Shown here: positions 1 through 64,000 of the stretch, in pieces | Layout: each line of letters starts with the position of its first letter | How positions within the stretch are numbered: position 1 is the stretch's first letter | Assembly (NCBI GenBank): GCA_004335835.1 | Contig: RWJK01000880.1 | Coordinates: forward strand, 1 to 64,000 | Source: Scenedesmus sp. ARA3 | Lineage: Eukaryota; Chlorophyta; Chlorophyceae; Sphaeropleales; Scenedesmaceae | Length of the DNA stretch: 64,000 nucleotides | Reading direction: 5' to 3' | The notes under the pieces: generated by a model | Databases searched by the model: none | Seen by the model: the letters and a program-made list of their open reading frames with translations, nothing else | Told to the model about the DNA's origin: nothing | Translations under genes and position numbers: made by a program

Positions 1-1510
1 TGTGTGGGCGGGCGCAGCGACTGCGGCTGCCTCATTCTTTTCCTGCAAGGCGTGAGGTATGAAAGTGAGTGAGGGCCGCTGCATTCCCAACAGCATCAAG
101 CCTGCCTCACCAAGTGGCTTGCAAAAGCTTGTGGCGAACCAGAAATGAAGCCGTACACATACAGCATGCGCATAACTGCGCTGCGCAGTCCACCCCAATT
201 TGACCCAGACACAGGACCCTTAAAACTGCACCCTAAACCTGAAACCAGACGTACCTGTGTGACTTGGCGATGCACGCCAAAGCAGATGTTGTACTTGATG
301 CTCTCTGAGAACACCAGCGGCTCCTGAGCCACCACCTCGCATGCCAAAAGTTTGGCATGACCAGCAACCTCGGCTGAGTGGCCACACACAACACCCGCAA
401 CAACTCACTGCACAACAAATACCAGGGTGCAAGACACCAGCTCCAGACCAAGCAGTAGCACCGGCACTGGCCCTCACACACCTGTGTGACTTGGCGGTGC
501 ACGCCGAAGCAGATATTGTACTCAATGCTCTCAGAGAACACCAGCGGCTCCTGAGCCACTAAGGCCACAGCCTGGTGCAGGAAGGTAGTATCAATGCTGC
601 GGATGTCAATGCCGTCAAGGGTGAGGCTGCCGCGCTGCGGATCATAAAACCTGCAGCAAGTTTGACAGCAGCACAATGCAAACAATGAGCAGCGCCACAG
701 CCTGGTGCAGGAAGGTGGTGTCAATCTGGCCCACATCCACGCCGTCAAGTGTGAGGCTGCCGCGCTGCGGGTCATGAAATCTGCGGGTTCAGCAGGTACG
801 GCACGTTCCACAGTGCAAATCTTCAGCGTGTTGCCCAGTGCGCGACGAGCTACGCTTCAAGTGATGGCAACAGCTGCAGCAGCAGCAGTGAATGAATCAT
901 TCTTGCATCATTCTTGCACGATGGTTTGTGCCGGCCTGGTGCAGGGAGGTGGCGTCGATGCTGCGCACATCAACACCATCAAGGGTGAGGCTGCCACTTT
1001 GGCGGTCGTAGAACCTGCGTGCGCCTTTGGTAGATCGAATGGTTCCGGCCCAACGCTGGTTTCATATGACATCTTGATGTGCAGCCAAGCGGCTGCTACC
1101 TTGCTGCACCGTCCAGCTACAAATTCAACAACTCTCGCACATGAGCAGCTGCTGTGACCAACCCCTTGCGCTCATCAACAATGCCCGTGACAAGCAGCGC
1201 TGCCTTAACCAATGCAGAACCAGCAACTGCTGGCGGCATGCTCACCGCTGCACTAGCTTCACCACTGTGCTCTTGCCGCCTCCCGATGCCCCTACCAGCG
1301 CCACACTCTGCCCAGGGCTTATGGCCAGGCTGAAACCTGACAGCACCCAACTGTCGGGCCTCGAGGGGTAGGCAAAATGAACATCTTTGAATTCTAGGGA
1401 GGCGCCAGCTGGCGAGCCGGCGGGTTTAAGGGTTCCTGAGGGCGGCAGCTGCGGGGTGCGGTCCATGAGCTGGAAAACCCTGCGGCCTGCGCCAACCTGG
1501 TGACAGCAGT

Positions 1511-1550
<40 letters not shown>

Positions 1551-1628
1551 GCGGCAGCGGCAGAAGTCAGCACATGCAGCTGAGGGGTGCGGTCCATGAG
1601 CTGGAACACCCTGCGGCCTGCGCCAACC

Positions 1629-1693
<65 letters not shown>

Positions 1694-4600
1694 GCGGCAG
1701 CGGCAGCGGCAGCAGTGAGGACATACAGCAGTCGGCACATGCAGCAACAGCAGAAGCCAGCACATGCAGAGGAAGGACAGGTACAGGAGCCACACAAAAC
1801 AACAAGGACAAGAGGCAACTGGACTTAGCGGTTGGAGATCACAGCCACATAAATTGCATGTGCAGGCACAGTCAAGCAGAGATGTACCTAACCACCGCTG
1901 CGATGAGTGAAGCTGCCGTCATGCAGCAGCAGCAGCAGCACCCGCACCAGCAGTAGCACCAGCAGCAGAAGCACCGGCGGCGGCAGCAGCAGCAGCAGAA
2001 ATGACTTAAGCAGATGTATCTACTCACCGCTGCAATGAGTGAGGCTGCCGTGCCAGCGATGCCTCCCGCGCTGCTGCAGACAGAAAGCAAGCACAAACGG
2101 AGCACAAACAAAACACACGCTACTGTATTGGAGCAGCTGCTTACCGCTGCGATGAGTGAGGCTGCCGTGCCAGCGATGCCTCCCGCGCTGCCACTGACAA
2201 ACAAGCAAGCACAAACAGGGCACAAACCAAACACACGCTACTGTATTGGAGCAGCGGTAAGTAGCAGCTACTTACCGCTGCAATGAGTGAGGCTGCCGTG
2301 CCAGCGATGCCTCCCGCGCTGCCGCAGACAGAAAGCAAGCACAATCAGAGCACAAACCAAACACACGCTACTGTATTGGAGCAGCGGTAAGTAGCAGCTA
2401 CTCACCGCTGCAATGAGTGAGGCTGCCGTGCCGGCGATGCCTCCTGCACTGCCACTGACAAAGATGGCGTACAGCATGTAGGCGTTGAGGTCTCCTAGGG
2501 ACATGTCACCCTGCAGCACCAGCACCGCGCCGTACCTGGTGGCAGCAGCAGCGGCAGCGGCAGCAGGAGCAGCAGGGGCTGGATGTCAAGATGGTATACA
2601 GCATGTAGGCGTTGATGTCGCCTAATGACATGTCACCCTGCAGCATCAGCACTGCGCCGTACCTAACAGCAGCAGCAGCGGCAGCAGCAGCAGCAGGGGC
2701 TGGATGTCAAGATGGTATACAGCATGTAGGCGTTGATGTCGCCTAATGACATGTCACCCTGCAGCATCAGCACTGCGCCGTACCTAACAGCAGCAGCAGC
2801 GGCAGCAGCAGCAGCAGCATCTTCCACAACAGCACCTTCCAGCATGGACATCCAGATGCATTTGATCTACGTTTGTACAACACAACATAAATTGTAACAC
2901 AATGCGTCGAAAGCAACCAGTTTGCGTAACACCAGTACAGCGATTATAGCACATTGCATTCTCACCGCAGCACCACCATCATGGAGCCGAATGCAAAGGG
3001 GGTGGCTGAGCCAGTAAACACACCACATCGATTACTTGTGTATAGCACAACATATATACTCTGATCATATTATAGTCTCACCACAGCACGACCATCATGG
3101 ATCCAAAGGCAAAGGGGATGGCACTGCCAGTGAAAACTCCACCTGCAGACCGCAGCGCAGCACACCCGTAGACAGTGGCAGTCAGTTGACGGGGGTGGCA
3201 GTGAGACACAAGAGCAACGGGCATGGAAACTTGGCTTGACTTGCAAGCACCTTCCAGCTTTCACAGTGCGCATCACATCTGTTGCTTACTGCAGTTGGCG
3301 CCGTCTTTGCATTTTAATATCACTTTTGCAGTCCACTCACTTGCCACTGCGCTCTTCAGGCCCCACGACAGTATGTCATTTGCGGCAGATGTGTACCTGC
3401 AGCACAATTGGCAGCAGCGGCAGCTCCAGCCGCATCAGCGCATTGCAGATGAAATGCATTGCCTGCTGGCGGGTTTGGTTACAAACGCCTGTTCATGCAC
3501 GAAATACAAAGAAACAACAGCTGCATGCTCATCAGTATGTTGTATGAAAAGGCGTGTTGCACCACTGCCGCCATTGTGATAGGCTGACCGCTGCTGATGT
3601 CCATCACTCACTTGCGCACGATGTGTCCCTGCTTGGCGAATGACTTCACGGTGCGTATGCCTGGCAGCACCTCCTGCACGGTGGCTGCCCCAGCCCCCAA
3701 ATCCAAACCCCAAAAATACCAACACAGGCCTAGCATTTCATCAATTACAGCTAGTCTGTGCCACTGCTCACTTGCGCACGATGTGTCCCTCTTTTGCAAA
3801 CAACTTCACAGTGCGGGTGCCTGGCAGCACCTCCTGCGCAGTTGCTGCCCAGCCCCCTAAACTTTCGACCCTAGATGCTGGCCATCCGATGCATTGGGTG
3901 AGTGTGCTGTGCTGCCCTCCGCATCTAGCACATGTATGCATCAGCAGTAACAGCAACTCTTAAACATTGTTTGCAAAGCCCAAGCAATGTACCCAAGACG
4001 GCCTCTGCGCGTTGCTCACTTGCGCACGATGTGTCCCTCTTTTGCAAAAGACTTCACTGTGCGAATTCCCGCCAGCACCTCCTGCGCGGTGGCTGATGCT
4101 GCCGCTGCTGATGTCAGCTGCGCCGTCACGTAGCGCTTGTTCAGGCCTGCAGCAGTTGAAGAGATAAAACAACAAGTGCAGGAGACTTGGTTGTCAAGCA
4201 CGTGGCAAAGAAGTGTGCGGTACGTGCAAGGCGGCTGCTGCTGATGTCAGCTGCGCCGTCACGTAGCGCTTGTTCAGGCCTGGAGTAGTGAAGGAGATAA
4301 ACAATAAGTGCAGGAGATTTAGTTGTCAGGCAGGTGGCAGGAGATGTGTAGGGCAGGAGTGAGGCGGCTGCTGCTGATGTCAGCTGCGCCGTCACGTAGC
4401 GTTTGTTCAGGCCTGAACAAAGCAAAGGATAGGTGAAAACAAGATTATGGTGTGAGGCAGGTGGCAGGATATGTGTGAGGCAGGAGTGGGGCAGGTGTGA
4501 GGCTGCTGCTGCTAACGTTATGTTGCATGTCAGTAGCAGTGGCAGAACGTGTATTGCAATAAAAGCATTTCTTTCAACAGCCTTGCCGTGCCACTCACAT

Positions 4601-5239
4601 GCACAAGGCCGCAACGCCAGCAGAGTCACCAGCAGGGTGGCGCAGGTGAGGATGCTGGCATCACGCCATTGCTGTAGCTCTACGCTCCAAACATGCTGTT
4701 CCCGTGCCACTCACGCGCAAAGGTCCGGAACATGAGCAGTGTCACTGGCAGTGTGGCGCAGGTGAGGCTGGCCAGCCGCCAGGAGGTGATGACGATGTGC
4801 AAGATAAGCGGTTTGCAGTGTGGGAATTCTGTTTCTGCCGTGCATGTGACACACTACAGATGGGGCCTTGTGTGTGCTCTCATATGTTGCTGTAAGCTGC
4901 CACTGCTGAACCCCTGACACCCTAGCCCCGAAAGCAATGTTTTGGCTGCGCATGAAAGCCCTAGAAACTGTTGCGTTGGCTGCAAGACTCACGCGCAAAG
5001 GTCCAGAACATCAGCAGTGTCACCGGCAGGTGAGGTTACCAAGAGTATTTGAGTGTAGGTCACAGTAATGTTATGTAACCTTCCTGCCGGGCATGTTGTA
5101 ACATCCCTGCTGTGTCACTCACGCGCAAAGGTCCGGAACATCAGCAGCGTCACCGGCAGTGTGGCGCAGGTGAGGCTGGCCAGCCGCCAGGAGGTGATGA
5201 ACATCATGACAGCACCCAGCACACACGTCAGCAACGACC

Positions 5240-5276
<37 letters not shown>

Positions 5277-5776
5277 CACCGCAAAGACAGCCTTCAAAAT
5301 GCTACGTACTGCTGCTGGGCCAACTGCTGCAGCAATGCTGCTGCGGGGCTCTGCTGAGTGTGACATGCTGCTGTCACCCAACACAAATGCTGCTGCTGCT
5401 GAGCTCCAGCGCTCCTGCTTCTGCCAGACCTAAATGCTCCGGCTACACCTGCTGCTGCTGGGCCGTAGAACCGCTGCTGCTTAAGCCGCCAGGCCCCAGT
5501 GCTCATGCTGCTACTGTTGCACTGCCGCCCTCACCTAAGCATCATGCTGATGCTGGTGGTGGCTGCATCCTTCATCGCGTTGCCAGGCCCAAATGCACCT
5601 GCTGCTGCTGCTGCTGCTGCTGCTGCTAAGCTTCCGTGCTGCTGCTGCTGCTACCAACATGCTCACCTGAGCATCATGCTGATGCTGGTGGCGGCTGCAT
5701 CTTCCATGGTGCGCATGATGAAGGTAAGCATGTACACTGTAATACCTCCCGCTGCCGCGGCAGCAGGATGCTATTC

Positions 5777-5814
<38 letters not shown>

Positions 5815-6344
5815 CTCCAGTGCTGCTGCTGCAGCCAGGCCCCGCTGCTGCTGCTGCTACCAGCATGCTCACCTGAGCATCATGCTTATGCTGGTGGTGG
5901 CTGCGTCCTTCATTGCGCGCGTGTCCTCTGACAGCCTGTTGCTGAGCTCGCCCACGGGGGTGACGTCAAAGAAGGCCACCTCCTGCTGCACCAGCTGCAT
6001 GGTTGGAATCAGCAGCAGCAGCAGCAGCAGCAGCAAACCCATTCAGCAGCAGCAGCAGCAAGCCCATTCAGCAGCAGCAGCAGCAAACTTATACAGCAGG
6101 GCAGCAACAGGCTTCAACATGGTGTGGAGGCATGCTGAGAAGTGACGTCAAAGAAGGCCACCGCCTGCTGCACCAGCTGCATGGTCGAAATCAGCAGCAG
6201 CAGCAAACCCAGTCAGCAGCAGTAAGGCAGCAGCCGGCTTCAACATGCTCTGGAGGCATGCTGAGGGTGATGTCAAAGAAGGCCACCTCCCGTTGCACCA
6301 GCTGCAGTGATTATATAACGACCAGGAAACAGCAGCAGCAGCAC

Positions 6345-6383
<39 letters not shown>

Positions 6384-7049
6384 CAGATCAGAATGATGGC
6401 ATGCCAGGTAAGCTGTGCCGTGCAACTGTGTAACGGAAGGCCGCCTCCTGCTGCACTAGCTACAGTGAATGAACAACGACCAGAAAACGGCAGCAGCAGC
6501 AGCAGCAACAGCAGGTCAGAATAATGGCATGCCAGGTGAGCTGTGCTGTGAAGACGTGTCACAGAAGGCCACCTCCTGCTGCACCAGCTGCAGCGCACAT
6601 ACCACAACCAGCAGCAGCAGCAGCAGCAGTAGCAGCAGGTCATAAGAAGGCTTGCCAGGAGAGCTGTGACATGAAACTCTGCCAGTCAAGGCCGTTTGCT
6701 GCTGCACCAGCTGCATGACTGACATCAGCAGCAGCAGGGTAGCCAAGCATAACAAGAGTGTAGCTAGATTCTACACAGTGACATTGAACAGGGGCACCTG
6801 CAGCAGCAGCAGCAGCAGCAGCAGCCTGGCGCCCCGCCCACCTGAGTGAACAGCCGCACCCGCAGCCTGCACATCACCCTCTCAGCTGCTGAGTCGAACA
6901 GGTACGCCCTTAGCCCACTGGCCAGGCCCCCAGCACCCATCACTGCCAGCACTAGGCATTTATATCAGCAGGGTAGCGGAGCATGATAGGAGTGCAAGCT
7001 ACATACTATGCAAGGATGTGAAAAAGGTACACCTGCTGCTGCAGAAAAT

Positions 7050-7088
<39 letters not shown>

Positions 7089-7603
7089 GCAGCAGCAGCG
7101 TGCCCCCCACCCACCTGAGTGAACAGCCGCACCCGCAGCCTGCACATCACCCGCTCAGCCGCTGAGTTGAACAGGTACGCCCTTAGCCCACTGGCCAAGC
7201 CACCAGCCCCCATCACAGCCAGCACTAGATACAAATTCTGGTCCAGCAGAGCGCGTGCTGCTGCTGCAGTGATCTGGCCTGCTGCTGCTTGTGTGCATGC
7301 ATCAATCAGCCGGCCTGCTATCTTTGGGATGGCTAGGTTTGCGAGTGCTGCAATGAAGAGGAAGAAGGTTGCGATTGTGATGGTTCCTGCTTCGGGTTTT
7401 GCTTCTGCGAGCAGGCGCAGCACGCCCACACGGGGCGCTGCATCTGCATCTGCATCTGCTGCTGTTGGTAGTGCTGCTGCTGGTGCTGCTGCTGGTCCTG
7501 GTGCTGGTGGTGGAGCTTCCACATCTGTTGCATCAGAGCCATTCTGCAGGAGGGGCTGACGTTGCTCGTGCTGCTGCTGGCGGGATTGCTGCCTTCTGCC
7601 CAT
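1..7603 (-). CDS. ABCB/TAP-type half ABC transporter, 3' end beyond the left edge
   Basis: Membrane exporter with one transmembrane domain fused to one nucleotide-binding domain, probably working as a dimer. The start ATG is at 7603; exon 1 (7603-7115, 163 codons) has an Ala/Pro-rich leader, then a membrane helix ([19 protein letters not shown]). Exon 2 (5994-5870) reads [20 protein letters not shown], the typical ABCB cytoplasmic loop. Exon 3 (5238-5123) and exon 4 (4146-4020, ending [15 protein letters not shown]) follow in phase. Later exons are near 3160-3090 ([15 protein letters not shown]), 2540-2400 and 1500-1242, the last holding Walker A ([10 protein letters not shown]). The Q-loop segment (VAQEPLVFS) lies near 565-490. 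The ABC signature, Walker B and H-loop would fall left of base 1. I could not place the exon between 3300 and 3990 by phase. Almost every exon has partial tandem copies in the adjacent introns. The closest families are plant ABCB26/27 (TAP-like) and bacterial MsbA/LmrA; the substrate is unknown. Confidence 0.88.
259..1020 (-). repeat. Partial tandem copies of two nucleotide-binding-domain exons
   Basis: The segment coding [12 protein letters not shown](E/K)YNICF occurs near 260-330 and 490-560. The segment coding [16 protein letters not shown] plus the following residues occurs near 570-655, 700-785 and 930-1015. In the third copy the protein is altered (for example DPQRGS reads as DRQSGS). 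The copies lie in the intron space between exons of the ABC transporter. Confidence 0.75.
1455..1745 (-). repeat. CAG tracts and a duplicated exon head in the ABC transporter
   Basis: Two copies of the segment coding [15 protein letters not shown] lie at about 1455-1500 and 1575-1630. Each is preceded, in gene direction, by a long trinucleotide tract (CAG on this strand, CTG in the sense strand) at about 1503-1552 and 1631-1712. The left copy joins the Walker A exon; the right copy is followed by intron-like sequence. Confidence 0.8.
1890..2790 (-). repeat. Ladder of partial exon copies (transmembrane-domain exon of the ABC transporter)
   Basis: The block coding [18 protein letters not shown] recurs near 2030-2080, 2145-2195, 2275-2325 and 2400-2460, with a shorter copy at 1890-1925. 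Intervening spacers share sequence of their own, giving a period of about 115-130 bases. The block coding GAVL(V/M)LQGDMSLGD(L/I)NAYMLY occurs near 2460-2540, 2590-2665 and 2710-2785; the last two, spacers included, are nearly identical. Confidence 0.85.
2950..3165 (-). repeat. Duplicated exon coding VFTGSA(I/T)[11 protein letters not shown]
   Basis: Two copies, at about 2963-3015 and 3083-3160, both end in a good GT donor in gene direction. The 3083-3160 copy has a clear CAG acceptor (GTCTGCAG) and is the better candidate for the real exon. The other reads T for I at one residue. Confidence 0.75.
3600..4425 (-). repeat. Partial copies of ABC transporter exon 4 on both sides of the real exon
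   Basis: The 3' part of exon 4 (ATAQEVL(P/A)[10 protein letters not shown] plus donor) recurs at 3607-3690, 3770-3850 and, as part of the real exon, at 4018-4100. The 5' part ([16 protein letters not shown] plus acceptor) occurs in the real exon near 4085-4146 and again at 4225-4290 and 4365-4420. So the donor-side end is copied downstream and the acceptor-side end upstream, always into introns. Confidence 0.85.
4590..5240 (-). repeat. Partial copies of ABC transporter exon 3
   Basis: The real exon 3 lies at 5238-5123. Its donor-proximal end recurs at about 4990-5035 (short) and 4710-4795 (long, close match), with a more diverged copy at 4590-4660. All retain the ACTCAC donor context on this strand. 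They lie downstream of exon 3 in gene direction, inside the intron before exon 4. Confidence 0.8.
5525..5925 (-). repeat. Three copies of the exon 2 end coding [14 protein letters not shown]
   Basis: Copies lie near 5530-5582, 5660-5725 and 5865-5925 (the real exon end). Each ends in a CTNAG|GT donor in gene direction. CTG tracts (sense CAG) at about 5598-5630 and 5780-5814 separate them. Confidence 0.75.
5955..6722 (-). repeat. Six copies of the exon 2 head coding [11 protein letters not shown]
   Basis: The acceptor plus the first codons of exon 2 recur at about 5955-6000 (real exon), 6143-6183, 6264-6307, 6432-6466, 6555-6595 and 6683-6718. Copies further from the exon are increasingly altered at the protein level. 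CAG tracts lie between them, the longest at about 6332-6382. Confidence 0.8.
6836..7235 (-). repeat. Duplicated end of ABC transporter exon 1
   Basis: The segment coding the end of exon 1 (LRAYLF(N/D)[13 protein letters not shown]) plus the GTGGGT donor occurs in the real exon at 7115-7235 and again at 6838-6957. The copy differs by few bases, for example N to D in one codon. A CAG tract (about 7047-7089) lies between them. Confidence 0.85.
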
Positions 7604-8868
7604 TTGGGGTGCCTGGCTACCCTGGGATTGCTGCTGCAGCAGGCCTGACGTTATGGTTCGTCGGTCGTCGCGTTGCGATTGCTGAGAACGATGTGCTCAA
7701 ACAGTTTGATTTGGAAGAAGATGCTGTCTTGTCAGGGCATTGCGTATAGGGTTTGGTTGCTTCGCGTTTCGTCCTCTGTGGTTGTGGCGGATGTTCTGGT
7801 GGAGCAATCCGCTTGTCTATCCGAGCGAGCAAACAAAACAACAGGTGAGCACATTTGACACACTGAATGATCGTCGGATCGAGAAAGACAGGGTGAGGTC
7901 GCATGACTGTGCCAATGTTTTGCATGGTACTCTGCTTGAAGATGTGGTGCCAGCTGTCGTTCTCAAAGAAGATGGACGACAGAAGTGCAACATCATTTAA
8001 CGTAATAATTGAAGTGTGTGCTGGGTTTGCGTGCGATCTGCTGCTGCAGGGCTATGGCAGTGGCTGCACAGGCAGGTTCATAGCTGTCGTATGACTGTCA
8101 CAGTGTGGGCCATGCTTTGTTACGCACACTGGTCAGGCTGTCCTTCGAAAGTGGCAACGCAAAAGCGTCGCAATCTATGTTCTTTCATGGGTTTTTTTGT
8201 AAAAGCAAGTTCAAGTAGCATGATTTGCTGCCGCCAGGTGACTCCCAGATGCTGGTACAGGCTTGCCACCCTGCCTGTGGGGCTGGGCACCTGTAGAGCA
8301 CCGTTATGTGACTGCACCTGCAGCCACTGTTAGTCCAAAAAAATTCCCAAAACAACACTCTCACCAACAAAGCGTACAGATGCACGCTGCCATGCAAGCT
8401 TTTAGTCCTGGTGCCACTTGTCACGGTTCCTGCAAATGGGGGTTCAGGCACTGTATGGAACTCCCACTACGTGGCATGTAGCCGCCTTCTGCTGCAAGCA
8501 GTTTAAGCTCTATCGTCACCAACGCTTAGAACAGCTGCAAGCTGCCTTCCGTTGCTAGATCTGTCCGATTGCTGCTCGAGCAGACGCTGCAGAGGCCGCA
8601 CGTCGCAGACAGCGGACAGCGATGATACCGTCGTTTGCTTTGTCTCAAGGTGCAGATTCACTGGAATGATGCTGCAGGCTGTAGCTTGATAGGTGCATCA
8701 GTGACTACAGCTGTGGCACGCAAAACAGAGAGTCACTCGCAGGACTGCTGTTCGTGATGCTTGCAGGGAGCAGAGCGATAGCGCAATCTGGATTAGCTGC
8801 AGTGCTGAACAGCGCGAGGTGGGTGCTTGCAGCGCAGATCCAAGCGGCATAGCAGGAGCAGCACACAC

Positions 8869-8921
<53 letters not shown>

Positions 8922-8950
8922 CCAACAGCAGTATCACATGGCATGTCAGC
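7604..8950. promoter_or_regulatory. Divergent intergenic region between the ABC transporter and uS2m
   Basis: About 1.3 kb separates the transporter start (7603, minus) from the chosen uS2m start (8951, plus). It should hold both promoters. I see no protein-coding exon and no clear core-promoter motif. A CAG tract at about 8874-8922 could be transcribed as 5' leader of uS2m. Confidence 0.45.
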
Positions 8951-9673
8951 ATGATGTGCCTGTTTCGTCGAGTGTATGCCACACATGTTTCATCATGCAG
9001 CAAGCAAAGTGCATATGTGCTGCCTTGCCCTGTGCTCGCTGACTGCTGCGCGACTGACTGCAGGGTGCTTGCGTGCACATGTCAGCAGCAGCAATGCTAT
9101 GGAACTGTCTTTGAGACACTAGCAGGGCAGCAGCAGCAGCAGCCACAAAGTCAGCAGCAGCAGCAGCAGCAGCCGCACTGGCAGCTGCAGCAGCCCCAGT
9201 TACCGCTGCAGCAGGATTTGCGGAATTTGCGCCGCAGCTTCAGCAGCAGCAGCAGCAGCAGCAGTGCTGCCGCTGCAGACAATGCACCGGCAGCAACCAG
9301 CAGCGCAGTGGCACCATCCGGCAGCAGCAGCAGCAGCAGTAGGAGCAGCAAAGAAGCACTGCCGGATGCTGCTGAAATGGAGCGGCTGCTACAGGTGAGT
9401 GTAGGTTTCACTGAGGGGCGTGTAGTTGTGCCTGTGCAGCAGCAGTACAGCTGTACGCAAGCTGCGGGGAGGTGTGAGCGTCATTATTGCTACCAGTGTC
9501 TGTGCATAGACGGCGCCTGAGTGTTCAGCAACAGTGCATGCATTCAGCCAGATAACACTACAGTGCATAGTGCACTGCGTAACACAGCTGCAGTATATGT
9601 GCAGCCTCTGACGTGCATGACCATTGTATGGATGCCATGACGTGTGTCCTGTGCGCTGCCCTGCTGCTGCTGC

Positions 9674-9713
<40 letters not shown>

Positions 9714-10048
9714 GCTGCCAGGTGCTACTGCAGCCGATGCCCCGCAGCCCCTCCTGGAACGCACAGCTGTCGCCATACCTGATGCAGGTGCGTTGGTGTG
9801 TTACTTCCGAGCACATAGAGTGTGCAGAGCAACAGCACATGTTTTTTTTATGCGGCCTGTAGGCGTGCATGTTAGCCTTCGTGAGGGCATGTGGTGCTGT
9901 CTACCTGTTAACATTCAGAAGTGGCGGGAGGCAGGCAGAAGGAAGACATCCGCAATAACTGCAGCGCAGTTTGTGCTTGCAAAGTCTGCAGCAGGTGTTG
10001 GCCAGGTGCTGAACGGCGTTTCCTCTTTAAACCCACGATTACCATCAA

Positions 10049-10107
<59 letters not shown>

Positions 10108-13100
10108 AGGTGAACGACCAGCTGCTGGTGCAGCCTCAGGCGGTGCTGCTGTCGCTGGTGCGCGCGCTGCACGTCATACGCGGCGTGCTGCAGGAGGTGC
10201 GTGGCATGTGGCCTGCGTGCTGCTGTCAGGCTGTGTGTTGCGCGTGGGTGATGTAAGCAGGCGTAATGTGTTATTGCATGGCAGCTACAAGGGGACGCGC
10301 TGTTATCAACATCTGCAGCAGCAGCTAGACTGGCGCACTGGACATAAGGGTGCCTGCAGGACGGTCCCGTGTACGTGGTGGAAACCAGCGCACACTTGAT
10401 GTCAAATGTGCCATGTATGCCGTTTGCTGCTGCAGTTCACTTGTTACCCTTGCAGGACGGCTACGTGTACGTGGTGGGCACCCACCGCCTGCTGTCCCCG
10501 CTGGTCACAATTTTGTTTCTCGTACTCTTCCTCTCACTCTTTTGCTTTGTTTCACGCTTGCAGGACGGCCATGTGTATGTAGTGGGCATCAACCGGCTGC
10601 TGTCCCCGCTGGTCACACTTCTGTTCCTTGTACTCTGCTGCTCACACTTGTTGTTCCTGTCACACTTGCAGGATGGCCACGTGTATGTGGTGGGCACCAG
10701 CCGGCTGCTGTCCTCGGCTGGTCACACCTTGTTGCTGGCACTCTTTGTCTCACTTTTGCTTTGTTTCACGCTTGCAGGACGGCCATGTGTATGTGGTGGG
10801 CACCAACCGGCTGCTGTCCCCACTTGGCCACACTTCTTTCCGCATAATCTGCTGCTCACACTTTTTTTTGCTTGTGCTACAATTGCAGGACGGCCACGTG
10901 TATGTGGTGGGCACCAACCGTCTGCTGTCCCCACTGGTGAAGGCCGCTGCCGCCAGCTGCCTCAACCCCAACATGTGGTTCACTTCATCAGCATGGTCGC
11001 CCGGCACGCTCACCAACTACGCCAGCAGCAGGCGGCTCTTCAAAGAAGGCCACCAGCCCAACAGGAGGTAAGTCAAAGAGGCTGTCTGCAAGATACGTTG
11101 TGCAGCGATGCACGTAATATCTTTTTGCAAGGCAGCAGAGAAAGCAGAGGAAGCGGCTCTTCAAGGAGGGCCACCAGGAGGTGAGGCAAAGAGGTGAGGC
11201 AAAGAGGCTGCTGAGGTGAGGCAAAGAGGCTGCTGACTGCTACACCTCTTGAAACATGCATGATAATGTTAAGTCAAAGTGGCTCTTGATGTCGCAGCTG
11301 CTTGCCGCCACCCTTGTCCTTCAACCTTACTTTCACTCTTCTTGTACCATTTTCACGTAGGCTGCTTGCCGCCAAGGGCCTGCGCATGGTCACTGCGCTG
11401 TGTCCCTCCCCACCCACCAACTATGATCAATCCTTGTGTCGTTTGCTGTTGCTTGCCGCGCAGGCTGCTGGCTGCAAAAGGGCTGCGCATGGTCAACTCG
11501 CTGTGCCCCGAGCCCCCGCTGTCCTCCTCCCCAGTGCCGCGGCTGTCCTGGGACGACAAGTGGCTGCTGTACAAGCGCAGCAGGCGGCCCGGCTACAGGC
11601 TGCTGCTGGAGCAGCTGCTGCAGCAGGAGGACGCGCTGCACAGGTGGGGCGCATGTGTTTGTTATCTGGTTTGTTTAATTCTGTTCCTGCTGACGGCCCG
11701 GCTACAGGCAGCTGCTGGAGCAGCTGCTGCAGCAGGAGGATGCGCTGCACAGGTGAGGGGCTGGGCTGTACAGCCGTGCGGCATGTGTTTTGTTGTGTTT
11801 TCCTGTAGCCTGGCTGGCGGGCTAGCAGGCTGTTGGCTGCTGCTGGAGCAGCTGCTGCAGCAGGAGGACGCGCTGCATAGGTGAGGCGCATTCAGTTAGT
11901 GTTTCGTAAGTGTTCCTGCAGGCTGGCTGGTTGGCTGCTGGCTGCAGCAGGAGAAAGCGCTGCACAGGCGCATGTGGTTTGTTTGTTGGTGTTTTGTTCG
12001 TGCTGGCTGGCTGGCAGGCTGGCTGGCTGACTGGCTGGCTGGCTGGCTGGCAGGCTGGCTGGCTGGCAGGCTGGCTGGCTGGCTGGCTGGCTGGCTGCTG
12101 CTGCTGGAGCAGCTGCTGCTGCAGCAGGAGGACGCGCTGCACAGAGGCGGCCTGCTGCAGCTGCAATGAGGCTGGCTGGTGGCCGGCTTCTTCTACTGAG
12201 CCACACATAGGGTCTGCGCATTGCAGTGATGCTGCATCTGTAGTACCTTCATGACTCAACACAACACAAGCACTGCTACACCTGCCTGCGTGCTGTGCAG
12301 GTTCAAGCCGGCGGGCTCGCTGCGCGGCATGCCGCGCCACCTGCGGCTGATGGTGTTCCTGGACACCACGCGCAACACGGTTGCAATTAAGGAGGCGTTC
12401 AACCGCAACATCCCTACCATATCGCTGGTGAACACCACCAAGGACTTGTCACTCATCACGTACCCGGTGCTCGCCCGTGACTTCAGGTGTGTGTGGCGAT
12501 GCGCATTCAGGTGCTTGTTGCTGCTCTGTTGGATGTAGATGGTGTGGGTTTCCTGGTGTGGCATGTGTGACTTTGTGGTCGACAGAACGGTTTAGGACCT
12601 CGTCTTGGCTTGCATTTTGGTCATGTTGGCCATCAAGGAGGCCTTCAACCGCAACATCCCCACCATCTCACTGGTCAACACCACCAAGGACTTGTCATTG
12701 ATCACATACCCGGTGCTGGCGCGCGACTTCAGGTGCGGCTTTATGTGTGACAGCGTTGCCTACTAGCAGCAGCAGATGATTCCTGCAAATTCGTCCTGCA
12801 AGCTTGTTGCTGAGCGATGAATAGCATGTCGCTACACGCCTAGCTTGACCCTTGCTGTGCTGGCGCTGGATTTTGACTGTGCATCTGCTGCGCTTCGGCT
12901 GCGACGGTATGCCTGCAAATGCATGTGCCGGTGTTTTGCTGCTCCTACGTGTATGCATTGTGTCTGCCTGACCTCTGCCATCGCGCGTGCCTGAAGCACA
13001 GATGCGGAGCTGCACTGTTGAGCTGTCCCTCTCCTCCTGCGCAGCTGTGCTGGATGCTAACCCAGCGTCGCATGCATCCTGCTGCTGCATCCTGCTGTTT

Positions 13101-13674
13101 CTTGCTGGATCTGCTGCTGCTTGCAGCCCCGCCTTTGTGCACTTCTTCCTGGACTGGATCGTCAAGGTGCATGCAATTGTGTCTGCCCTGCCCTCTGCCA
13201 TTGCGCGTGCCTGTAGCACAGACTCAGGGCTGCACTGTTGAGCTGTCCCTCTCCTCCTGCGCAGCTGCTTTTGTTGCTAATCTTCGCATGCTTCCTGCTG
13301 CTTGCTGCCTGTGTTCTTGTGCCGCAACGCAGCCCTGCCTTTGTGCACTTCTTCCTGGACTGGATCGTCAAGGTGGCAAATGCACTTGTGCTTGCCCGAC
13401 CTCTGCCATTGTGCGTGCCTCAAGGACAGGCTCGGAGCTACGGTATCGAGCTGTCCCTCTCCTCCTGCGCAGCTGCTAGTGTTGCTAACCCAGCTTCAAA
13501 CGTGCCCTGCTGTGGCCGACTGCTGTTTGCTGCATGTCATTGTTTTCTGTGCTGCTGCGCAGCCCTGCCTTTGTGCACTTCTTCCTGGACTGGATCGTCA
13601 AGGTGGCCAACGCAGCTCCTGGGGAGGCAGGCAGGCAGCGGCAGCAGCTGCTGGAGGAGGCGCGGAGCGGCTAG
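8951..13674 (+). CDS. Mitochondrial-type small-subunit ribosomal protein uS2
   Basis: Component of the organellar 30S-type subunit. Seven exons join in phase: 8951-9394, 9722-9787, 10110-10196, 10889-11067, 11464-11643, 12301-12486 and 13563-13674, giving 417 residues. The start (two ATGs in a row at 8951) is a choice; the first 50 residues are Arg-containing and nearly free of acidic residues, as in a mitochondrial presequence, then a Gln/Ser-rich stretch follows. uS2 landmarks are HVYVVGTNRLLSPLVKAAAA, then WSPGTLTN (equivalent to the conserved GGTLTN), and a C-terminal part with VFLDTTRNTVAIKEAFNR and IPTISLVNTTKDLSLITYPV, matching the Rossmann-like end of S2. The protein is longer than bacterial S2 because of the N-terminal low-complexity part. 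Assignment to mitochondrion rather than chloroplast is inference: chloroplast S2 is normally plastid-encoded. Five of its exons have tandem partial copies. Confidence 0.87.
9661..9721 (+). repeat. (CTG)n tract running into a 3' splice site
   Basis: An interrupted run of CTG/CCG triplets ends in CTGCCAG directly before uS2m exon 2 (9722). It takes the place normally held by a polypyrimidine tract. Confidence 0.8.
10050..10109 (+). repeat. (CTG)n tract forming the 3' splice site of uS2m exon 3
   Basis: About 19 CTG units in a row end in CTGCAG at 10109, and exon 3 begins at 10110. Both intron end and splice acceptor are built from the triplet repeat. Confidence 0.85.
10345..10940 (+). repeat. 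Ladder of splice acceptor plus first 48 bases of uS2m exon 4
   Basis: Five clear units of about 110 bases carry CTTGCAG (or ATTGCAG) followed by a segment coding DG(H/Y)VYVVG(T/I)(N/H/S)RLLSPL. They start near 10457, 10561, 10671, 10777 and 10889. A sixth, diverged unit starts near 10359. Only the last continues into the full exon; the others leave the exon sequence at CTGGT. Spacers are pyrimidine-rich and similar to each other. The reading frame happens to stay open through several units. Confidence 0.9.
11030..11240 (+). repeat. Partial copies of the 3' end of uS2m exon 4
   Basis: The exon end coding RRLFKEGHQ, with its GTAAGT donor, recurs at about 11150-11180 with GTGAGG. Short repeats of GTGAGGCAAAGAGGCTGCTG then run to about 11235, so the donor region itself is repeated. 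Confidence 0.8.
11345..11520 (+). repeat. Duplicated head of uS2m exon 5
   Basis: Acceptor plus LLAAKGLRMV appears at about 11358-11400 and, as the real exon head, at 11461-11520. The upstream copy continues T-A-L-C-P where the exon has N-S-L-C-P. It carries both synonymous and amino-acid changes. Confidence 0.8.
11590..12170 (+). repeat. Copies of the uS2m exon 5 end plus a GGCT minisatellite
   Basis: The segment coding LLLEQLLQQEDALHR (end of exon 5, to 11643) recurs at about 11706-11752, 11835-11881, 11940-11970 (short) and 12099-12147. Between the last two, at about 12003-12100, lies a tract of GGCTGGCTGGCA/GGCT units with some 20 GGCT repeats. Confidence 0.85.
12385..12735 (+). repeat. 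Second copy of the uS2m exon 6 end, all differences synonymous
   Basis: Exon 6 ends at 12486. Its last 34 codons (AIKEAFNRNIPTISLVNTTK and onward to ARDF) recur at 12629-12730 with the same protein sequence. Twelve codons differ and every difference is silent. The copy ends in the same AG|GTG donor, but I see no strong acceptor directly in front of it. Confidence 0.92.
13118..13606 (+). repeat. Three copies of the acceptor and first 40 bases of uS2m exon 7
   Basis: Segments coding PAFVHFFLDWIVK begin near 13127, 13333 and 13563 (real exon). The first two leave the exon sequence just after AAGGTG, so each copy is flanked by AG and GT. About 150 bases upstream of each are also similar (GAGCTGTCCCTCTCCTCC at about 13021, 13241 and 13449). 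Confidence 0.88.
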
Positions 13675-14145
13675 AAGCGGAGTAGCGGCACCGCTGCTGC
13701 GCACATAATCAGACTAGTCTCAGCACTGTTGCATGGCCATGGAGTGCAGCGGCAGCAGCTGCTGGAGGAGGCGCAGAGCGGCTGGAGGGCGAGGTGCAGC
13801 AGCCAGCAGCGGCACTGCTGCTGCGTACATCATCAGACTGTTGCATGGCCATGGAGTGCAGCGGCAGCAGCTGCTGGAGGAGGCGCAGAGCGGCTAGAGG
13901 CGTGCACCAGTTAGAGACGCAGAGCAATGAGATGAGCGGCTGCAAGCAGCGCGTCGCTGCCGCGCAGGGCCAGCGCTGCATGTTTAAGAGGTGGAGGCTG
14001 CCAGCAGCGGCAGCTGCTGCTGGAGGAGGCGCAGAGCGGCTAGAGGCGGAGGTGCAGCAGCCAGCAGCGGCACTGCTGCTGCGCACAGCATCAGACTGTT
14101 GCATGGCCATGGAGTGCAGCGGCAGCAGCTATTGCAGGAGGCGCA
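13630..14145 (+). repeat. Copies of the uS2m terminal coding segment beyond its stop
   Basis: The last coding bases (GGCAGCAGCTGCTGGAGGAG through the TAG stop) recur near 13750, 13863, 14008 and 14122, each with GCGGCTAGAGGCG or GCGGCTGGAGG after it. These lie in the 3' flank or 3' UTR. Spacers also share blocks such as TAGAGACGCAGAGCA. Confidence 0.85.
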
Positions 14146-15157
14146 GCGCGGCTGGAGGCGTGAGCCAGCTAGAGACGCAGAGCAGGGAGATGAGCGGCTG
14201 CAAGCAGCGCGACGCTGCCGCACAGTACCAGCGCTGCACGGTTTGGTTTAGAGGCGGAGGCTGCCAGCAGGGCACTGCTGCTCGGCGAAGCACCAGAGTT
14301 GGCTGGGAGTGTTTTTGGACATGTGCTGCATTGTGTTGGGGTTGCCACCCAATATGTTGGGTCGAGCTGGGGTGTGTGTGTGTTTGCCTGGCCTCTGAGT
14401 GCGACGCAGTTGCTGCCAGCAGCGTATTTGGTGGCAGCGCAGCAGCAGCAGCATTGAGGGGGAGTGCCACTCATGCGGCATGTGGCAGGGACTGTGCGCG
14501 CACGCCACTGGCCAGCGCCTTGCCAGGCAGCGCTGCATGCGTTGTACACTTCTGCAAAATGCTGCTGGCCACTGGACATGCGCGGGGTCCTAAGATGGAT
14601 TGATACATCAGGATGGCACTGGCAGCACTTGTGCCGGTGCAGGGCCATGTGCATCACTCAGTGCCTGTTGTACTACTGAGTGATTGATGTGCCAGCTGGC
14701 ACGCGCATGGCTGCAGTTGCACTGCTGAGAGGGTAACCACTTCACTTTATGTCCGTGTCATTCTTAGTTATGATGGGATCGGTGGCTGTTTGACACCTGC
14801 AAGCGGGTCTGAGGGCATAGGGTAGTATGTTTGTACAAACACCCGGGTAGCTTTGACCGTCGTGCCAAGGACTGCTCAGCAGTGCTTCACCCGTCCTTCA
14901 GACAAATAAGAAACAGACTGCGCAAGCATCCGTGCAGCAAATAGTGATGCGGCAGGTGACAGACGCGTAGAGGACAGTAGTGGTTGCATTGTACGCCAAG
15001 CAGTCTGCAGCCGCACTCCGGCGATCACACGATCTGGCTGCTCATCAAGACTTAAAGTGCTCAATTCAAGACTGTTGGGAGCTTACACTGCTTCAACCAG
15101 CGCAGCAGCTGCGTTTGACCAAACAGCCTTCCCGCCTACAACCTACAGTTCGTCACG
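14146..15157. other. Intergenic stretch without a recognised gene
   Basis: It follows the uS2m 3' repeats. I see no conserved protein segment, no tRNA-like cloverleaf and no clear promoter. GC is lower than in the exons. Confidence 0.4.
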
Positions 15158-16403
15158 ATGCCGCCCATGGCAGTAGTCGCAATAGTGATACTTGCTTGTT
15201 TTGCTGACCAAGGTGCTGGAGGTGAGCGCAACAGCGGGCAGGGCACGTGATCAACTACCCTGGCCAGCTCTGCAGCAGTCCTGTACAGGACATGTGGCAT
15301 GGTACAATCAGCATCTGATGCTCAAGTAGAGTGCCCAAGCAGTATATTATCACCTGAAAATAGTTGTCTGCACGTACGTACGAGTTCAGTGCGGCGTCGA
15401 CCGACAGTTTGCAGCGCAGCAGGCACCTGACACTGAGTTGTTCAAACCTGCAGTGCTGGTTGTTATGCAGCAGCATACCATGGGGTGCTGCACAGTTGGC
15501 CGGAAAGGGTCACAGATGGCTTGAATAAACAAGCAAACTGTTTCAATAACAGCGGCAGAGATGCTACATACCTTGCCATCCATCATAAGACTGGGTTGCT
15601 GACCCGATGCTGCTCTGCCTTCCCCACGCCAGGCGCTACAACAACAGCAGGGCGCACAGCATATAATGCCTCTCACAGCAGTACTCTCCGATCTTCAGCA
15701 GCAGCGCTTGCCACCAGGTACTCTGCTGCTGGCAGCACTATGAACTGGCTTGGGCGCACATCCTCGATTGCTGCTGCTGCTGCCAGCCAGGCCCTACAGG
15801 AGAGCTCAGCACACAGCATGGCTGCAGGTGAGGCTCCTGCAAGGCGATAGGCTAGACAGCACCAGGTATGTTGCTGGTTGCAGCCAGCATAACGCTGGCT
15901 GCTGCATGAACAGCATGGGACATGGCTGTCAAAGCTGTTGGGCGCTCAGCAATTGTGCCACAGTGTGCATGTGCATTTTTGGGCAGGCAGAGCTCCCATG
16001 TGCTGAACTGCAAGTCCCACTGCGCAGCAGCAGCGCAACCCTGTTAAATGTAGAAGGCCAATCCATCTATCGTTGTGCTCCATTCTGCCTGTATGCATAA
16101 CCAACACTTGGCTTGCTTGCATCTGCAATTCATCCTTACATTGTGCCCACAGCCGCTGCTGCTCACACAGCAAGCAATTCTGACCACCGCGCCCATGCCA
16201 CCGAAGCTGTCAGCGACACAGCATTTGAAAAGAGTGGATTTGGCAGCGGCCTCTCTGAAAGCAGTATCATCGGCCGTCCTGTAGCAAGGATGCTCAAACC
16301 TACCAAGAGGCGCAGGAACGCCCCAGGCAACGGCAGCGCACCACGCAACAGGCGCCTATTGCAGGAGACTGCTGCTGCTATTGCTAGCAGGGCGCATGCT
16401 TGA
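15158..16403 (+). CDS. Unrecognised 169-residue protein, three exons
   Basis: I do not recognise the family. Three exons join in phase 1: 15158-15221, 15633-15827 and 16153-16403, with GTGAGC and GTGAGG donors and CCAG and ACAG acceptors. The first exon codes a hydrophobic start (MPPMAVVAIVILACFADQG) that could be a signal peptide or anchor. The middle is rich in Ala, Ser and Thr. The last exon is better mixed (EAVSDTAFEKSGFGSGLSES) and ends with a basic patch (KPTKRRRN), then RRLLQETAAAIASRAHA. The phase agreement over two introns is the main argument that it is real. The first exon is the least certain part, and the whole could be a lineage-specific gene. Confidence 0.5.
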
Positions 16404-17267
16404 AACAAACTGCTACCCTCACAGCTGCCGCTACTGCAGCATGTGGAGCTAGGCAGAATGTATGTGCGTCTCAGCTGCTACAGTTGTTGGGCAGAACTTG
16501 TTGGGTAGAAAGGGGTATGCTGGCTTGCCCTGCTCTGTTGGCAGTGGTTTTAGAGGGTAAGTTGGAGATTTGTCACTGTTGACTAGCACCGTTCCAGCAC
16601 CGGCCGCAACATGCTGCTGCTGTTACTCTTCTTTGCATGGAGGCGTCACTTGGGGAACAGCACATTATTTGGTGTGTGGCTCATCTGTGCTCTGCTTTTG
16701 CATCTGCTGCACCTTTGGGGGATGGGTTATAAAGACTGCAGCAGGCAGAGCCACCATTTGATGTCGCACAAGGCCCCTGCAGACTCAGCTCGAAGCATTA
16801 CGGTTTGAGTTGTTGCAACACCACATGTGCCGCAACATGCACATCTATTTCATTTTGAACGCTGCACACCATTTGTTCACTTGCCTGAGATACGGCAAGA
16901 GGCTGCATGTGTGCCATGCCAGAGGGAAGCTACCACACTCCACATTTGGTTTTGGCACACATAGACGGATGTACTACTATAAATGCATGTGCAGTGCATG
17001 GCCTTGGTTGGACACAAGGTATATGACTGGCATTTCCTGCAAAGCAATGCAGCACTTTGCATAACAACATATGCAGGTGCTGCTGCATCGCAAAAAGGGG
17101 AACACTGCATGGCATTGCAGACACAGCTGCTGTCCTACATGCCGCTTGGGCTGCATGATAAGGGCTTGTTTTGCTTGCTGCTGAGCACAGACTTTGCCAG
17201 CTTTTGTGTTTGCTTCAGCATTGCTTTGCGTCTGCGGCAAATCTGGTGCCCTTGCAAAACTGGACGC

Positions 17268-17943
17268 TGCAAATGCGCTCTGCAAGGTAGTTTGCTCAGC
17301 CTGCTTCCAGCTTGCTTACGGGGTATCTGCATTTTGGGTTCCTCCTTGTCGAGCTCTATACAAAACAAACTCACCATTTCATGCTGTGGGGGCTGGTTGG
17401 GGTGCTGGTGCTGCTATGCTGCTGTCTGACATGCATCCATGTCGCAGCAGTGGTTTTGGATATAACAATGTCTTTGGCTGTGCAGCAGCTTTGGCTGTAC
17501 ACCAGGGACATGGCCGGCAGTGTATGCAATGTGCCATTCAGCTACAAACCTGAAGCTGCAATCTCATGGCGAGGGTGTGATGGGCTGGGTTACAAACACA
17601 GGCTCGATGCATGGCATTGGCCACACTGCTGGTTTTTGTAAAGGCCACCTGTGCTGCATGAATAGGGTATTGTGCCTTTTGATGAACGCTGTCTGTTTCA
17701 CCATTTCATTCTAGGTATGTGGCAACATTGCAGCCCTTGAAAGACAGGACACTGCAAAGTGCGCTGTGCAAGGTAGATCTGTCCAGCATGCTGCCAGCTT
17801 GCTTACTGGCAGCAGCGTTTGTTCTGTGTTTCTGGCCGAGTCACATACGAGATGACTTGCTAGTGATTTCATTGGGGGCTGAGGTGCTGTGTGCTGCTAT
17901 GCTGCTGCCTGACATGCATTCATGTTGCGCAGCGGCTGTAGGC
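17268..17943. repeat. Imperfect direct duplication about 480 bases apart
   Basis: The block around TGCAAGGTAG...CCAGCTTGCTTAC occurs at about 17280-17320 and 17767-17806. The block CTGACATGCATNCATGT with its GTGCTGCTATGCTGCTG lead occurs at about 17405-17445 and 17886-17928. Order and spacing are roughly kept. Confidence 0.65.
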
Positions 17944-18243
17944 TAGGCATTGCGGGGTATCTGACTGCATCTCAACTGTGAGTGGCGCACAATGTGCTGT
18001 GGAGTGCTTCTCTGCTGGTTGTCGACCAGCGGCAGCTTGCAACTTTTGCGCCCGGCCTGTTCTGCATGTTGATTTGCTGTTGTTGAACTTGTTGCCAAAT
18101 CCTGCAAGGGCGGCTGTGGCGGTGGTCCTTACATTAAATAGCAGCACCACTGCTCTGCGGCTGACCTGCGTTACCCAATCTTATACATCCTGGCATAGTA
18201 AGGTGCAAACACATGGCTACATGAACACTAATTTGCTGGCTGG

Positions 18244-18274
18244 TTTATGGGTTTAGGGTTTATGGTTTGGTTTA
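18244..18274 (+). repeat. Short telomere-like TTTAGGG motif cluster
   Basis: Two exact TTTAGGG units and near matches (TTTATGG, TTTATGG, TTTGG) lie within about 30 bases. TTTAGGG and TTTTAGGG are telomere repeats of plants and green algae, but the array is too short to claim a former telomere. Confidence 0.35.
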
Positions 18275-19260
18275 GGGTGTCTGTTTTTGTACTGCTGCTG
18301 CGAGCTGGCCATGCCACTGCCAGTGGTGGTGACCACCTGTGCTGCCTGTTCTGCATGCTGCATGTTGCATGTTGCCTTGCTGTTGGTTGTGTGCAGCACC
18401 ATTGTCTGCACAGCACTTGTCTGCCCATACTTGTTTCTGCATGCCTTTGACATGCCACGCTGCACAATGGGCCCTTGACCACAAGCTGGATCTGCTGCTT
18501 TTGTCCGGGATCAGTCAGCGTGCAGCACGCACCCTTGCATGCCATGTGATAAGCAGCACAGCATGCGAGCTGCAGCATTGCAGCTGCTTGCTGCGCTGTG
18601 AATGCAGCCACATCTCATGGGCTGGATCAACTTTGTAGCTATACTTGGCATAAGTGGGGCTCCTTGCCTGTGCCTGCAGTGCTTGCAGGACTGTCAGGGC
18701 TTTGAGGCACTTTGAGAGTTTGAGAAGGCAGCGGCATACTGGCTGATGCTCACCTGTGCACACGTGCCAATGGTTTTGTTGAAACTGACCAGCGCGATAT
18801 ATGCGGCTGTTTCAGCGCTGGCCTGCAGAGTGCTTTGGTTCCGTAGCAATCTGTCCATGGGCCTGCTGTGGCCTATCTGTTTGCATGCGCTGTATGGATG
18901 AAAATGACTGTGGTTTAAAGCATGGAAACATGTTCCAGCTCTTCTAGCAGCTGTGGCTATCATGCACTGTGTATGCACATGTTTAAACGACTCTGATGTG
19001 TTGCAACCCAACCTGGGCAATGGAGGATGCAGTTGTCCAGGGTTTCCTGAAGTTTGGGGTTATTGTGGTGGTTATGGTGTCAGAGCGAGGTCATAGTACC
19101 AGCATGTCAATGCCAACATAAGATGGTGTAGCTCACTATGTTGTCAAATCTTTTAGTAGCGGCCGTAGCTGCGGCTGCTATCGAAATGCCAAAGCGCGCC
19201 ACACGCAACATTTGAACAGGCTGCTTTACAGCTTAGGCCTAATCTGCTGCAAAAGCTTCC

Positions 19261-21327
19261 ATGTCTACGAAACGAGGCCGCAAAAAGGCTGCGGCCAAGC
19301 CAGCGGGGCCCGTGCTGCCGGACCAGGAGCCCGAGGTTTCTCCTGCTGAGCTGCAGGCCACAGCAAAGCCAGCAGCGCCTCCATCACCCATAGTTACGCT
19401 CGCAAAGCACGCAATCACCCCTGTGGTGGTCGCAGCGAAGCGCGCAGTGTCTGTCATTGCTGCTGCACTACCAGCAATTCCGGAGGCATCAGCAGTAGAC
19501 GCAGGAGGGCTTGACTTCGACAAGCAGCACCACCCAGACAGCCCCAGGTCGCCCACTGGACAGACCAACCCTTTCAGCGAGCGGCAGACGGTCCTGCGGG
19601 ACGCTTTCAGCTTGCAGGAAGATGATGCTGCACAAGGCAGCGACCAGCAGCAGCTGCGCCAGGGCATGCACAGCAGCGGCAGCCTGCAGAGGGACGAGCT
19701 AGATGAAGAGCTAGAGCCTCTAAAGGAGGAGCAGAAGCAGCAGCAGGCATCAGCAGCAGCGCCTCTAGGAGTGCGGCTGCAGCAGCATGCGCTGCTGCTA
19801 TGGCGCAACCTCTCTGCATGGTTTGGGGCGCAGCGCAGCAGCGGAGCACTGCCTGTGCTGGCCCTGGGCATGCTGCTGCTTGCAGGAATGCTTGGCATGC
19901 TCTTCCTGCAAGGATCTGCACTGAGGGAGCAGCAGAGCATGATCAGCCAGCAGCAGCAGCAAGTGGCAGCGCAGCAGACAGCGCTCGCAGCTTTGCAGGA
20001 GCAGCTGCAGCAAGCACAGCAGCAGCTGCAGGGGCTGCCGGATATGCAGCAGCTGCAGCATGATGCAAGTTCCTGCAAGGCTGGCCTGGACGGCTTGGGA
20101 TCTAGCCAGGACAGCTTGCAGGAAACCTTGGACTTCCTGGCAGCACTTGCAGGACAGCTGGAACATAATGTAAGCAGCTTGAGCCAGGCCAGCACACTTG
20201 GAGAGAAGGCATGGCAGCTTTTGGAAGCAGCGACAGGCTCCAACGGTGCGGCTATGACCGCAGACGCAGCAGCAGCTGCTGTTGCTGCGCCTGCGCTGCT
20301 GCAGCAGACACAGCAGCAGCAGGAACTGGCGCAGCAGCTGCAGCAGAGCATGGCAGTGCTGGACACCCTACCTGCCACCATCAAGAGCGAGGTACAGCAG
20401 CAGCTCAGTGCAGCACTTCCCTCTGTGGATCTGGCACTGGCAGATTGCGGGGCACGCATCGCCTTCCACACACCCCTCAACAGCACTGCACTGGCAGCAG
20501 CAGCAGCAGCAGGGGCGTCAACAGCAGTGAGTGCTGCTGCTCCCAGCGGAGCAATGCAGTGGCTGCAGCAGCAGGTGGCGCAACGGCTGCTGCCAGGGGG
20601 TATGGCAGCAGCCAGGCAGCAGCAGGGCCAGCTGCTGGGTGCAGCGCAGATTAACAGTATCATCTTGCGGCCTCAGCGTGCTTTTCCTGCAAGCCCAGCC
20701 CTTGCAGGAAACAGCGCAGCAGCGGCAGCTGATCCAAGCCAGGGCAGCATCTCGTGCCTGCCGCTGCTGCTGGCGCCAGCCGGTGGATCGGCAGCAGCAG
20801 CAGCAGTGCTAGAGATTGCATTGCCACAGCCGGCAGCAATTGAGAGCGTCACATTCCATCACACCATGAGCAGTGCAGAGCAGCATGGCAGCTACGGTGC
20901 TGCTCCTGGGATGGTGCACATTGCGCTCGCCAACAGCAGCAGCTGCCCTGCAGGTCTGTGCAGTGCAGTAGGGCATGCTGCTGTGATGAACATCAATGCA
21001 TCAGCAGCAGATGCTGTAGATGCTGTAGATGCTGCAGCGTCTGGTGATGATGCACAGTCAGTGCTGGCGCGTGGTGTGTTGGGTGTGCAGCAGGAGGTGA
21101 CTCTTTGCCCTGAGAGCTTTGCAGGAGGGAGGGCAGTGGTGAAGATTCAGCCAGCAGCAGCAACAGCAGCAGCAGATGGTGAGTCGTCAGCAGGCGGTGG
21201 TCGGGCGGGTGTGGTAGCGGACAGGCTGATTGTGCATGTCAGCAGCAGCATAGGTGGGGGCGGGGGGCTGTGCATGCAGCGCATCAGTGTGCAGGGCATG
21301 CCGGTGGATCCTGCAAGCTTCTGCTGA
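19261..21327 (+). CDS. SUN-domain protein, single-exon, with one membrane helix and a coiled coil
   Basis: Probable inner-nuclear-membrane protein that would bind KASH partners across the nuclear envelope. The 688-residue frame is uninterrupted. Residues 3-13 are basic (TKRGRKKAAAK, a possible nuclear signal). A single membrane helix lies at about 195-217 (ALPVLALGMLLLAGMLGMLF), followed by a Gln-rich heptad-like region to about 270. The SUN-like C-terminal part starts near 389 with DLALADCGARIAF and continues with LEIALPQPAAIESVTFHH, APGMVHIAL and, near the end, GLCMQRISVQG, which matches the conserved YTCLYRFRVHG ending of SUN domains. Ala/Ser insertions interrupt the domain. It is the only gene of this size in the window without an intron or exon copies. 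A mid-SUN subtype is less likely because the domain is terminal. Confidence 0.82.
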   Translation: MSTKRGRKKAAAKPAGPVLPDQEPEVSPAELQATAKPAAPPSPIVTLAKHAITPVVVAAKRAVSVIAAALPAIPEASAVDAGGLDFDKQHHPDSPRSPTGQTNPFSERQTVLRDAFSLQEDDAAQGSDQQQLRQGMHSSGSLQRDELDEELEPLKEEQKQQQASAAAPLGVRLQQHALLLWRNLSAWFGAQRSSGALPVLALGMLLLAGMLGMLFLQGSALREQQSMISQQQQQVAAQQTALAALQEQLQQAQQQLQGLPDMQQLQHDASSCKAGLDGLGSSQDSLQETLDFLAALAGQLEHNVSSLSQASTLGEKAWQLLEAATGSNGAAMTADAAAAAVAAPALLQQTQQQQELAQQLQQSMAVLDTLPATIKSEVQQQLSAALPSVDLALADCGARIAFHTPLNSTALAAAAAAGASTAVSAAAPSGAMQWLQQQVAQRLLPGGMAAARQQQGQLLGAAQINSIILRPQRAFPASPALAGNSAAAAADPSQGSISCLPLLLAPAGGSAAAAAVLEIALPQPAAIESVTFHHTMSSAEQHGSYGAAPGMVHIALANSSSCPAGLCSAVGHAAVMNINASAADAVDAVDAAASGDDAQSVLARGVLGVQQEVTLCPESFAGGRAVVKIQPAAATAAADGESSAGGGRAGVVADRLIVHVSSSIGGGGGLCMQRISVQGMPVDPASFC

Positions 21328-22339
21328 TTGAAATGTGGAAATGTGATTGAGGACTCAAGGTGCTGCACTTTCAAACATGCTGTTTGGGGAAGCTTCTCAG
21401 TCGCTGAGTGCCTTGAAGGCTGCTGTGATTGCAGTTTTGAGTCTGTGCCATAGATGGATAGTAACATGTGATGGCGCTGGATGCTTGCTGCGCTTGGTTT
21501 GAAAAAGAAGAGGGGCCCTTGGTTTGCTTGATGCTCTAGAAAGTCCTTGTTGCATTGCTGGTCAATGCATGTTTGAACTTGATCATCAAGTTCACGGTGT
21601 CAAACTTTGTTTTGCAGTGCATGGCATTCCTTATCTGCTTTCAGCGCAAACATTGGACCCGTCACTAAGTGACGCAATCAGCTGTGCCCATGGCTGCCAG
21701 GAATGCCGGGAATGTAACTTCTGGTAGTCTGCATGTCATTGTGGCTTCAGCAGCAGTCCAGGCGGCCCGGCCGCGGCCACGGTGTGTTCTGTGTAATGTT
21801 TATAGCCATGCATGTGTGCTCCAACATATTCCTGGGAGATAAAGAGCAGGTGTGCCGGTTCAGCAGCCTTTACAGGCGCCTCCTCAGAGTATCATTGCAA
21901 GGTTTGGGGCATTCAAGGCACGTAGTTTTCAATCCACTAAAGCACTGTTGCATTCTTGTAGGCAAAACAACCACCTGACAGACACGGCACAATCCGCTTC
22001 CAAGATGAGGCCTCGCCAAAATGTGTCCTGCGACCGCTGTAACTACCAACAGCATTATGCTGCATGATGCATATCATAGCGGCTTCATGTCACTCTCCAG
22101 TTGTGTTGCATTGTGAAGACACTGTGCAACGGCAACGTTAACAATTGCCATGTACTGCATGTGGCTAGGGCAGCGCATGCATGAGCCACCATGACACCCT
22201 GAAAGTGACACGGCAACAGCCACAAACAAACTGGAGCAGTGCACCGCAGCAGTGTGCATGTTGGCTGGGTGTGCGACATGCTGACAAACAACATGCATCT
22301 GATATGAGTATGATACAGTTATAGTTACAATGGCCGTCA
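21328..22339. other. Intergenic stretch between convergent genes
   Basis: It holds the 3' flanks of the SUN-domain gene (plus) and the nucleotidyltransferase (minus). I see no further gene. Confidence 0.45.
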
Positions 22340-22865
22340 AAAGCTCCTTCACGCTGGCTGTGGCGCAAGCAGCTCACGCCCCAGCTGCTGCTGCCGCCCC
22401 TCAGTCCTGCTGCTACTGCCACGCCTGCCGCTGCCACCCCTAGGCACCATGCTGCTGCTGCTGCTGTCCGGGGCCACCGTCCTGCTGGCTGCTGCTGCTG
22501 CTACTGCTGCCGCCTGTGAGGCCAGCTTGTGACAGCGCCACAGCAGCTATCCCCACAAATGATGGCTTGGCGGTCAACACACTAGACCAACGTAACAGTC
22601 AAGTATGATACAGCCTGATGTAGGCTCTACATGGCTCTGTCACGCTGGCTGTGGTGCTAGCAGCTCACGGCCCAGCTGCTGCTGCCGCCCCTCAGTCCTG
22701 CTGCTGCTGCTGCTGCCGCCGCGCCTGCCGCCACCACCCCTAGGCACCCTGCCATGCTGCTGCTGCTGCTGCTGCTGCTGTCCAGGGCCGTCCTGCTGGC
22801 TGCTGCTGCTGCTGCCGCCACCAGTGAGGCCAGCTTGTGACAGCGCCACAGCAGCTATCCCGCCG
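22340..22865 (-). repeat. Downstream copy of the nucleotidyltransferase C-terminal coding segment
   Basis: About 220 bases around the stop codon of the nucleotidyltransferase (22635-22860) have a close copy at about 22345-22560, beyond the stop. Shared blocks include CACGCTGGCTGTGG, CCGCCCCTCAGTCCTGCTGC and GAGGCCAGCTTGTGACAGCG. The copy has several indels in the triplet tracts. Confidence 0.85.
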
Positions 22866-24790
22866 CGCGGCGGCCGGCTCCGCTGCTGCTGCTGCTGCTG
22901 CTGCTGGCCGTCTGCTACCCTCGATTGGTGCCTCCTGCTGCGGCCAAACCCACCTGCAGCTGCATCAACGTCCACAACATCTCTGCCGTCAATCACAATG
23001 CCGCTGCTGCTGCTGCTGCTGCTGCCGTCAGGGCCCCTAGCAACTGCAGCCCTACCTCTGCCCCTCCCACGCCCGCGCATGCTGCTGCTGCTGCTGCTGC
23101 TGCTGCCAGTGCCTTGTTGTGCTGGCGGCGGCCTGTGCCAACGAGCATCAATGCTGCCACCGTGCTGCTGCTGCTGCTGATCCTCAGCAGCTAACCCTAC
23201 TGCTGCTGCTGTTGCCGCTGGTACTGAGTGAGCCCTCTGCTGCATGCCCAGGCTGCTGCTGCTGCTGCCGCCAGCCGCCTGTGCATGCTGCCCATCCGCC
23301 GGCCGCAAAGCACCGCCAGAAGCCAAAGCATTTGCGACAGCCGACGTAACATCAAAAACCTGCTGCTGCTGGTGCTGCTGCTGCTGCTGCTGCTGCTTGG
23401 GCTGGCTTCTGCGCTGCTGCTGCTGCCGTGGCCGTTGCAAATCAGCCGGCGCTGAGCCCACCCTTAGCTCCTGCAGCCCCTGTTGCAGCCTTTCCCTTCT
23501 TGCAGCCTCCTGCTGCTGCCAGCGCTGCTGCGCGTGCTGCTTGCGCCACTGTGAGAAGTCTGCCATGCACACGCACAGCTGCCGCTGCCGCTGCTGCTCC
23601 TGCGGCTGCAGCCGCTGCATCAGCCGCCGAAAGAGCTGCAGAGCACCCTCGATCTGCTGCACTTTCAGGGGGTCTGCGAGGCAGCCGTTGTTGCTGTCTA
23701 CACAGCCTAGGGCGCTGCTGTTAGCCAGTGCGGCCCAGCAATCCCCTAGCCCCGCTGCTTCTGCTACTAATTGTGCTAATTCATTTGAAGGCAGCTTCAG
23801 CTGCACTTGTTTCAGCAGCGGCAGGGGCAGCAGCGACTGCTGGGCGAGCTGAAGCACTGCAGGGGGGCCGAACAGCCAGGCAAATGCAGACAGCATGTGC
23901 TGGCATGCCGGCTCGCTGCAGCTGCTGCTGCTGCTGCCGAGCCAGTCTGCCAAACTGCGCACCCCAGGACTACCAGGCGCTGCTGCTGCTGCTGCTGCTG
24001 AAGATGATGCCGATGTTGAAGCCACACCATCCACATGTGTTAGGCCCAGCATAGGGCTGCTTGCCGCACTGGTGCTGGCGCTAACACCCGCTGCTGCTGC
24101 TGCTGTTGGAGTGACTGCGTCTGCTGCTGCCTTGCCGTCAAGGGCCTCCCGTAGCAGTTGAGCTGATGTTGACATCACCCAGGCGATGTAGCGCGCTGAG
24201 TTGGTGCAGCTGAGGTGGTTGTGGGAGCCCACGGAGCGTGCTGTGTTGTCACCTGCATAAGCCACAGCATGCAGCACATGCAGCAGGCAGTGTCAAACGT
24301 AGGCAAGACTAGCAGGGTCCGCGGCCGAGTTGGTGCAGCTGAGGTGGTTCTGGGAGCCCACGGAGCGCGCTGTGTTGTCGATTGCAGGGAAAGTTGTGTT
24401 GCAGGCAGAAGGCAGTATTTCATGTGGTTGCTGAGCAGCAAGGCATGCATACAGCTGAGGTGGTTGTGGGAGCCCACGGAGCGCGCTGTGTTGTCGACTG
24501 TGGAAAGGACGCAGCACACAGCACATGAATGCAGAGCGCGGGGGCGACGGGCAGGCATGATTTATAGACGCGGCCTGCTGCAGCTGCCAATGTAGGTGGC
24601 ACATCCAAACTGATCCGCACACATGTGAACAGCTAAGCCTCAAAGCAGCAGGCTGCTGCAGATCGACATTTGTAATACATGCATGTCGCAGCAGTGCCTG
24701 CCCCCCACCTGCATTGAAGGGGTCCTCTATGCTGAAGATGTACGGCTTGTTGCCTGGCCACACAGCATCAACCCAGCCACCCCACCTGAC

Positions 24791-24823
<33 letters not shown>

Positions 24824-27800
24824 GCAGCAGCACAGACTTAGGAACAGCAGTGCGCTGGCATGTGTGACCGCCAACAGGCAGATGTGCGCGGCGATGACAG
24901 TGCATGCTGCTTGCAAGGGGAGGCTTGCGGCGTGCATGGCACACATCGCCTGTTGGTCACTACTAGCTACTGCCTGGCCTACGCGTCGACTTCAGCCATG
25001 CCATGCCTGCATGCTGCCAGCAAGCACAGTGCAGCACACCAGAACCAACACATCTCAACTAGCATAATCATAACCAGCATCATCAGAGCAGATATACTGC
25101 CTGTTCTCACCAGGTGCTGCAGCGTGTGCCGCTGCTGGCGCGGGCCTCAGACCAGCGCGTCATCTGCTGCCCAAAAACCTCGAAAAACCCCGCCAGCAGC
25201 TCCGCCAAACCCTTGGGTTTCTGCGCCCCTGAACCCTCCCGGCTGCGCTTGCTGACGTAAGCCCCGGTGTTAATCATCGCGAGGTTTAGGGTGCGTTTTA
25301 GCGCGGCTGAGCTGACGCCTGAACCCTGCAGGATGCGTGGCGCTGCCAGGCGGGGCTGCCGCTGCTCTAGCAGCTGCCACAAGGGCGGCAACACCGCAGG
25401 CTGCTCGTTCTGTTTGTGAAGAGAGTTTTTGACAGCGCGGAACAGCAGGACAACACAGTTCAGCAGGAGGAAGAGCAGTGTTGCACAAGTAGCGACGGGT
25501 TGACAGTGGCCGAACCAGACACGAAGCAGAGACTGCAGATGCCTCTGCATCACAGTCTCGCTTTTGGCCGGTGCTGATCCACTCTATCGCACCCACCTGC
25601 AGGTAGAAGGCCACCATCAGCCCCCAGCTCCAGCTGTTCAGTGTGTTGGAGGCGGCGTCATTCAAGCCATGCGCTGCTGCCCATGCCTTGACCAGGCGGT
25701 ACAGTGACGCATAGCGGCGGTCCAGACTGCCCCACAGCCTGCAGCAAACAACAGCCAAGAAAATATGAAGCACTGTTGTTTGATTGTCGTGCAGAACCTC
25801 GAGAAGTTGACCAGGCGGTACAGTGACGCATAGCGGCGGTCCAGGCTGCCCCACAGCCTGCAGCAGTGTTACAGACAATTCAAATTCATACAACCTTGTC
25901 TCATTTCTGGTGCCGAAGCTGGAAAGTTGACCAGGCGGTACAGCGACGCATAGCGGCGGTCCAGACTGCCCCACAGCCTGCGTGCATGTTCAGCCAATCA
26001 AGTTTTAAAGCACTGTTGTTTGATTGTGGTGCAGAAGCTGGAGGAGTTGACCAGCGGTACAGGGAGGCGTAGCGGCGGTCCAGGCTGCCCCACAGCCTGC
26101 AGCAGCAAGGTCCAAACTCTTTGGGTAAGCTTACATGAGTTCTGGTGGAACCAGACGGTACAGTGACGGTCCAGGCTTCCCCACAGCCCAAGGTGGTTGC
26201 GCCCGAGTAAACCCTAAAACCCCAAGAAGGTCGCTGAGGTTTGCATGTCGCAGAACTCCAAAATAGCATCACATCGACACCATGCCAGGTTGCAGCTGAG
26301 CTGCAGCTGCAGCACGTGTACAACACGCAACAGGTGGCGCTGTGCTGCGCAAGGAAAACCATTACTGCGTTGAAGGCGCACTCCAGCCTGCTGATGGAGA
26401 AGCCGCAGTAAACATGTTATTGCCACAAGCATAACCCAACCCAACACGACACACAGCGCGGCTGTGCTGCGCAGGCAGCCCCACTCACTTCTGCATCTCT
26501 GCCTTGAAGACGCACTCCAGCATGCTAATGGAGACGTCACACTAAATGCCACGCACACCACCAAAGCTATCAGCGAACAACAGCCGCGCTGTGCAAACCT
26601 CTCACTTCTGCATCTCTGCCTTGAACACGCACTCAAGTCTGCCGATGGGGACATCAACACCACACGCACCAAAGCCACAATCATCAACATAGCATACATT
26701 CGACCTCTTACAAACAGAGTTACTCCATACATAATAGCCACTCCTTCTGCATCTCTGCCTTAAAAGTGCAATCTGGCCTACTGATGCAGAAGTCACACCG
26801 TACGCATAAGCACACTCGCACCCAGGATCTTGTACCCTGAACAGCCAGCGCTCACTTTTGCATCTCCGCGTTGAAGGTGCACTCTGGCCTGCTGATGGAG
26901 TTTTCATACCGCACATACACCAAAGCCAAACACGCCACCACCGTCAATGCAAGGCAGAATAGGCAGTGCTCTGCTATTGTCGCACTCACTTCTGCATCTC
27001 CGCCTTGAAGGTGCACTCCGGCCTGCTGATGGAGAAGTCACAGGCCAGCCCTGTGGCTGCATGCACCGCCTTGATGACGGGCACGCGTGCATGCAGCACG
27101 CGCTCAACCTGCAACAGCATAACCGCCAGTTGCAGATGCAGCCATTCATCAAAGTCATTGAAAACGTGCTGCGGGTGCAATGGTCTCAGTGCTCCCCAAT
27201 TGGTGCGCTCGTCCTGCACAGCATAGCAGAACCCGCTTCCCATTGACACACAGCCATAGGAAGTGGCGTCAACAATGCGTGGTCAAGCACGTCTGCTGAC
27301 ACACATACACAGCTCCTCCTGTACTGCCTCTGGCACAGCCGATGCAACCAGCATGAGTACAGCTGGCACAACATTTTGAAAATTGTCATCATATATTGTG
27401 TAACGCACTAGCCCCTTTGCCTCCAGTGCATTCGCCAGGTCAGCCAGCAGGTACTGCTGCTCCAGTCCAGAATGTGTTATAACACGATAACAACACACCT
27501 GCCCCTGCACCAGCCCTCTTGCCTCCTGCGCATCCGCCAGGTCAGCCAGCAGGTACTGCTGCTCCGATGAGAGCTACTCAAGCATAACTAACATAACAGT
27601 AACATGCCATAACATATAAGTAACGCACCTGCCCCTGCACCAGCCCCTTTGCCTCCAGCGCATCCGCCAGGTCAGCCAGCAGGTACTGCTGCTCCAGCGG
27701 GGCCGCTCACCCAACAGCAATGATGCTGGTGATATTTGTTGACAAATAACATGTTAAAACACAATAATAACACACCTGCCCCTGCACCAGCCCTTTGCCT

Positions 27801-29282
27801 CCAGCGCATCCGCCAGGTCAGCCAGAAGGTACTGCTGCTCCAGCGGGGCCACTCAACCAACAGCAATGATGCTGGCGATATCTGTTGACAAATAACATGT
27901 TATAACACGTAACGCACCTGGCCCTGCACCAGTCCCTTGGCCTCCAGCGCATCTGCCAGGTCAGCTAGCAGGTACTGCTGCTCCAGAGGTGCCCACTCAT
28001 GCACCTCAACAGCCACCTGCTGCTGCTGCCCGTCAAAACTATCGTTGTCAGCAGGCACTGGCACTGTGTGCGTCACCCATGCGTTGACCGCAAAGTCCAG
28101 ATCGCTGCCTGCAGGACAAACACAAGACCAAAGCAGCCATCAGGCAGTGGGGGACAGCGAGTGGAGCACAGATGTGTGAGGCAGAGGCAGCAGCAATTTG
28201 ACTCGAGTAACTGCATAGATGACTGCCAGGAATGCTGCCAACGCCTACGCAAACCTGCCACCGCTGCTGCCGCTACGAAACACAGATGCAGCAAGCAGCC
28301 ATGCTGCCGCCTGCCTTCAGCCTGTGCATGCATGTGTCCCCTGCGTTGCTTTTGCTGCGGCTGCTGCTGTGCCTCCTGCATGAGTCTGCAAGCTTCCATG
28401 CTGTTGCTGCTTCTGTCCAACCTGCCGAAAGAGCTGCTGCCGCTGCTGCTGCCCCTGCTCGTGCTGCTACCACTGCTGCTGCCACCGTCACTTGTGCTGC
28501 TGCTGCTGACCTGGCAGGTGCAGGCCGGCCCTGAAGGAGCCAAAGGTCTCCACGGAGCAGTGCAGCGCAGCCGGCAGCGCTTCAGCCACCAGCTGCTGCA
28601 TCTCCTGCACTACCATGCGCCTTGCTGCATCCAGGTCGGCACTGGGCTGCAGCGTCTGCATACAGGTTACCAGTACATGTACAAATGAAAAGAGGTGTGT
28701 GGCAGATGGAGGGTGCGCAGACGCATTGCGAATGAGAGACGGGCTGGGTGACGAGCTAGGCATGTGCTTTAGGGCTGCAGCAGTGACATAAGCTACTGAG
28801 GCAGAAGGGCAGCTGCGCTGCCAGCTGTAGCGCTGCAGGCAAAGGCAGTGTTGCTGCTGATAGGAGTGAAGACCTGCAGCTGCTGTTCTGTGCCAGGTGT
28901 TTGCCGAACACGATTGCATGCTAAACAGCAGGTACGTGCTTGTCAAGTGCGGCGCATTTGCCAGAGCAGGATGCAGTTTGGTTGATGGGTATGTATGCCG
29001 CAGCTCCTGCACCAACTGGGGAACTGCACTGCTATCCGTGCCAACGCAAGAGAGCACCCCCTGCCCATGAGGGCGGTTGCAAGCTGGTTCAAGTTGAAAT
29101 CCTAGAAATTTTGTGTCTGAGTGCAAGTACCAGCGTGCCAGAGGGCTGTGTTTAGACACTGCTGTTTGCAAATGCAGTGCCCCTGCTGCTTTTCACCACT
29201 AGCTGCTTCTCACCGACAGCAGCGCCTGCAAGGACCCTTCAAACAGCTTGACCCGCTCTCGATCGTAGATCAGCGGCTCCAT
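22640..29282 (-). CDS. MUT68/HESO1-like terminal nucleotidyltransferase with Gln-rich, RGR-rich tail
   Basis: Adds untemplated nucleotides to RNA 3' ends. In green algae (MUT68) and plants (HESO1) relatives tail small RNAs and cleaved transcripts. Exons, in gene order: a possible first exon at 29282-29216 (MEPLIYDRERVKLFEGSLQ; its splice phase was not confirmed), then 28655-28511, 28108-27918, 27108-26990, 25738-25597, 25400-25111, 24785-24709 and 24252-22640, the last seven joining in phase for 858 residues. The catalytic motif reads FGSFRAGLHLPG joined to SDLDFAV (two metal-binding Asp), and the third Asp is in LACDFSIS. The central domain follows (LVKAWAAAHGLNDAASNTLN, SWSWGLMVAFYLQ), then IEDPFNAGDNTARSVG. 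The tail is poly-Gln and poly-Ser with MRGRGRGRGR. Three consecutive exons carry up to five tandem copies. Poly(A) or poly(U) specificity cannot be read from sequence. Confidence 0.85.
24185..24505 (-). repeat. Three copies of the exon head coding DNTARSVGS(H/Q)NHLSC
   Basis: The acceptor and first codons of the last nucleotidyltransferase exon (real copy 24252 downward) recur at about 24315-24382 and 24445-24503, upstream in gene direction. The protein is almost unchanged (H to Q once). Confidence 0.85.
25690..26190 (-). repeat. Five copies of the exon head coding LWGSLDRRYASLYRLV
   Basis: The real exon starts at 25738. Copies with acceptors lie at about 25805-25860, 25925-25980, 26043-26100 and 26150-26188. 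The nearest two differ from the exon only at silent sites within this segment. The fourth has a one-base deletion and the fifth a larger deletion, so decay grows with distance. Confidence 0.88.
26365..27045 (-). repeat. Six copies of the exon end coding SISRPECTFKAEMQK plus donor
   Basis: The real exon ends at 26990. Copies lie at about 26852-26903, 26742-26790, 26605-26650, 26487-26530 and 26365-26402. Period is about 110-140 bases. Most retain the ACTTCTGCATCTC donor-side context; protein identity falls with distance. Confidence 0.85.
27405..27990 (-). repeat. Five copies of the exon end coding EQQYLLADLADALEAKGLVQ plus donor
   Basis: The real exon ends at 27918. Copies lie at about 27774-27845, 27628-27698, 27508-27566 and 27405-27467. 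Spacers contain related AT-rich sequence, including TGTTATAACA palindromes. Confidence 0.88.
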
Positions 29283-30152
29283 ATCGACTAGGGCTTGCTT
29301 TTCGTTGATAGCTTCACTCCCGATGCAGGCAGTTGTTCACATGCTGACGATCAAGTGTAGCGTGATGGCAGCGAGCATGCTTGCATCTTTAGACACATGC
29401 GTATGTTTGAAGCTTGTCGTTCCGGCACCTGGTGCCATTATAACTCGGGCATGTTGTGCACAAACCACAGCTCTTGTTTGGGCAGTGCAGCAACCACTAG
29501 ATAGAGATAGCAACAGCACAGGATACGCAAGCAGCCCGTAGCGAATCAAAGGAACGTCAAATGTACTGAGCCCGGCTGCTGTGCAAGGAACAACACTACG
29601 CTCATCCTGCACCCTGTGGGGCTTGCTGTGTCTGTCACACTGTCACGCTGAGCTGTACAGGAGCGTGTACTGCCAGGCATGGCATGCAGGGGCTCCTTCT
29701 GTTCGACTTGGGCGTGCTGCCAGCATGAACTACGAAGGTTTGTATGTTGGCATGCATACATGTGTGATTGCTGAATACCTCTGCAGCCTGTGGTGCTGTG
29801 TCTGTTGCGCCTGTTGCTGAGCCTGCTGCAGCTGCAGCGTGAACAGTGACAGTGACGTTCACACAAGTTGCAGACTGGCGCCGGTGGCAGTGCTACCGGT
29901 GACAGTTACCCAGGTAAACTCGCCCATTTGAGGAGCCAATGAGAGGCTCATGGGGTAGAGACAACCAAACCAACCCGGGCCTTGCAAGGCTGCATGCAGC
30001 AGACTTGTTGATTAACATCGCCAAAGCGAGGTAATGATGGTGCGGCTGTCTGTGCCAATGCACGTCACTCAACCCAAGAACCCAACAAGCATGCTCCACA
30101 CATCCAGCAAATCAACTTCAACCACACTGGGCTGCTGCTGGCTTTGCGCGCA
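29283..30152. other. Intergenic stretch upstream of the nucleotidyltransferase
   Basis: It lies between the helicase stop (30153) and the tentative nucleotidyltransferase start (29282), both minus-strand genes, so it should hold the promoter of the latter. No coding signal is evident. Confidence 0.4.
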
Positions 30153-33100
30153 TCAGGCTAGCGCCAAGCCACTGGTGTTCTCAAGGGCACATACAGCATC
30201 CCACTCACACCACTCTGTGCCCTCATCCACTGCCTCCTGCTCTGCAGCCATCACACCGGCTGCTGCTGCTGCTGATGTGCCAGGTGCCTGCAGCCTAGTC
30301 AACCCACCTGTCGCTGCCGCTGCCGCTGCTGCTGCGAGTACTGCCTCCGCTGCTGCAGCACGCTGTGCCTCCGCTGCTGCAGCTCGCTGTGCCTCCGCAG
30401 CTGCAGCACGCTGTGCCTCCTCCGCCACCATGCGTGCTGCCGCTGCTGCAGCAGCTGCCTGCTGCTGCTGCCGCCGACTAGCTTCCGCCGCTGCTGTAGC
30501 CTCCTCTGCTGCTGCTGCTGCCGCTGCTGCACTGCAGCTGAACAAGTCCCCCCAGCAGGTGTGGCGCATGATGCACTGCCGGCACAGCGCTGAAAGTGTC
30601 CCTGCTGCTGCTGCTGGCTGGGTCAGCTGCAGACCTAGCTGCTCTGCCAGGGTGGTAGCCCTGCTGCTGCTGCTGTCAGGATCATCACCATCTGCAGCAT
30701 TGTCAGCGGCTGGAGCTGGGGCTACTGCACTGTGGCACAAGGCACACCGCTGCTGCTGCTGCTGCTGCTGCTGCTGTGGCTGTTGGCCCTGAGCCGTCTG
30801 CGCTGCTGCTGCTGCTGCAACTTGCGGCACCTGCACAGGAGCGTCACCAGCACAATCATAGCAGTTGCACCGGCTGGCCATTGTAAGCCACAAAGTGCAA
30901 CAGACAGTATGCCGCAGACCCAACCTGCTGAGCTTGACAGCAACCACCAGCAGCCAGAAACAGCAACAGCACGTCAGCCGCATTCAACATGTCATCCCGA
31001 TGCCTCAAGATTGCAAGACTGTCACACAGCACTACCAACTTATTAGACCGCAGCACAATTTGTATTCACGTAACATGACGTTACAACATTGCCACACACC
31101 TTGGACAGCAGCAGTGGTGGGGCGTGCCCGGGGTCCTGCTGGCTCATGAGCTGCTGCAGGTCCCTGTTGAGCACCAGCGCCTTCTTGGCCCTGGTCACAG
31201 CCTGACAGCAGCAGCAGCAGCAGCAGCCGATCAAGGGGTGGTGGAAGCTGCAGGCCAGGGCACTCAACCTGCAGCTGAAGGCTAGCGCTGGTGCATGAGC
31301 CACCTTGCTGACCCAGTTCACATTGAACTTGCAAGGATGGTCTGGGCGCTGAAAAGCTGGCAAGCATGGCGGCATGCACAGCTGCTCACTTGCCCTGCAC
31401 TTGCCCGCCGGCAGGGTGACGATTCAGCTGAACCACAGCTCCTCGCTAGTAGCGAGCCACCAATCCTGCAAGCTGTGAACCCTGCACCACACGCACTACG
31501 CTGCAAGAGCAGTGCCTCCGCATCAAAGCACCACAAACAGCAGGCAGTGTCCATGTTCGTCGAAATACCACTCATGTAGGGAGATAACCTGCACCACATG
31601 CAGCTCACAGCAGCCACACCTAATCAAAGCTCACCACAAACAGCAGGCAGTACTCGTCTCTGTCCACATTTGGATCAACGCCAGCAGCAATACGCCTGAA
31701 GTCGTCAGCCAGCTGCACCCAGTCTTCTTCCTCGCCCTTGTACTTGTGGCAGGTGGAGAAGATGTAGTCGGCTTGGGACTTGTCCGCTACCTGCAGGTGC
31801 AAATACGTTTTGACGCATTTGATTGTATCAAGGCTTGCGTTGGCTGCATGCTGCCGGAGCACTGGACTGTGAATAAAGTGAGTGGCTGACAGAGCAACCG
31901 TCTGCATGCTCTGTCTCAGGTGGTGTGTCTTGCGCCATGCAACTGTCGCAACATCACACAGAATCCCACACCTGTTCACCACCAGCGCTGCACCTTGCCC
32001 CTGGCGTGCATAGCATCACATGAGGCACACAAGGCGTACGTTATGCCACCTAGACGGCCCAGGCTACATAACAACGACCAAGAACAGTTCAGCTTCCCAC
32101 GCGACTGCTCAACCTACTCCCCATGCACAACACGGTGCATGCAACACACCTTTGCGTCATGTATGGCAGCGACCACCTGCTCCACGCGCTCCTCCCCCAG
32201 CCACTGCGCCTTGTCACAGCATGGCATATGCAGTGCACCTTGGCCTCCGCGATGACGTGGAAACTCCCGAACTGAACCCTAACCCCTTCAACCCAACCGT
32301 AAACCTTGCACACAGCACGATACATGCAGCCCTCACCTTTGCCGCCCTGATCGCCGCAACAGCCTGCTCCACTCGCTCCTCGCCTAGCCGCTGCACCGTA
32401 TCAAATGCACCCTGCAGCTCGGCATCAAGCACGCCATCCTCCGAGGCCTTCGAAAGCTCCTGCCAGCTCTTGTAGAACACCTCGCAGTGTGCGTTGGCGC
32501 CGCTGTCCCGCAGCGCTTGCAGGTGCTGCTCCAGCGTGCCACGCCTGCGGGCAGGGCAGCAAGCAGCAGGCGCGGCGTGTGCAAAAGCATGCATGCTATG
32601 CACAGCTCATGATGTGTGTGGAGGAATGCAGATTCGGTGCAACAATGTTGCTGGGTTGGCAGTTGGTACCTGGGTGGCCGATACTGCCAGAGTGGCAGTG
32701 GGTGACTGGCCTTGCCTGCACCGTTGTTTGAACAATAATTTCAGCATGTATTGTGCTTATGGGAAGCGCATGCAACAGCACGCGCAGCCTCCTCACTTGA
32801 GCTTGCACATCTGCTCCACACGAGCCAGGAAGCCCCTGTTGCCATCCTCCCCAGGCTCTGCCGACAGATACACACGCGGCATGGCCCGGCCCTGCACTGC
32901 TGCTGCTGCTGGCGGCGGTGTCGCTGCGGCACCTGCCGCCGCTGCTGCTGTTGCTGGCGGTGGTGTCGCTGCTGCTGCTGCGCCGCTGTTTGAGGCCTGC
33001 TGCGGTTGAGGGCTGCGACCATTGACAGCGCTGCTGAGTGGTGTCTGGGCGGCAGCAGCTGTTGCTGTCCCTGTTGCTGCTGCTGCTGCTGCTGCTTGCG

Positions 33101-36100
33101 CCTCTGGGATGCCCAGTGCTGCAGCCGCCAGGCCCGCCAGAGCCTCAAACCAGGTGAAGTTATACCTACAGGGTTGAAGATGCAACCGGACGCGTGGTAT
33201 GTGATACGGTACACATTGAGCGCGCACGGGCAGGCAGGGCTGGAGTGGTGTAGACCACAGCATGCAATCAGCGGGCCCAACGGATATCGATGCAGCTGGC
33301 AAGACTGAACAGCATCAAAGTAGTTTGCAGCCCACCATGCGCTAATCTTTTGAGGTGGGACGCCCGCAACAGTGCATGGGACACGTGCCTTCGAAAGGCA
33401 AAAGGTTTCACGCAAACCAATGCATTGAACGCGGCACACTGTAGATTTACACCGCCTCAGGCTGACGGCCAGTCAACCATCTGGCAGTCATGCAGGTGGT
33501 GCAGCGACACACCAAGCTGTAGTAAACAACTGACCATACCTGACGAGCACACACACTGTCAGCCTGTGGCCAGTTGCTGGGTCCACTGGAGGCACCACCA
33601 GCTGTGCCAAGTTGCGCTGCTGCTGCTGCTGCGCTGCTGCTGCTGTGCCCGGCGCTGCGAGGTTGGGCAAACTGGGCAGCTGGATGACGTCTAAGCGCGG
33701 AGGTAGAGACTGCTCATTAGTTGCAGTCCCAGGCAGCGGCATGCGCCGAAATTCAGCTGTCGCTGCTGCTGCTGCTGCTGGGCCTTGCTGGCCGTCTGCA
33801 GCAGATGGTGGTGGACCGTACACTGCACACGAAGTGCGGCTGCCAGGGGAGAAGGCAGCCTGCCTCTCACCCATCAGAAAGCATAGCCTGGGAGCAGTGA
33901 CACAAACAGCGCAGTGGTGCAGGCAGCATCGGAGTCTGTCCCATGCATTGCAGGCAGCTGGTAAAGCACAGCTTACTACCCAGGCACAGGCTGAGCAACA
34001 CTGACGCGATTAACAACGCCAAGATTAACGTGAATTGCACCGAATGTGCAGAACACTGCTAGCGTGCTGAGCTTGCCGCACCTGTTGGCCACTAGCGTGA
34101 CTGGCTGCGCCAGCCTGAACGAGCGCATGATGCGCAGCTGCTGCAGCGGCATGCCGGCTTGTGCTGCTGCTTCTGCGGCCTGCTTCAGCGCGTCATTGCA
34201 GTTGTTGAAGCTGTAGATGTGCTGGTAGCTGTCGCCTACGTACACCTTGGTGCAGCGCTGCGACATGATCAGCTGCCAGCGCGAGCGGCAGAGTCAGAAT
34301 AAAAACCCCTGTCTCAGCAGGTGCAGGAAGCCTGGCTAGGCTTGGACGTTGGGCGATGGTTAGACAAACTCCAATGCAGCAAGCGATACATGACAACGAG
34401 GCGCATTGGGGGCGTTTCCAACTACAACTACACACAGCAGGTGGCTTGGCTGTCGATGCCAGCAAGTCTTGCACCATGCGCTGCACCCATAATACGCACA
34501 GGCACAGCACATGCTGCAGGATGTCTGCAAAGGATGCTGTCCACGCACTGTCAGTCAAGCGCAGGGGCAGCGCGGGCCGACCGGCTAGCTGCATCAGTGG
34601 CGTTGGGTGCTGCAGGCTCACCTGCTGCATGCAGTCATTGTAATCCTGCGCTTCATCCACCACAATGAGACTCCAGGGCTGTAGTTTCATACCGTGCAGC
34701 AGCTGACGGCCAGTCCTCACCACCTCCATCACAAACATCTGATAGGAAGCACAACAGCAGCATCAAGGAACAGCGGCTGTGGCATTTAGATGCAACAGGT
34801 GTATCAATACGCTCAGGCCTTGCAACGCAATGTGTTTACATCAAGGTACAACATGCGCTGTAATGTGCTTCCACAGCAAGATGAACAGCACCGTTCAAGC
34901 AGAGGTACGAGGAGGATGTTCAGCCACTAGTCGATTCATGAATATTGCATACAGCACATATCAAGCCAAATGAACAGAGCACATGGCACATTGACAGAGA
35001 GTTTGCAGTAGGTTGCTGGAAGCATGTTGGGCACACGGGGTAGCACAGGACCAGAAGGCCACGCTCACGAAGCAGCAGATGCATCAATCAGCTTTCATAC
35101 ACTGCTTGCCCACATTGCCATGCTGAAGTGAGGATTGCTGGCAACAGCAGCAGCATACCTTGAAGTACGCGTGGTGTGGCACTGGCAGCGTCTCCCCTTC
35201 TTTGCAGCCTGAAGCGTTGCGGCGCACTGCCAGCTGCCTGTCTCCTGTGTAGCCTGACGCGTTCTGGCGCACTGCCAGCTGCCTGTCTCCTGTGTCGCGT
35301 TGCCCTGATGCAACATGCATCATCATGTCCCAAACCTGCTGTGCGATCTCTACATACGGCGGCACAGCCTCGTCCCTGCAGCAACATACAGATGCAGTTG
35401 CACGTGTCCAGGGCAACTCGGAACATTGCAGGGGCATTTATCTTTCAGCTTGCATGCATTGACAAGCTTTGAGCAGCACACCACATCAGCAGAGCACTGA
35501 CAGTGCGGAGAGGCCTGCCAGCAAAGCGCATCATGCCCAGGAGCAGCTGCAGTGTGATTGTGCGGCTCACCCTGACTTGCCGACACGCGGGAACTTGTCA
35601 TTCTTCTGCCTGGCCAACCGCACATGCTCTGGCTGCACTTGGCTATCTGCACTGGTCATGAAGATGTTGAGCACATCAGCTGTATCAACAGCATGCTGCA
35701 GCGAAGGCCCGCTGTTGCGGTTGACCCTCAGGCGCGCCCTGAAGTAGCGCGTGTCCCGCAGTGCACGCCACAGCGGGCGGTAGCCTTTGGCGCTGAAGCT
35801 GCTTTGCGGCACAAAGAAGTCCAAAGACGCAAATAGTAGTAATAACTACGTCATCATGTCATCATGTCGCCAGAAAGGGAATGGCTGCTGCAGCATATCA
35901 TATGTGGTAGCCAATTCAGCTGCTTCTGGTCGAAACAGAGCAGGAATGTTAGTCTGCACTGCCGGGCTGCAAAGCCTTTCAAACACAAGCAGGTCGTTGA
36001 ATCAGCCGAAGCGTGATGCAGCGGCTGCTGCCAGCCGCAAGAGTGCTCACTCTTTTATCTGACAGCCGCGCTTCTGTACCATCGTCATCACTTCGTGGGC

Positions 36101-39100
36101 CAGCGAGTGCGCAGTTCTGCACATGCATGCGGATGTGCAGCACAGACAGCATGACTGCATCACATACATGATGTTGATAGAACAGCGGCAGTTGTGCAGG
36201 CGCAAACATGCTGTGTAGTTTGTTGCAAGCACATCAAACCTACAGGTTGCAAGTCATCTGCAACTGTGGCACACCGGCACTCAACGACACCCGATTCACA
36301 CCTCCGGCCACCCTGCAGCTGGTGAACATGGCAAACCAATTTCACGTCCAGGCAAGCGCCTACCTGCAGGCTACGCGCTTCTTCAAACCGTCCGGCAGGT
36401 CGGCCTTCTTGCCAAACCACTCTCCGGCACCATCCGGGCCTCTCACCACGTGTGCGTTGTAAGCCGTGTACAGGATGAGGCTGCTGCTGTCTGCGCTCAG
36501 CGCCTGCGTGATCAGCTTCTTCATCAGGGTGGTCTTGCCGGCACCTGCACATGCGCTGACGCTGCGCATGGCGGCAGCACAGGCAGCAGGCACGCAGCAT
36601 ATGCAGAGATCAGATATTAATATCAATTGCGTCATTGTAATGCTCGTTGGTGCGCTGCAGGGACACGTGATGGAGTCAGCTGAGCCATCTGTCAAACGCA
36701 CAGCAGCGTAGCACTTGCAGCCTGCACAGTCGCATGAAAGCATGCGTGATGCAGTTGGCATATTGGTGATGCTGCTGATTTTTCCGTGTTGGCCACTCTT
36801 GAGCTGATGCGTCGGTGCCACAGACACACTTTCTACTTCTGTTTTTTACTCACATGGCCACTTTGTTGCTGGTGAGCTGGCCAACTGGCCCCCTGGAAGG
36901 CTGCAGGATGCTGTCTAGCACTGCCCGCTGTTGAGCAGAGACACAGCACAGCAGCAGCAAACACAGCAGCAAACACAGCGCAGTGTTGGCCAGGAGCTGT
37001 GCAGTCTGCAACACAGTCTGTTCTTCAGGTGCTGCTGCACGAGATGCGGCGGATGGCCCAAAGCAGCTGTGTGCACATTGGATACTGGATGATATACCGT
37101 CTGCACACAACTTGTGCAAGATCAGCGCCATGCACTGCCGAACAACAAAGTGTGTGCAAGCTCAGCAAAGCACGCATGTGAATGAGCATACACGTATGTG
37201 TATATACATGTAATATATACACCGTGCTTGCGCTGCAGATCCAAGCATCAACATGTGACCTCATTTTAGATACAGTCTCTCTGCACTGCTTTTGCAGTCC
37301 CCGCACCTGCTCAGACGTCATGCGGCTGTGAGCAGGCAGGCCGTAGCGGTCTCTGCCGCTGCGGCTCGGCACAGCGTCATCCGCTGCCCCATCTGCCCAG
37401 CCCTGCTGCTGCAGGAAGTCTGAGGCAGCTGCATCCTGCTGCGCCTCAAACATCATCAGCTCCTGGGGGCATGGAACACAGTGCAGCAACCAAACGATCA
37501 CAATGAGCCAGGCAGGCTGCAGCAACACGGGCAGTGATGACACCGCCGCACACACCACCCAACAAGTTGCTGTCAACCGCAGCCCACAAACGACAAGAGC
37601 GTGCTTGCTTCACAGTGCCCCTTCGGCAGGCACAAAGCAACAGGTCGAAAGAAAGCTGAAATTGTGAATTGCAGTTGTTTGCTCACCAGGCAGACAATGT
37701 CATGCAGCTCTGCCAAGGCTGCCCAGCTGTCCTGCAGCCCCTGCAGCCGGACAGCAGGCAGCGGCATGCAGCGCAGCAGCAGCAGCATGGCTGCTATGAA
37801 CTCGCGCATGCGGTGGCGGAAAAATGCACACCAAGCAGGATGACACTGCGGCGCTGCCTGGCTGCTGCTGCTGCCATCTGCTGCTCCTGCTGTCAGCTGT
37901 GCACTTGCAGCTGCTGCTGCCACTGCCTCCTGCACCTGGGCGCTGTCTGGCCGGCACAGCTCCAGCAAGGCCTGCACAAACAGCCGCATGTTGCTGCCTG
38001 CTGCGCTTGCTGCCTGCTGCCCTGCAGCTGCTGCTGCTGCAGCGCCCTGTGGTGCTGCCATGTCTGCTTCCTCTGCTGCCACTGCTGTGGTTGCTGACAT
38101 GAGCAGCCCGATCAGCAGGCATCCCCAACAGTTGCCAGCAGCAGGGCTGCGTTCCAACAGGGCCCTGCAGGCAGAAGCAGCGGCAGCAGCATGTAAGGCA
38201 AGGCATTGTCACTTGGCACGCGCTAGGCCACATCCTTTTAGCAGTATGCTGTGTGTTCGCACAAGGCCCCCTTGCTGCTGCACGATGCAATGCGCACATG
38301 CTGCAAGGGCAGCTCACCCAGTGATGCTTGTGACAAAAGGCAGCCTGCTCAACAGCTGTTATGTTGCTGCTGTATGGTGCAGTGTGCACACCAATCCTGC
38401 AAGTGCGGCTTGCAGCTCACCCAGTGATGCTGTCCACTAGTTGAGCTTGTGGCTCCCCCAGGTGCTGCTTCAGCAGCTGCAGCCCCAGCTGCCGCCCAGT
38501 GACAGGGCGGGGGCATGGCCACATGCTGCTGCTGCCGCTGCTACTACTGCTGCTACTGCTGCTGCTCTGGGGGCCAAAGTCCCCAAAGAATGTGCCAAAC
38601 AGTGCAGCTGCAGTTAGGGTGTGCGGCACTGGGCGCCGCGCCTCTTGCTGCTGCAGCTGCGCCGCTGACTGCACGCCAGCCTGCTGGCCCATTTGCTGCT
38701 GCTGCTGCTGCTGCTGTTGGTTTGACGCTGCTGCAGCTGGTACGGAGAAGGCTGGTTTGAAGAGTGGCATGTCGCGCAGCAGGATCTGTGCACTAGGCGC
38801 CCTGCTGATGCGCTCAGCCCTGGCCCAGAAGTGCAGGCCCAGGCTGGCATCATGAGGCACTGCAGCCTGCAGGACAAACAGGCAGGCAATACGCTGCTTG
38901 TATAACGCATGTTTTAGTTTGCAGGAGACGTGCTGTGCTGTGGTGGTTGCCCTGCTGTGATGCACCCCACTTGTCAGCCAGCAGCCGGGCACAGAGAATC
39001 GCATTGCAGGTGAGCTGGACGGCATATGCAGTGCATGTGACGATGGCGGTTCTGGTATCTGCTCGGGGCCTTGCAGGAAAGTTGCTCACCTGGGCAAGAG

Positions 39101-39440
39101 TTTGCTTGCACCACACACGAGAAGGCTGCACACCTTGCTGGCCTAACAGGCGGCCTAGGAGGTGCAGCAAGCTCCTGCATTGACAGCAATCTATATGCAG
39201 TTATCATCTCACATGTTGTGGTGTGCAGTGGGTTGACAGCATGGTGCATCAGACTGTAAGAGGAAGAGGAGGATGCATTGCAGTGTGCCTGGGTGAAGCT
39301 GACGTTAGTCGCACTTGCCTGTTTGCTTGGGCTACTGCTACCAGCTTAGAGACATCAGCGTCGCTCAACCGCAGCAGGATATATTCCTGTACTTCTTCAG
39401 GCAACTGGAGGAAGGGGAAGACGAGCTGGCCGCGCTGCAT
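30153..39440 (-). CDS. FBH1-like F-box DNA helicase (UvrD/SF1 family)
   Basis: Likely 3'-5' DNA helicase that acts as an SCF substrate receptor and restrains recombination at stalled forks, as FBH1 does in other eukaryotes. The F-box is at the start (39440-39318: QLPEEVQEYILLRLSDADVS). Gln/Ser-rich exons follow (about 38870-38420 and 38157-37690). The helicase core begins near 37320 (MTSEQVRGLQ), then Walker A AGAGKTTLMKKL (about 36545), RTAHSLAHEVM (36115), VPHHAYFK (35165), Walker B LIVVDEAQD (about 34670-34645), KVYVGDSYQHIYSFNN (about 34240), RSFRLAQPV (34110), STCHKYKGEEED (31760) and VTRAKKAL (31205). The last exon has a Cys-rich segment (CNCYDC, CALCH, CRQC) as in the FBH1 C-terminus, then a long Ala-rich helix. 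About 19 exons are needed; exact borders are only approximate and not all phases were tested. Confidence 0.83.
32140..32405 (-). repeat. Duplicated exon end coding LGEERVEQ(A/V)VAAI plus donor
   Basis: The helicase exon end at about 32332-32400 has a copy at about 32147-32212, downstream in gene direction, keeping most of the protein sequence and a CTTTGCG/CTTTGCC donor side. Confidence 0.75.
35204..35302 (-). repeat. In-frame tandem repeat inside a helicase exon
   Basis: A 42-base unit coding TGDRQLAVR(Q/R)NASG(Y/C) is present twice in a row in the exon that ends with PVPHHAYFK. Unlike the other duplications, this one is inside the coding exon and keeps the frame. Confidence 0.85.
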
Positions 39441-39751
39441 GCTGTCTGCTGTGCTGGACCGACAGCAGAAGTACACCTGAGCACCAATCGAACGCGGTGC
39501 CTGGGAGTAATTCAACCTGAACGCATAAAGGTTACTTTGGGAGCCTGGGCCACAAGCAGGGCGTTGGTCCGTGGAGCTGATCAGCTGCGTTTGAACTGGG
39601 ATACATTCAAACTGCCGAATACTTGCATGTCGAGGGTCATCGGCTGCAGAAACAAACACCTGTACACGAAGCTGGACCACAGGTGGGCGGTAGCACTGCC
39701 GGGGACACAAGAACTCGACAAGGGTTCGGCTGTTGATGTTTTGTGTGAGGC
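39441..39751. promoter_or_regulatory. Divergent promoter region, FBH1-like / RBR E3
   Basis: Some 310 bases separate the two start codons used here. Both genes may share control elements. The RBR start is uncertain, so the true gap may be larger. Confidence 0.4.
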
Positions 39752-41812
39752 TTGGCAACACAATGTGCGTCAGGACAACAGTCAGTACACTATCAAACTT
39801 GTCTTTCCAGCATCAAGCTTTATCAATTTTGGCAAGAGGCGACCGGGCGGTTGTGTTTGAGCTGGCAGACACAGCATGGCTGTACCACTTCGACAGAATT
39901 TCGTGGACCTTACGTCAGCCAAGACGAGGACTCAGATGTTGAATCCAACTTTCATAATGTCCAGGGCCCAGGTCCTGCCCAGGACGAGGCAGTGACAGCA
40001 GCAGCTGACCAGGCAGCAGCAGATGCTTTGGACCTGACAAGCAGCCAAGAAGAGCAGCAAGCCCCAGCACAAGCACAAGCAGCTGCTGTTCACGTGGTTG
40101 ACCTAGTTGACGAGTCACCCAGCAGCGAACCTGCTGCAAACCCTGCAGCAGGAGCAGCAGCAGCAGCAGCAGCAGCAGCTGCTGCTGCTGAAGAGCCAGC
40201 AGTGTGCCCCATCTGCTTTGACAACATAGATGCAGCATGCCTGATAGGCAGATACGGCAACCGCAGCTGCAGCCACAGCATCAGGCATCGTCCTGCAAGC
40301 CATGCAGGCCCATCTGCTGGCCCCCAGGTTGACCCAGCAGGCTGCATCATGCTGTCCTGCAAGCATGCGCTGCACTGCACCTGCCTGGTGCCTTACCTGC
40401 TGTCTGACTCCTCGTTTGACCAGCAGCGCCTGCAGTACACCTGCCCTCAGTGCAAAGCAGAGCAGCCAGCACAGCAGCAGCAGCGCCAGCTGCAGCAACA
40501 GCCACACCAACAGCAGCAGGACCACCAGCCACCAGGCTACCCGCAGCAGCAGCAGCAGCGGCTAGGTGCTGTGACCCTGGAAGATCTCAGGCAGCTAGTG
40601 GCAGCAGGCCACCTAACAGACGAAGAGGAAGCCAGCTTAGCGCGGCAGCTGGTGCGCTGCGCAGCAGGAGCCACCAGCACCTATAGCTGCATCGGCTGCA
40701 ATGCGCTGCTCACGCTCGAGGTGCAGCCACAGCAGGACAGCAACCCGCGCGCAAACACAGTGACCTGCCCCATCTGCGTAACTCTGCAGTGCTGCAGCTG
40801 CGGCGTGGCGTGGAGTGATGAACATGAGGGTGTGACATGTGCGGCGTTCAGGGCAGCAGCAGCACCACCAGATCCAGAGAGCCAGAAGCTGCTGGCTGCT
40901 GCGCTGCCGTGCCCTGGGGGCGGCTGCCAGCAGGGCCTGCTTAAGGTGGACGGCTGCAACAAGATAATTTGCAGCCAGTGGTGAGACAATTGGTTTGCTG
41001 TTGTTGACAGCTATGAAGCTGCAAAGAGTATTGCGATGTGGCGCAAAGATGATGATGGTGAACGGCAACGGGCAGCACTGCCTGTTAGTGGTGTTGTATG
41101 TTGGCGTTACATAGACATGTGGTAGCAACATGAACCAGAGCTTGGGGTTGGTGTTAAGTGCTGCCTCAGTGCCTGGCAGTGCCTGGCTATTGCAGGGGTC
41201 ACCACGCCTTTTACATGTGTTGTGTAGAGATGAGTACAGCACATGGGCTGTAGGGTGCCCTGTTGTCAAGCCGCTCTCTGTCAACAGGCAGCCTCTGGCA
41301 CAAGTGTTAGTTATCTGGCTGTGCCTTTGCTGCTGTAAATCCGCTGAGCTGTGCCCCTACTGTATCTCCCGTGCTCTGTGTGCAGTAAGAAGTTTGCCTG
41401 CTGGCACTGCGGCCAGAGCATCACAGGCTATGACCACTACCAGAAGCGCGACACAGCATGCTACGGCAAGCTGCATTCCTCGGACCAGCCAGTGTGGCTG
41501 CCACCAGAGGCAGCGCAGCAGCAGCGGGATCTGCAGGATGCAGCGCGCACGCAGCAAGAAAGGGAGTATGCGCAACACATGCAGCAAGCGGAGGAGCGCC
41601 GGCGAGAACGGCAGCAGGAGATGCAGCAGATGCGGCAGCAGGCGGAGCAGCGGCGGCAGCAGCAGCGGGAAGCAGCGCGCCGGCAGCGAGAGCAGGAACG
41701 CGAACAGAAGCGGCAGCAGGCACAGCAGCTGGCACAGCAGCGGGCGCAGCAGCGGGAACAGAGGCGGCAGCAGCAGCAGCAGGGTGGGACGCCGAAAAGG
41801 CGAAGGGTGTAA
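39752..41812 (+). CDS. RBR-type (RING1-IBR-RING2) E3 ubiquitin ligase
   Basis: Transfers ubiquitin from an E2 through a RING2 cysteine intermediate. Two exons, 39752-40980 and 41386-41812, join so that CSQ is followed by CKKFACWHC, giving 551 residues. RING1 starts near residue 151 (CPICFDNID) and closes with YTCPQCKAE, with an unusual Ser/His/Pro insertion. An IBR-like cysteine cluster follows (TYSCIGCNALL, TVTCPICVTLQCCSCGVAW). RING2 reads CPGGGCQQGLLKVDGCNKII; the Cys in DGCNK aligns with the catalytic Cys of parkin and HHARI. The tail is a long Gln/Arg/Glu coiled coil ending in a nuclear-signal-like PKRRRV. The stop overlaps a TGTAA, the usual chlorophyte poly(A) signal. The first about 60 residues are doubtful and an upstream exon may replace them. 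Confidence 0.85.
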
Positions 41813-43158
41813 GCGCTGCAAGGAAAGGACTGCGCAGCTTGCAACTCGCAAGATGTTTGACGCATCCAAGCAGTGCATGTGCATATGTATAACGTAATGT
41901 ATGTGGTCTTTTGTAGCATCTTTTGTAGCATCTAATGTATATGTTCTTTTGTAGTATCAACTGTGCTTCCATTGTATGGTCTGCTGCAGCAGCAGCTGTT
42001 GCCGAACCAATGCGGTTCCGCAGCACTCCTGCAGTATATGTAGCATACTACGCCAGCAGCAAGTTGCTTGCACACCACCCACACATGCAATGCTTGAAGG
42101 TGCGCAGCTTTGCGTTTTTCGTGCTAGACTGTCCATCTTTACATGCATGGCAGCAACTGCTTCCACATTTCACAACTACATACGGCACTTAGTGGGCTGT
42201 GTGATGCTGAGTTGTGGTGCTGCTGGAACAGCTTGGGTCACAAGCAGTGGCCGCCAGGGTTACCTCTTGGGTGGTGCTTCACCCTTTCAATGGTGTGTTA
42301 GGTGGCAGATCTGCATGATGAATGCAGTGGTGCATTGGCACGTGATCAGCACGTGATGCTTGCGTCATCTCAGATGTGCCGGCGGCACAGCCTTTTGTTG
42401 TTGGTGGCGCACACTCTCGGGTGGGCGCATCGCATCAGATGAGGTGTCCAGTCATAGTAGGCATGCAGCAAATGTGAGAATGCGCTGCACATCCCGTCAA
42501 GACCGTAGACACGCAATGCATTTGACTGGTTGACATGGGTGCTACTAAATGGCATGTTGAGTCAGCAGCAAGGTCTGCATGCACTGCATGGCATGCTGTA
42601 GCAGTACCATGGCAGCGTTTGCAGAGCTCGAGTGTCCTCATAATCCTCAAGGCACGGCACTACACATATGGTATCAGCAGTTACTGGCGAAACAGCTGGG
42701 CATGCCATGTGCTGTCTGTCCTGGGCTGGGTGGCTGCATGCTGCTGCCGTTGCACCCAAGCACCTTTTCCAAGGACCCCAAACAGCGTATGCTATTATTT
42801 AATATGCGACTGCACGGCAGGATCTGGATGATCTAGCTCTTGTGCACGAGTTGGGAATTCAAGTGCCAGTGATGGTTTGACTTGCAGCAGTCCGCCCTAC
42901 TCGCAGCTTTGACTTGTACCAGCCTCTCGCACAATTAATGCACGCTACGAGTATTGTTTTGCTGCAAGAAATGGGCCAATGGCCGTGTTGAGAGCAAGAT
43001 CTCCGGGGCGTAACATTGTGACACCCTCGCCATCACAGGCAGCCCGGACGCTGCGATATTGGCCCCGCTGGCTCTGCAACAAGCTGTGCGTGAGCTTGTA
43101 CGGTGCTTTAAACTCTACAGTCCGTGTACCAAGCTTGCCTCCCGCCACACACATCAAG
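41813..43158. other. Intergenic stretch upstream of the PsaG gene
   Basis: It contains short direct repeats of CTTTTGTAGCATC-like units at about 41908-41957 and a doubled CACGTGAT (42340-42356), a G-box-type core found in light-regulated plant promoters. No coding exon is evident. A regulatory role is inference. Confidence 0.4.
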
Positions 43159-44922
43159 ATGGCATCTGCTCTGTGCAACAAGATGTCCCTGCGCGCCCCC
43201 GCCAGGGTGGCTGCTGCCAGGCCCTCTCGCACCACTCGCCTGGTGACCAGGGCCGGCCTGGAGCCATACCTGCAGGTGCGCTCGGCCCCGACCCCTGCCA
43301 CGTCGGAACGTCTCATGTAGCTCCCAGCTAGCATTTAGGAGCTTTGAATACAATGGATCAGCGTTTGGGGGCAGCTCTGGAGCAATGGGAGTCTCAGTCG
43401 CTGGATCCCGCCATGGCAGTCGATGCAGTAGGCAGGGCAAGCAGCAAGCAGGCAGATCAGCATCATCCGCAGATCCGTGCAGGTCCTTGTAGCACCAGCA
43501 GATGAACAGCATTCCAGCTATCAGCACAGGCATAAGGAACCAGGGTCAGCAGGTGTTGATCAGCTGCTGCAGGCACAGCGCAGCAGTACTGCTCCCAGGC
43601 CCCAACCGATTCCTCTTGGCGCAGCAACAACACAACAAACACCGCAGCACGCTGCGTCGACCCTAAAATCCACAATGCTGATGACCGGGCGAATCAAGGG
43701 TTTTCCTGGGGACCATCAACCATGGGCATGCGCTGTGCACCCCTGCGCTGCTTGTTGGAGTTTGGTCACTCGCTGCTGGTGTCCTGCCTCATGAAGTTGG
43801 CTGTGGGTTCACCAGGCGACTACCATAAAGTAATCAACCATCTGCGCATGCTGCGAAAAACACTGCGCCGTTGCATGACCCGCGCAGGTGTGCAGCGGCA
43901 CCGCTATCATGCTGTTGTTTCTGACTATCACGTTTCTTTCCTAACTGGTCACGCCCGCTGCACAACAACTGTTAAATACCCGCCCGCAGGTGTGCAGCGG
44001 CACCGCCATCATGCTGGCGCTGGGCCGCTTTGCGTTCATGCCGCTGCACCGCCGCGACCTGCAGCGCTCCGCCACCGCCGCCGGCCCCAAGACCACCGGT
44101 GAGTTTGACTACTGCAGCAGGCAGCAGCGGCAGTGAGCTGAACGTGCAGCAGCAGCAGCTGCAGGCCAGCAGCAGCAGCAGTGAGTTGAAACTACTGCAG
44201 CTGCAGCAGCGGCGGCGGCTACAGGCCAGCAGCAGTAGTTGAAGTCAGCAGTACGCCAGCAGCAGCTGTAGAGATGGCAGGCCAGCAGGCAGAGATGGGA
44301 TCACGCGCGTGGAGCTTGCAGCTTGCAGCATGCAGTCGAGAAAGCAGGAACCACAGCGACTATCAGCTCTTGCACAGCAGGCGCAAAGCAGGGGAGTGAG
44401 CAGCAGTTCGCAGCTGCGACAGGACCTCCGCAGATGGCGCCTGGTTCACAAGCCGCAGCAGCAGGACATCAGCAGCAGGACAGCCTGTTGGATAGCAGCT
44501 GCTGTTGTTTGACAGTGCAACAGCAAAACAGCTAGGCTGGTAGACACGGCAACGGCCATCGGCGCATCGCTACTGCTGCTGTTGCTGCTTCTTGCCCACA
44601 CTGCACACGTATCTGCACTGCCTGCTGCACCAGCTATCTGCTGCAGCCTGTTTGGCTCCGTCTACTTTGACAGCCTGCAGCACGAGGCCTCCTTCCCTGA
44701 CACCTACTGTCATGCTGCTGCTGCTGCGGACACTCTGTGTGCGCAGGCTCCACCTACTTTGACAGCCTGCAGCAGGAGGCCTCCTTCATCACCAGCACCA
44801 ACGACCCCGCAGGCTTCACCCTGATCGACACCATGGCCTGGGGTGCCCTGGGCCACGCCCTGGGCTTTGCCATCCTGGCAGCCACCAGCAGCGGCGTGAT
44901 CCCCGGCGTGTCTGGCCCTTGA
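43159..44922 (+). CDS. PSAG: Photosystem I reaction centre subunit V (PsaG)
   Basis: Peripheral two-helix membrane subunit of photosystem I that helps bind the antenna. Three exons join exactly: 43159-43275, 43990-44098 and 44747-44922, for 133 residues. Exon 1 is a chloroplast transit peptide ([20 protein letters not shown], no acidic residue before Glu36). Exon 2 holds helix 1 and the stromal loop ([37 protein letters not shown]). Exon 3 has [13 protein letters not shown] and helix 2 ([20 protein letters not shown]). The pattern GPKTTG-TYFD-L and NDPAGF-IDVAGWGALGHA is that of PsaG; the related PsaK lacks the TYFD loop. Partial copies of exon 2 and exon 3 heads lie in the introns before them. 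Confidence 0.95.
43885..44040 (+). repeat. Upstream copy of the PSAG exon 2 head
   Basis: GCAGGTGTGCAGCGGCACCG occurs at the real exon start (43987) and at about 43886, followed by CTATCATGCTG before diverging. The copy is about 30 bases of exon plus acceptor. Confidence 0.85.
44100..44260 (+). repeat. Repeats of a GGCCAGCAGCAGCAG-type unit in PSAG intron 2
   Basis: CAGGCCAGCAGCAG occurs near 44161 and 44221 with AGTGAGTTGAA- or AGTTGAAGT-type sequence after it. These resemble the donor context GGTGAGTTTGA at the end of exon 2. Confidence 0.6.
44648..44810 (+). repeat. Upstream copy of the PSAG exon 3 head
   Basis: The segment coding GS(V/T)YFDSLQ(H/Q)EASF occurs at about 44656-44698 and in the real exon at 44747-44790. 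Two amino acids differ. It is followed by unrelated intron sequence. Confidence 0.88.
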
Positions 44923-46017
44923 AATGTGTTATAACATGTGTTATAACACAACACAGTGACATGCCTGTCCTGTGAGGTCGTGGTTTTGGCGTGTACCAAC
45001 ACAGCGTGGTGGTTACAAAGGCCCGGCGATGATTTGGGTTTGTACCATATTATGCGCAGTACAGTATGGTGGTGGCGGCAGGCGTGCGAGGTAGCGGGTG
45101 TGATGGTTCGCTGTCGCAGCCGCTGCTGTGCGCTGCCTGTGGTTTTGGAATCATGATCAGCTCTGGGGTTTTGCTGGCTGGGCTGGTTTTGACGGAGCTG
45201 CATGAGCTCTTGGCCCACGTGTTTCTGCCTGGTTGCTTGCTGTCAACAGGAGCAGGCAGGCGTACCAGACGGCTGTTGTGTAACTCTTGCTTCTGTGCAA
45301 TCAGTCCAAGGATCACTGGTCTCAAGCAGCAGCTTGCCGCAAGTACCAACAATTGCATGCTTATAACACCCGCAGCTGTGCATCACAGCTTCAACAAAGC
45401 GAAATGGTGTGACAGGTTTGCAAAACAACGGCCAATCTCCTGCCAACAACACGAATCCGGCTGTCACTTGCGAGAAGTTAAACAGACGCATGCCGGTTTG
45501 CAGCACCGTGCAGGACAGTGTTCGCGCTCGTTTAGTGCTCCGAACGCCTTAAGAACGCTTCCTCAATTCACTTTAACGTAAAATCATGGTAAACTGATGC
45601 GAACAATGCGCCAGTGCTGCATACATCCAGCCTGAAGCATTGCAATGCCGCACCACCACACTCGGAGCCCGAAAGTGCATCTGAACCGAAGGAGTGCCCC
45701 TTACCCAAACCATAATCGGCTGTTTACACGGTGGGTGCGCTGCCTTGCAGCTGCCAACCACATTGCCAGCTGCAGCCCCTGATATACACCGCAGTGTGTA
45801 CAGTACTGCAGGCACAGCCAGGTGACACAGCAGCAACTGCTGGCATCTCATGCAAAGCTGCAGCAAACGCCTGAGACAGGATTAATGTAGCATTGACAAA
45901 GTACATTGTTGTACTTTTTACTTACTCGTGTGCCGCACATCGATTGGTCTCTGCAGGTCACAGCTGCGTGTGCATCCCCAGCCTGCAAGTGCTGCACGCG
46001 AAGTGGCGCAGTCACAG
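44923..46017. other. Intergenic stretch between PSAG and the GST gene
   Basis: It starts with two adjacent TGTTATAACA palindromes (44927-44936 and 44939-44948) just after the PSAG stop. No gene is recognised in the rest. Confidence 0.45.
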
Positions 46018-46020
46018 ATG

Positions 46021-46052
<32 letters not shown>

Positions 46053-47024
46053 GCAGCTGCAACAGCAACAGCAGCAGCAGGCGCAGCAGGGCATCGAGCT
46101 GCTGCTGTATGACGACCCACACAGCGAATACACAGCCAAGGTGCGCTTGGTGGTGAAGTTGCCATCAGACGTAATATGACAGAATTAGGCATGGTAAATG
46201 CACAACCGTTCACCAGACATTCACACAGTCGACATGCAACTGGTGTAAATCGCTGCTGTGCCGGGATGACGCCACATGCGCCTAAGCTGCAATGCTGCTG
46301 TACTCCTGCTGTACTGCTGCATGCCAAATGGGCAGGTGAAGATTGCCTTGTACCACAAGGGCTTAGTGTTCAAGAAGCTGCTCGCAAAACCCTGCAGTGG
46401 TGGTGGCTGCTTAGACCCTATGTTTCTTGCAAGAGCACCATTGGGCAAGATCCCTGCCCTGGTGGTGCGCGACACAACAGCGGCAGCGGCAGCGGCAGCA
46501 GCAGCAGCAGCTGGTGAAGGCCGGTCCGCAGGCCCCCCTGCAGAGCCTGAAGAGGTGAGCTGTGGAACCTTGGTTTGGCTGCTGTCCTGTGCTGTGTGCT
46601 GCACGGCAAAGAGTTCGCTTCATACAAGCTGAAGTGGCAGAGTATGCACAGCCCCAGAGCAGCGTATGAAGGCCCAGGCAAACCACTTCCATGTCTTCGC
46701 TGTGCTATAATATGCCACATCATTATGCGTGTGGTGTGCTGCTTCAGCTGCTGTGTAGCTCGCTGCATCTGCATTATCTGCAGACATGAAGATGCTGGGC
46801 CTCTTGCGCTTGCGCCTTGCATACCGCCGCACCAACTGCTGCTTCTGCTCTCTGCTGCTGCTGTTGCTGTCGCCGCTGCTTGCTCTGGTTGTTGGCCTGG
46901 CCGCACAACATGCTGTACGCGTTCGAAGTGGTCAGCGAGTAGCTGCAGGAGCGGTTCCGCTGCTGCCAGCAGCTGGGCCCTTGCGCCTACGCCGTGCTCA
47001 ATTGTTTCACAAATCGCTGCACCA

Positions 47025-47056
<32 letters not shown>

Positions 47057-47637
47057 ACTCGGCTGTTGGTGTGGCTGCAGTTTGTGCTGTATGAGTCTGA
47101 GGTTATCAGCGAGTGGCTGGAGGAGCAATTCCCGCTGCTGCCGCCGCTGCTGCCAGCACACCCGCTACAGCGCAGCCAGGTGAGGCAAGGCAGCGCTGAC
47201 ACCATGCACGCGAAGTAGCACGGTGATTTCTGAAGCTCCCATACAGCTGTGATGCGTCCCGCAGCTAGCCACGCCAGCTCCACAGATGCTAGCCATGCGC
47301 TTGGCACTGCAGTATCCTGCTGGCACGCTCAGCTCCCATGCGTCAGGCACGTCCTTTCAAGTATCCCCACTAGTGCCAGCCATGCACTGTGCCTGACACT
47401 GCAGCATCCCGCTGACACGCTAACACTCCTTGCCTGCCAAACTTTGCTTGCTAAAACCATGCCCCTACAGGCTCGCCTCATCTCTCGCTTCCACGACCTG
47501 TACTTAGAGCCAGCCCTGCGCAAGCTGTATCCACATGTGGCACCAGCAGCACGCGATGCAGCAGCAGTAGCAGCTGCAGCACAGGAGTTCACGGCCAGGC
47601 TGAAGCAGCTAGAACATATCCTGCAGCCACAACCTCT

Positions 47638-47683
<46 letters not shown>

Positions 47684-47950
47684 GGTGAGGCGAGAGGCAG
47701 CAGTGCCAGCAGCAGCTATGCAGTAGGTGACTCGCTGACGCTAGCTGACTGCGGCTACCCTGCACTGCTGCTGTATGCTGAGCTGATCTTTCCAGTGCTG
47801 GGCTTGGGGCAGTTGGAATATGCAGGGCTGCCGCGCATTGCACAGTGGAGGGAAGTGCTGTGGCGGGATGCCAGTGTTGCTGCAGTGCTCAACGAGCTGC
47901 AGCCAGCAGCACAGGAGTGGCTGGATTCCAAGCTTGCGCAGCAACAGTAG
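46018..47950 (+). CDS. Glutathione S-transferase-like protein
   Basis: Cytosolic-type GST fold: N-terminal thioredoxin-like domain and C-terminal helical domain. Four exons join in phase: 46018-46140, 46336-46554, 47081-47179 and 47471-47950, for 306 residues. The start is the ATG before a poly-Gln stretch; an upstream exon is possible. The thioredoxin-like part reads LLLYDDPHSEYTAKVKIALY, with a Ser at the usual catalytic position, then the cis-Pro motif GKIPALVV and the glutathione-contact motif YESEVISEWLEEQFP. The C-terminal domain starts ARLISRFHDLYLEPAL and has GDSLTLADCGYPALLLYAEL, the conserved N-capping region of GSTs. Ala-rich and Ser-rich insertions enlarge it beyond the usual 210-230 residues. 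The GST class is not clear; zeta- and omega-like relatives are both possible. Confidence 0.85.
46890..47140 (+). repeat. Degenerate upstream copy of GST exon 3
   Basis: At about 46908-46970 the sequence resembles exon 3 (real copy from 47081). The protein would read LYAFEVVSE, then a stop, where the exon reads LYESEVISEW; the TGG codon has become TAG. Confidence 0.75.
47640..47685 (+). repeat. (CAG)n/(AGC)n tract coding poly-Ser in the GST
   Basis: About 14 AGC codons in frame inside GST exon 4, between the helical-domain segments. Confidence 0.9.
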
Positions 47951-48518
47951 TATCAAGACAGCACACCATCAAGCAACAGTAAAAATCCTGCTGGTGCTGG
48001 CCAGAGTTGGGACTGACCTGGTCACTGTGGTACAAGCGTGGTACAGTGCTGAGCACTGTGGTGCCAGTATCAGTACTAGTGTGTACCATATGCAGTCCCA
48101 GGTCAAGTTGAACTGCTGGCATGTGACAGGGATGTGGTGTACCATTTAGGTCAACGTACTCTGCCTGCACCGGTGATGCTCTAGTTGATGGCCCGTTGCT
48201 CTGTTCCTCTGCTCTCATGCGCCATTGGTATGGTTCAATGATCGTGGTGCCACTAAGAAAGAATATTACAACCCTAGGCCTGAGACACGGGTGACACGGA
48301 GATCTGTCTCACGCTGGTGTGAACGTCCGGGAGCTTGACTAGCCTGGCTCCGCCTCTGTACAAAGTTGCGATGCTACACCGCAAGCATCTTCTTGAAAGC
48401 TCTGAAGCAAAGCGCGAGGCTTACAGACGCGTACAGACGTGTGCTGTGGTACCAGCGGTTCTACCGTTCACTGGTTACAGGCAACGAGACAGCCTCATTC
48501 AAAGAGCTTCTGAACTAC
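47951..48518. other. Intergenic stretch upstream of the patatin-like gene
   Basis: It contains imperfect palindromic sequence around ACAGTGCTGAGCACTGTG (48042-48059). No coding signal is evident before the tentative first exon, whose frame is open from 48339. Confidence 0.4.
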
Positions 48519-51500
48519 ATGCTGTCTTTGAATAGGTCTCAAGCGTGTGCGGGGCTGCAGCGGCATGGGAGAGCGACTCCTGCTCGCATGTTTCGGAGCA
48601 GGGTGCTTGCCCGCTCAGGAAACTCTGGGAACGGAGACGCCCAGCCCACCCACGACGCTTCTCATGGTATGTACGCATGTCAATAAGTTTTGACCTTGGA
48701 CACAGCAGGCCCTTTGTGCAAGGTGATCTCAGGCGTATCTCGATGTTGCAGAGTTTCAGGGCTACACGGACCGCATCAAGGACGAGTTGGCACATGCTGG
48801 CAGGCTCAAGAAGAATCTGCTGATCTCAGACGTCGTCAGCAGCGACGGCAATGGTGACCAACTGCAGTGGGTTGACCTTGTGCTGGCTGGTGAGTGCACA
48901 GCCAGCTGCTGCTGCTCAGCACCAGCACTGCGTGACTGGCACTGACTCTGCACAACTGGACAACAGCACTTGCTGCCAGACAAGCAGACTATAAATATTT
49001 ATCACCTGGAAGCAGAACTTCCCAGAGCACCTGTCAGCTGGCTGGCTGTGCTGTGCAGCACAGCAGCAGCTGGTGACAGCAGTCAGTTGGCCCACACAGC
49101 ATGGCATGGCTGTGCTGTACTACAGTGCCGTACAACAGCACTTGCTGCCCGCCAGACCGACAACTTCAGTGCAGCTCTTTGATTCTACTGTTGATAGCGC
49201 TGACTGGACCCATATGGAACCATATGCATACTCATGGGGGCAGGCAGCAGACTATTTCATTTGTCCGTACAGCCGCGGTTCTGATCCTCTTAATGTCTGT
49301 ACACAGAGATACATAGCACCGCCTATGCTATATCGTAGCGCCTGCTTCCGCTTCCTGCTCAAACTTCCACTCATTCACTGCTGCGGGGCCTCTGGCGCAG
49401 GCGGTGGGCTGCTTGGCATCGCCCACGTGGGCTTTGTGTGCGTGCTGGAGGAGGCAGGTGTGCGGTTCAGGGGCATCGGCGGCACCAGCGCTGGCGCAAT
49501 CAACGCCGTCATAGTGGCAGCGTCACGCAAGGACGATAATGATGAGTTTGACCCATCGCTGAAGAGCTGGGAGAAGACGCTCGCTGTGAGTGCTGATAGG
49601 CCCAACTGCGGCTGCAATACAGCTGAGATGAAGAGCAGAATGGTGCCTGTGTTGCACGACTTGCGTCCGTTGCAGCTGTACGATGCTGCAGCACTTTGAT
49701 GCAGTTTGCTGCAGCTCACTTTGCGCCACCAATGGGTGATTCTATATCCCATCCCCAGCTAGTGTGGCGCTACTGCTGCTGATCAGCATACAAAAAAAAC
49801 ATTGCACATGCATGGCAGGACTGGTGCAACTGCCACTGCGTTGGCACCTCCACAGGGTGCTGCCTCATCTCTGCTGACTCGCACCACTGCCAACTGTTTC
49901 AAACATGCCTGCTACACTAAGGTGGGGTGTGCCGACTTGCCGATCAATCATCCACCATCATGATGTTATGTTCCGCAGATTCTCACACATGCCGAATTTG
50001 AGAGCTTTCAAGATGGAGAGGGTGTCAAGGTGCGTGTGATGGGTTGCAGTAGTCAGCAGCAAGCAGCCCGCTGCACATGCACGGGTGCGACAATGCACCT
50101 GCCTGTTCCTTTTCTTTGATGTAAGCAGTGGTGCACATCTGCAACTGTCTGTGCTTGACAGGCGGCATGCAAGCAGTATGTAGAGATGTTAAGTGAGAAA
50201 CAGATCCGTATGTGATCAACATGACAGATAAGTGCACGGTCTTGTCAAAGAGTTTTTGGAGGCAACCTGCCTTGACCTGCATGCAACAACAAGCCTTCCT
50301 GATGTTTTTGTATGTGCAGAACAGCAACGCCCTGCTGAAGCTGGCGCTGGGAGCAAGCGGAGAAGCAAAGCCGAGCAAGCTCGACCTGGTGAGGCCCTCA
50401 TGCGGCACAACAAAGTGTTGCTGTGCTGCAAGCAACCTGTCAAACCAACAGAAGTGCAGCCAGGCACCCGGGATGAACCCCCATCAGATATGGTCAGCCT
50501 ACGCTTCTGCTGCTTCTGCTGCTGCTGCTGGGTGTCCTGTTTTGTTGCTGGGCGTGCATGCACAGGCGACCGTGTTGCCTGTAGAGCCACACCTTTGCCT
50601 GCTACAGCGTTAACACATAAGATCCTGGGTTGTTGACAGCCGCAACAAGCGCCAAGGGCCTAAGCCGCACAGCGCACATTGCTTGAGGTGACATGTCTGC
50701 CTCAAATGCTGGACTTGTGTGGACTTGTGTGGACTTGCACTCGTGCAGGCTTGTGCAGTTGCCAAGGCTCTTCCGGAGCTCCCGCGGATCTGGCAGAACC
50801 GCGGCCTGCACCCCGGCAATAAGTTCCAGGATTGGGTGAAAGAACAGCTAGAGGGGATAGAGAACGTGGCAGGTCTGCACGAAGCGATGAGCCTGGACAG
50901 GCTGAGTAACAAGGTCCACCTGCGGGAGGGTGTGCAGCGCAGCGCAGAGGAGCTGGCTGGCATCAGCAGGGCGACGCTGAAGCTGGTTGCTTCAGACATC
51001 AGCACGCAGACCAAGGTGGTGTTTCCTGACATGGCGAACTTGTACTATGCGGTGAGCGGGGGAAGGCTGTGCCGTTGGATCCTTCCACCTGCCACAGCAG
51101 CACCAGCAGCCACGCAATAACAACTTGCTCATGAGAAGCAGCAATGGCGTTGTGACCCAGTACAAGTCTTGAAGCATGCATGTGAAGCATATGCCCTTGA
51201 ATTATGCACTGCTTTCATGACAACATCATTGTCGTGCTGCATCACCGGCCAACACACCTGCACTTGTAACTTAAGGGCTTACCACATGCCTCACAATGAG
51301 CTCAATCCTGATACATTCCCTTGCAGAAAGCCGACGATGCGCACCCAAGCGACTTTGTGCGCGCCTCCATGAGCGTGCCGCTGTTCTTCCAGCCCTACGA
51401 GATACCCAAGCTGGACAACAAGATCCCCAAGCAGCTGCAGTCAGTGCAGGACGCCTGGAAGGCTACAGGCTACCCCGACAAAGACGACCTCACTGACACT

Positions 51501-51799
51501 GAGAAAATTGCCAGGATTCCAGACAAGGTGGCTCTAGCTACATATGTGTATATTCTCCCATGGCTGTGGTTGACAGCAGATACACTGCGATGTACTCTTG
51601 CACCAGATCACTCTGCTCAAGTGTTGGACCTGGACATGTTTGTGATTGTGCTGATGTACGCCAGACACGGAGCCGTCTCTGTAGTGAGATCTCAGCGTCA
51701 CCTTGACAACGGCACCATGTAAGCGCAGTGATGCAATATGTGAGCATACTGGGCTGCATCCTGATCCGGCCAGCACAGTCGCAAGCATGAACGTTGAAA

Positions 51800-51892
<93 letters not shown>

Positions 51893-53508
51893 GCTCACTG
51901 ATGTCCTCAGGCCACCTTTGTGGATGGTGGCACGCTCAGCAACTTCCCCATCTCCCTGTTCGACGTGAAGGTAACAAATAGAAACACATGTGTGCTGACG
52001 TACAGCATGTGCACCACGGCAGCAGCTAGGCACACTGTTGGCGCTAATAAGCTGAGCAACACCTCTGCGGTGGCTGCCCCACTGCTGCTGCACTGCTCGC
52101 ATGACTGTAACACAGTGTGCATACGCCACGGCAGGCAGTGCCACTGCCGCTCACTGTGGGCTGCCAGCTGTGCGGATACCTGTCTGCTGCTGTGTCCTGT
52201 CCGAACACAATCACAGGTTACCGACGGAACCAACAAAACATTAGCATGACAGACTTGGTGTGCAAGGGTGTGCATCATGTGTTATGTGGCTCACTGTCCT
52301 ATTCTGGTTTCAGACCATGTGTTCAATGTGGTGTACAGCATGTGGCTCATACCTGCAGAACGCATCTTGTTTGGTGCCAGAACCCACATGTAATATCCCG
52401 TCTCAAAGCTCTCTTGCATGTGCGAGCAGGAGAAGGTGCCGCTGCTGCCGACGGTGGGCTGCCAGCTGGGTGATGTGAGGGCTGAGGTGCAGCCGACAGG
52501 CAACCCCCTAGAGCTGTACAAGGCCATGAACAACACCAGCAGGCACATCGGGGACTACGAGTACGTCATCGACAACCCGATGTACAAACCCCTGGTGGCG
52601 GTGAGTTATAAACGTCGAGAGGTTTTATTGCCCTACATCTCAAGAATTTATCTAGGCAATTGCAGATTTAGTGTTTACGACATGTAGCTCCTCACACTCA
52701 TCCACCCCATCCAGCCAAAAGTGTGCTTGCAGTGTGCTTAAAGTGTATGGACTGCCCAGGGTCTGCTGAGATAATACCAGCAGGTATGACGGTCTGCGCC
52801 CATGGTTAGCGTTCAACGCAGTGCAGTTGCAGTCAGCTGTCTGCGTTGCGCCGCTGGAAACTTCATGCACGTGTCTTGCTGCAGGACGGTTCAGCCTGCT
52901 TCAGTTTCATGCATTGAGGCGGAGTGGCAGCAATGCAATGCGTGTGTTGCTAGTAGCACAGCACGCTCAGCTGTGCATGTTTTGCTGCTGGCTGCAATGC
53001 ACAGACTGCCGACACAGAGGGCTTTGGCTGGCTGGACTTTGACATGAAGGAGGAGAAGAAGAAGGACCTCTTCCAGCGTGGCGCTGCTGCTGGAGTCAAA
53101 CTGCTGAAAAAGTGGGTGTTCCAGCTTTCCGGCAGAACACGTGCTGTCAACTTTTCAATCACATTTTGAAGGTGGTAGTCACTGCGCACTGACAGCCGCC
53201 AGCAGCGCATATTGCAGTGCACTGTTGCACATCCGTTGAACTTGCACGCACAGCATGTGTCATGGCACAGTTGACAGGTCCCGCTGGGATGAGGTTAGTA
53301 TCCACCACTAGTCAAAATGAAGCATGAGTTGCCGGCTCTACCTGCTAACCCCGTCTGCTGTCCACACAGGTTCCAGCAGAATTGCACAGCAGATGGCAAG
53401 CCCATTGCACCTGGAGACGACAACTGGAGCAAGATAAAGAGGGCCAGGGCTGCCCGGGCTGGGCTTGTTGTGCCTGCAGCTGCGCCTGCACCCGTGTCTG
53501 GGCGTTGA
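48519..53508 (+). CDS. Patatin-like phospholipase/acyl hydrolase
   Basis: Serine acyl hydrolase acting on membrane or storage lipids. The first exon ends at 48666 (GDAQPTHDASH) and its start is tentative (ATG at 48519; the frame stays open upstream). The following exons join in phase: 48752-48889, 49401-49585, 49979-50029, 50320-50388, 50749-51051, 51327-51527, 51911-51970, 52430-52600, 53005-53111 and 53370-53508. The oxyanion-hole motif comes from a splice join: VDLVLA then GGGLLGIAHVGF. The nucleophile motif is GIGGTSAGAIN (GxSxG), and the catalytic Asp is in ATFVDGGTLSNFP (DGG). So the Ser-Asp dyad is complete. ASMSVPLFFQPYE before the DGG motif is also typical of the family. A long insertion lies between the two motifs. 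The form resembles bacterial-type patatins more than plant storage patatin. Localisation is unknown. Confidence 0.88.
51799..51893 (+). repeat. Pure (CTG)n tract of about 31 units in a patatin-like gene intron
   Basis: This is the longest uninterrupted triplet tract in the window. It ends 17 bases before the acceptor of the exon with the DGG motif (51911). Confidence 0.95.
52125..52475 (+). repeat. Upstream partial copy of a patatin-like exon head
   Basis: GTGCC(A/G)CTGCCGCTCACTGTGGGCTGCCAGCTG-like sequence at about 52137-52173 matches the head of the real exon at 52435-52472 (VPLLPTVGCQLGD). Confidence 0.65.
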
Positions 53509-54628
53509 GGGTCTCGGTGCACCCACTGTGGTGCCGTGGCATTGGCTGCACGCGGCGACAAGGCTGCTGCTATGCTCCAGCATGGTCGTGCTTTTTCAGC
53601 TGCACCTGAGTCGAACAGGTGAATCATTCGCTACAGCAGCAGTTGAGGCACGAGTGGGTTTTGGGGTTGGCTATGCTACTGCAGGGTTGTATGTCTCCTG
53701 CTACTGATGCGCGCGTGTCACCAAAACCATCTTCTATTGCATTCCGTCCCAGTCTGCACGCTCGGATGCATTCATCACACTTTTATTAAAGCGCCTACTC
53801 ACAATCCTGATGTGATGGATCGTCTGTCTTGTTTCAGCACATGACATATGCCTTTCCTAGATATTCCAACCTTTGGTTTGGGTCAACAATTGGGCCTACA
53901 GCAAGTTCATGCTCATACGCTGCTGGTGTTGGTGTCAAGCACATAAACTGAGCTCACAGCACGCAATTACATACCATGTTCTCCTAATACCCACAGAGCT
54001 GCCTCTGAGCTTGCACCATAAAAAAGTCCACGTTAGGGGAAGCGCTGCATCATCATTGGTCTTTGCAATGACAGTGGTGGCAGCTCGTTATCAGTGATGG
54101 TTATCACATCAAGCTGAAGTGCAGCTGCGCGGGTCAAGCATCTTTTGGGTGACAAGTAAAGTTGTGTGCTTGTCAAGTTGTGGATACAATCATGTGGCAT
54201 GCACAAGCACAGTAGTCAGCTTCATACTGTTGTGTTTACGACGACATCCTTGGTGACACATTTTGAACGGTTCCGTGCTCTTGTCGTCCACCTTGAAAGC
54301 CAGCCAATAGCGCCACACCATCAAGTGCACTGGTGTGTGCTGTTTGTATGCCACCGATGTTAATATCATGGCTGTGGGCCCACCACGCTGCTGGCTTAAC
54401 CTGTTCGATTGAATGTTTGCGATGACAGTGGGCTCCAGCTGCCGGGGTGAGTTGTGCTGAGAGTGCTGTTGTGACCCGGTGGCATAGGTGTACACGGAAC
54501 ACGTGGCGCTTGTTTAAATAATGAGGCTCTGCAAGAGACAGGCACTGTCACATCGGTGTGGTTACATGTAAGGACAACATGTACCTCAGGTGCCAGTAAC
54601 ACATCCATGAGTACCAAACCATCAGTGG
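53509..54628. other. Intergenic stretch between convergent genes
   Basis: It holds the 3' flanks of the patatin-like gene (plus) and RsgA (minus). No other gene is recognised. Confidence 0.45.
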
Positions 54629-56084
54629 TCACTCCTGCTGCTCCTCAGTGCTGTCGTCCCACAGCTGCTGCTTCTGCCGCCGCCGGCTGGTGATGCGGTG
54701 CTTCTGGTCCAGCCGCGCCTCATAACGAGCCACGCCGCCCCGCCCGCTGACCACCTTGAGGGCGCCCTCGCGCCGCTGCTTGGCCAGCTGCATGACGCGC
54801 ACGTCGTACTCCTCCCGAGCCTGCACCAGCAGCAGCAGCAGCAGCAGCAACAAGCAGGCCGTCAACCTATGTTTCAGGGTTCTGATGTTTGTGGCCAGCT
54901 GCATGACGCGCACATCATACTCCTCGCGCGCCTGCGGCAGCAGCAACGGAAGCAGCAGCAGCAGCAGCAGAACGGGCACCTAAGTAATTGAATGCTGCAG
55001 TATATGGTGGAGCCATCAGCATCGCAGGAAAATTGCAGCACCTGCAGCCGGCTTCAGCAGAATCTACTGATTACATGCAAATGGCTGTTCCATTTGTAGT
55101 ACACCTGGCGACCTCATCAAGCTGCAACTGCCACCAGTGGCAACTACTGGCAAAGGTGGGAAGTTCACACATCACAAAGTTCGCACCTTGATCTCCGCCA
55201 GGAACTTCACGTAGTGCTCGTGGCGCTCCAGCTCAGCAGCAGTCACCGCACAGCCGGGCTCCGCCAGGTGCATGCAGTCCACAAACCTGCGGCAGAGCGG
55301 GGGCAGCAGTAATCATATATTGTATGTTGAGACATGTGTGGTGTTGCTGCTGCGTGTGGTGTGCGAGATGGAAATACACACCGTGCACACGCCCCACACC
55401 ACAAGCATGCAGTGCTCATGAAAAACACAACCTGTTCGTCACGAGCGCATGCTCACCAGCAGACATCAACGCCCCTTCTCTGCAACCTGACATCAACACA
55501 GAACAACAACACGTCCCTCGCATGCGACTAAGTAACACCACTAGCCTCTGTTGCTGGCCGGGCAACAGCAGCAGCAGCAGCAGCAGCGGCACAGCTATCC
55601 GCACCTGCAGCCGCCCTGTGCCTCCACTGCCGCATTGAACTCAGGGAACAGCCGTGCCAGGTCAGCGCTGGCCACCCTGTCCAAGGTGGGCTGGTTGAAC
55701 CCCGGGGTGTCAGCCATGAGCCCACCAAAGAGCAGCTCAATCACGCTCAACAGGACACCCTCAACATGACACCCATAAACAAGCAGGACCGGTAAACCAC
55801 ACAGCCCTGTCACTCGCTGTCCAGCAAACACAGCTTGAGCCGCACCTGCAGCCGCCCTGCGCCTCCACTGCTGCATTAAACTCGGGAAACAGCCGCGCCA
55901 GGTCAGCGCTGGCCACCCTGTCCAAGGTGGGCTGGTTGAACCCCGGGGTGTCAGCCATGAGCCCGCCAAAAGGCAGCTCGATCAGCGTCACGGTGCGCGT
56001 GGTGTGCCGCCCCCGCCCGATCTTTGACACGTCGCCAACTGCCAGGAAGCTGCGGGCAGGGTCTGCTGCTGCTGAGGGTGATGC

Positions 56085-56121
<37 letters not shown>

Positions 56122-57240
56122 ATGCTGCTGCCGGTGTATCCATCTGCTGCTTGATCGGACTCTTCACAGTCCTGCTCATCTGCTCCTGCTGCTTCTGCTG
56201 CTGCTACTGCCGCTCCCACAAGTTCCGCTGCCTCAGGCTTATGCCGCCCCATCCTTAGCGCGTTGATCAAGCTGCTTTTGCCAGCCCCAGAAGGACCAGC
56301 CACAACTGACACAGCTCCTTGCAGGGCCTGTGCCACCTCATTCAGTCCCTGGCCTGTTTCACAGCTAACTGCAACTGCGTGGTATCCCCAGGAGGCGACC
56401 TGCTGCAGCCGAAGTGTGACCTCGGACTCTGGGAGGAGGTCACATTTGTTGAGGGCAAGTGTGACCGGCAGGCCGGAGGCTCCTAGGCTGACCAGGAAGC
56501 GGGACACCTGCTGCGGCTCAAACTGCAGCAGCAACATAAAAGGACAGACATACATGCAGTTATGTGTGAAGAGGTGGTTGTAAAAACGGATGACCGACAT
56601 GTAGCTAGGGTGAGTAAACGGCTACTAGGTGTGCTTCACCAAGACAGTGACGCAGCGCATCTTGCCAGCTTGCTGGTCTGCTGAGAGCCATCAGTGTAGC
56701 AGTGTAGCTGCTGGAGCTCCGTAGGCGCAACTGCATGTGCTATCAGTGCCTGTGCCGCTGAGCAATGCACCGCACCATCTCATTCTCCAGAGGGGTTCTC
56801 AAACAACCCAGCCGTCTCCAGAGGGGTTCTCAAACAACCCAGCAGTATACATCAATATAAATGCTGAACCACATACTGTTGCGCTACATCTGCCTCTCAT
56901 TACTACTGCTTGCACTCACCGGCTGCTGCGTGAGCCCAAACAGCAGCAGCACATGGCAAATTGCTATAAGTTACCCAGAATCACATATACTCCGAATGCT
57001 ACTGCTTGCACTCACCGGCGGCTGTGTCAGCCCAAACAGCAGCAGCACATGCCCCACATTAGCAATGGCTGGATCAGCCAGCTCACTGCTGCGGGGCTGC
57101 ACTGATTCCACCACGCCCCGGCCTTCCAACCAGTCTATGCCATGTACTCTCACTCGATCTCCTACCAGCACCCGCTGGTTGATCTTTTTGAGCAGTGCTC
57201 TGACTGTGCACAGCAGCTGCGTGCGCGGCGGCGGCACATG

Positions 57241-57273
<33 letters not shown>

Positions 57274-58096
57274 TGCTTGGGAGTTGCTGGCGTGTCTGCT
57301 TTGCAGCAGCTGCTCCTCGTCTTCGTCTTGTCTGCTGCTGGGACTATTACTGCTGCTGCTGCTGCTGGTTGCTTCTGAGCTGCTGTCTGCTGCTGCTGAA
57401 GTGTCCAGGTGTGAGATGTTCACGCGCACATAATTGGCCTCGGCAGTGATCACCTGCACAGCAGCAGACAGAGGCCAGCACACAACATGCTTGGCGAACA
57501 GGATGCCTACTGTTGACCTTGCACACAAATAACTTCAAAAAATTTCAGCGTAATGCTTGTTTTGGACTGGAAAAGCAGTGCAGCAAACCCATTTGGCTTA
57601 GCAGGCGTTGGGTCGACTAGCGCCTCACATGCCAGCAGCATGGCATTGCAGCACCAAATGAATCCAGAGAACTTGATTGAGGCCAGATGGCTGCCAAACA
57701 CCATGAAGGCTTGAAAGTTACTGCTGGTTTGACCTGCTGCTGCTACATGACATTGCGTGCAAGTATCAGCTGCTTTCCATGAGCAGGCACCACACAAGGC
57801 ACATTATGACTGCGGGCACACACCTGACCAAACGCTGCTTTTGGTAGCTGCTGCAGCGCCTGCCTTTCGCTCATTGCGTCCTGATAGCTCTGTTCGTAAG
57901 CTCGCACAACACCGGCCCTCCTGCTGCTCCCATGTCGGTGCTGCTGCTGCTGTCTGCTGCTTGCAGTAGAGAACCGCTGCACATGCCGCACGCATGGCGA
58001 CCTGCTACTGCTAACGGGAACAACCGCAAGTTTGTCGCACAACTCAGCAGTGCTACGCTGCATGCACCGTGCAAAAGGTGCTCGCAGTCTGAACAT
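54629..58096 (-). CDS. RsgA/YjeQ-type circularly permuted GTPase, organelle-targeted
   Basis: GTPase that acts in late maturation of the small ribosomal subunit. Five exons join in phase: 58096-57824, 57453-57016, 56522-55846, 55286-55187 and 54820-54629, for 559 residues. The N-terminus (MFRLRAPFARCMQRSTAELC, rich in Arg and Ser) looks like an organelle presequence. The OB-fold exon includes VLVGDRVRVHG and a poly-Ser insertion. The G domain is permuted: G4 (LALNKCDLL) comes before G1 (AGPSGAGKSSLIN), then G3 (ADTPGF). About 50 residues with poly-Gln are inserted between G1 and the switch region KIGRGRHTTR. The zinc site forms across a splice: CRFVDCMHLAEPGC, fitting CX4CXHX5C. Chloroplast or mitochondrion cannot be decided here. 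Several exon ends are duplicated. Confidence 0.93.
54765..54940 (-). repeat. Duplicated head of the last RsgA exon
   Basis: The segment coding AREEYDVRVMQLA occurs in the real exon (54820 downward) and at about 54890-54934, upstream in gene direction, with unchanged protein. CAG tracts lie beside each copy. Confidence 0.88.
55600..56000 (-). repeat. Near-silent copy of the end of RsgA exon 3
   Basis: The exon end at 55846-55995, coding IELPFGGLMADTPGFNQPTL and onward to EAQGGC, has a copy at about 55604-55750. Nine codons differ; eight changes are silent and one is Pro to Leu. Both copies end in the same CAG|GTGCGG donor. Confidence 0.9.
56780..56845 (+). repeat. 31-base direct repeat, two copies
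   Basis: TCCAGAGGGGTTCTCAAACA with the following ACCCAGC is repeated in tandem in the RsgA intron between exons 2 and 3. It matches no exon of the gene. Confidence 0.85.
56920..57060 (-). repeat. Duplicated end of RsgA exon 2
   Basis: The real exon ends at 57016 (GLTQPP, then GTGAGTGCAAGC). A copy of the end plus donor lies at about 56919-56962 and reads GLTQQP. Confidence 0.85.
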
Positions 58097-58834
58097 CGTG
58101 GTGGGCTATGAACTTTGTCTCCTGCAAGCACACAGAAATAGCCTAGCTATGTGAGAAACTATGAGTTTGCTTGCAACAGCGAGTCGACAGTAAGATGTTC
58201 TCAAACCCTACAGGTGGTCACGGGCACATGTCATGACGACACACTTCAGGTCCCATCTGCCATGACAGCTCAGCCACACGCCAGGTTGTTGAACTCGTAA
58301 GCCGGGATTACAGCAAGGCTGCAGCTAGTCTTCTACTTGTGCTTGACCAGCCACACAATCAGTGTTGCTGATCTCGCCCATTCAAACGCAGCTAGCACAG
58401 CTGTCAGAACCATACCCCAAGCTGCTCTGCACTGCGGCAGAGCCCTGCATAATGAAACCACGCACAGAGCAACAACAGCAGTCGGCTAACCACGTTAGGC
58501 CATCACAGCGACTACGCTGTGCTGCAAGGTGCTGTCACAACAGCACGCACTGTACAACACTGTCACTTGCTGCCAGCCATCGCTGCCACCTCAGCAGCAA
58601 AGTCCAGCTTGCCCCCATCCTCTCTCTGCAGCCCCCAACTAACAGCAGCCCACATCAAAGCAGCCAGCACGGTTATGAATCCGGCGCACAGCTGTGGTGA
58701 CAAGCCTTGGCTTGGTGATGCAGACTAGCCAGAGCAATCACAGCTCCAAAGGCTGAAAACAAGTTCTGCTGCGACTCCAGTGTGCTGCAAGATCACAGAA
58801 ACACTTTCACAGAGACGCTGCCACAGAGACTCGG
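58097..58834. other. Gap between RsgA and EF-Ts with a copy of the EF-Ts 3' end
   Basis: Both flanking genes are minus-strand, so this should include the RsgA promoter. At about 58570-58630 it carries a copy of the last EF-Ts coding bases (CTGCCACCTCAGCAGCAAAG, then CTTGCCCCCATCCTCTCTCT), which lies beyond the EF-Ts stop codon. Confidence 0.75.
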
Positions 58835-59044
58835 TCACTTGCTGCCAGCCATGGCTGCCACCTCAGCAGCAAAATCTAGCTTGCCCCCATCCTCTCTCTG
58901 CAGCCCCTCCCCAACCTGCACCCGCAGCAGTGCTGACACGGTCAACCCCCCCTGCAGCTGCAGCTGCTGCGCCTGCTGCTTCAGCAGCTGTGAGACAGTG
59001 AGGCTGTCGTCAAGGAGGTACTTCTGGTCCAGCAGGCACACCTG

Positions 59045-59099
<55 letters not shown>

Positions 59100-62000
59100 A
59101 GGCACGTGGTGTGGGGCCAGCGAAATATGCAAATAGCATGTGCCATGTATGGTACAGAGGCACAGGGTTTGGTTTGTTGGGCATGTGCAGCAGCACTCTA
59201 GGCTTGTGCCTAGATCACACATAGCTAACGAGGCTCCTTGCCGCTCACAACAGCAGCATTTACGTGCAGCACCACACAAAGCAGCAAGACGAGATCAACC
59301 ACTCACGTCTTTGCACCACTTTGCCACCTTGCCATCCACAATCTTGGCCAGCACCTCCGCTGGCTTGCCCGGCATCTGCGCTGCTGTCGCAGACTCAAAG
59401 TCCGTGCGAGCAGCAGCCAGCGCTGCAGCCGGCATAGCCTGCCTACTGATGAATTGGCTAGCCATGCCTGCACTGTGCATGGCTAGGTTGGAGCCCAGCT
59501 GCTGCAGCTGCGCCTGCGCAGCCTGCAGGAAAAGTCAAAGTCAAAGGCTAAGTCAAACGTGAGTCGATGCGGTCACACACAGCAGCAGGTGGTGGCGGGA
59601 GCATCAGATAGACGGTCAACAGTCCAGTTACAACTGAGCCTGCACAGGCTGCAGGTAGTACGCCATGTGGCACATGACAAGATACATGTAGTAAAAGCAG
59701 CGGTTTGGCTTGCCTGCTGGCAGAGCAGCTGGCAAAACAAGTGTGCAGTGCACATGGCTCAGGCTGGCGCACAGCTGCAACAGCTCTGCTTGCCTGCCTG
59801 CCTGCGTGCCACAATAAGTCGAAGCAACAGTGCCAACCACTACACTGTACACAACGTGGCACAACCATCGGAAACAAAACCAACCGCAGAAGCTAGACTG
59901 TAGAGTTTGAACGCCCCACCTGTTCCAGCTGCGCTCCTGCCTGCAGCGCCACCACTGCTGCAATGCGGCCCGCGCCTGGCGCTACTGGCATGTGCACGTA
60001 GCTGGACACAACGCCTGCACAAGCAGTGTTGAAGGGGAGCGTGCACAAGTGGCACAATCAACTGCTGCACATGGATGCCTATGGCAGCAGTGTGGCGATA
60101 CTGCAGTATCACATGACAATCGACGTGGCGCCGCGCGTGTGACGTGGCGCCGCAGCACCCAAACCTGATGGTGTTTCTGCTGCAGCAGTCCCTTGAGTGC
60201 TTGTTCAGTCAACACACTGCCACCTGCTCAAAATTGTGCCCGCTGATCAGGCAATGACAATCATGTATTATGCATGCGGCTTGAGAAAAAAGCCAACACA
60301 TTGACCAATGACGCTCATTCTGGTGACACTACTACAGCCTAATTGACAACTGCTGCTGCGCTGACCAACGCTGACCCTATTGCCTCGCTGCAGCAGAAGC
60401 CAAGGCTGTTACTTACACCGCTCGTTGAGTCGCATAAGTATCGCTCCTACACATTTTGAAGCACTGCTGTGCACTCACCGTGTGGGCCCGCGCTGACCAG
60501 GTAGCCCCGCCGCAGCGCGATGTTCTCCCGCACCTGGCCCGCCAGCAGCGCACAGCCCTCCTCGATGCTGCTGCCATCACCCAGGCGCGCTGCCGCCAGC
60601 TGCGGCACAACACAGCAGCAGTTGAGACATCAGGTGCAGCAGCAACAGCAGCAGCAGTCAATTCATCTGCCACTGTAAGCAAGCTGTGCACATGCCAGCT
60701 GTGTCGCAACACAGCAGCAGCAGGCAGAGCACCCAGCAGCAGCCACAGAGGCACGATCAGGTCATGAGACGCTGAGCATGCCCGCGGGGTGCCACAGGTG
60801 TGCCGCAACGACTGTCATGACAGTACATCTGCAGCCCACTACTCGTAGAATGATCGGTAACTTACTTACTGAAAGTCAATCTCGTGCACCTGCCCTGCAG
60901 TTGCTGCTGCCGCCGCCGCCGCCGCCGCCGCCGCTGCTGCTGCTGCTCCTTGTGCACATACATCTGCAGCATCTCACCTGCTGAAAGTCGATCTCGTGCA
61001 CCTGCCCTGCTGCTGCTTCTGCTGCTGCCTGTGGTACCAGGCCCAGCGCCGCCTTTGCTGCTGCTGCTGCCAGCTGCTGGAAGGGTGCGGAGCGGCCCAC
61101 AAAGTCTGTCTCGCTGTTGATCTCCACCACTGACACCAGCTCGTGGCCCAGCTGCATGAAAATAACAAAAAAAGTAACAGAAGTGAGTTGTTATTGCTGT
61201 TGATCTCCACCACAGACACCAGTTCATGGCCCAGCTACAGGAGAACAACATAAGAAAGTAACAAAATATCTGACATTGAGGCAGCAGTGGACATTCATCG
61301 AGTAGGATCACAGAGAAGGCAGAGCACCACAGACACCAGCCCGTGCCCAAGCTGCAGGCCTTTTGAGTACAAAAATGATACCATAAGATACAGAGGCAGA
61401 GTTTGGTTGACTCGGAGGAACCCGAGTAGAGGTAGCTGGTTTCAACCAGCACTGCAGTTGCTGCTGCAGCAGCAGGGCAACTGATCTGCAAGGGCTGAAT
61501 CGCTGCATGTTTGACCTGGCCGGCTTGTATAGCCTCGTACTGCTGGACTTTGAATTCACGTTTTCCTAGTTACCACTGCACGCAGCCGCACCTGCGCCAC
61601 TGACACCAGGCCCGCAGAGGCGTGCCATATTGCTAGATTTCTAATTTGGCATGTTTCTAGTTGTTGTGCACGCGCATCTGTGTGCAACCAGCCGCACCTG
61701 CGCCACTGCCACCACGCCCTCCGAGGCGTGCCGTGACGCCTTCTTGACCGCTGCTGCCAGCCCCTTGAGGCGCAGCGCCTCCATGGCTGCTAGGCCCTAG
61801 TGACACCAGACCTTACTACTGCATGCAGCTGCACCTGCACCACTGCCAGCCTCATACAGCTAGCATCTTGCACACCTATCAATGTCCAATTTTCAAGCAT
61901 CATACTGCAGCCAGCCGCACCTGCGCCACTGCCACCAGGCCTTCTGAGGCGTGCCGTGACGCTTTCTTGACTGCTGCTGCCAGCCCCTTGAGGCGCAGCG

Positions 62001-62756
62001 CCTCCATGGCTGCAGCCATGTCCCAGTCAGATGCCGCCAGGCAGGACTGCGCACATTTCCAGACAATATGAACGAAAGAGAATGAGCAAGGCAGTGTAGC
62101 TGCTACAAGGAAGGTAGGCTTGAGGCGCAGCGCCTCCATGGCTGCGGCCATGTCCCAGTCAGATGCCGCCAGGCAGGACTGCGCACAGTTCCAGACAGTA
62201 TGAGCAAGACACTTGTATGAGCAAGACACTTGTATGAGCAAGACACTTGTATGAGCAAGACACTTGTATGGGCGAAGGATGTCTGATTGATTGAGTGAAT
62301 GATGGCAGCACCAAACTGAGCAGCAAGTGCAGCTGGCATTCCAGCCCCTTGAGGTGCAGTGCCTCCATGGCTGCGCCCGTGTCCCAGCCGGCTGCTGCCA
62401 GGCAGGACTGCGCGCAGCATTGTTTCATCAGATTTCCAGACAGTTTGAGCACGACATAGTCAGCCAAGGATGTAACACTACTTCACAGCACAAAAGCAGT
62501 CAGACCATAATACTACTGCTTGTCAACTGAGTGGTTGACGAGCTGGCAGCACGTGTTGAGCAGCAAGGGCAGCTGGCACTGCCAGCCTGATGGCATGACG
62601 TGGCAATACATACAGTTTGAAAAATCTTTTTGGCAGCTGCTGGCTGCCTACTGTACCTTCACATCTGCTATGGGAGCTCCGCTTGTCCTCCGGAGCTCCT
62701 TTATCATGTCCATCGCATTGGCAGGCATGCCCGCAGCGCTGTAGCTGCGGCCTGTG

Positions 62757-62791
<35 letters not shown>

Positions 62792-62923
62792 GCTGTCCTG
62801 AAGCCAGCTGCTCGCGCTGCATGGCCAGCTACTGGCCGTATTTGCGGCTGCTGCTGCAAGCTGCTGCCACTGTGGACCCAGCAAGGCCGATCTGACGAGA
62901 GGTGTACTGCACTGGCGCAGCAT
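58835..62923 (-). CDS. Translation elongation factor Ts, mitochondrial type
   Basis: Nucleotide exchange factor for EF-Tu. Seven exons join in phase: 62923-62657, 62046-61921, 61151-60978, 60599-60479, 60014-59920, 59522-59307 and 59041-58835, for 401 residues. The N-terminus (MLRQCSTPLVRSALLGPQWQ) and the later GRSYSA resemble a mitochondrial presequence and cleavage site. EF-Ts landmarks follow: MDMIKELRRTSGAPIADVK, then WDMAAAMEALRLKGLAAAVK, then VVEINSETDFVGRSAPF (the TDFV motif that contacts EF-Tu), then GVVSSYVHM with GRIAAVVAL, then PAEVLAKIVDGKVAKWCKD and VCLLDQKYLLDD. This is a single-copy EF-Ts, not the plastid PETs fusion with S1 domains. Three exons are surrounded by tandem copies. 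Confidence 0.93.
59044..59099 (-). repeat. (CAG)n tract beside the acceptor of the last EF-Ts exon
   Basis: About 17 CAG units (CTG in the sense strand) end just before the CTCTCAG acceptor of the last exon. Confidence 0.92.
60865..61015 (-). repeat. Duplicated end of EF-Ts exon 3
   Basis: The segment coding GQVHEIDFQ with its donor occurs in the real exon (ends 60978) and at about 60866-60902. One silent difference is seen in this stretch (GAT/GAC). Confidence 0.82.
61112..61355 (-). repeat. Copies of the EF-Ts exon 3 head
   Basis: The acceptor plus LGHELVSVVEINS (real exon from 61151) recurs at about 61193-61240 and, shorter, at 61322-61353. The first copy keeps the protein sequence almost unchanged. 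Confidence 0.82.
61585..62415 (-). repeat. Copies of both ends of EF-Ts exon 2
   Basis: The donor-side end (GLAAAVKKASRHASEG plus VAVAQ) recurs at about 61690-61795, with shorter pieces near 61588-61620 and 61825-61850. The acceptor-side head (SCLAASDWDMAAAMEALRLK) recurs at about 62117-62185 with one base change, and at 62336-62412 with several amino-acid changes. So each end is copied outward into its own intron. Confidence 0.87.
62196..62272 (+). repeat. 17-base minisatellite, four to five copies
   Basis: Units of GACACTTGTATGAGCAA are in perfect tandem in EF-Ts intron 1, between two exon copies. The last unit has one change (GGGCGAA). Confidence 0.93.
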
Positions 62924-63398
62924 GTTGGGTGATCTGGCTTTCTTGCTTGCAACCTGACCTTTTGGTGCAGTTCAAATTTGTCGAAATGAGTTGGATTAAT
63001 AAGCAAACGTGTGAAGGACGTGTGCAAAACACAGACAGCTCCGATCAGGTGTTACCAGTCCACGAGCCTGGGTGACCCAGGTAAACGAAGCACTCAAACT
63101 GCTAGTGTTGCACCAGAAAAACCATGCCGCACAGTATCTTGTGCTGCGCTAGCAGCGCCCGCCACACCTACGGGTCCCGCGTAACAGTGTCATGCCCGTA
63201 TCACTTTCATGCTGCTGCTGCAGTATGTTCGCTTGTGTTTTACTGCCATTTGTAATGCTGCTTCTGCTTCAGGTATCTTTCCTTCACCGTTCTGCCGGCG
63301 CTGTCGGAAGAATCGGCCTGCAACACGCTATCCTTGCACTTGCCAATCACCTTCCCAGTGTGTGTCGCTGAAACCTCTTTTATACAATACATTTGACC
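62924..63398. promoter_or_regulatory. Divergent promoter region, EF-Ts / deoxyhypusine hydroxylase
   Basis: The two start codons lie 475 bases apart in opposite directions. Both genes serve translation. No defined motif could be assigned. Confidence 0.5.
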
Positions 63399-64000
63399 AT
63401 GGCAACCCTCGTGCAAGCGCCTGAGGAGGTCGTGCAGAGGCTGCAGCAGAAACTTCAGGCAGACGACACCTCACTACCAGACAAGTACAGGGCTTTATTC
63501 TCACTGCGCAATGTCGCTGGCACAGAGGCAACACATGCACTAACCACAGGTAAACATACAGCACCAGTATGGCTAGCTGCATGACCGCTGATGCTGCAGC
63601 CAGTTCTGCAGCAGCAGCACATGTGATGACGACATGGCTGGCTGCTGACTGTCTACTGCTGTTGCTGTTGCTGTTGCAGCCTTGCAGGACGAGTCAGACC
63701 TGTTCAGACACGACGTGGCGTTCTGCTTGGGCCAGAGGCAGGACCCCACAGCAGTTGGCATCCTGAAGCAGCTGGTGGCAGATAGCCAGCAACACGCCAT
63801 GTGAGGACGCGATCAAACAGCAACAGCAGCAGCACCACCAGCATCAGCAGCAGCAGCAGCAGCAGTTGTAGCAGTGATTGTGCCAGGAGCGACAACAGTA
63901 ATGGCAGTGTGCCTGTAGTGCTGTTACCGTAGCTTGCATGCGCATGTCCAGTATGCAGAAGTACCAGCAGTTGTGCTGCCACTTCAGCTGCATGCGTCAT
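63399..64000 (+). CDS. DOHH: Deoxyhypusine hydroxylase, N-terminal part, cut by the right edge
   Basis: Di-iron HEAT-repeat enzyme that completes hypusine formation on eIF5A in the cytosol. Exons 63399-63549 and 63680-63800 join in phase (90 codons plus two bases) and the gene continues past the window. It reads MATLVQAPEEVVQRLQQKLQ, then KYRALFSLRNVAGTEATHAL, then DESDLFRHDVAFCLGQRQDP. These match the first two HEAT repeats of the family (RALFTLRN and LKHELAYCLGQMQD). The first metal-site pair, normally His-Glu, is His-Asp here (CAC GAC). The ATG at 63399 fits the family's N-terminus and sits in ACCATGG context. CAG tracts follow in the intron (about 63821-63870). Confidence 0.9.

What the first reader, a model, noticed from the sequence alone, without database searches (positions are those of the whole stretch)
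1..62412. Exon ends with their splice sites are copied in tandem into adjacent introns in nearly every intron-containing gene
In the ABC transporter, uS2m, nucleotidyltransferase, helicase, PSAG, GST, patatin-like, RsgA and EF-Ts genes, the terminal 30-150 bases of exons recur in the neighbouring intron. Donor-side ends are copied downstream and acceptor-side ends upstream; copies number one to five and usually decay with distance from the real exon. The same behaviour in nine unrelated genes suggests a genome-wide process that grows introns by repeated local duplication across exon-intron junctions. Alternatives are false tandem duplication from merging two haplotypes or a read-correction artefact.
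Basis: partly seen in the sequence, partly recalled or inferred. Interest (0 to 1): 0.93.

Follow-up and report, generated by a model that had tools for sequence, protein, structure and literature searches.

The report
Exon ends serially copied into introns
In this green alga the ends of coding blocks have been copied again and again, in steps of about 122 bases, into the non-coding DNA next to them, and in the genes examined this goes with most of the difference between short and long introns.

Summary
The window is from Tetradesmus obliquus or a very close relative. Protein-guided models of 13 genes (78 introns; window plus sampled contigs) show exon-end copies in 29 of 78 introns and 9 of 13 genes; 1 of 1872 control pairs passes the same threshold. 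Successive copies are 80-165 bases apart in 55 of 70 cases (mean 122, SD 15) and 200-290 in 14. Intron length fits 310 + 122 bases per copy (r = 0.86). Changes unique to the working exon sit at third codon positions (7/0/33); those unique to copies fall on all three (62/60/116): diverging relics, not assembly errors. Best reading: recurrent ~122-bp tandem duplication across coding borders, kept alive by the conserved exon.

The parts
5995..7114 (-). ABC transporter intron 1: one donor-side copy (6829-6955 matches 7102-7228 at the exon end, 92.9%) and five acceptor-side copies
5239..5872 (-). ABC transporter intron 2: two donor-side copies
4147..5122 (-). ABC transporter intron 3: three donor-side and two acceptor-side copies
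3397..4019 (-). ABC transporter intron 4: two donor-side copies
2536..3081 (-). ABC transporter intron 6: one donor-side and two acceptor-side copies
1497..2405 (-). ABC transporter intron 7: three donor-side copies (spacing 130, 131, 117) and one acceptor-side copy
651..1245 (-). ABC transporter intron 8: two acceptor-side copies
10197..10888 (+). Ribosomal protein S2 intron 3: four acceptor-side copies, spacing 106-111
11068..12300 (+). S2 introns 4 and 5 (with the exon 11464-11643 between them): one donor- and one acceptor-side copy in intron 4, three donor-side copies in intron 5
12487..13562 (+). S2 intron 6: one donor-side and two acceptor-side copies
13672..14282 (+). Downstream of the S2 stop codon: tandem copies of the end of the coding sequence including the stop codon
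27109..27917 (-). Nucleotidyltransferase intron 3: three donor-side copies, spacing 142, 147, 130
25739..26989 (-). Nucleotidyltransferase intron 4: four donor-side and four acceptor-side copies
24253..24708 (-). Nucleotidyltransferase intron 7: two acceptor-side copies
44654..44695 (+). PsaG: copy upstream of the acceptor of the exon that carries 44746-44787 (92.9%, spacing 92); exon placed by reading the sequence, no gene model
55287..55845 (-). RsgA intron 3: 139-nt donor-side copy with its GT, spacing 241
54821..55186 (-). RsgA intron 4: acceptor-side copy, spacing 111
62047..62656 (-). EF-Ts intron 1: two acceptor-side copies
61152..61920 (-). EF-Ts intron 2: two donor-side copies and one acceptor-side copy
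58562..58635 (-). Copy of the last 70 nt of the EF-Ts coding sequence plus stop, downstream of the stop codon (74 nt, 95.9%)

Best explanation
Segments of about 122 bp (sometimes about twice that) that straddle the end of a coding block are tandemly duplicated over and over. Because only the copy continuous with the rest of the exon can encode the protein, selection keeps that one in use and the surplus copies fall on the non-coding side: downstream of a donor or a stop codon, upstream of an acceptor. They are spliced out or stay untranslated, and they decay largely without coding constraint. Shown here: geometry, step size, added length, direction, and the asymmetry of changes. Inferred: the exon stays conserved, so it remains a good partner for renewed slippage or unequal exchange with its old copies, and arrays anchored on an exon keep growing while repeats inside introns fade. 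Inferred by analogy: the first duplication may come from fill-in and end-joining of breaks with long overhangs. The cause of the ~122-bp step is unknown.
For: Exon-end copies in 29 of 78 introns, control 1 of 1872. Own introns reverse-complemented: 0 of 158 above 40, highest exactly 40. No repeat within exons and no exon-exon pair. 36 arrays, 70 successive spacings: 55 in 80-165 (mean 122.1, SD 15.0), 14 in 200-290, 1 between, none outside. Length = 310 + 122 x copies, r 0.86. Polarised changes in 20 arrays: exon-specific 7/0/33 by codon position, copy-specific 62/60/116; the third-position excess in the copies is what snapshots of the exon taken at different times would give (inference). Stop-codon ends copied in 2 of 9 genes, start-codon ends in 0 of 8. 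An S2 protein (P0125, 271 of 272 aligned residues identical) and a ketoacyl synthase protein (P0132, 422 of 424) are listed with longest contigs of 963 and 1568 bp, shorter than the unspliced genes (4.3 and 3.5 kb), so they look like transcripts that skip the copies (that they are transcripts is inferred).
Against: Uniform births predict about one detectable intron-only repeat per exon-end array (0.84-1.33), but only 2 of 48 introns without an exon copy have one, and one of those two (RsgA intron 2) contains 21-36 exonic nt by other measures; the exon-anchored persistence invoked to explain this was not tested. Intron-side flanks are more diverged than exon parts, also between two intronic copies (0.73 against 0.85 in 37 unit pairs; 18 of 37 spacer pairs do not exceed the chance level). 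Pooled over copies, identity does not fall with distance. Genes differ strongly (ABC 7/8, CDPK 0/10; permutation p 0.0004-0.0006).
Confidence: 0.58

Rival explanations
1. Border-targeted birth: the duplication itself is initiated at coding/non-coding borders, for example where chromatin or transcription makes paired nicks about 122 bp apart, so that intron-internal and intergenic repeats hardly arise.
For: Depletion of intron-only repeats (2 of 48 introns, against about one expected per exon-end array). Exon part averaging 54 nt on both donor side (10 arrays) and acceptor side (16 arrays), x/U 0.45 with SD 0.11. Step size shared by arrays of unrelated sequence, with a second class near double size.
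Against: The central position can also come from a detection limit of about 30 exonic nt plus a need to keep about 45 intronic nt at the working splice site (my inference; KS against uniform 0.2-0.75 gives p 0.059, against uniform 0.2-1 p 8e-6). No mechanism that recognises such borders as DNA is known to me.
Confidence: 0.28
2. Random tandem duplication everywhere, filtered only by purifying selection against broken exons.
For: It explains why copies lie on the non-coding side, why exon-exon repeats are absent, why stop-codon ends behave like donors and why start-codon ends are clean.
Against: Simulated births over 47 array-free introns give 0.84-1.33 detectable intron-only repeats per detectable exon-end array; observed are 2 introns against 30. 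Only 6 of 86 local pairs of the window lie outside the six gene bodies, which cover about half of it, and of those one is in PsaG and one is the EF-Ts stop-codon copy.
Confidence: 0.08
3. Assembly artefact: haplotypes merged side by side, or reads wrongly corrected or expanded.
For: The assembly is fragmented (1567 contigs) and read depth was not available.
Against: Copies differ from the exon by 6-7% at codon positions 1 and 2 and 22% at position 3, with different patterns for exon- and copy-specific changes. Up to five unequal copies per array. Two public T. obliquus CCT4 models (P0135, P0136) carry AKAKIMVAKAKIMV, which is what reading the start of an array copy as a 21-nt exon gives here; of 12 other CCT4 proteins looked at, 7 contain the preceding DLSLHYL, and of these 6 have AKAKIMV once and 1 lacks the segment.
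Confidence: 0.02
4. The copies are functional: alternative exon ends, decoy splice sites or stepping stones for recursive splicing.
For: GT or AG is intact in 55 of 62 copies found without using the junction (25 of 30 donors, 30 of 32 acceptors). Stops among copy-specific changes 1 against 6.4 expected. Two public CCT4 models use part of a copy as a 21-nt exon.
Against: Intactness is little above that of neighbouring exon dinucleotides (0.72-0.90). 18 of 66 copies carry a frameshifting indel. Copy-specific changes fall on all codon positions. Transcript-like proteins skip the copies in S2 and KAS.
Confidence: 0.03

Closest known systems
[quoted passage not shown] potato RdRp case, PMC4974935, passages read; Rogers 1989 and Hellsten 2011 as cited there)
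   Same: Local tandem duplication of coding sequence with splice signals; the surplus is removed by splicing.
   Different: There one duplication creates a new intron (or a new intron plus exon). Here existing introns are lengthened repeatedly, the surplus copies stay inside one intron or after the stop codon, and it is found in 9 of 13 genes tested.
Human introns built from tandem arrays that contain splice sites (Zhuo et al. 2007, recalled, not read)
   Same: Tandem units carrying splice sites inside introns.
   Different: Recalled as tied to alternative splicing; here each array is private to its exon, has a ~122-bp step, and the copies look inert.
Small tandem duplications from break ends with overhangs, Pol alpha-primase/CST and end joining (PMC8355091, passages read; [quoted passage not shown]
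   Same: Produces head-to-tail duplications; a plausible source of the first copy, with length set by the distance between nicks (my reading).
   Different: Nothing in the passages read ties it to coding borders or a ~122-bp step; no repair gene or break was examined here.
Introner elements and transposable elements in introns
   Same: Genome-wide intron change by added DNA.
   Different: No sequence family shared between loci was found here; the copies match the neighbouring exon.

Membership tests
Tandem-genomic-duplication intron gain (Rogers type) | One copy spans the donor and the next spans the acceptor, so the intron equals one unit | tested here: not met
   Of 108 pairs, 75 have one copy at a single junction and the other inside that intron, 27 are intron-intron, 6 other. 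By comparison the 6 are: two S2 and one EF-Ts stop-codon-end pairs, one ABC exon end copied into an intron outside the model, and two EF-Ts pairs joining copies in introns 1 and 2
Tandem-genomic-duplication intron gain (Rogers type) | The intron is absent from orthologues of close relatives | not testable with these tools
   No DNA of relatives was obtained; proteins only (one scan of bacterial and archaeal contigs found none)
Introner / transposable element | The same sequence in many unrelated introns | tested here: not met
   0 repeat pairs more than 3 kb apart in the masked window; the S2 intron-3 array finds only its own place in 87 Mb (which skips common words)
Tandem repeat array (minisatellite-like) | Head-to-tail units with uniform spacing in one locus | tested here: met
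   36 arrays, 55 of 70 spacings 122 +/- 15 bp; TRF finds arrays of period 108-146, and 214 and 258, at these places
Break-repair small tandem duplication | Dependence on end-joining and fill-in synthesis | not testable with these tools
   Needs mutants or mutation-accumulation lines
False duplication from merged haplotypes | Copies differ only like alleles | tested here: not met
   Divergence of copies and its codon-position asymmetry
False duplication from merged haplotypes | Read depth halved over the copies | not testable with these tools
   No reads available

The most novel reading that the evidence does not exclude
The nuclear genome of this alga has a DNA-level process with a quantum of about 122 bp (and its double) that is drawn to the borders between coding and non-coding DNA, splice junctions and stop codons alike. 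It ratchets introns longer one unit at a time, leaving a dated series of exon snapshots in its long introns.
Probability: 0.28. Interest if true: 0.92.

Novelty: new variant of a known kind. Interest (0 to 1): 0.78.

Why it matters
How introns get longer is usually put down to transposons and anonymous insertions (general knowledge). Here single events can be counted, ordered and tied to length (about 122 bp each), so intron growth becomes directly measurable. T. obliquus is reported with a mean intron of 462 bp against 230, 284 and 302 bp in three other Sphaeropleales (PMC5966456, Table 1, passage read), and this process could be the reason (not tested). The copies can also mislead gene finders, as the public CCT4 models suggest, and long introns store old synonymous states of their exons.

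Tried and rejected
An unsupervised gene finder drifted into CAG/CTG repeats, and a supervised one found at most 46 of 76 known introns with 57 false ones; neither was used. Two scripts failed and were mended. Gene models dropped: L005 and L018a (wrong protein), the essentially single-exon L005g and the uncertain SH2 model, ABC exon 10, PAP exons 9-10, PhyH exons 1-3; L019plus exons 3 and 4 were merged. The 21-nt CCT4 exon was removed. rest on 12 genes and 76 introns, on 13 genes and 79 introns, all still with that exon; one search repeats the headline counts with 78 introns.

Selection for coding in the copies was considered because copy-exon differences look coding-like (6.9/6.4/21.9%); it was dropped when polarised changes showed only a moderate third-position excess in copies. 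Selection for splice sites in the copies was not supported by the unbiased test. A CAGG motif as DNA target was considered, but several array donors lack it (cgc, gaa, gtg, gcg before GT). The central position of the junction was first taken as proof of targeting; it can be explained by limits of detection and function. A scan of bacterial and archaeal genome contigs for stray algal DNA found no relative. Ten paper searches were made: searches listed papers whose titles and abstract openings do not describe this pattern (one search gave the intron-gain paper PMC4974935), searches listed none, one search gave the break-repair paper, (nucleosome spacing) gave nothing used.
Full report
WHAT THE WINDOW IS. 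The window is the first 64,000 bases of contig 602 in an 87.27-Mb, 1567-contig genome. Its proteins match Tetradesmus obliquus almost exactly: RsgA 466 of 478 aligned residues, ABC transporter 508 of 514; S2 matches an unnamed protein at 271 of 272. The organism is therefore T. obliquus or a very near relative (inference). Pfam confirms the ABC transporter, ribosomal S2, PSAG, patatin, RsgA and EF-Ts; the MTPAP-like polymerase and GST hits are weak. No family was found on the minus strand of 27.8-37.7 kb.

THE REPEATS. With simple repeats masked, the window holds 88 repeat pairs: 86 direct, all within 3 kb, and 2 short inverted ones. 80 of the 86 direct pairs lie in six gene bodies covering 31.3 kb. 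Of twenty 10-kb regions from other contigs, 14 have local direct repeats spaced 80-166 bp; six of the twenty are 40-62% N.

GENE MODELS AND TEST. I wrote a spliced protein-to-DNA aligner and used near-identical proteins, or in two cases proteins of relatives, to place exons. After the exclusions listed under Tried and rejected there are 13 genes and 78 introns. Exon ends (up to 150 nt, simple repeats masked) were aligned to their own intron and to introns of other genes. 1 of 1872 foreign comparisons exceeds a score of 40. Of own comparisons, 16 donor sides and 21 acceptor sides do, in 29 of 78 introns and 9 of 13 genes. Own introns reversed (158 comparisons) reach at most 26; own introns reverse-complemented (158) reach at most exactly 40. 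By gene: ABC 7/8, S2 4/6, PAP 3/7, patatin 1/10, RsgA 2/4, EF-Ts 3/6, CCT4 6/7, KAS 2/4, DEAD 1/7, CDPK 0/10, L019plus 0/3, PhyH 0/3, L002g 0/3. This unevenness is not chance (permutation p 0.0004-0.0006).

STEP SIZE AND LENGTH. In 36 arrays (17 donor, 19 acceptor side) the 70 distances between successive copies fall into two groups: 55 at 80-165 bp (mean 122.1, SD 15.0) and 14 at 200-290, with one between and none outside. The copied exon part averages 54 nt on both the donor and the acceptor side in 26 single-step arrays. Introns fit 310 + 122 bp per copy (77 copies at score above 36 in 30 introns; r 0.86, slope SE 8.2). Medians are 595 bp with and 310 bp without copies (p 4e-9). All 14 introns of at least 600 bp have copies, 1 of 24 under 300 bp does. 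Copies need room, so part of this fit is built in; the informative point is that the slope equals the independently measured step.

WHAT THE COPIES ARE. In 20 arrays with two or more alignable copies, changes unique to the working exon are 7/0/33 by codon position and changes unique to one copy are 62/60/116. The first is a constrained exon. The second is mostly unconstrained; its third-position excess (p 3e-6) is what is expected if copies were taken from the exon at different times (inference). Stops among the copy changes are 1 against 6.4 expected, which leaves some constraint possible. 18 of 66 copies have a frameshifting indel. The nearest copy is more like the exon than the farthest in 15 of 18 informative arrays, although pooled over 68 copies the correlation with distance is not significant. 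GT or AG survives in 55 of 62 copies located without using the junction, little more than neighbouring exon dinucleotides. Proteins P0125 (S2) and P0132 (KAS) are listed with longest contigs of 963 and 1568 bp, shorter than the unspliced genes, so they look like transcripts (an inference), and they skip the copies.

NOT ONLY SPLICE SITES. The end of the coding sequence with its stop codon is copied downstream in 2 of 9 genes (S2, EF-Ts; the CDPK model lacks its last codon), and start-codon ends are copied upstream in 0 of 8 (the DEAD gene had only 176 bases upstream). An unrecognised 3'-UTR intron at these two ends was not excluded. No direct repeat lies within an exon; of 31 comparisons of exon interiors with flanking introns one exceeds the threshold, the long RsgA exon whose copy is 139 nt. 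So the rule looks like 'end of a coding block' rather than 'splice site'.

THE PUZZLE. Of 48 introns without an exon copy only two have an intron-only repeat, RsgA intron 2 and PhyH intron 1, and RsgA intron 2 shows 21-36 nt of exonic sequence by other measures. Simulated ~121-bp duplications placed at random over 47 array-free introns, aged 0.02-0.16 substitutions per site, give 0.84-1.33 detectable intron-only repeats per detectable exon-end repeat. As an empirical measure of power, after masking exon-derived parts a repeat is still seen in 14 of 30 introns with copies. Either births prefer coding borders, or arrays anchored on a conserved exon keep renewing themselves while others fade. I favour the second as needing less that is new, but it is untested. 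A result against even decay of plain tandem units: spacers diverge more than exon parts even between two intronic copies (0.73 against 0.85 in 37 unit pairs; 19 of 37 spacer pairs exceed chance), and in 24 of 41 pairs with exon parts at least 90% identical the flank beside the junction is not above chance. Flank evolution between births, array ends, or gene conversion of the exon part could cause this; none was tested.

ARTEFACT CHECK. Read depth could not be examined. Against an artefact: the codon-position asymmetry, up to five unequal copies, presence in other contigs, and CCT4. Both public T. obliquus CCT4 models (P0135, P0136) contain AKAKIMVAKAKIMV; here that peptide arises by reading the start of an array copy as a 21-nt exon. 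Of 12 other CCT4 proteins looked at, 7 contain the preceding DLSLHYL; 6 of these have AKAKIMV once and 1 lacks the segment; and two unnamed proteins (P0176, P0174) align here without that exon. So the two other assemblies very probably contain that copy too (inference).

LITERATURE. Ten searches; none of the listed titles or abstract openings describes this pattern, and three searches listed nothing (details under Tried and rejected). Read in passages only: PMC5966456 (intron lengths), PMC4974935 (intron gain by tandem duplication), PMC8355091 (small tandem duplications at breaks). Zhuo et al. 2007 is recalled.

Noticed in passing
L021:6692-7455 (CCT4, minus strand): Two public T. obliquus CCT4 gene models (P0135, P0136) carry a 7-residue repeat (AKAKIMVAKAKIMV) that arises here from reading part of an intronic exon copy as a 21-nt exon; six other CCT4 proteins (P0176, P0145, P0141, P0143, P0146, P0188) have AKAKIMV once and P0137 lacks it.
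   Followed up: yes
window 62198-62270: A perfect 17-bp minisatellite (4.3 copies) inside EF-Ts intron 1, unlike the ~122-bp arrays.
   Followed up: no
window 51801-51895, 59047-59098, 12002-12097: Long CTG/CAG runs and a GCTG run, here in or beside introns; similar runs lie before several acceptors and inside array spacers.
   Followed up: no
window 43878-44016: A short direct repeat (39 nt, 92%, spacing 100) upstream of the PsaG exon; possibly another array in that gene.
   Followed up: no
window 22343-22861: Two direct repeats (41 nt, spacing 291; 45 nt, spacing 308) at the 3' end of the nucleotidyltransferase gene, whose last exons were not settled.
   Followed up: no
13 genes: Genes differ strongly in array load: most introns of ABC, S2 and CCT4 have copies, none of CDPK's ten; the cause is unknown.
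   Followed up: partly
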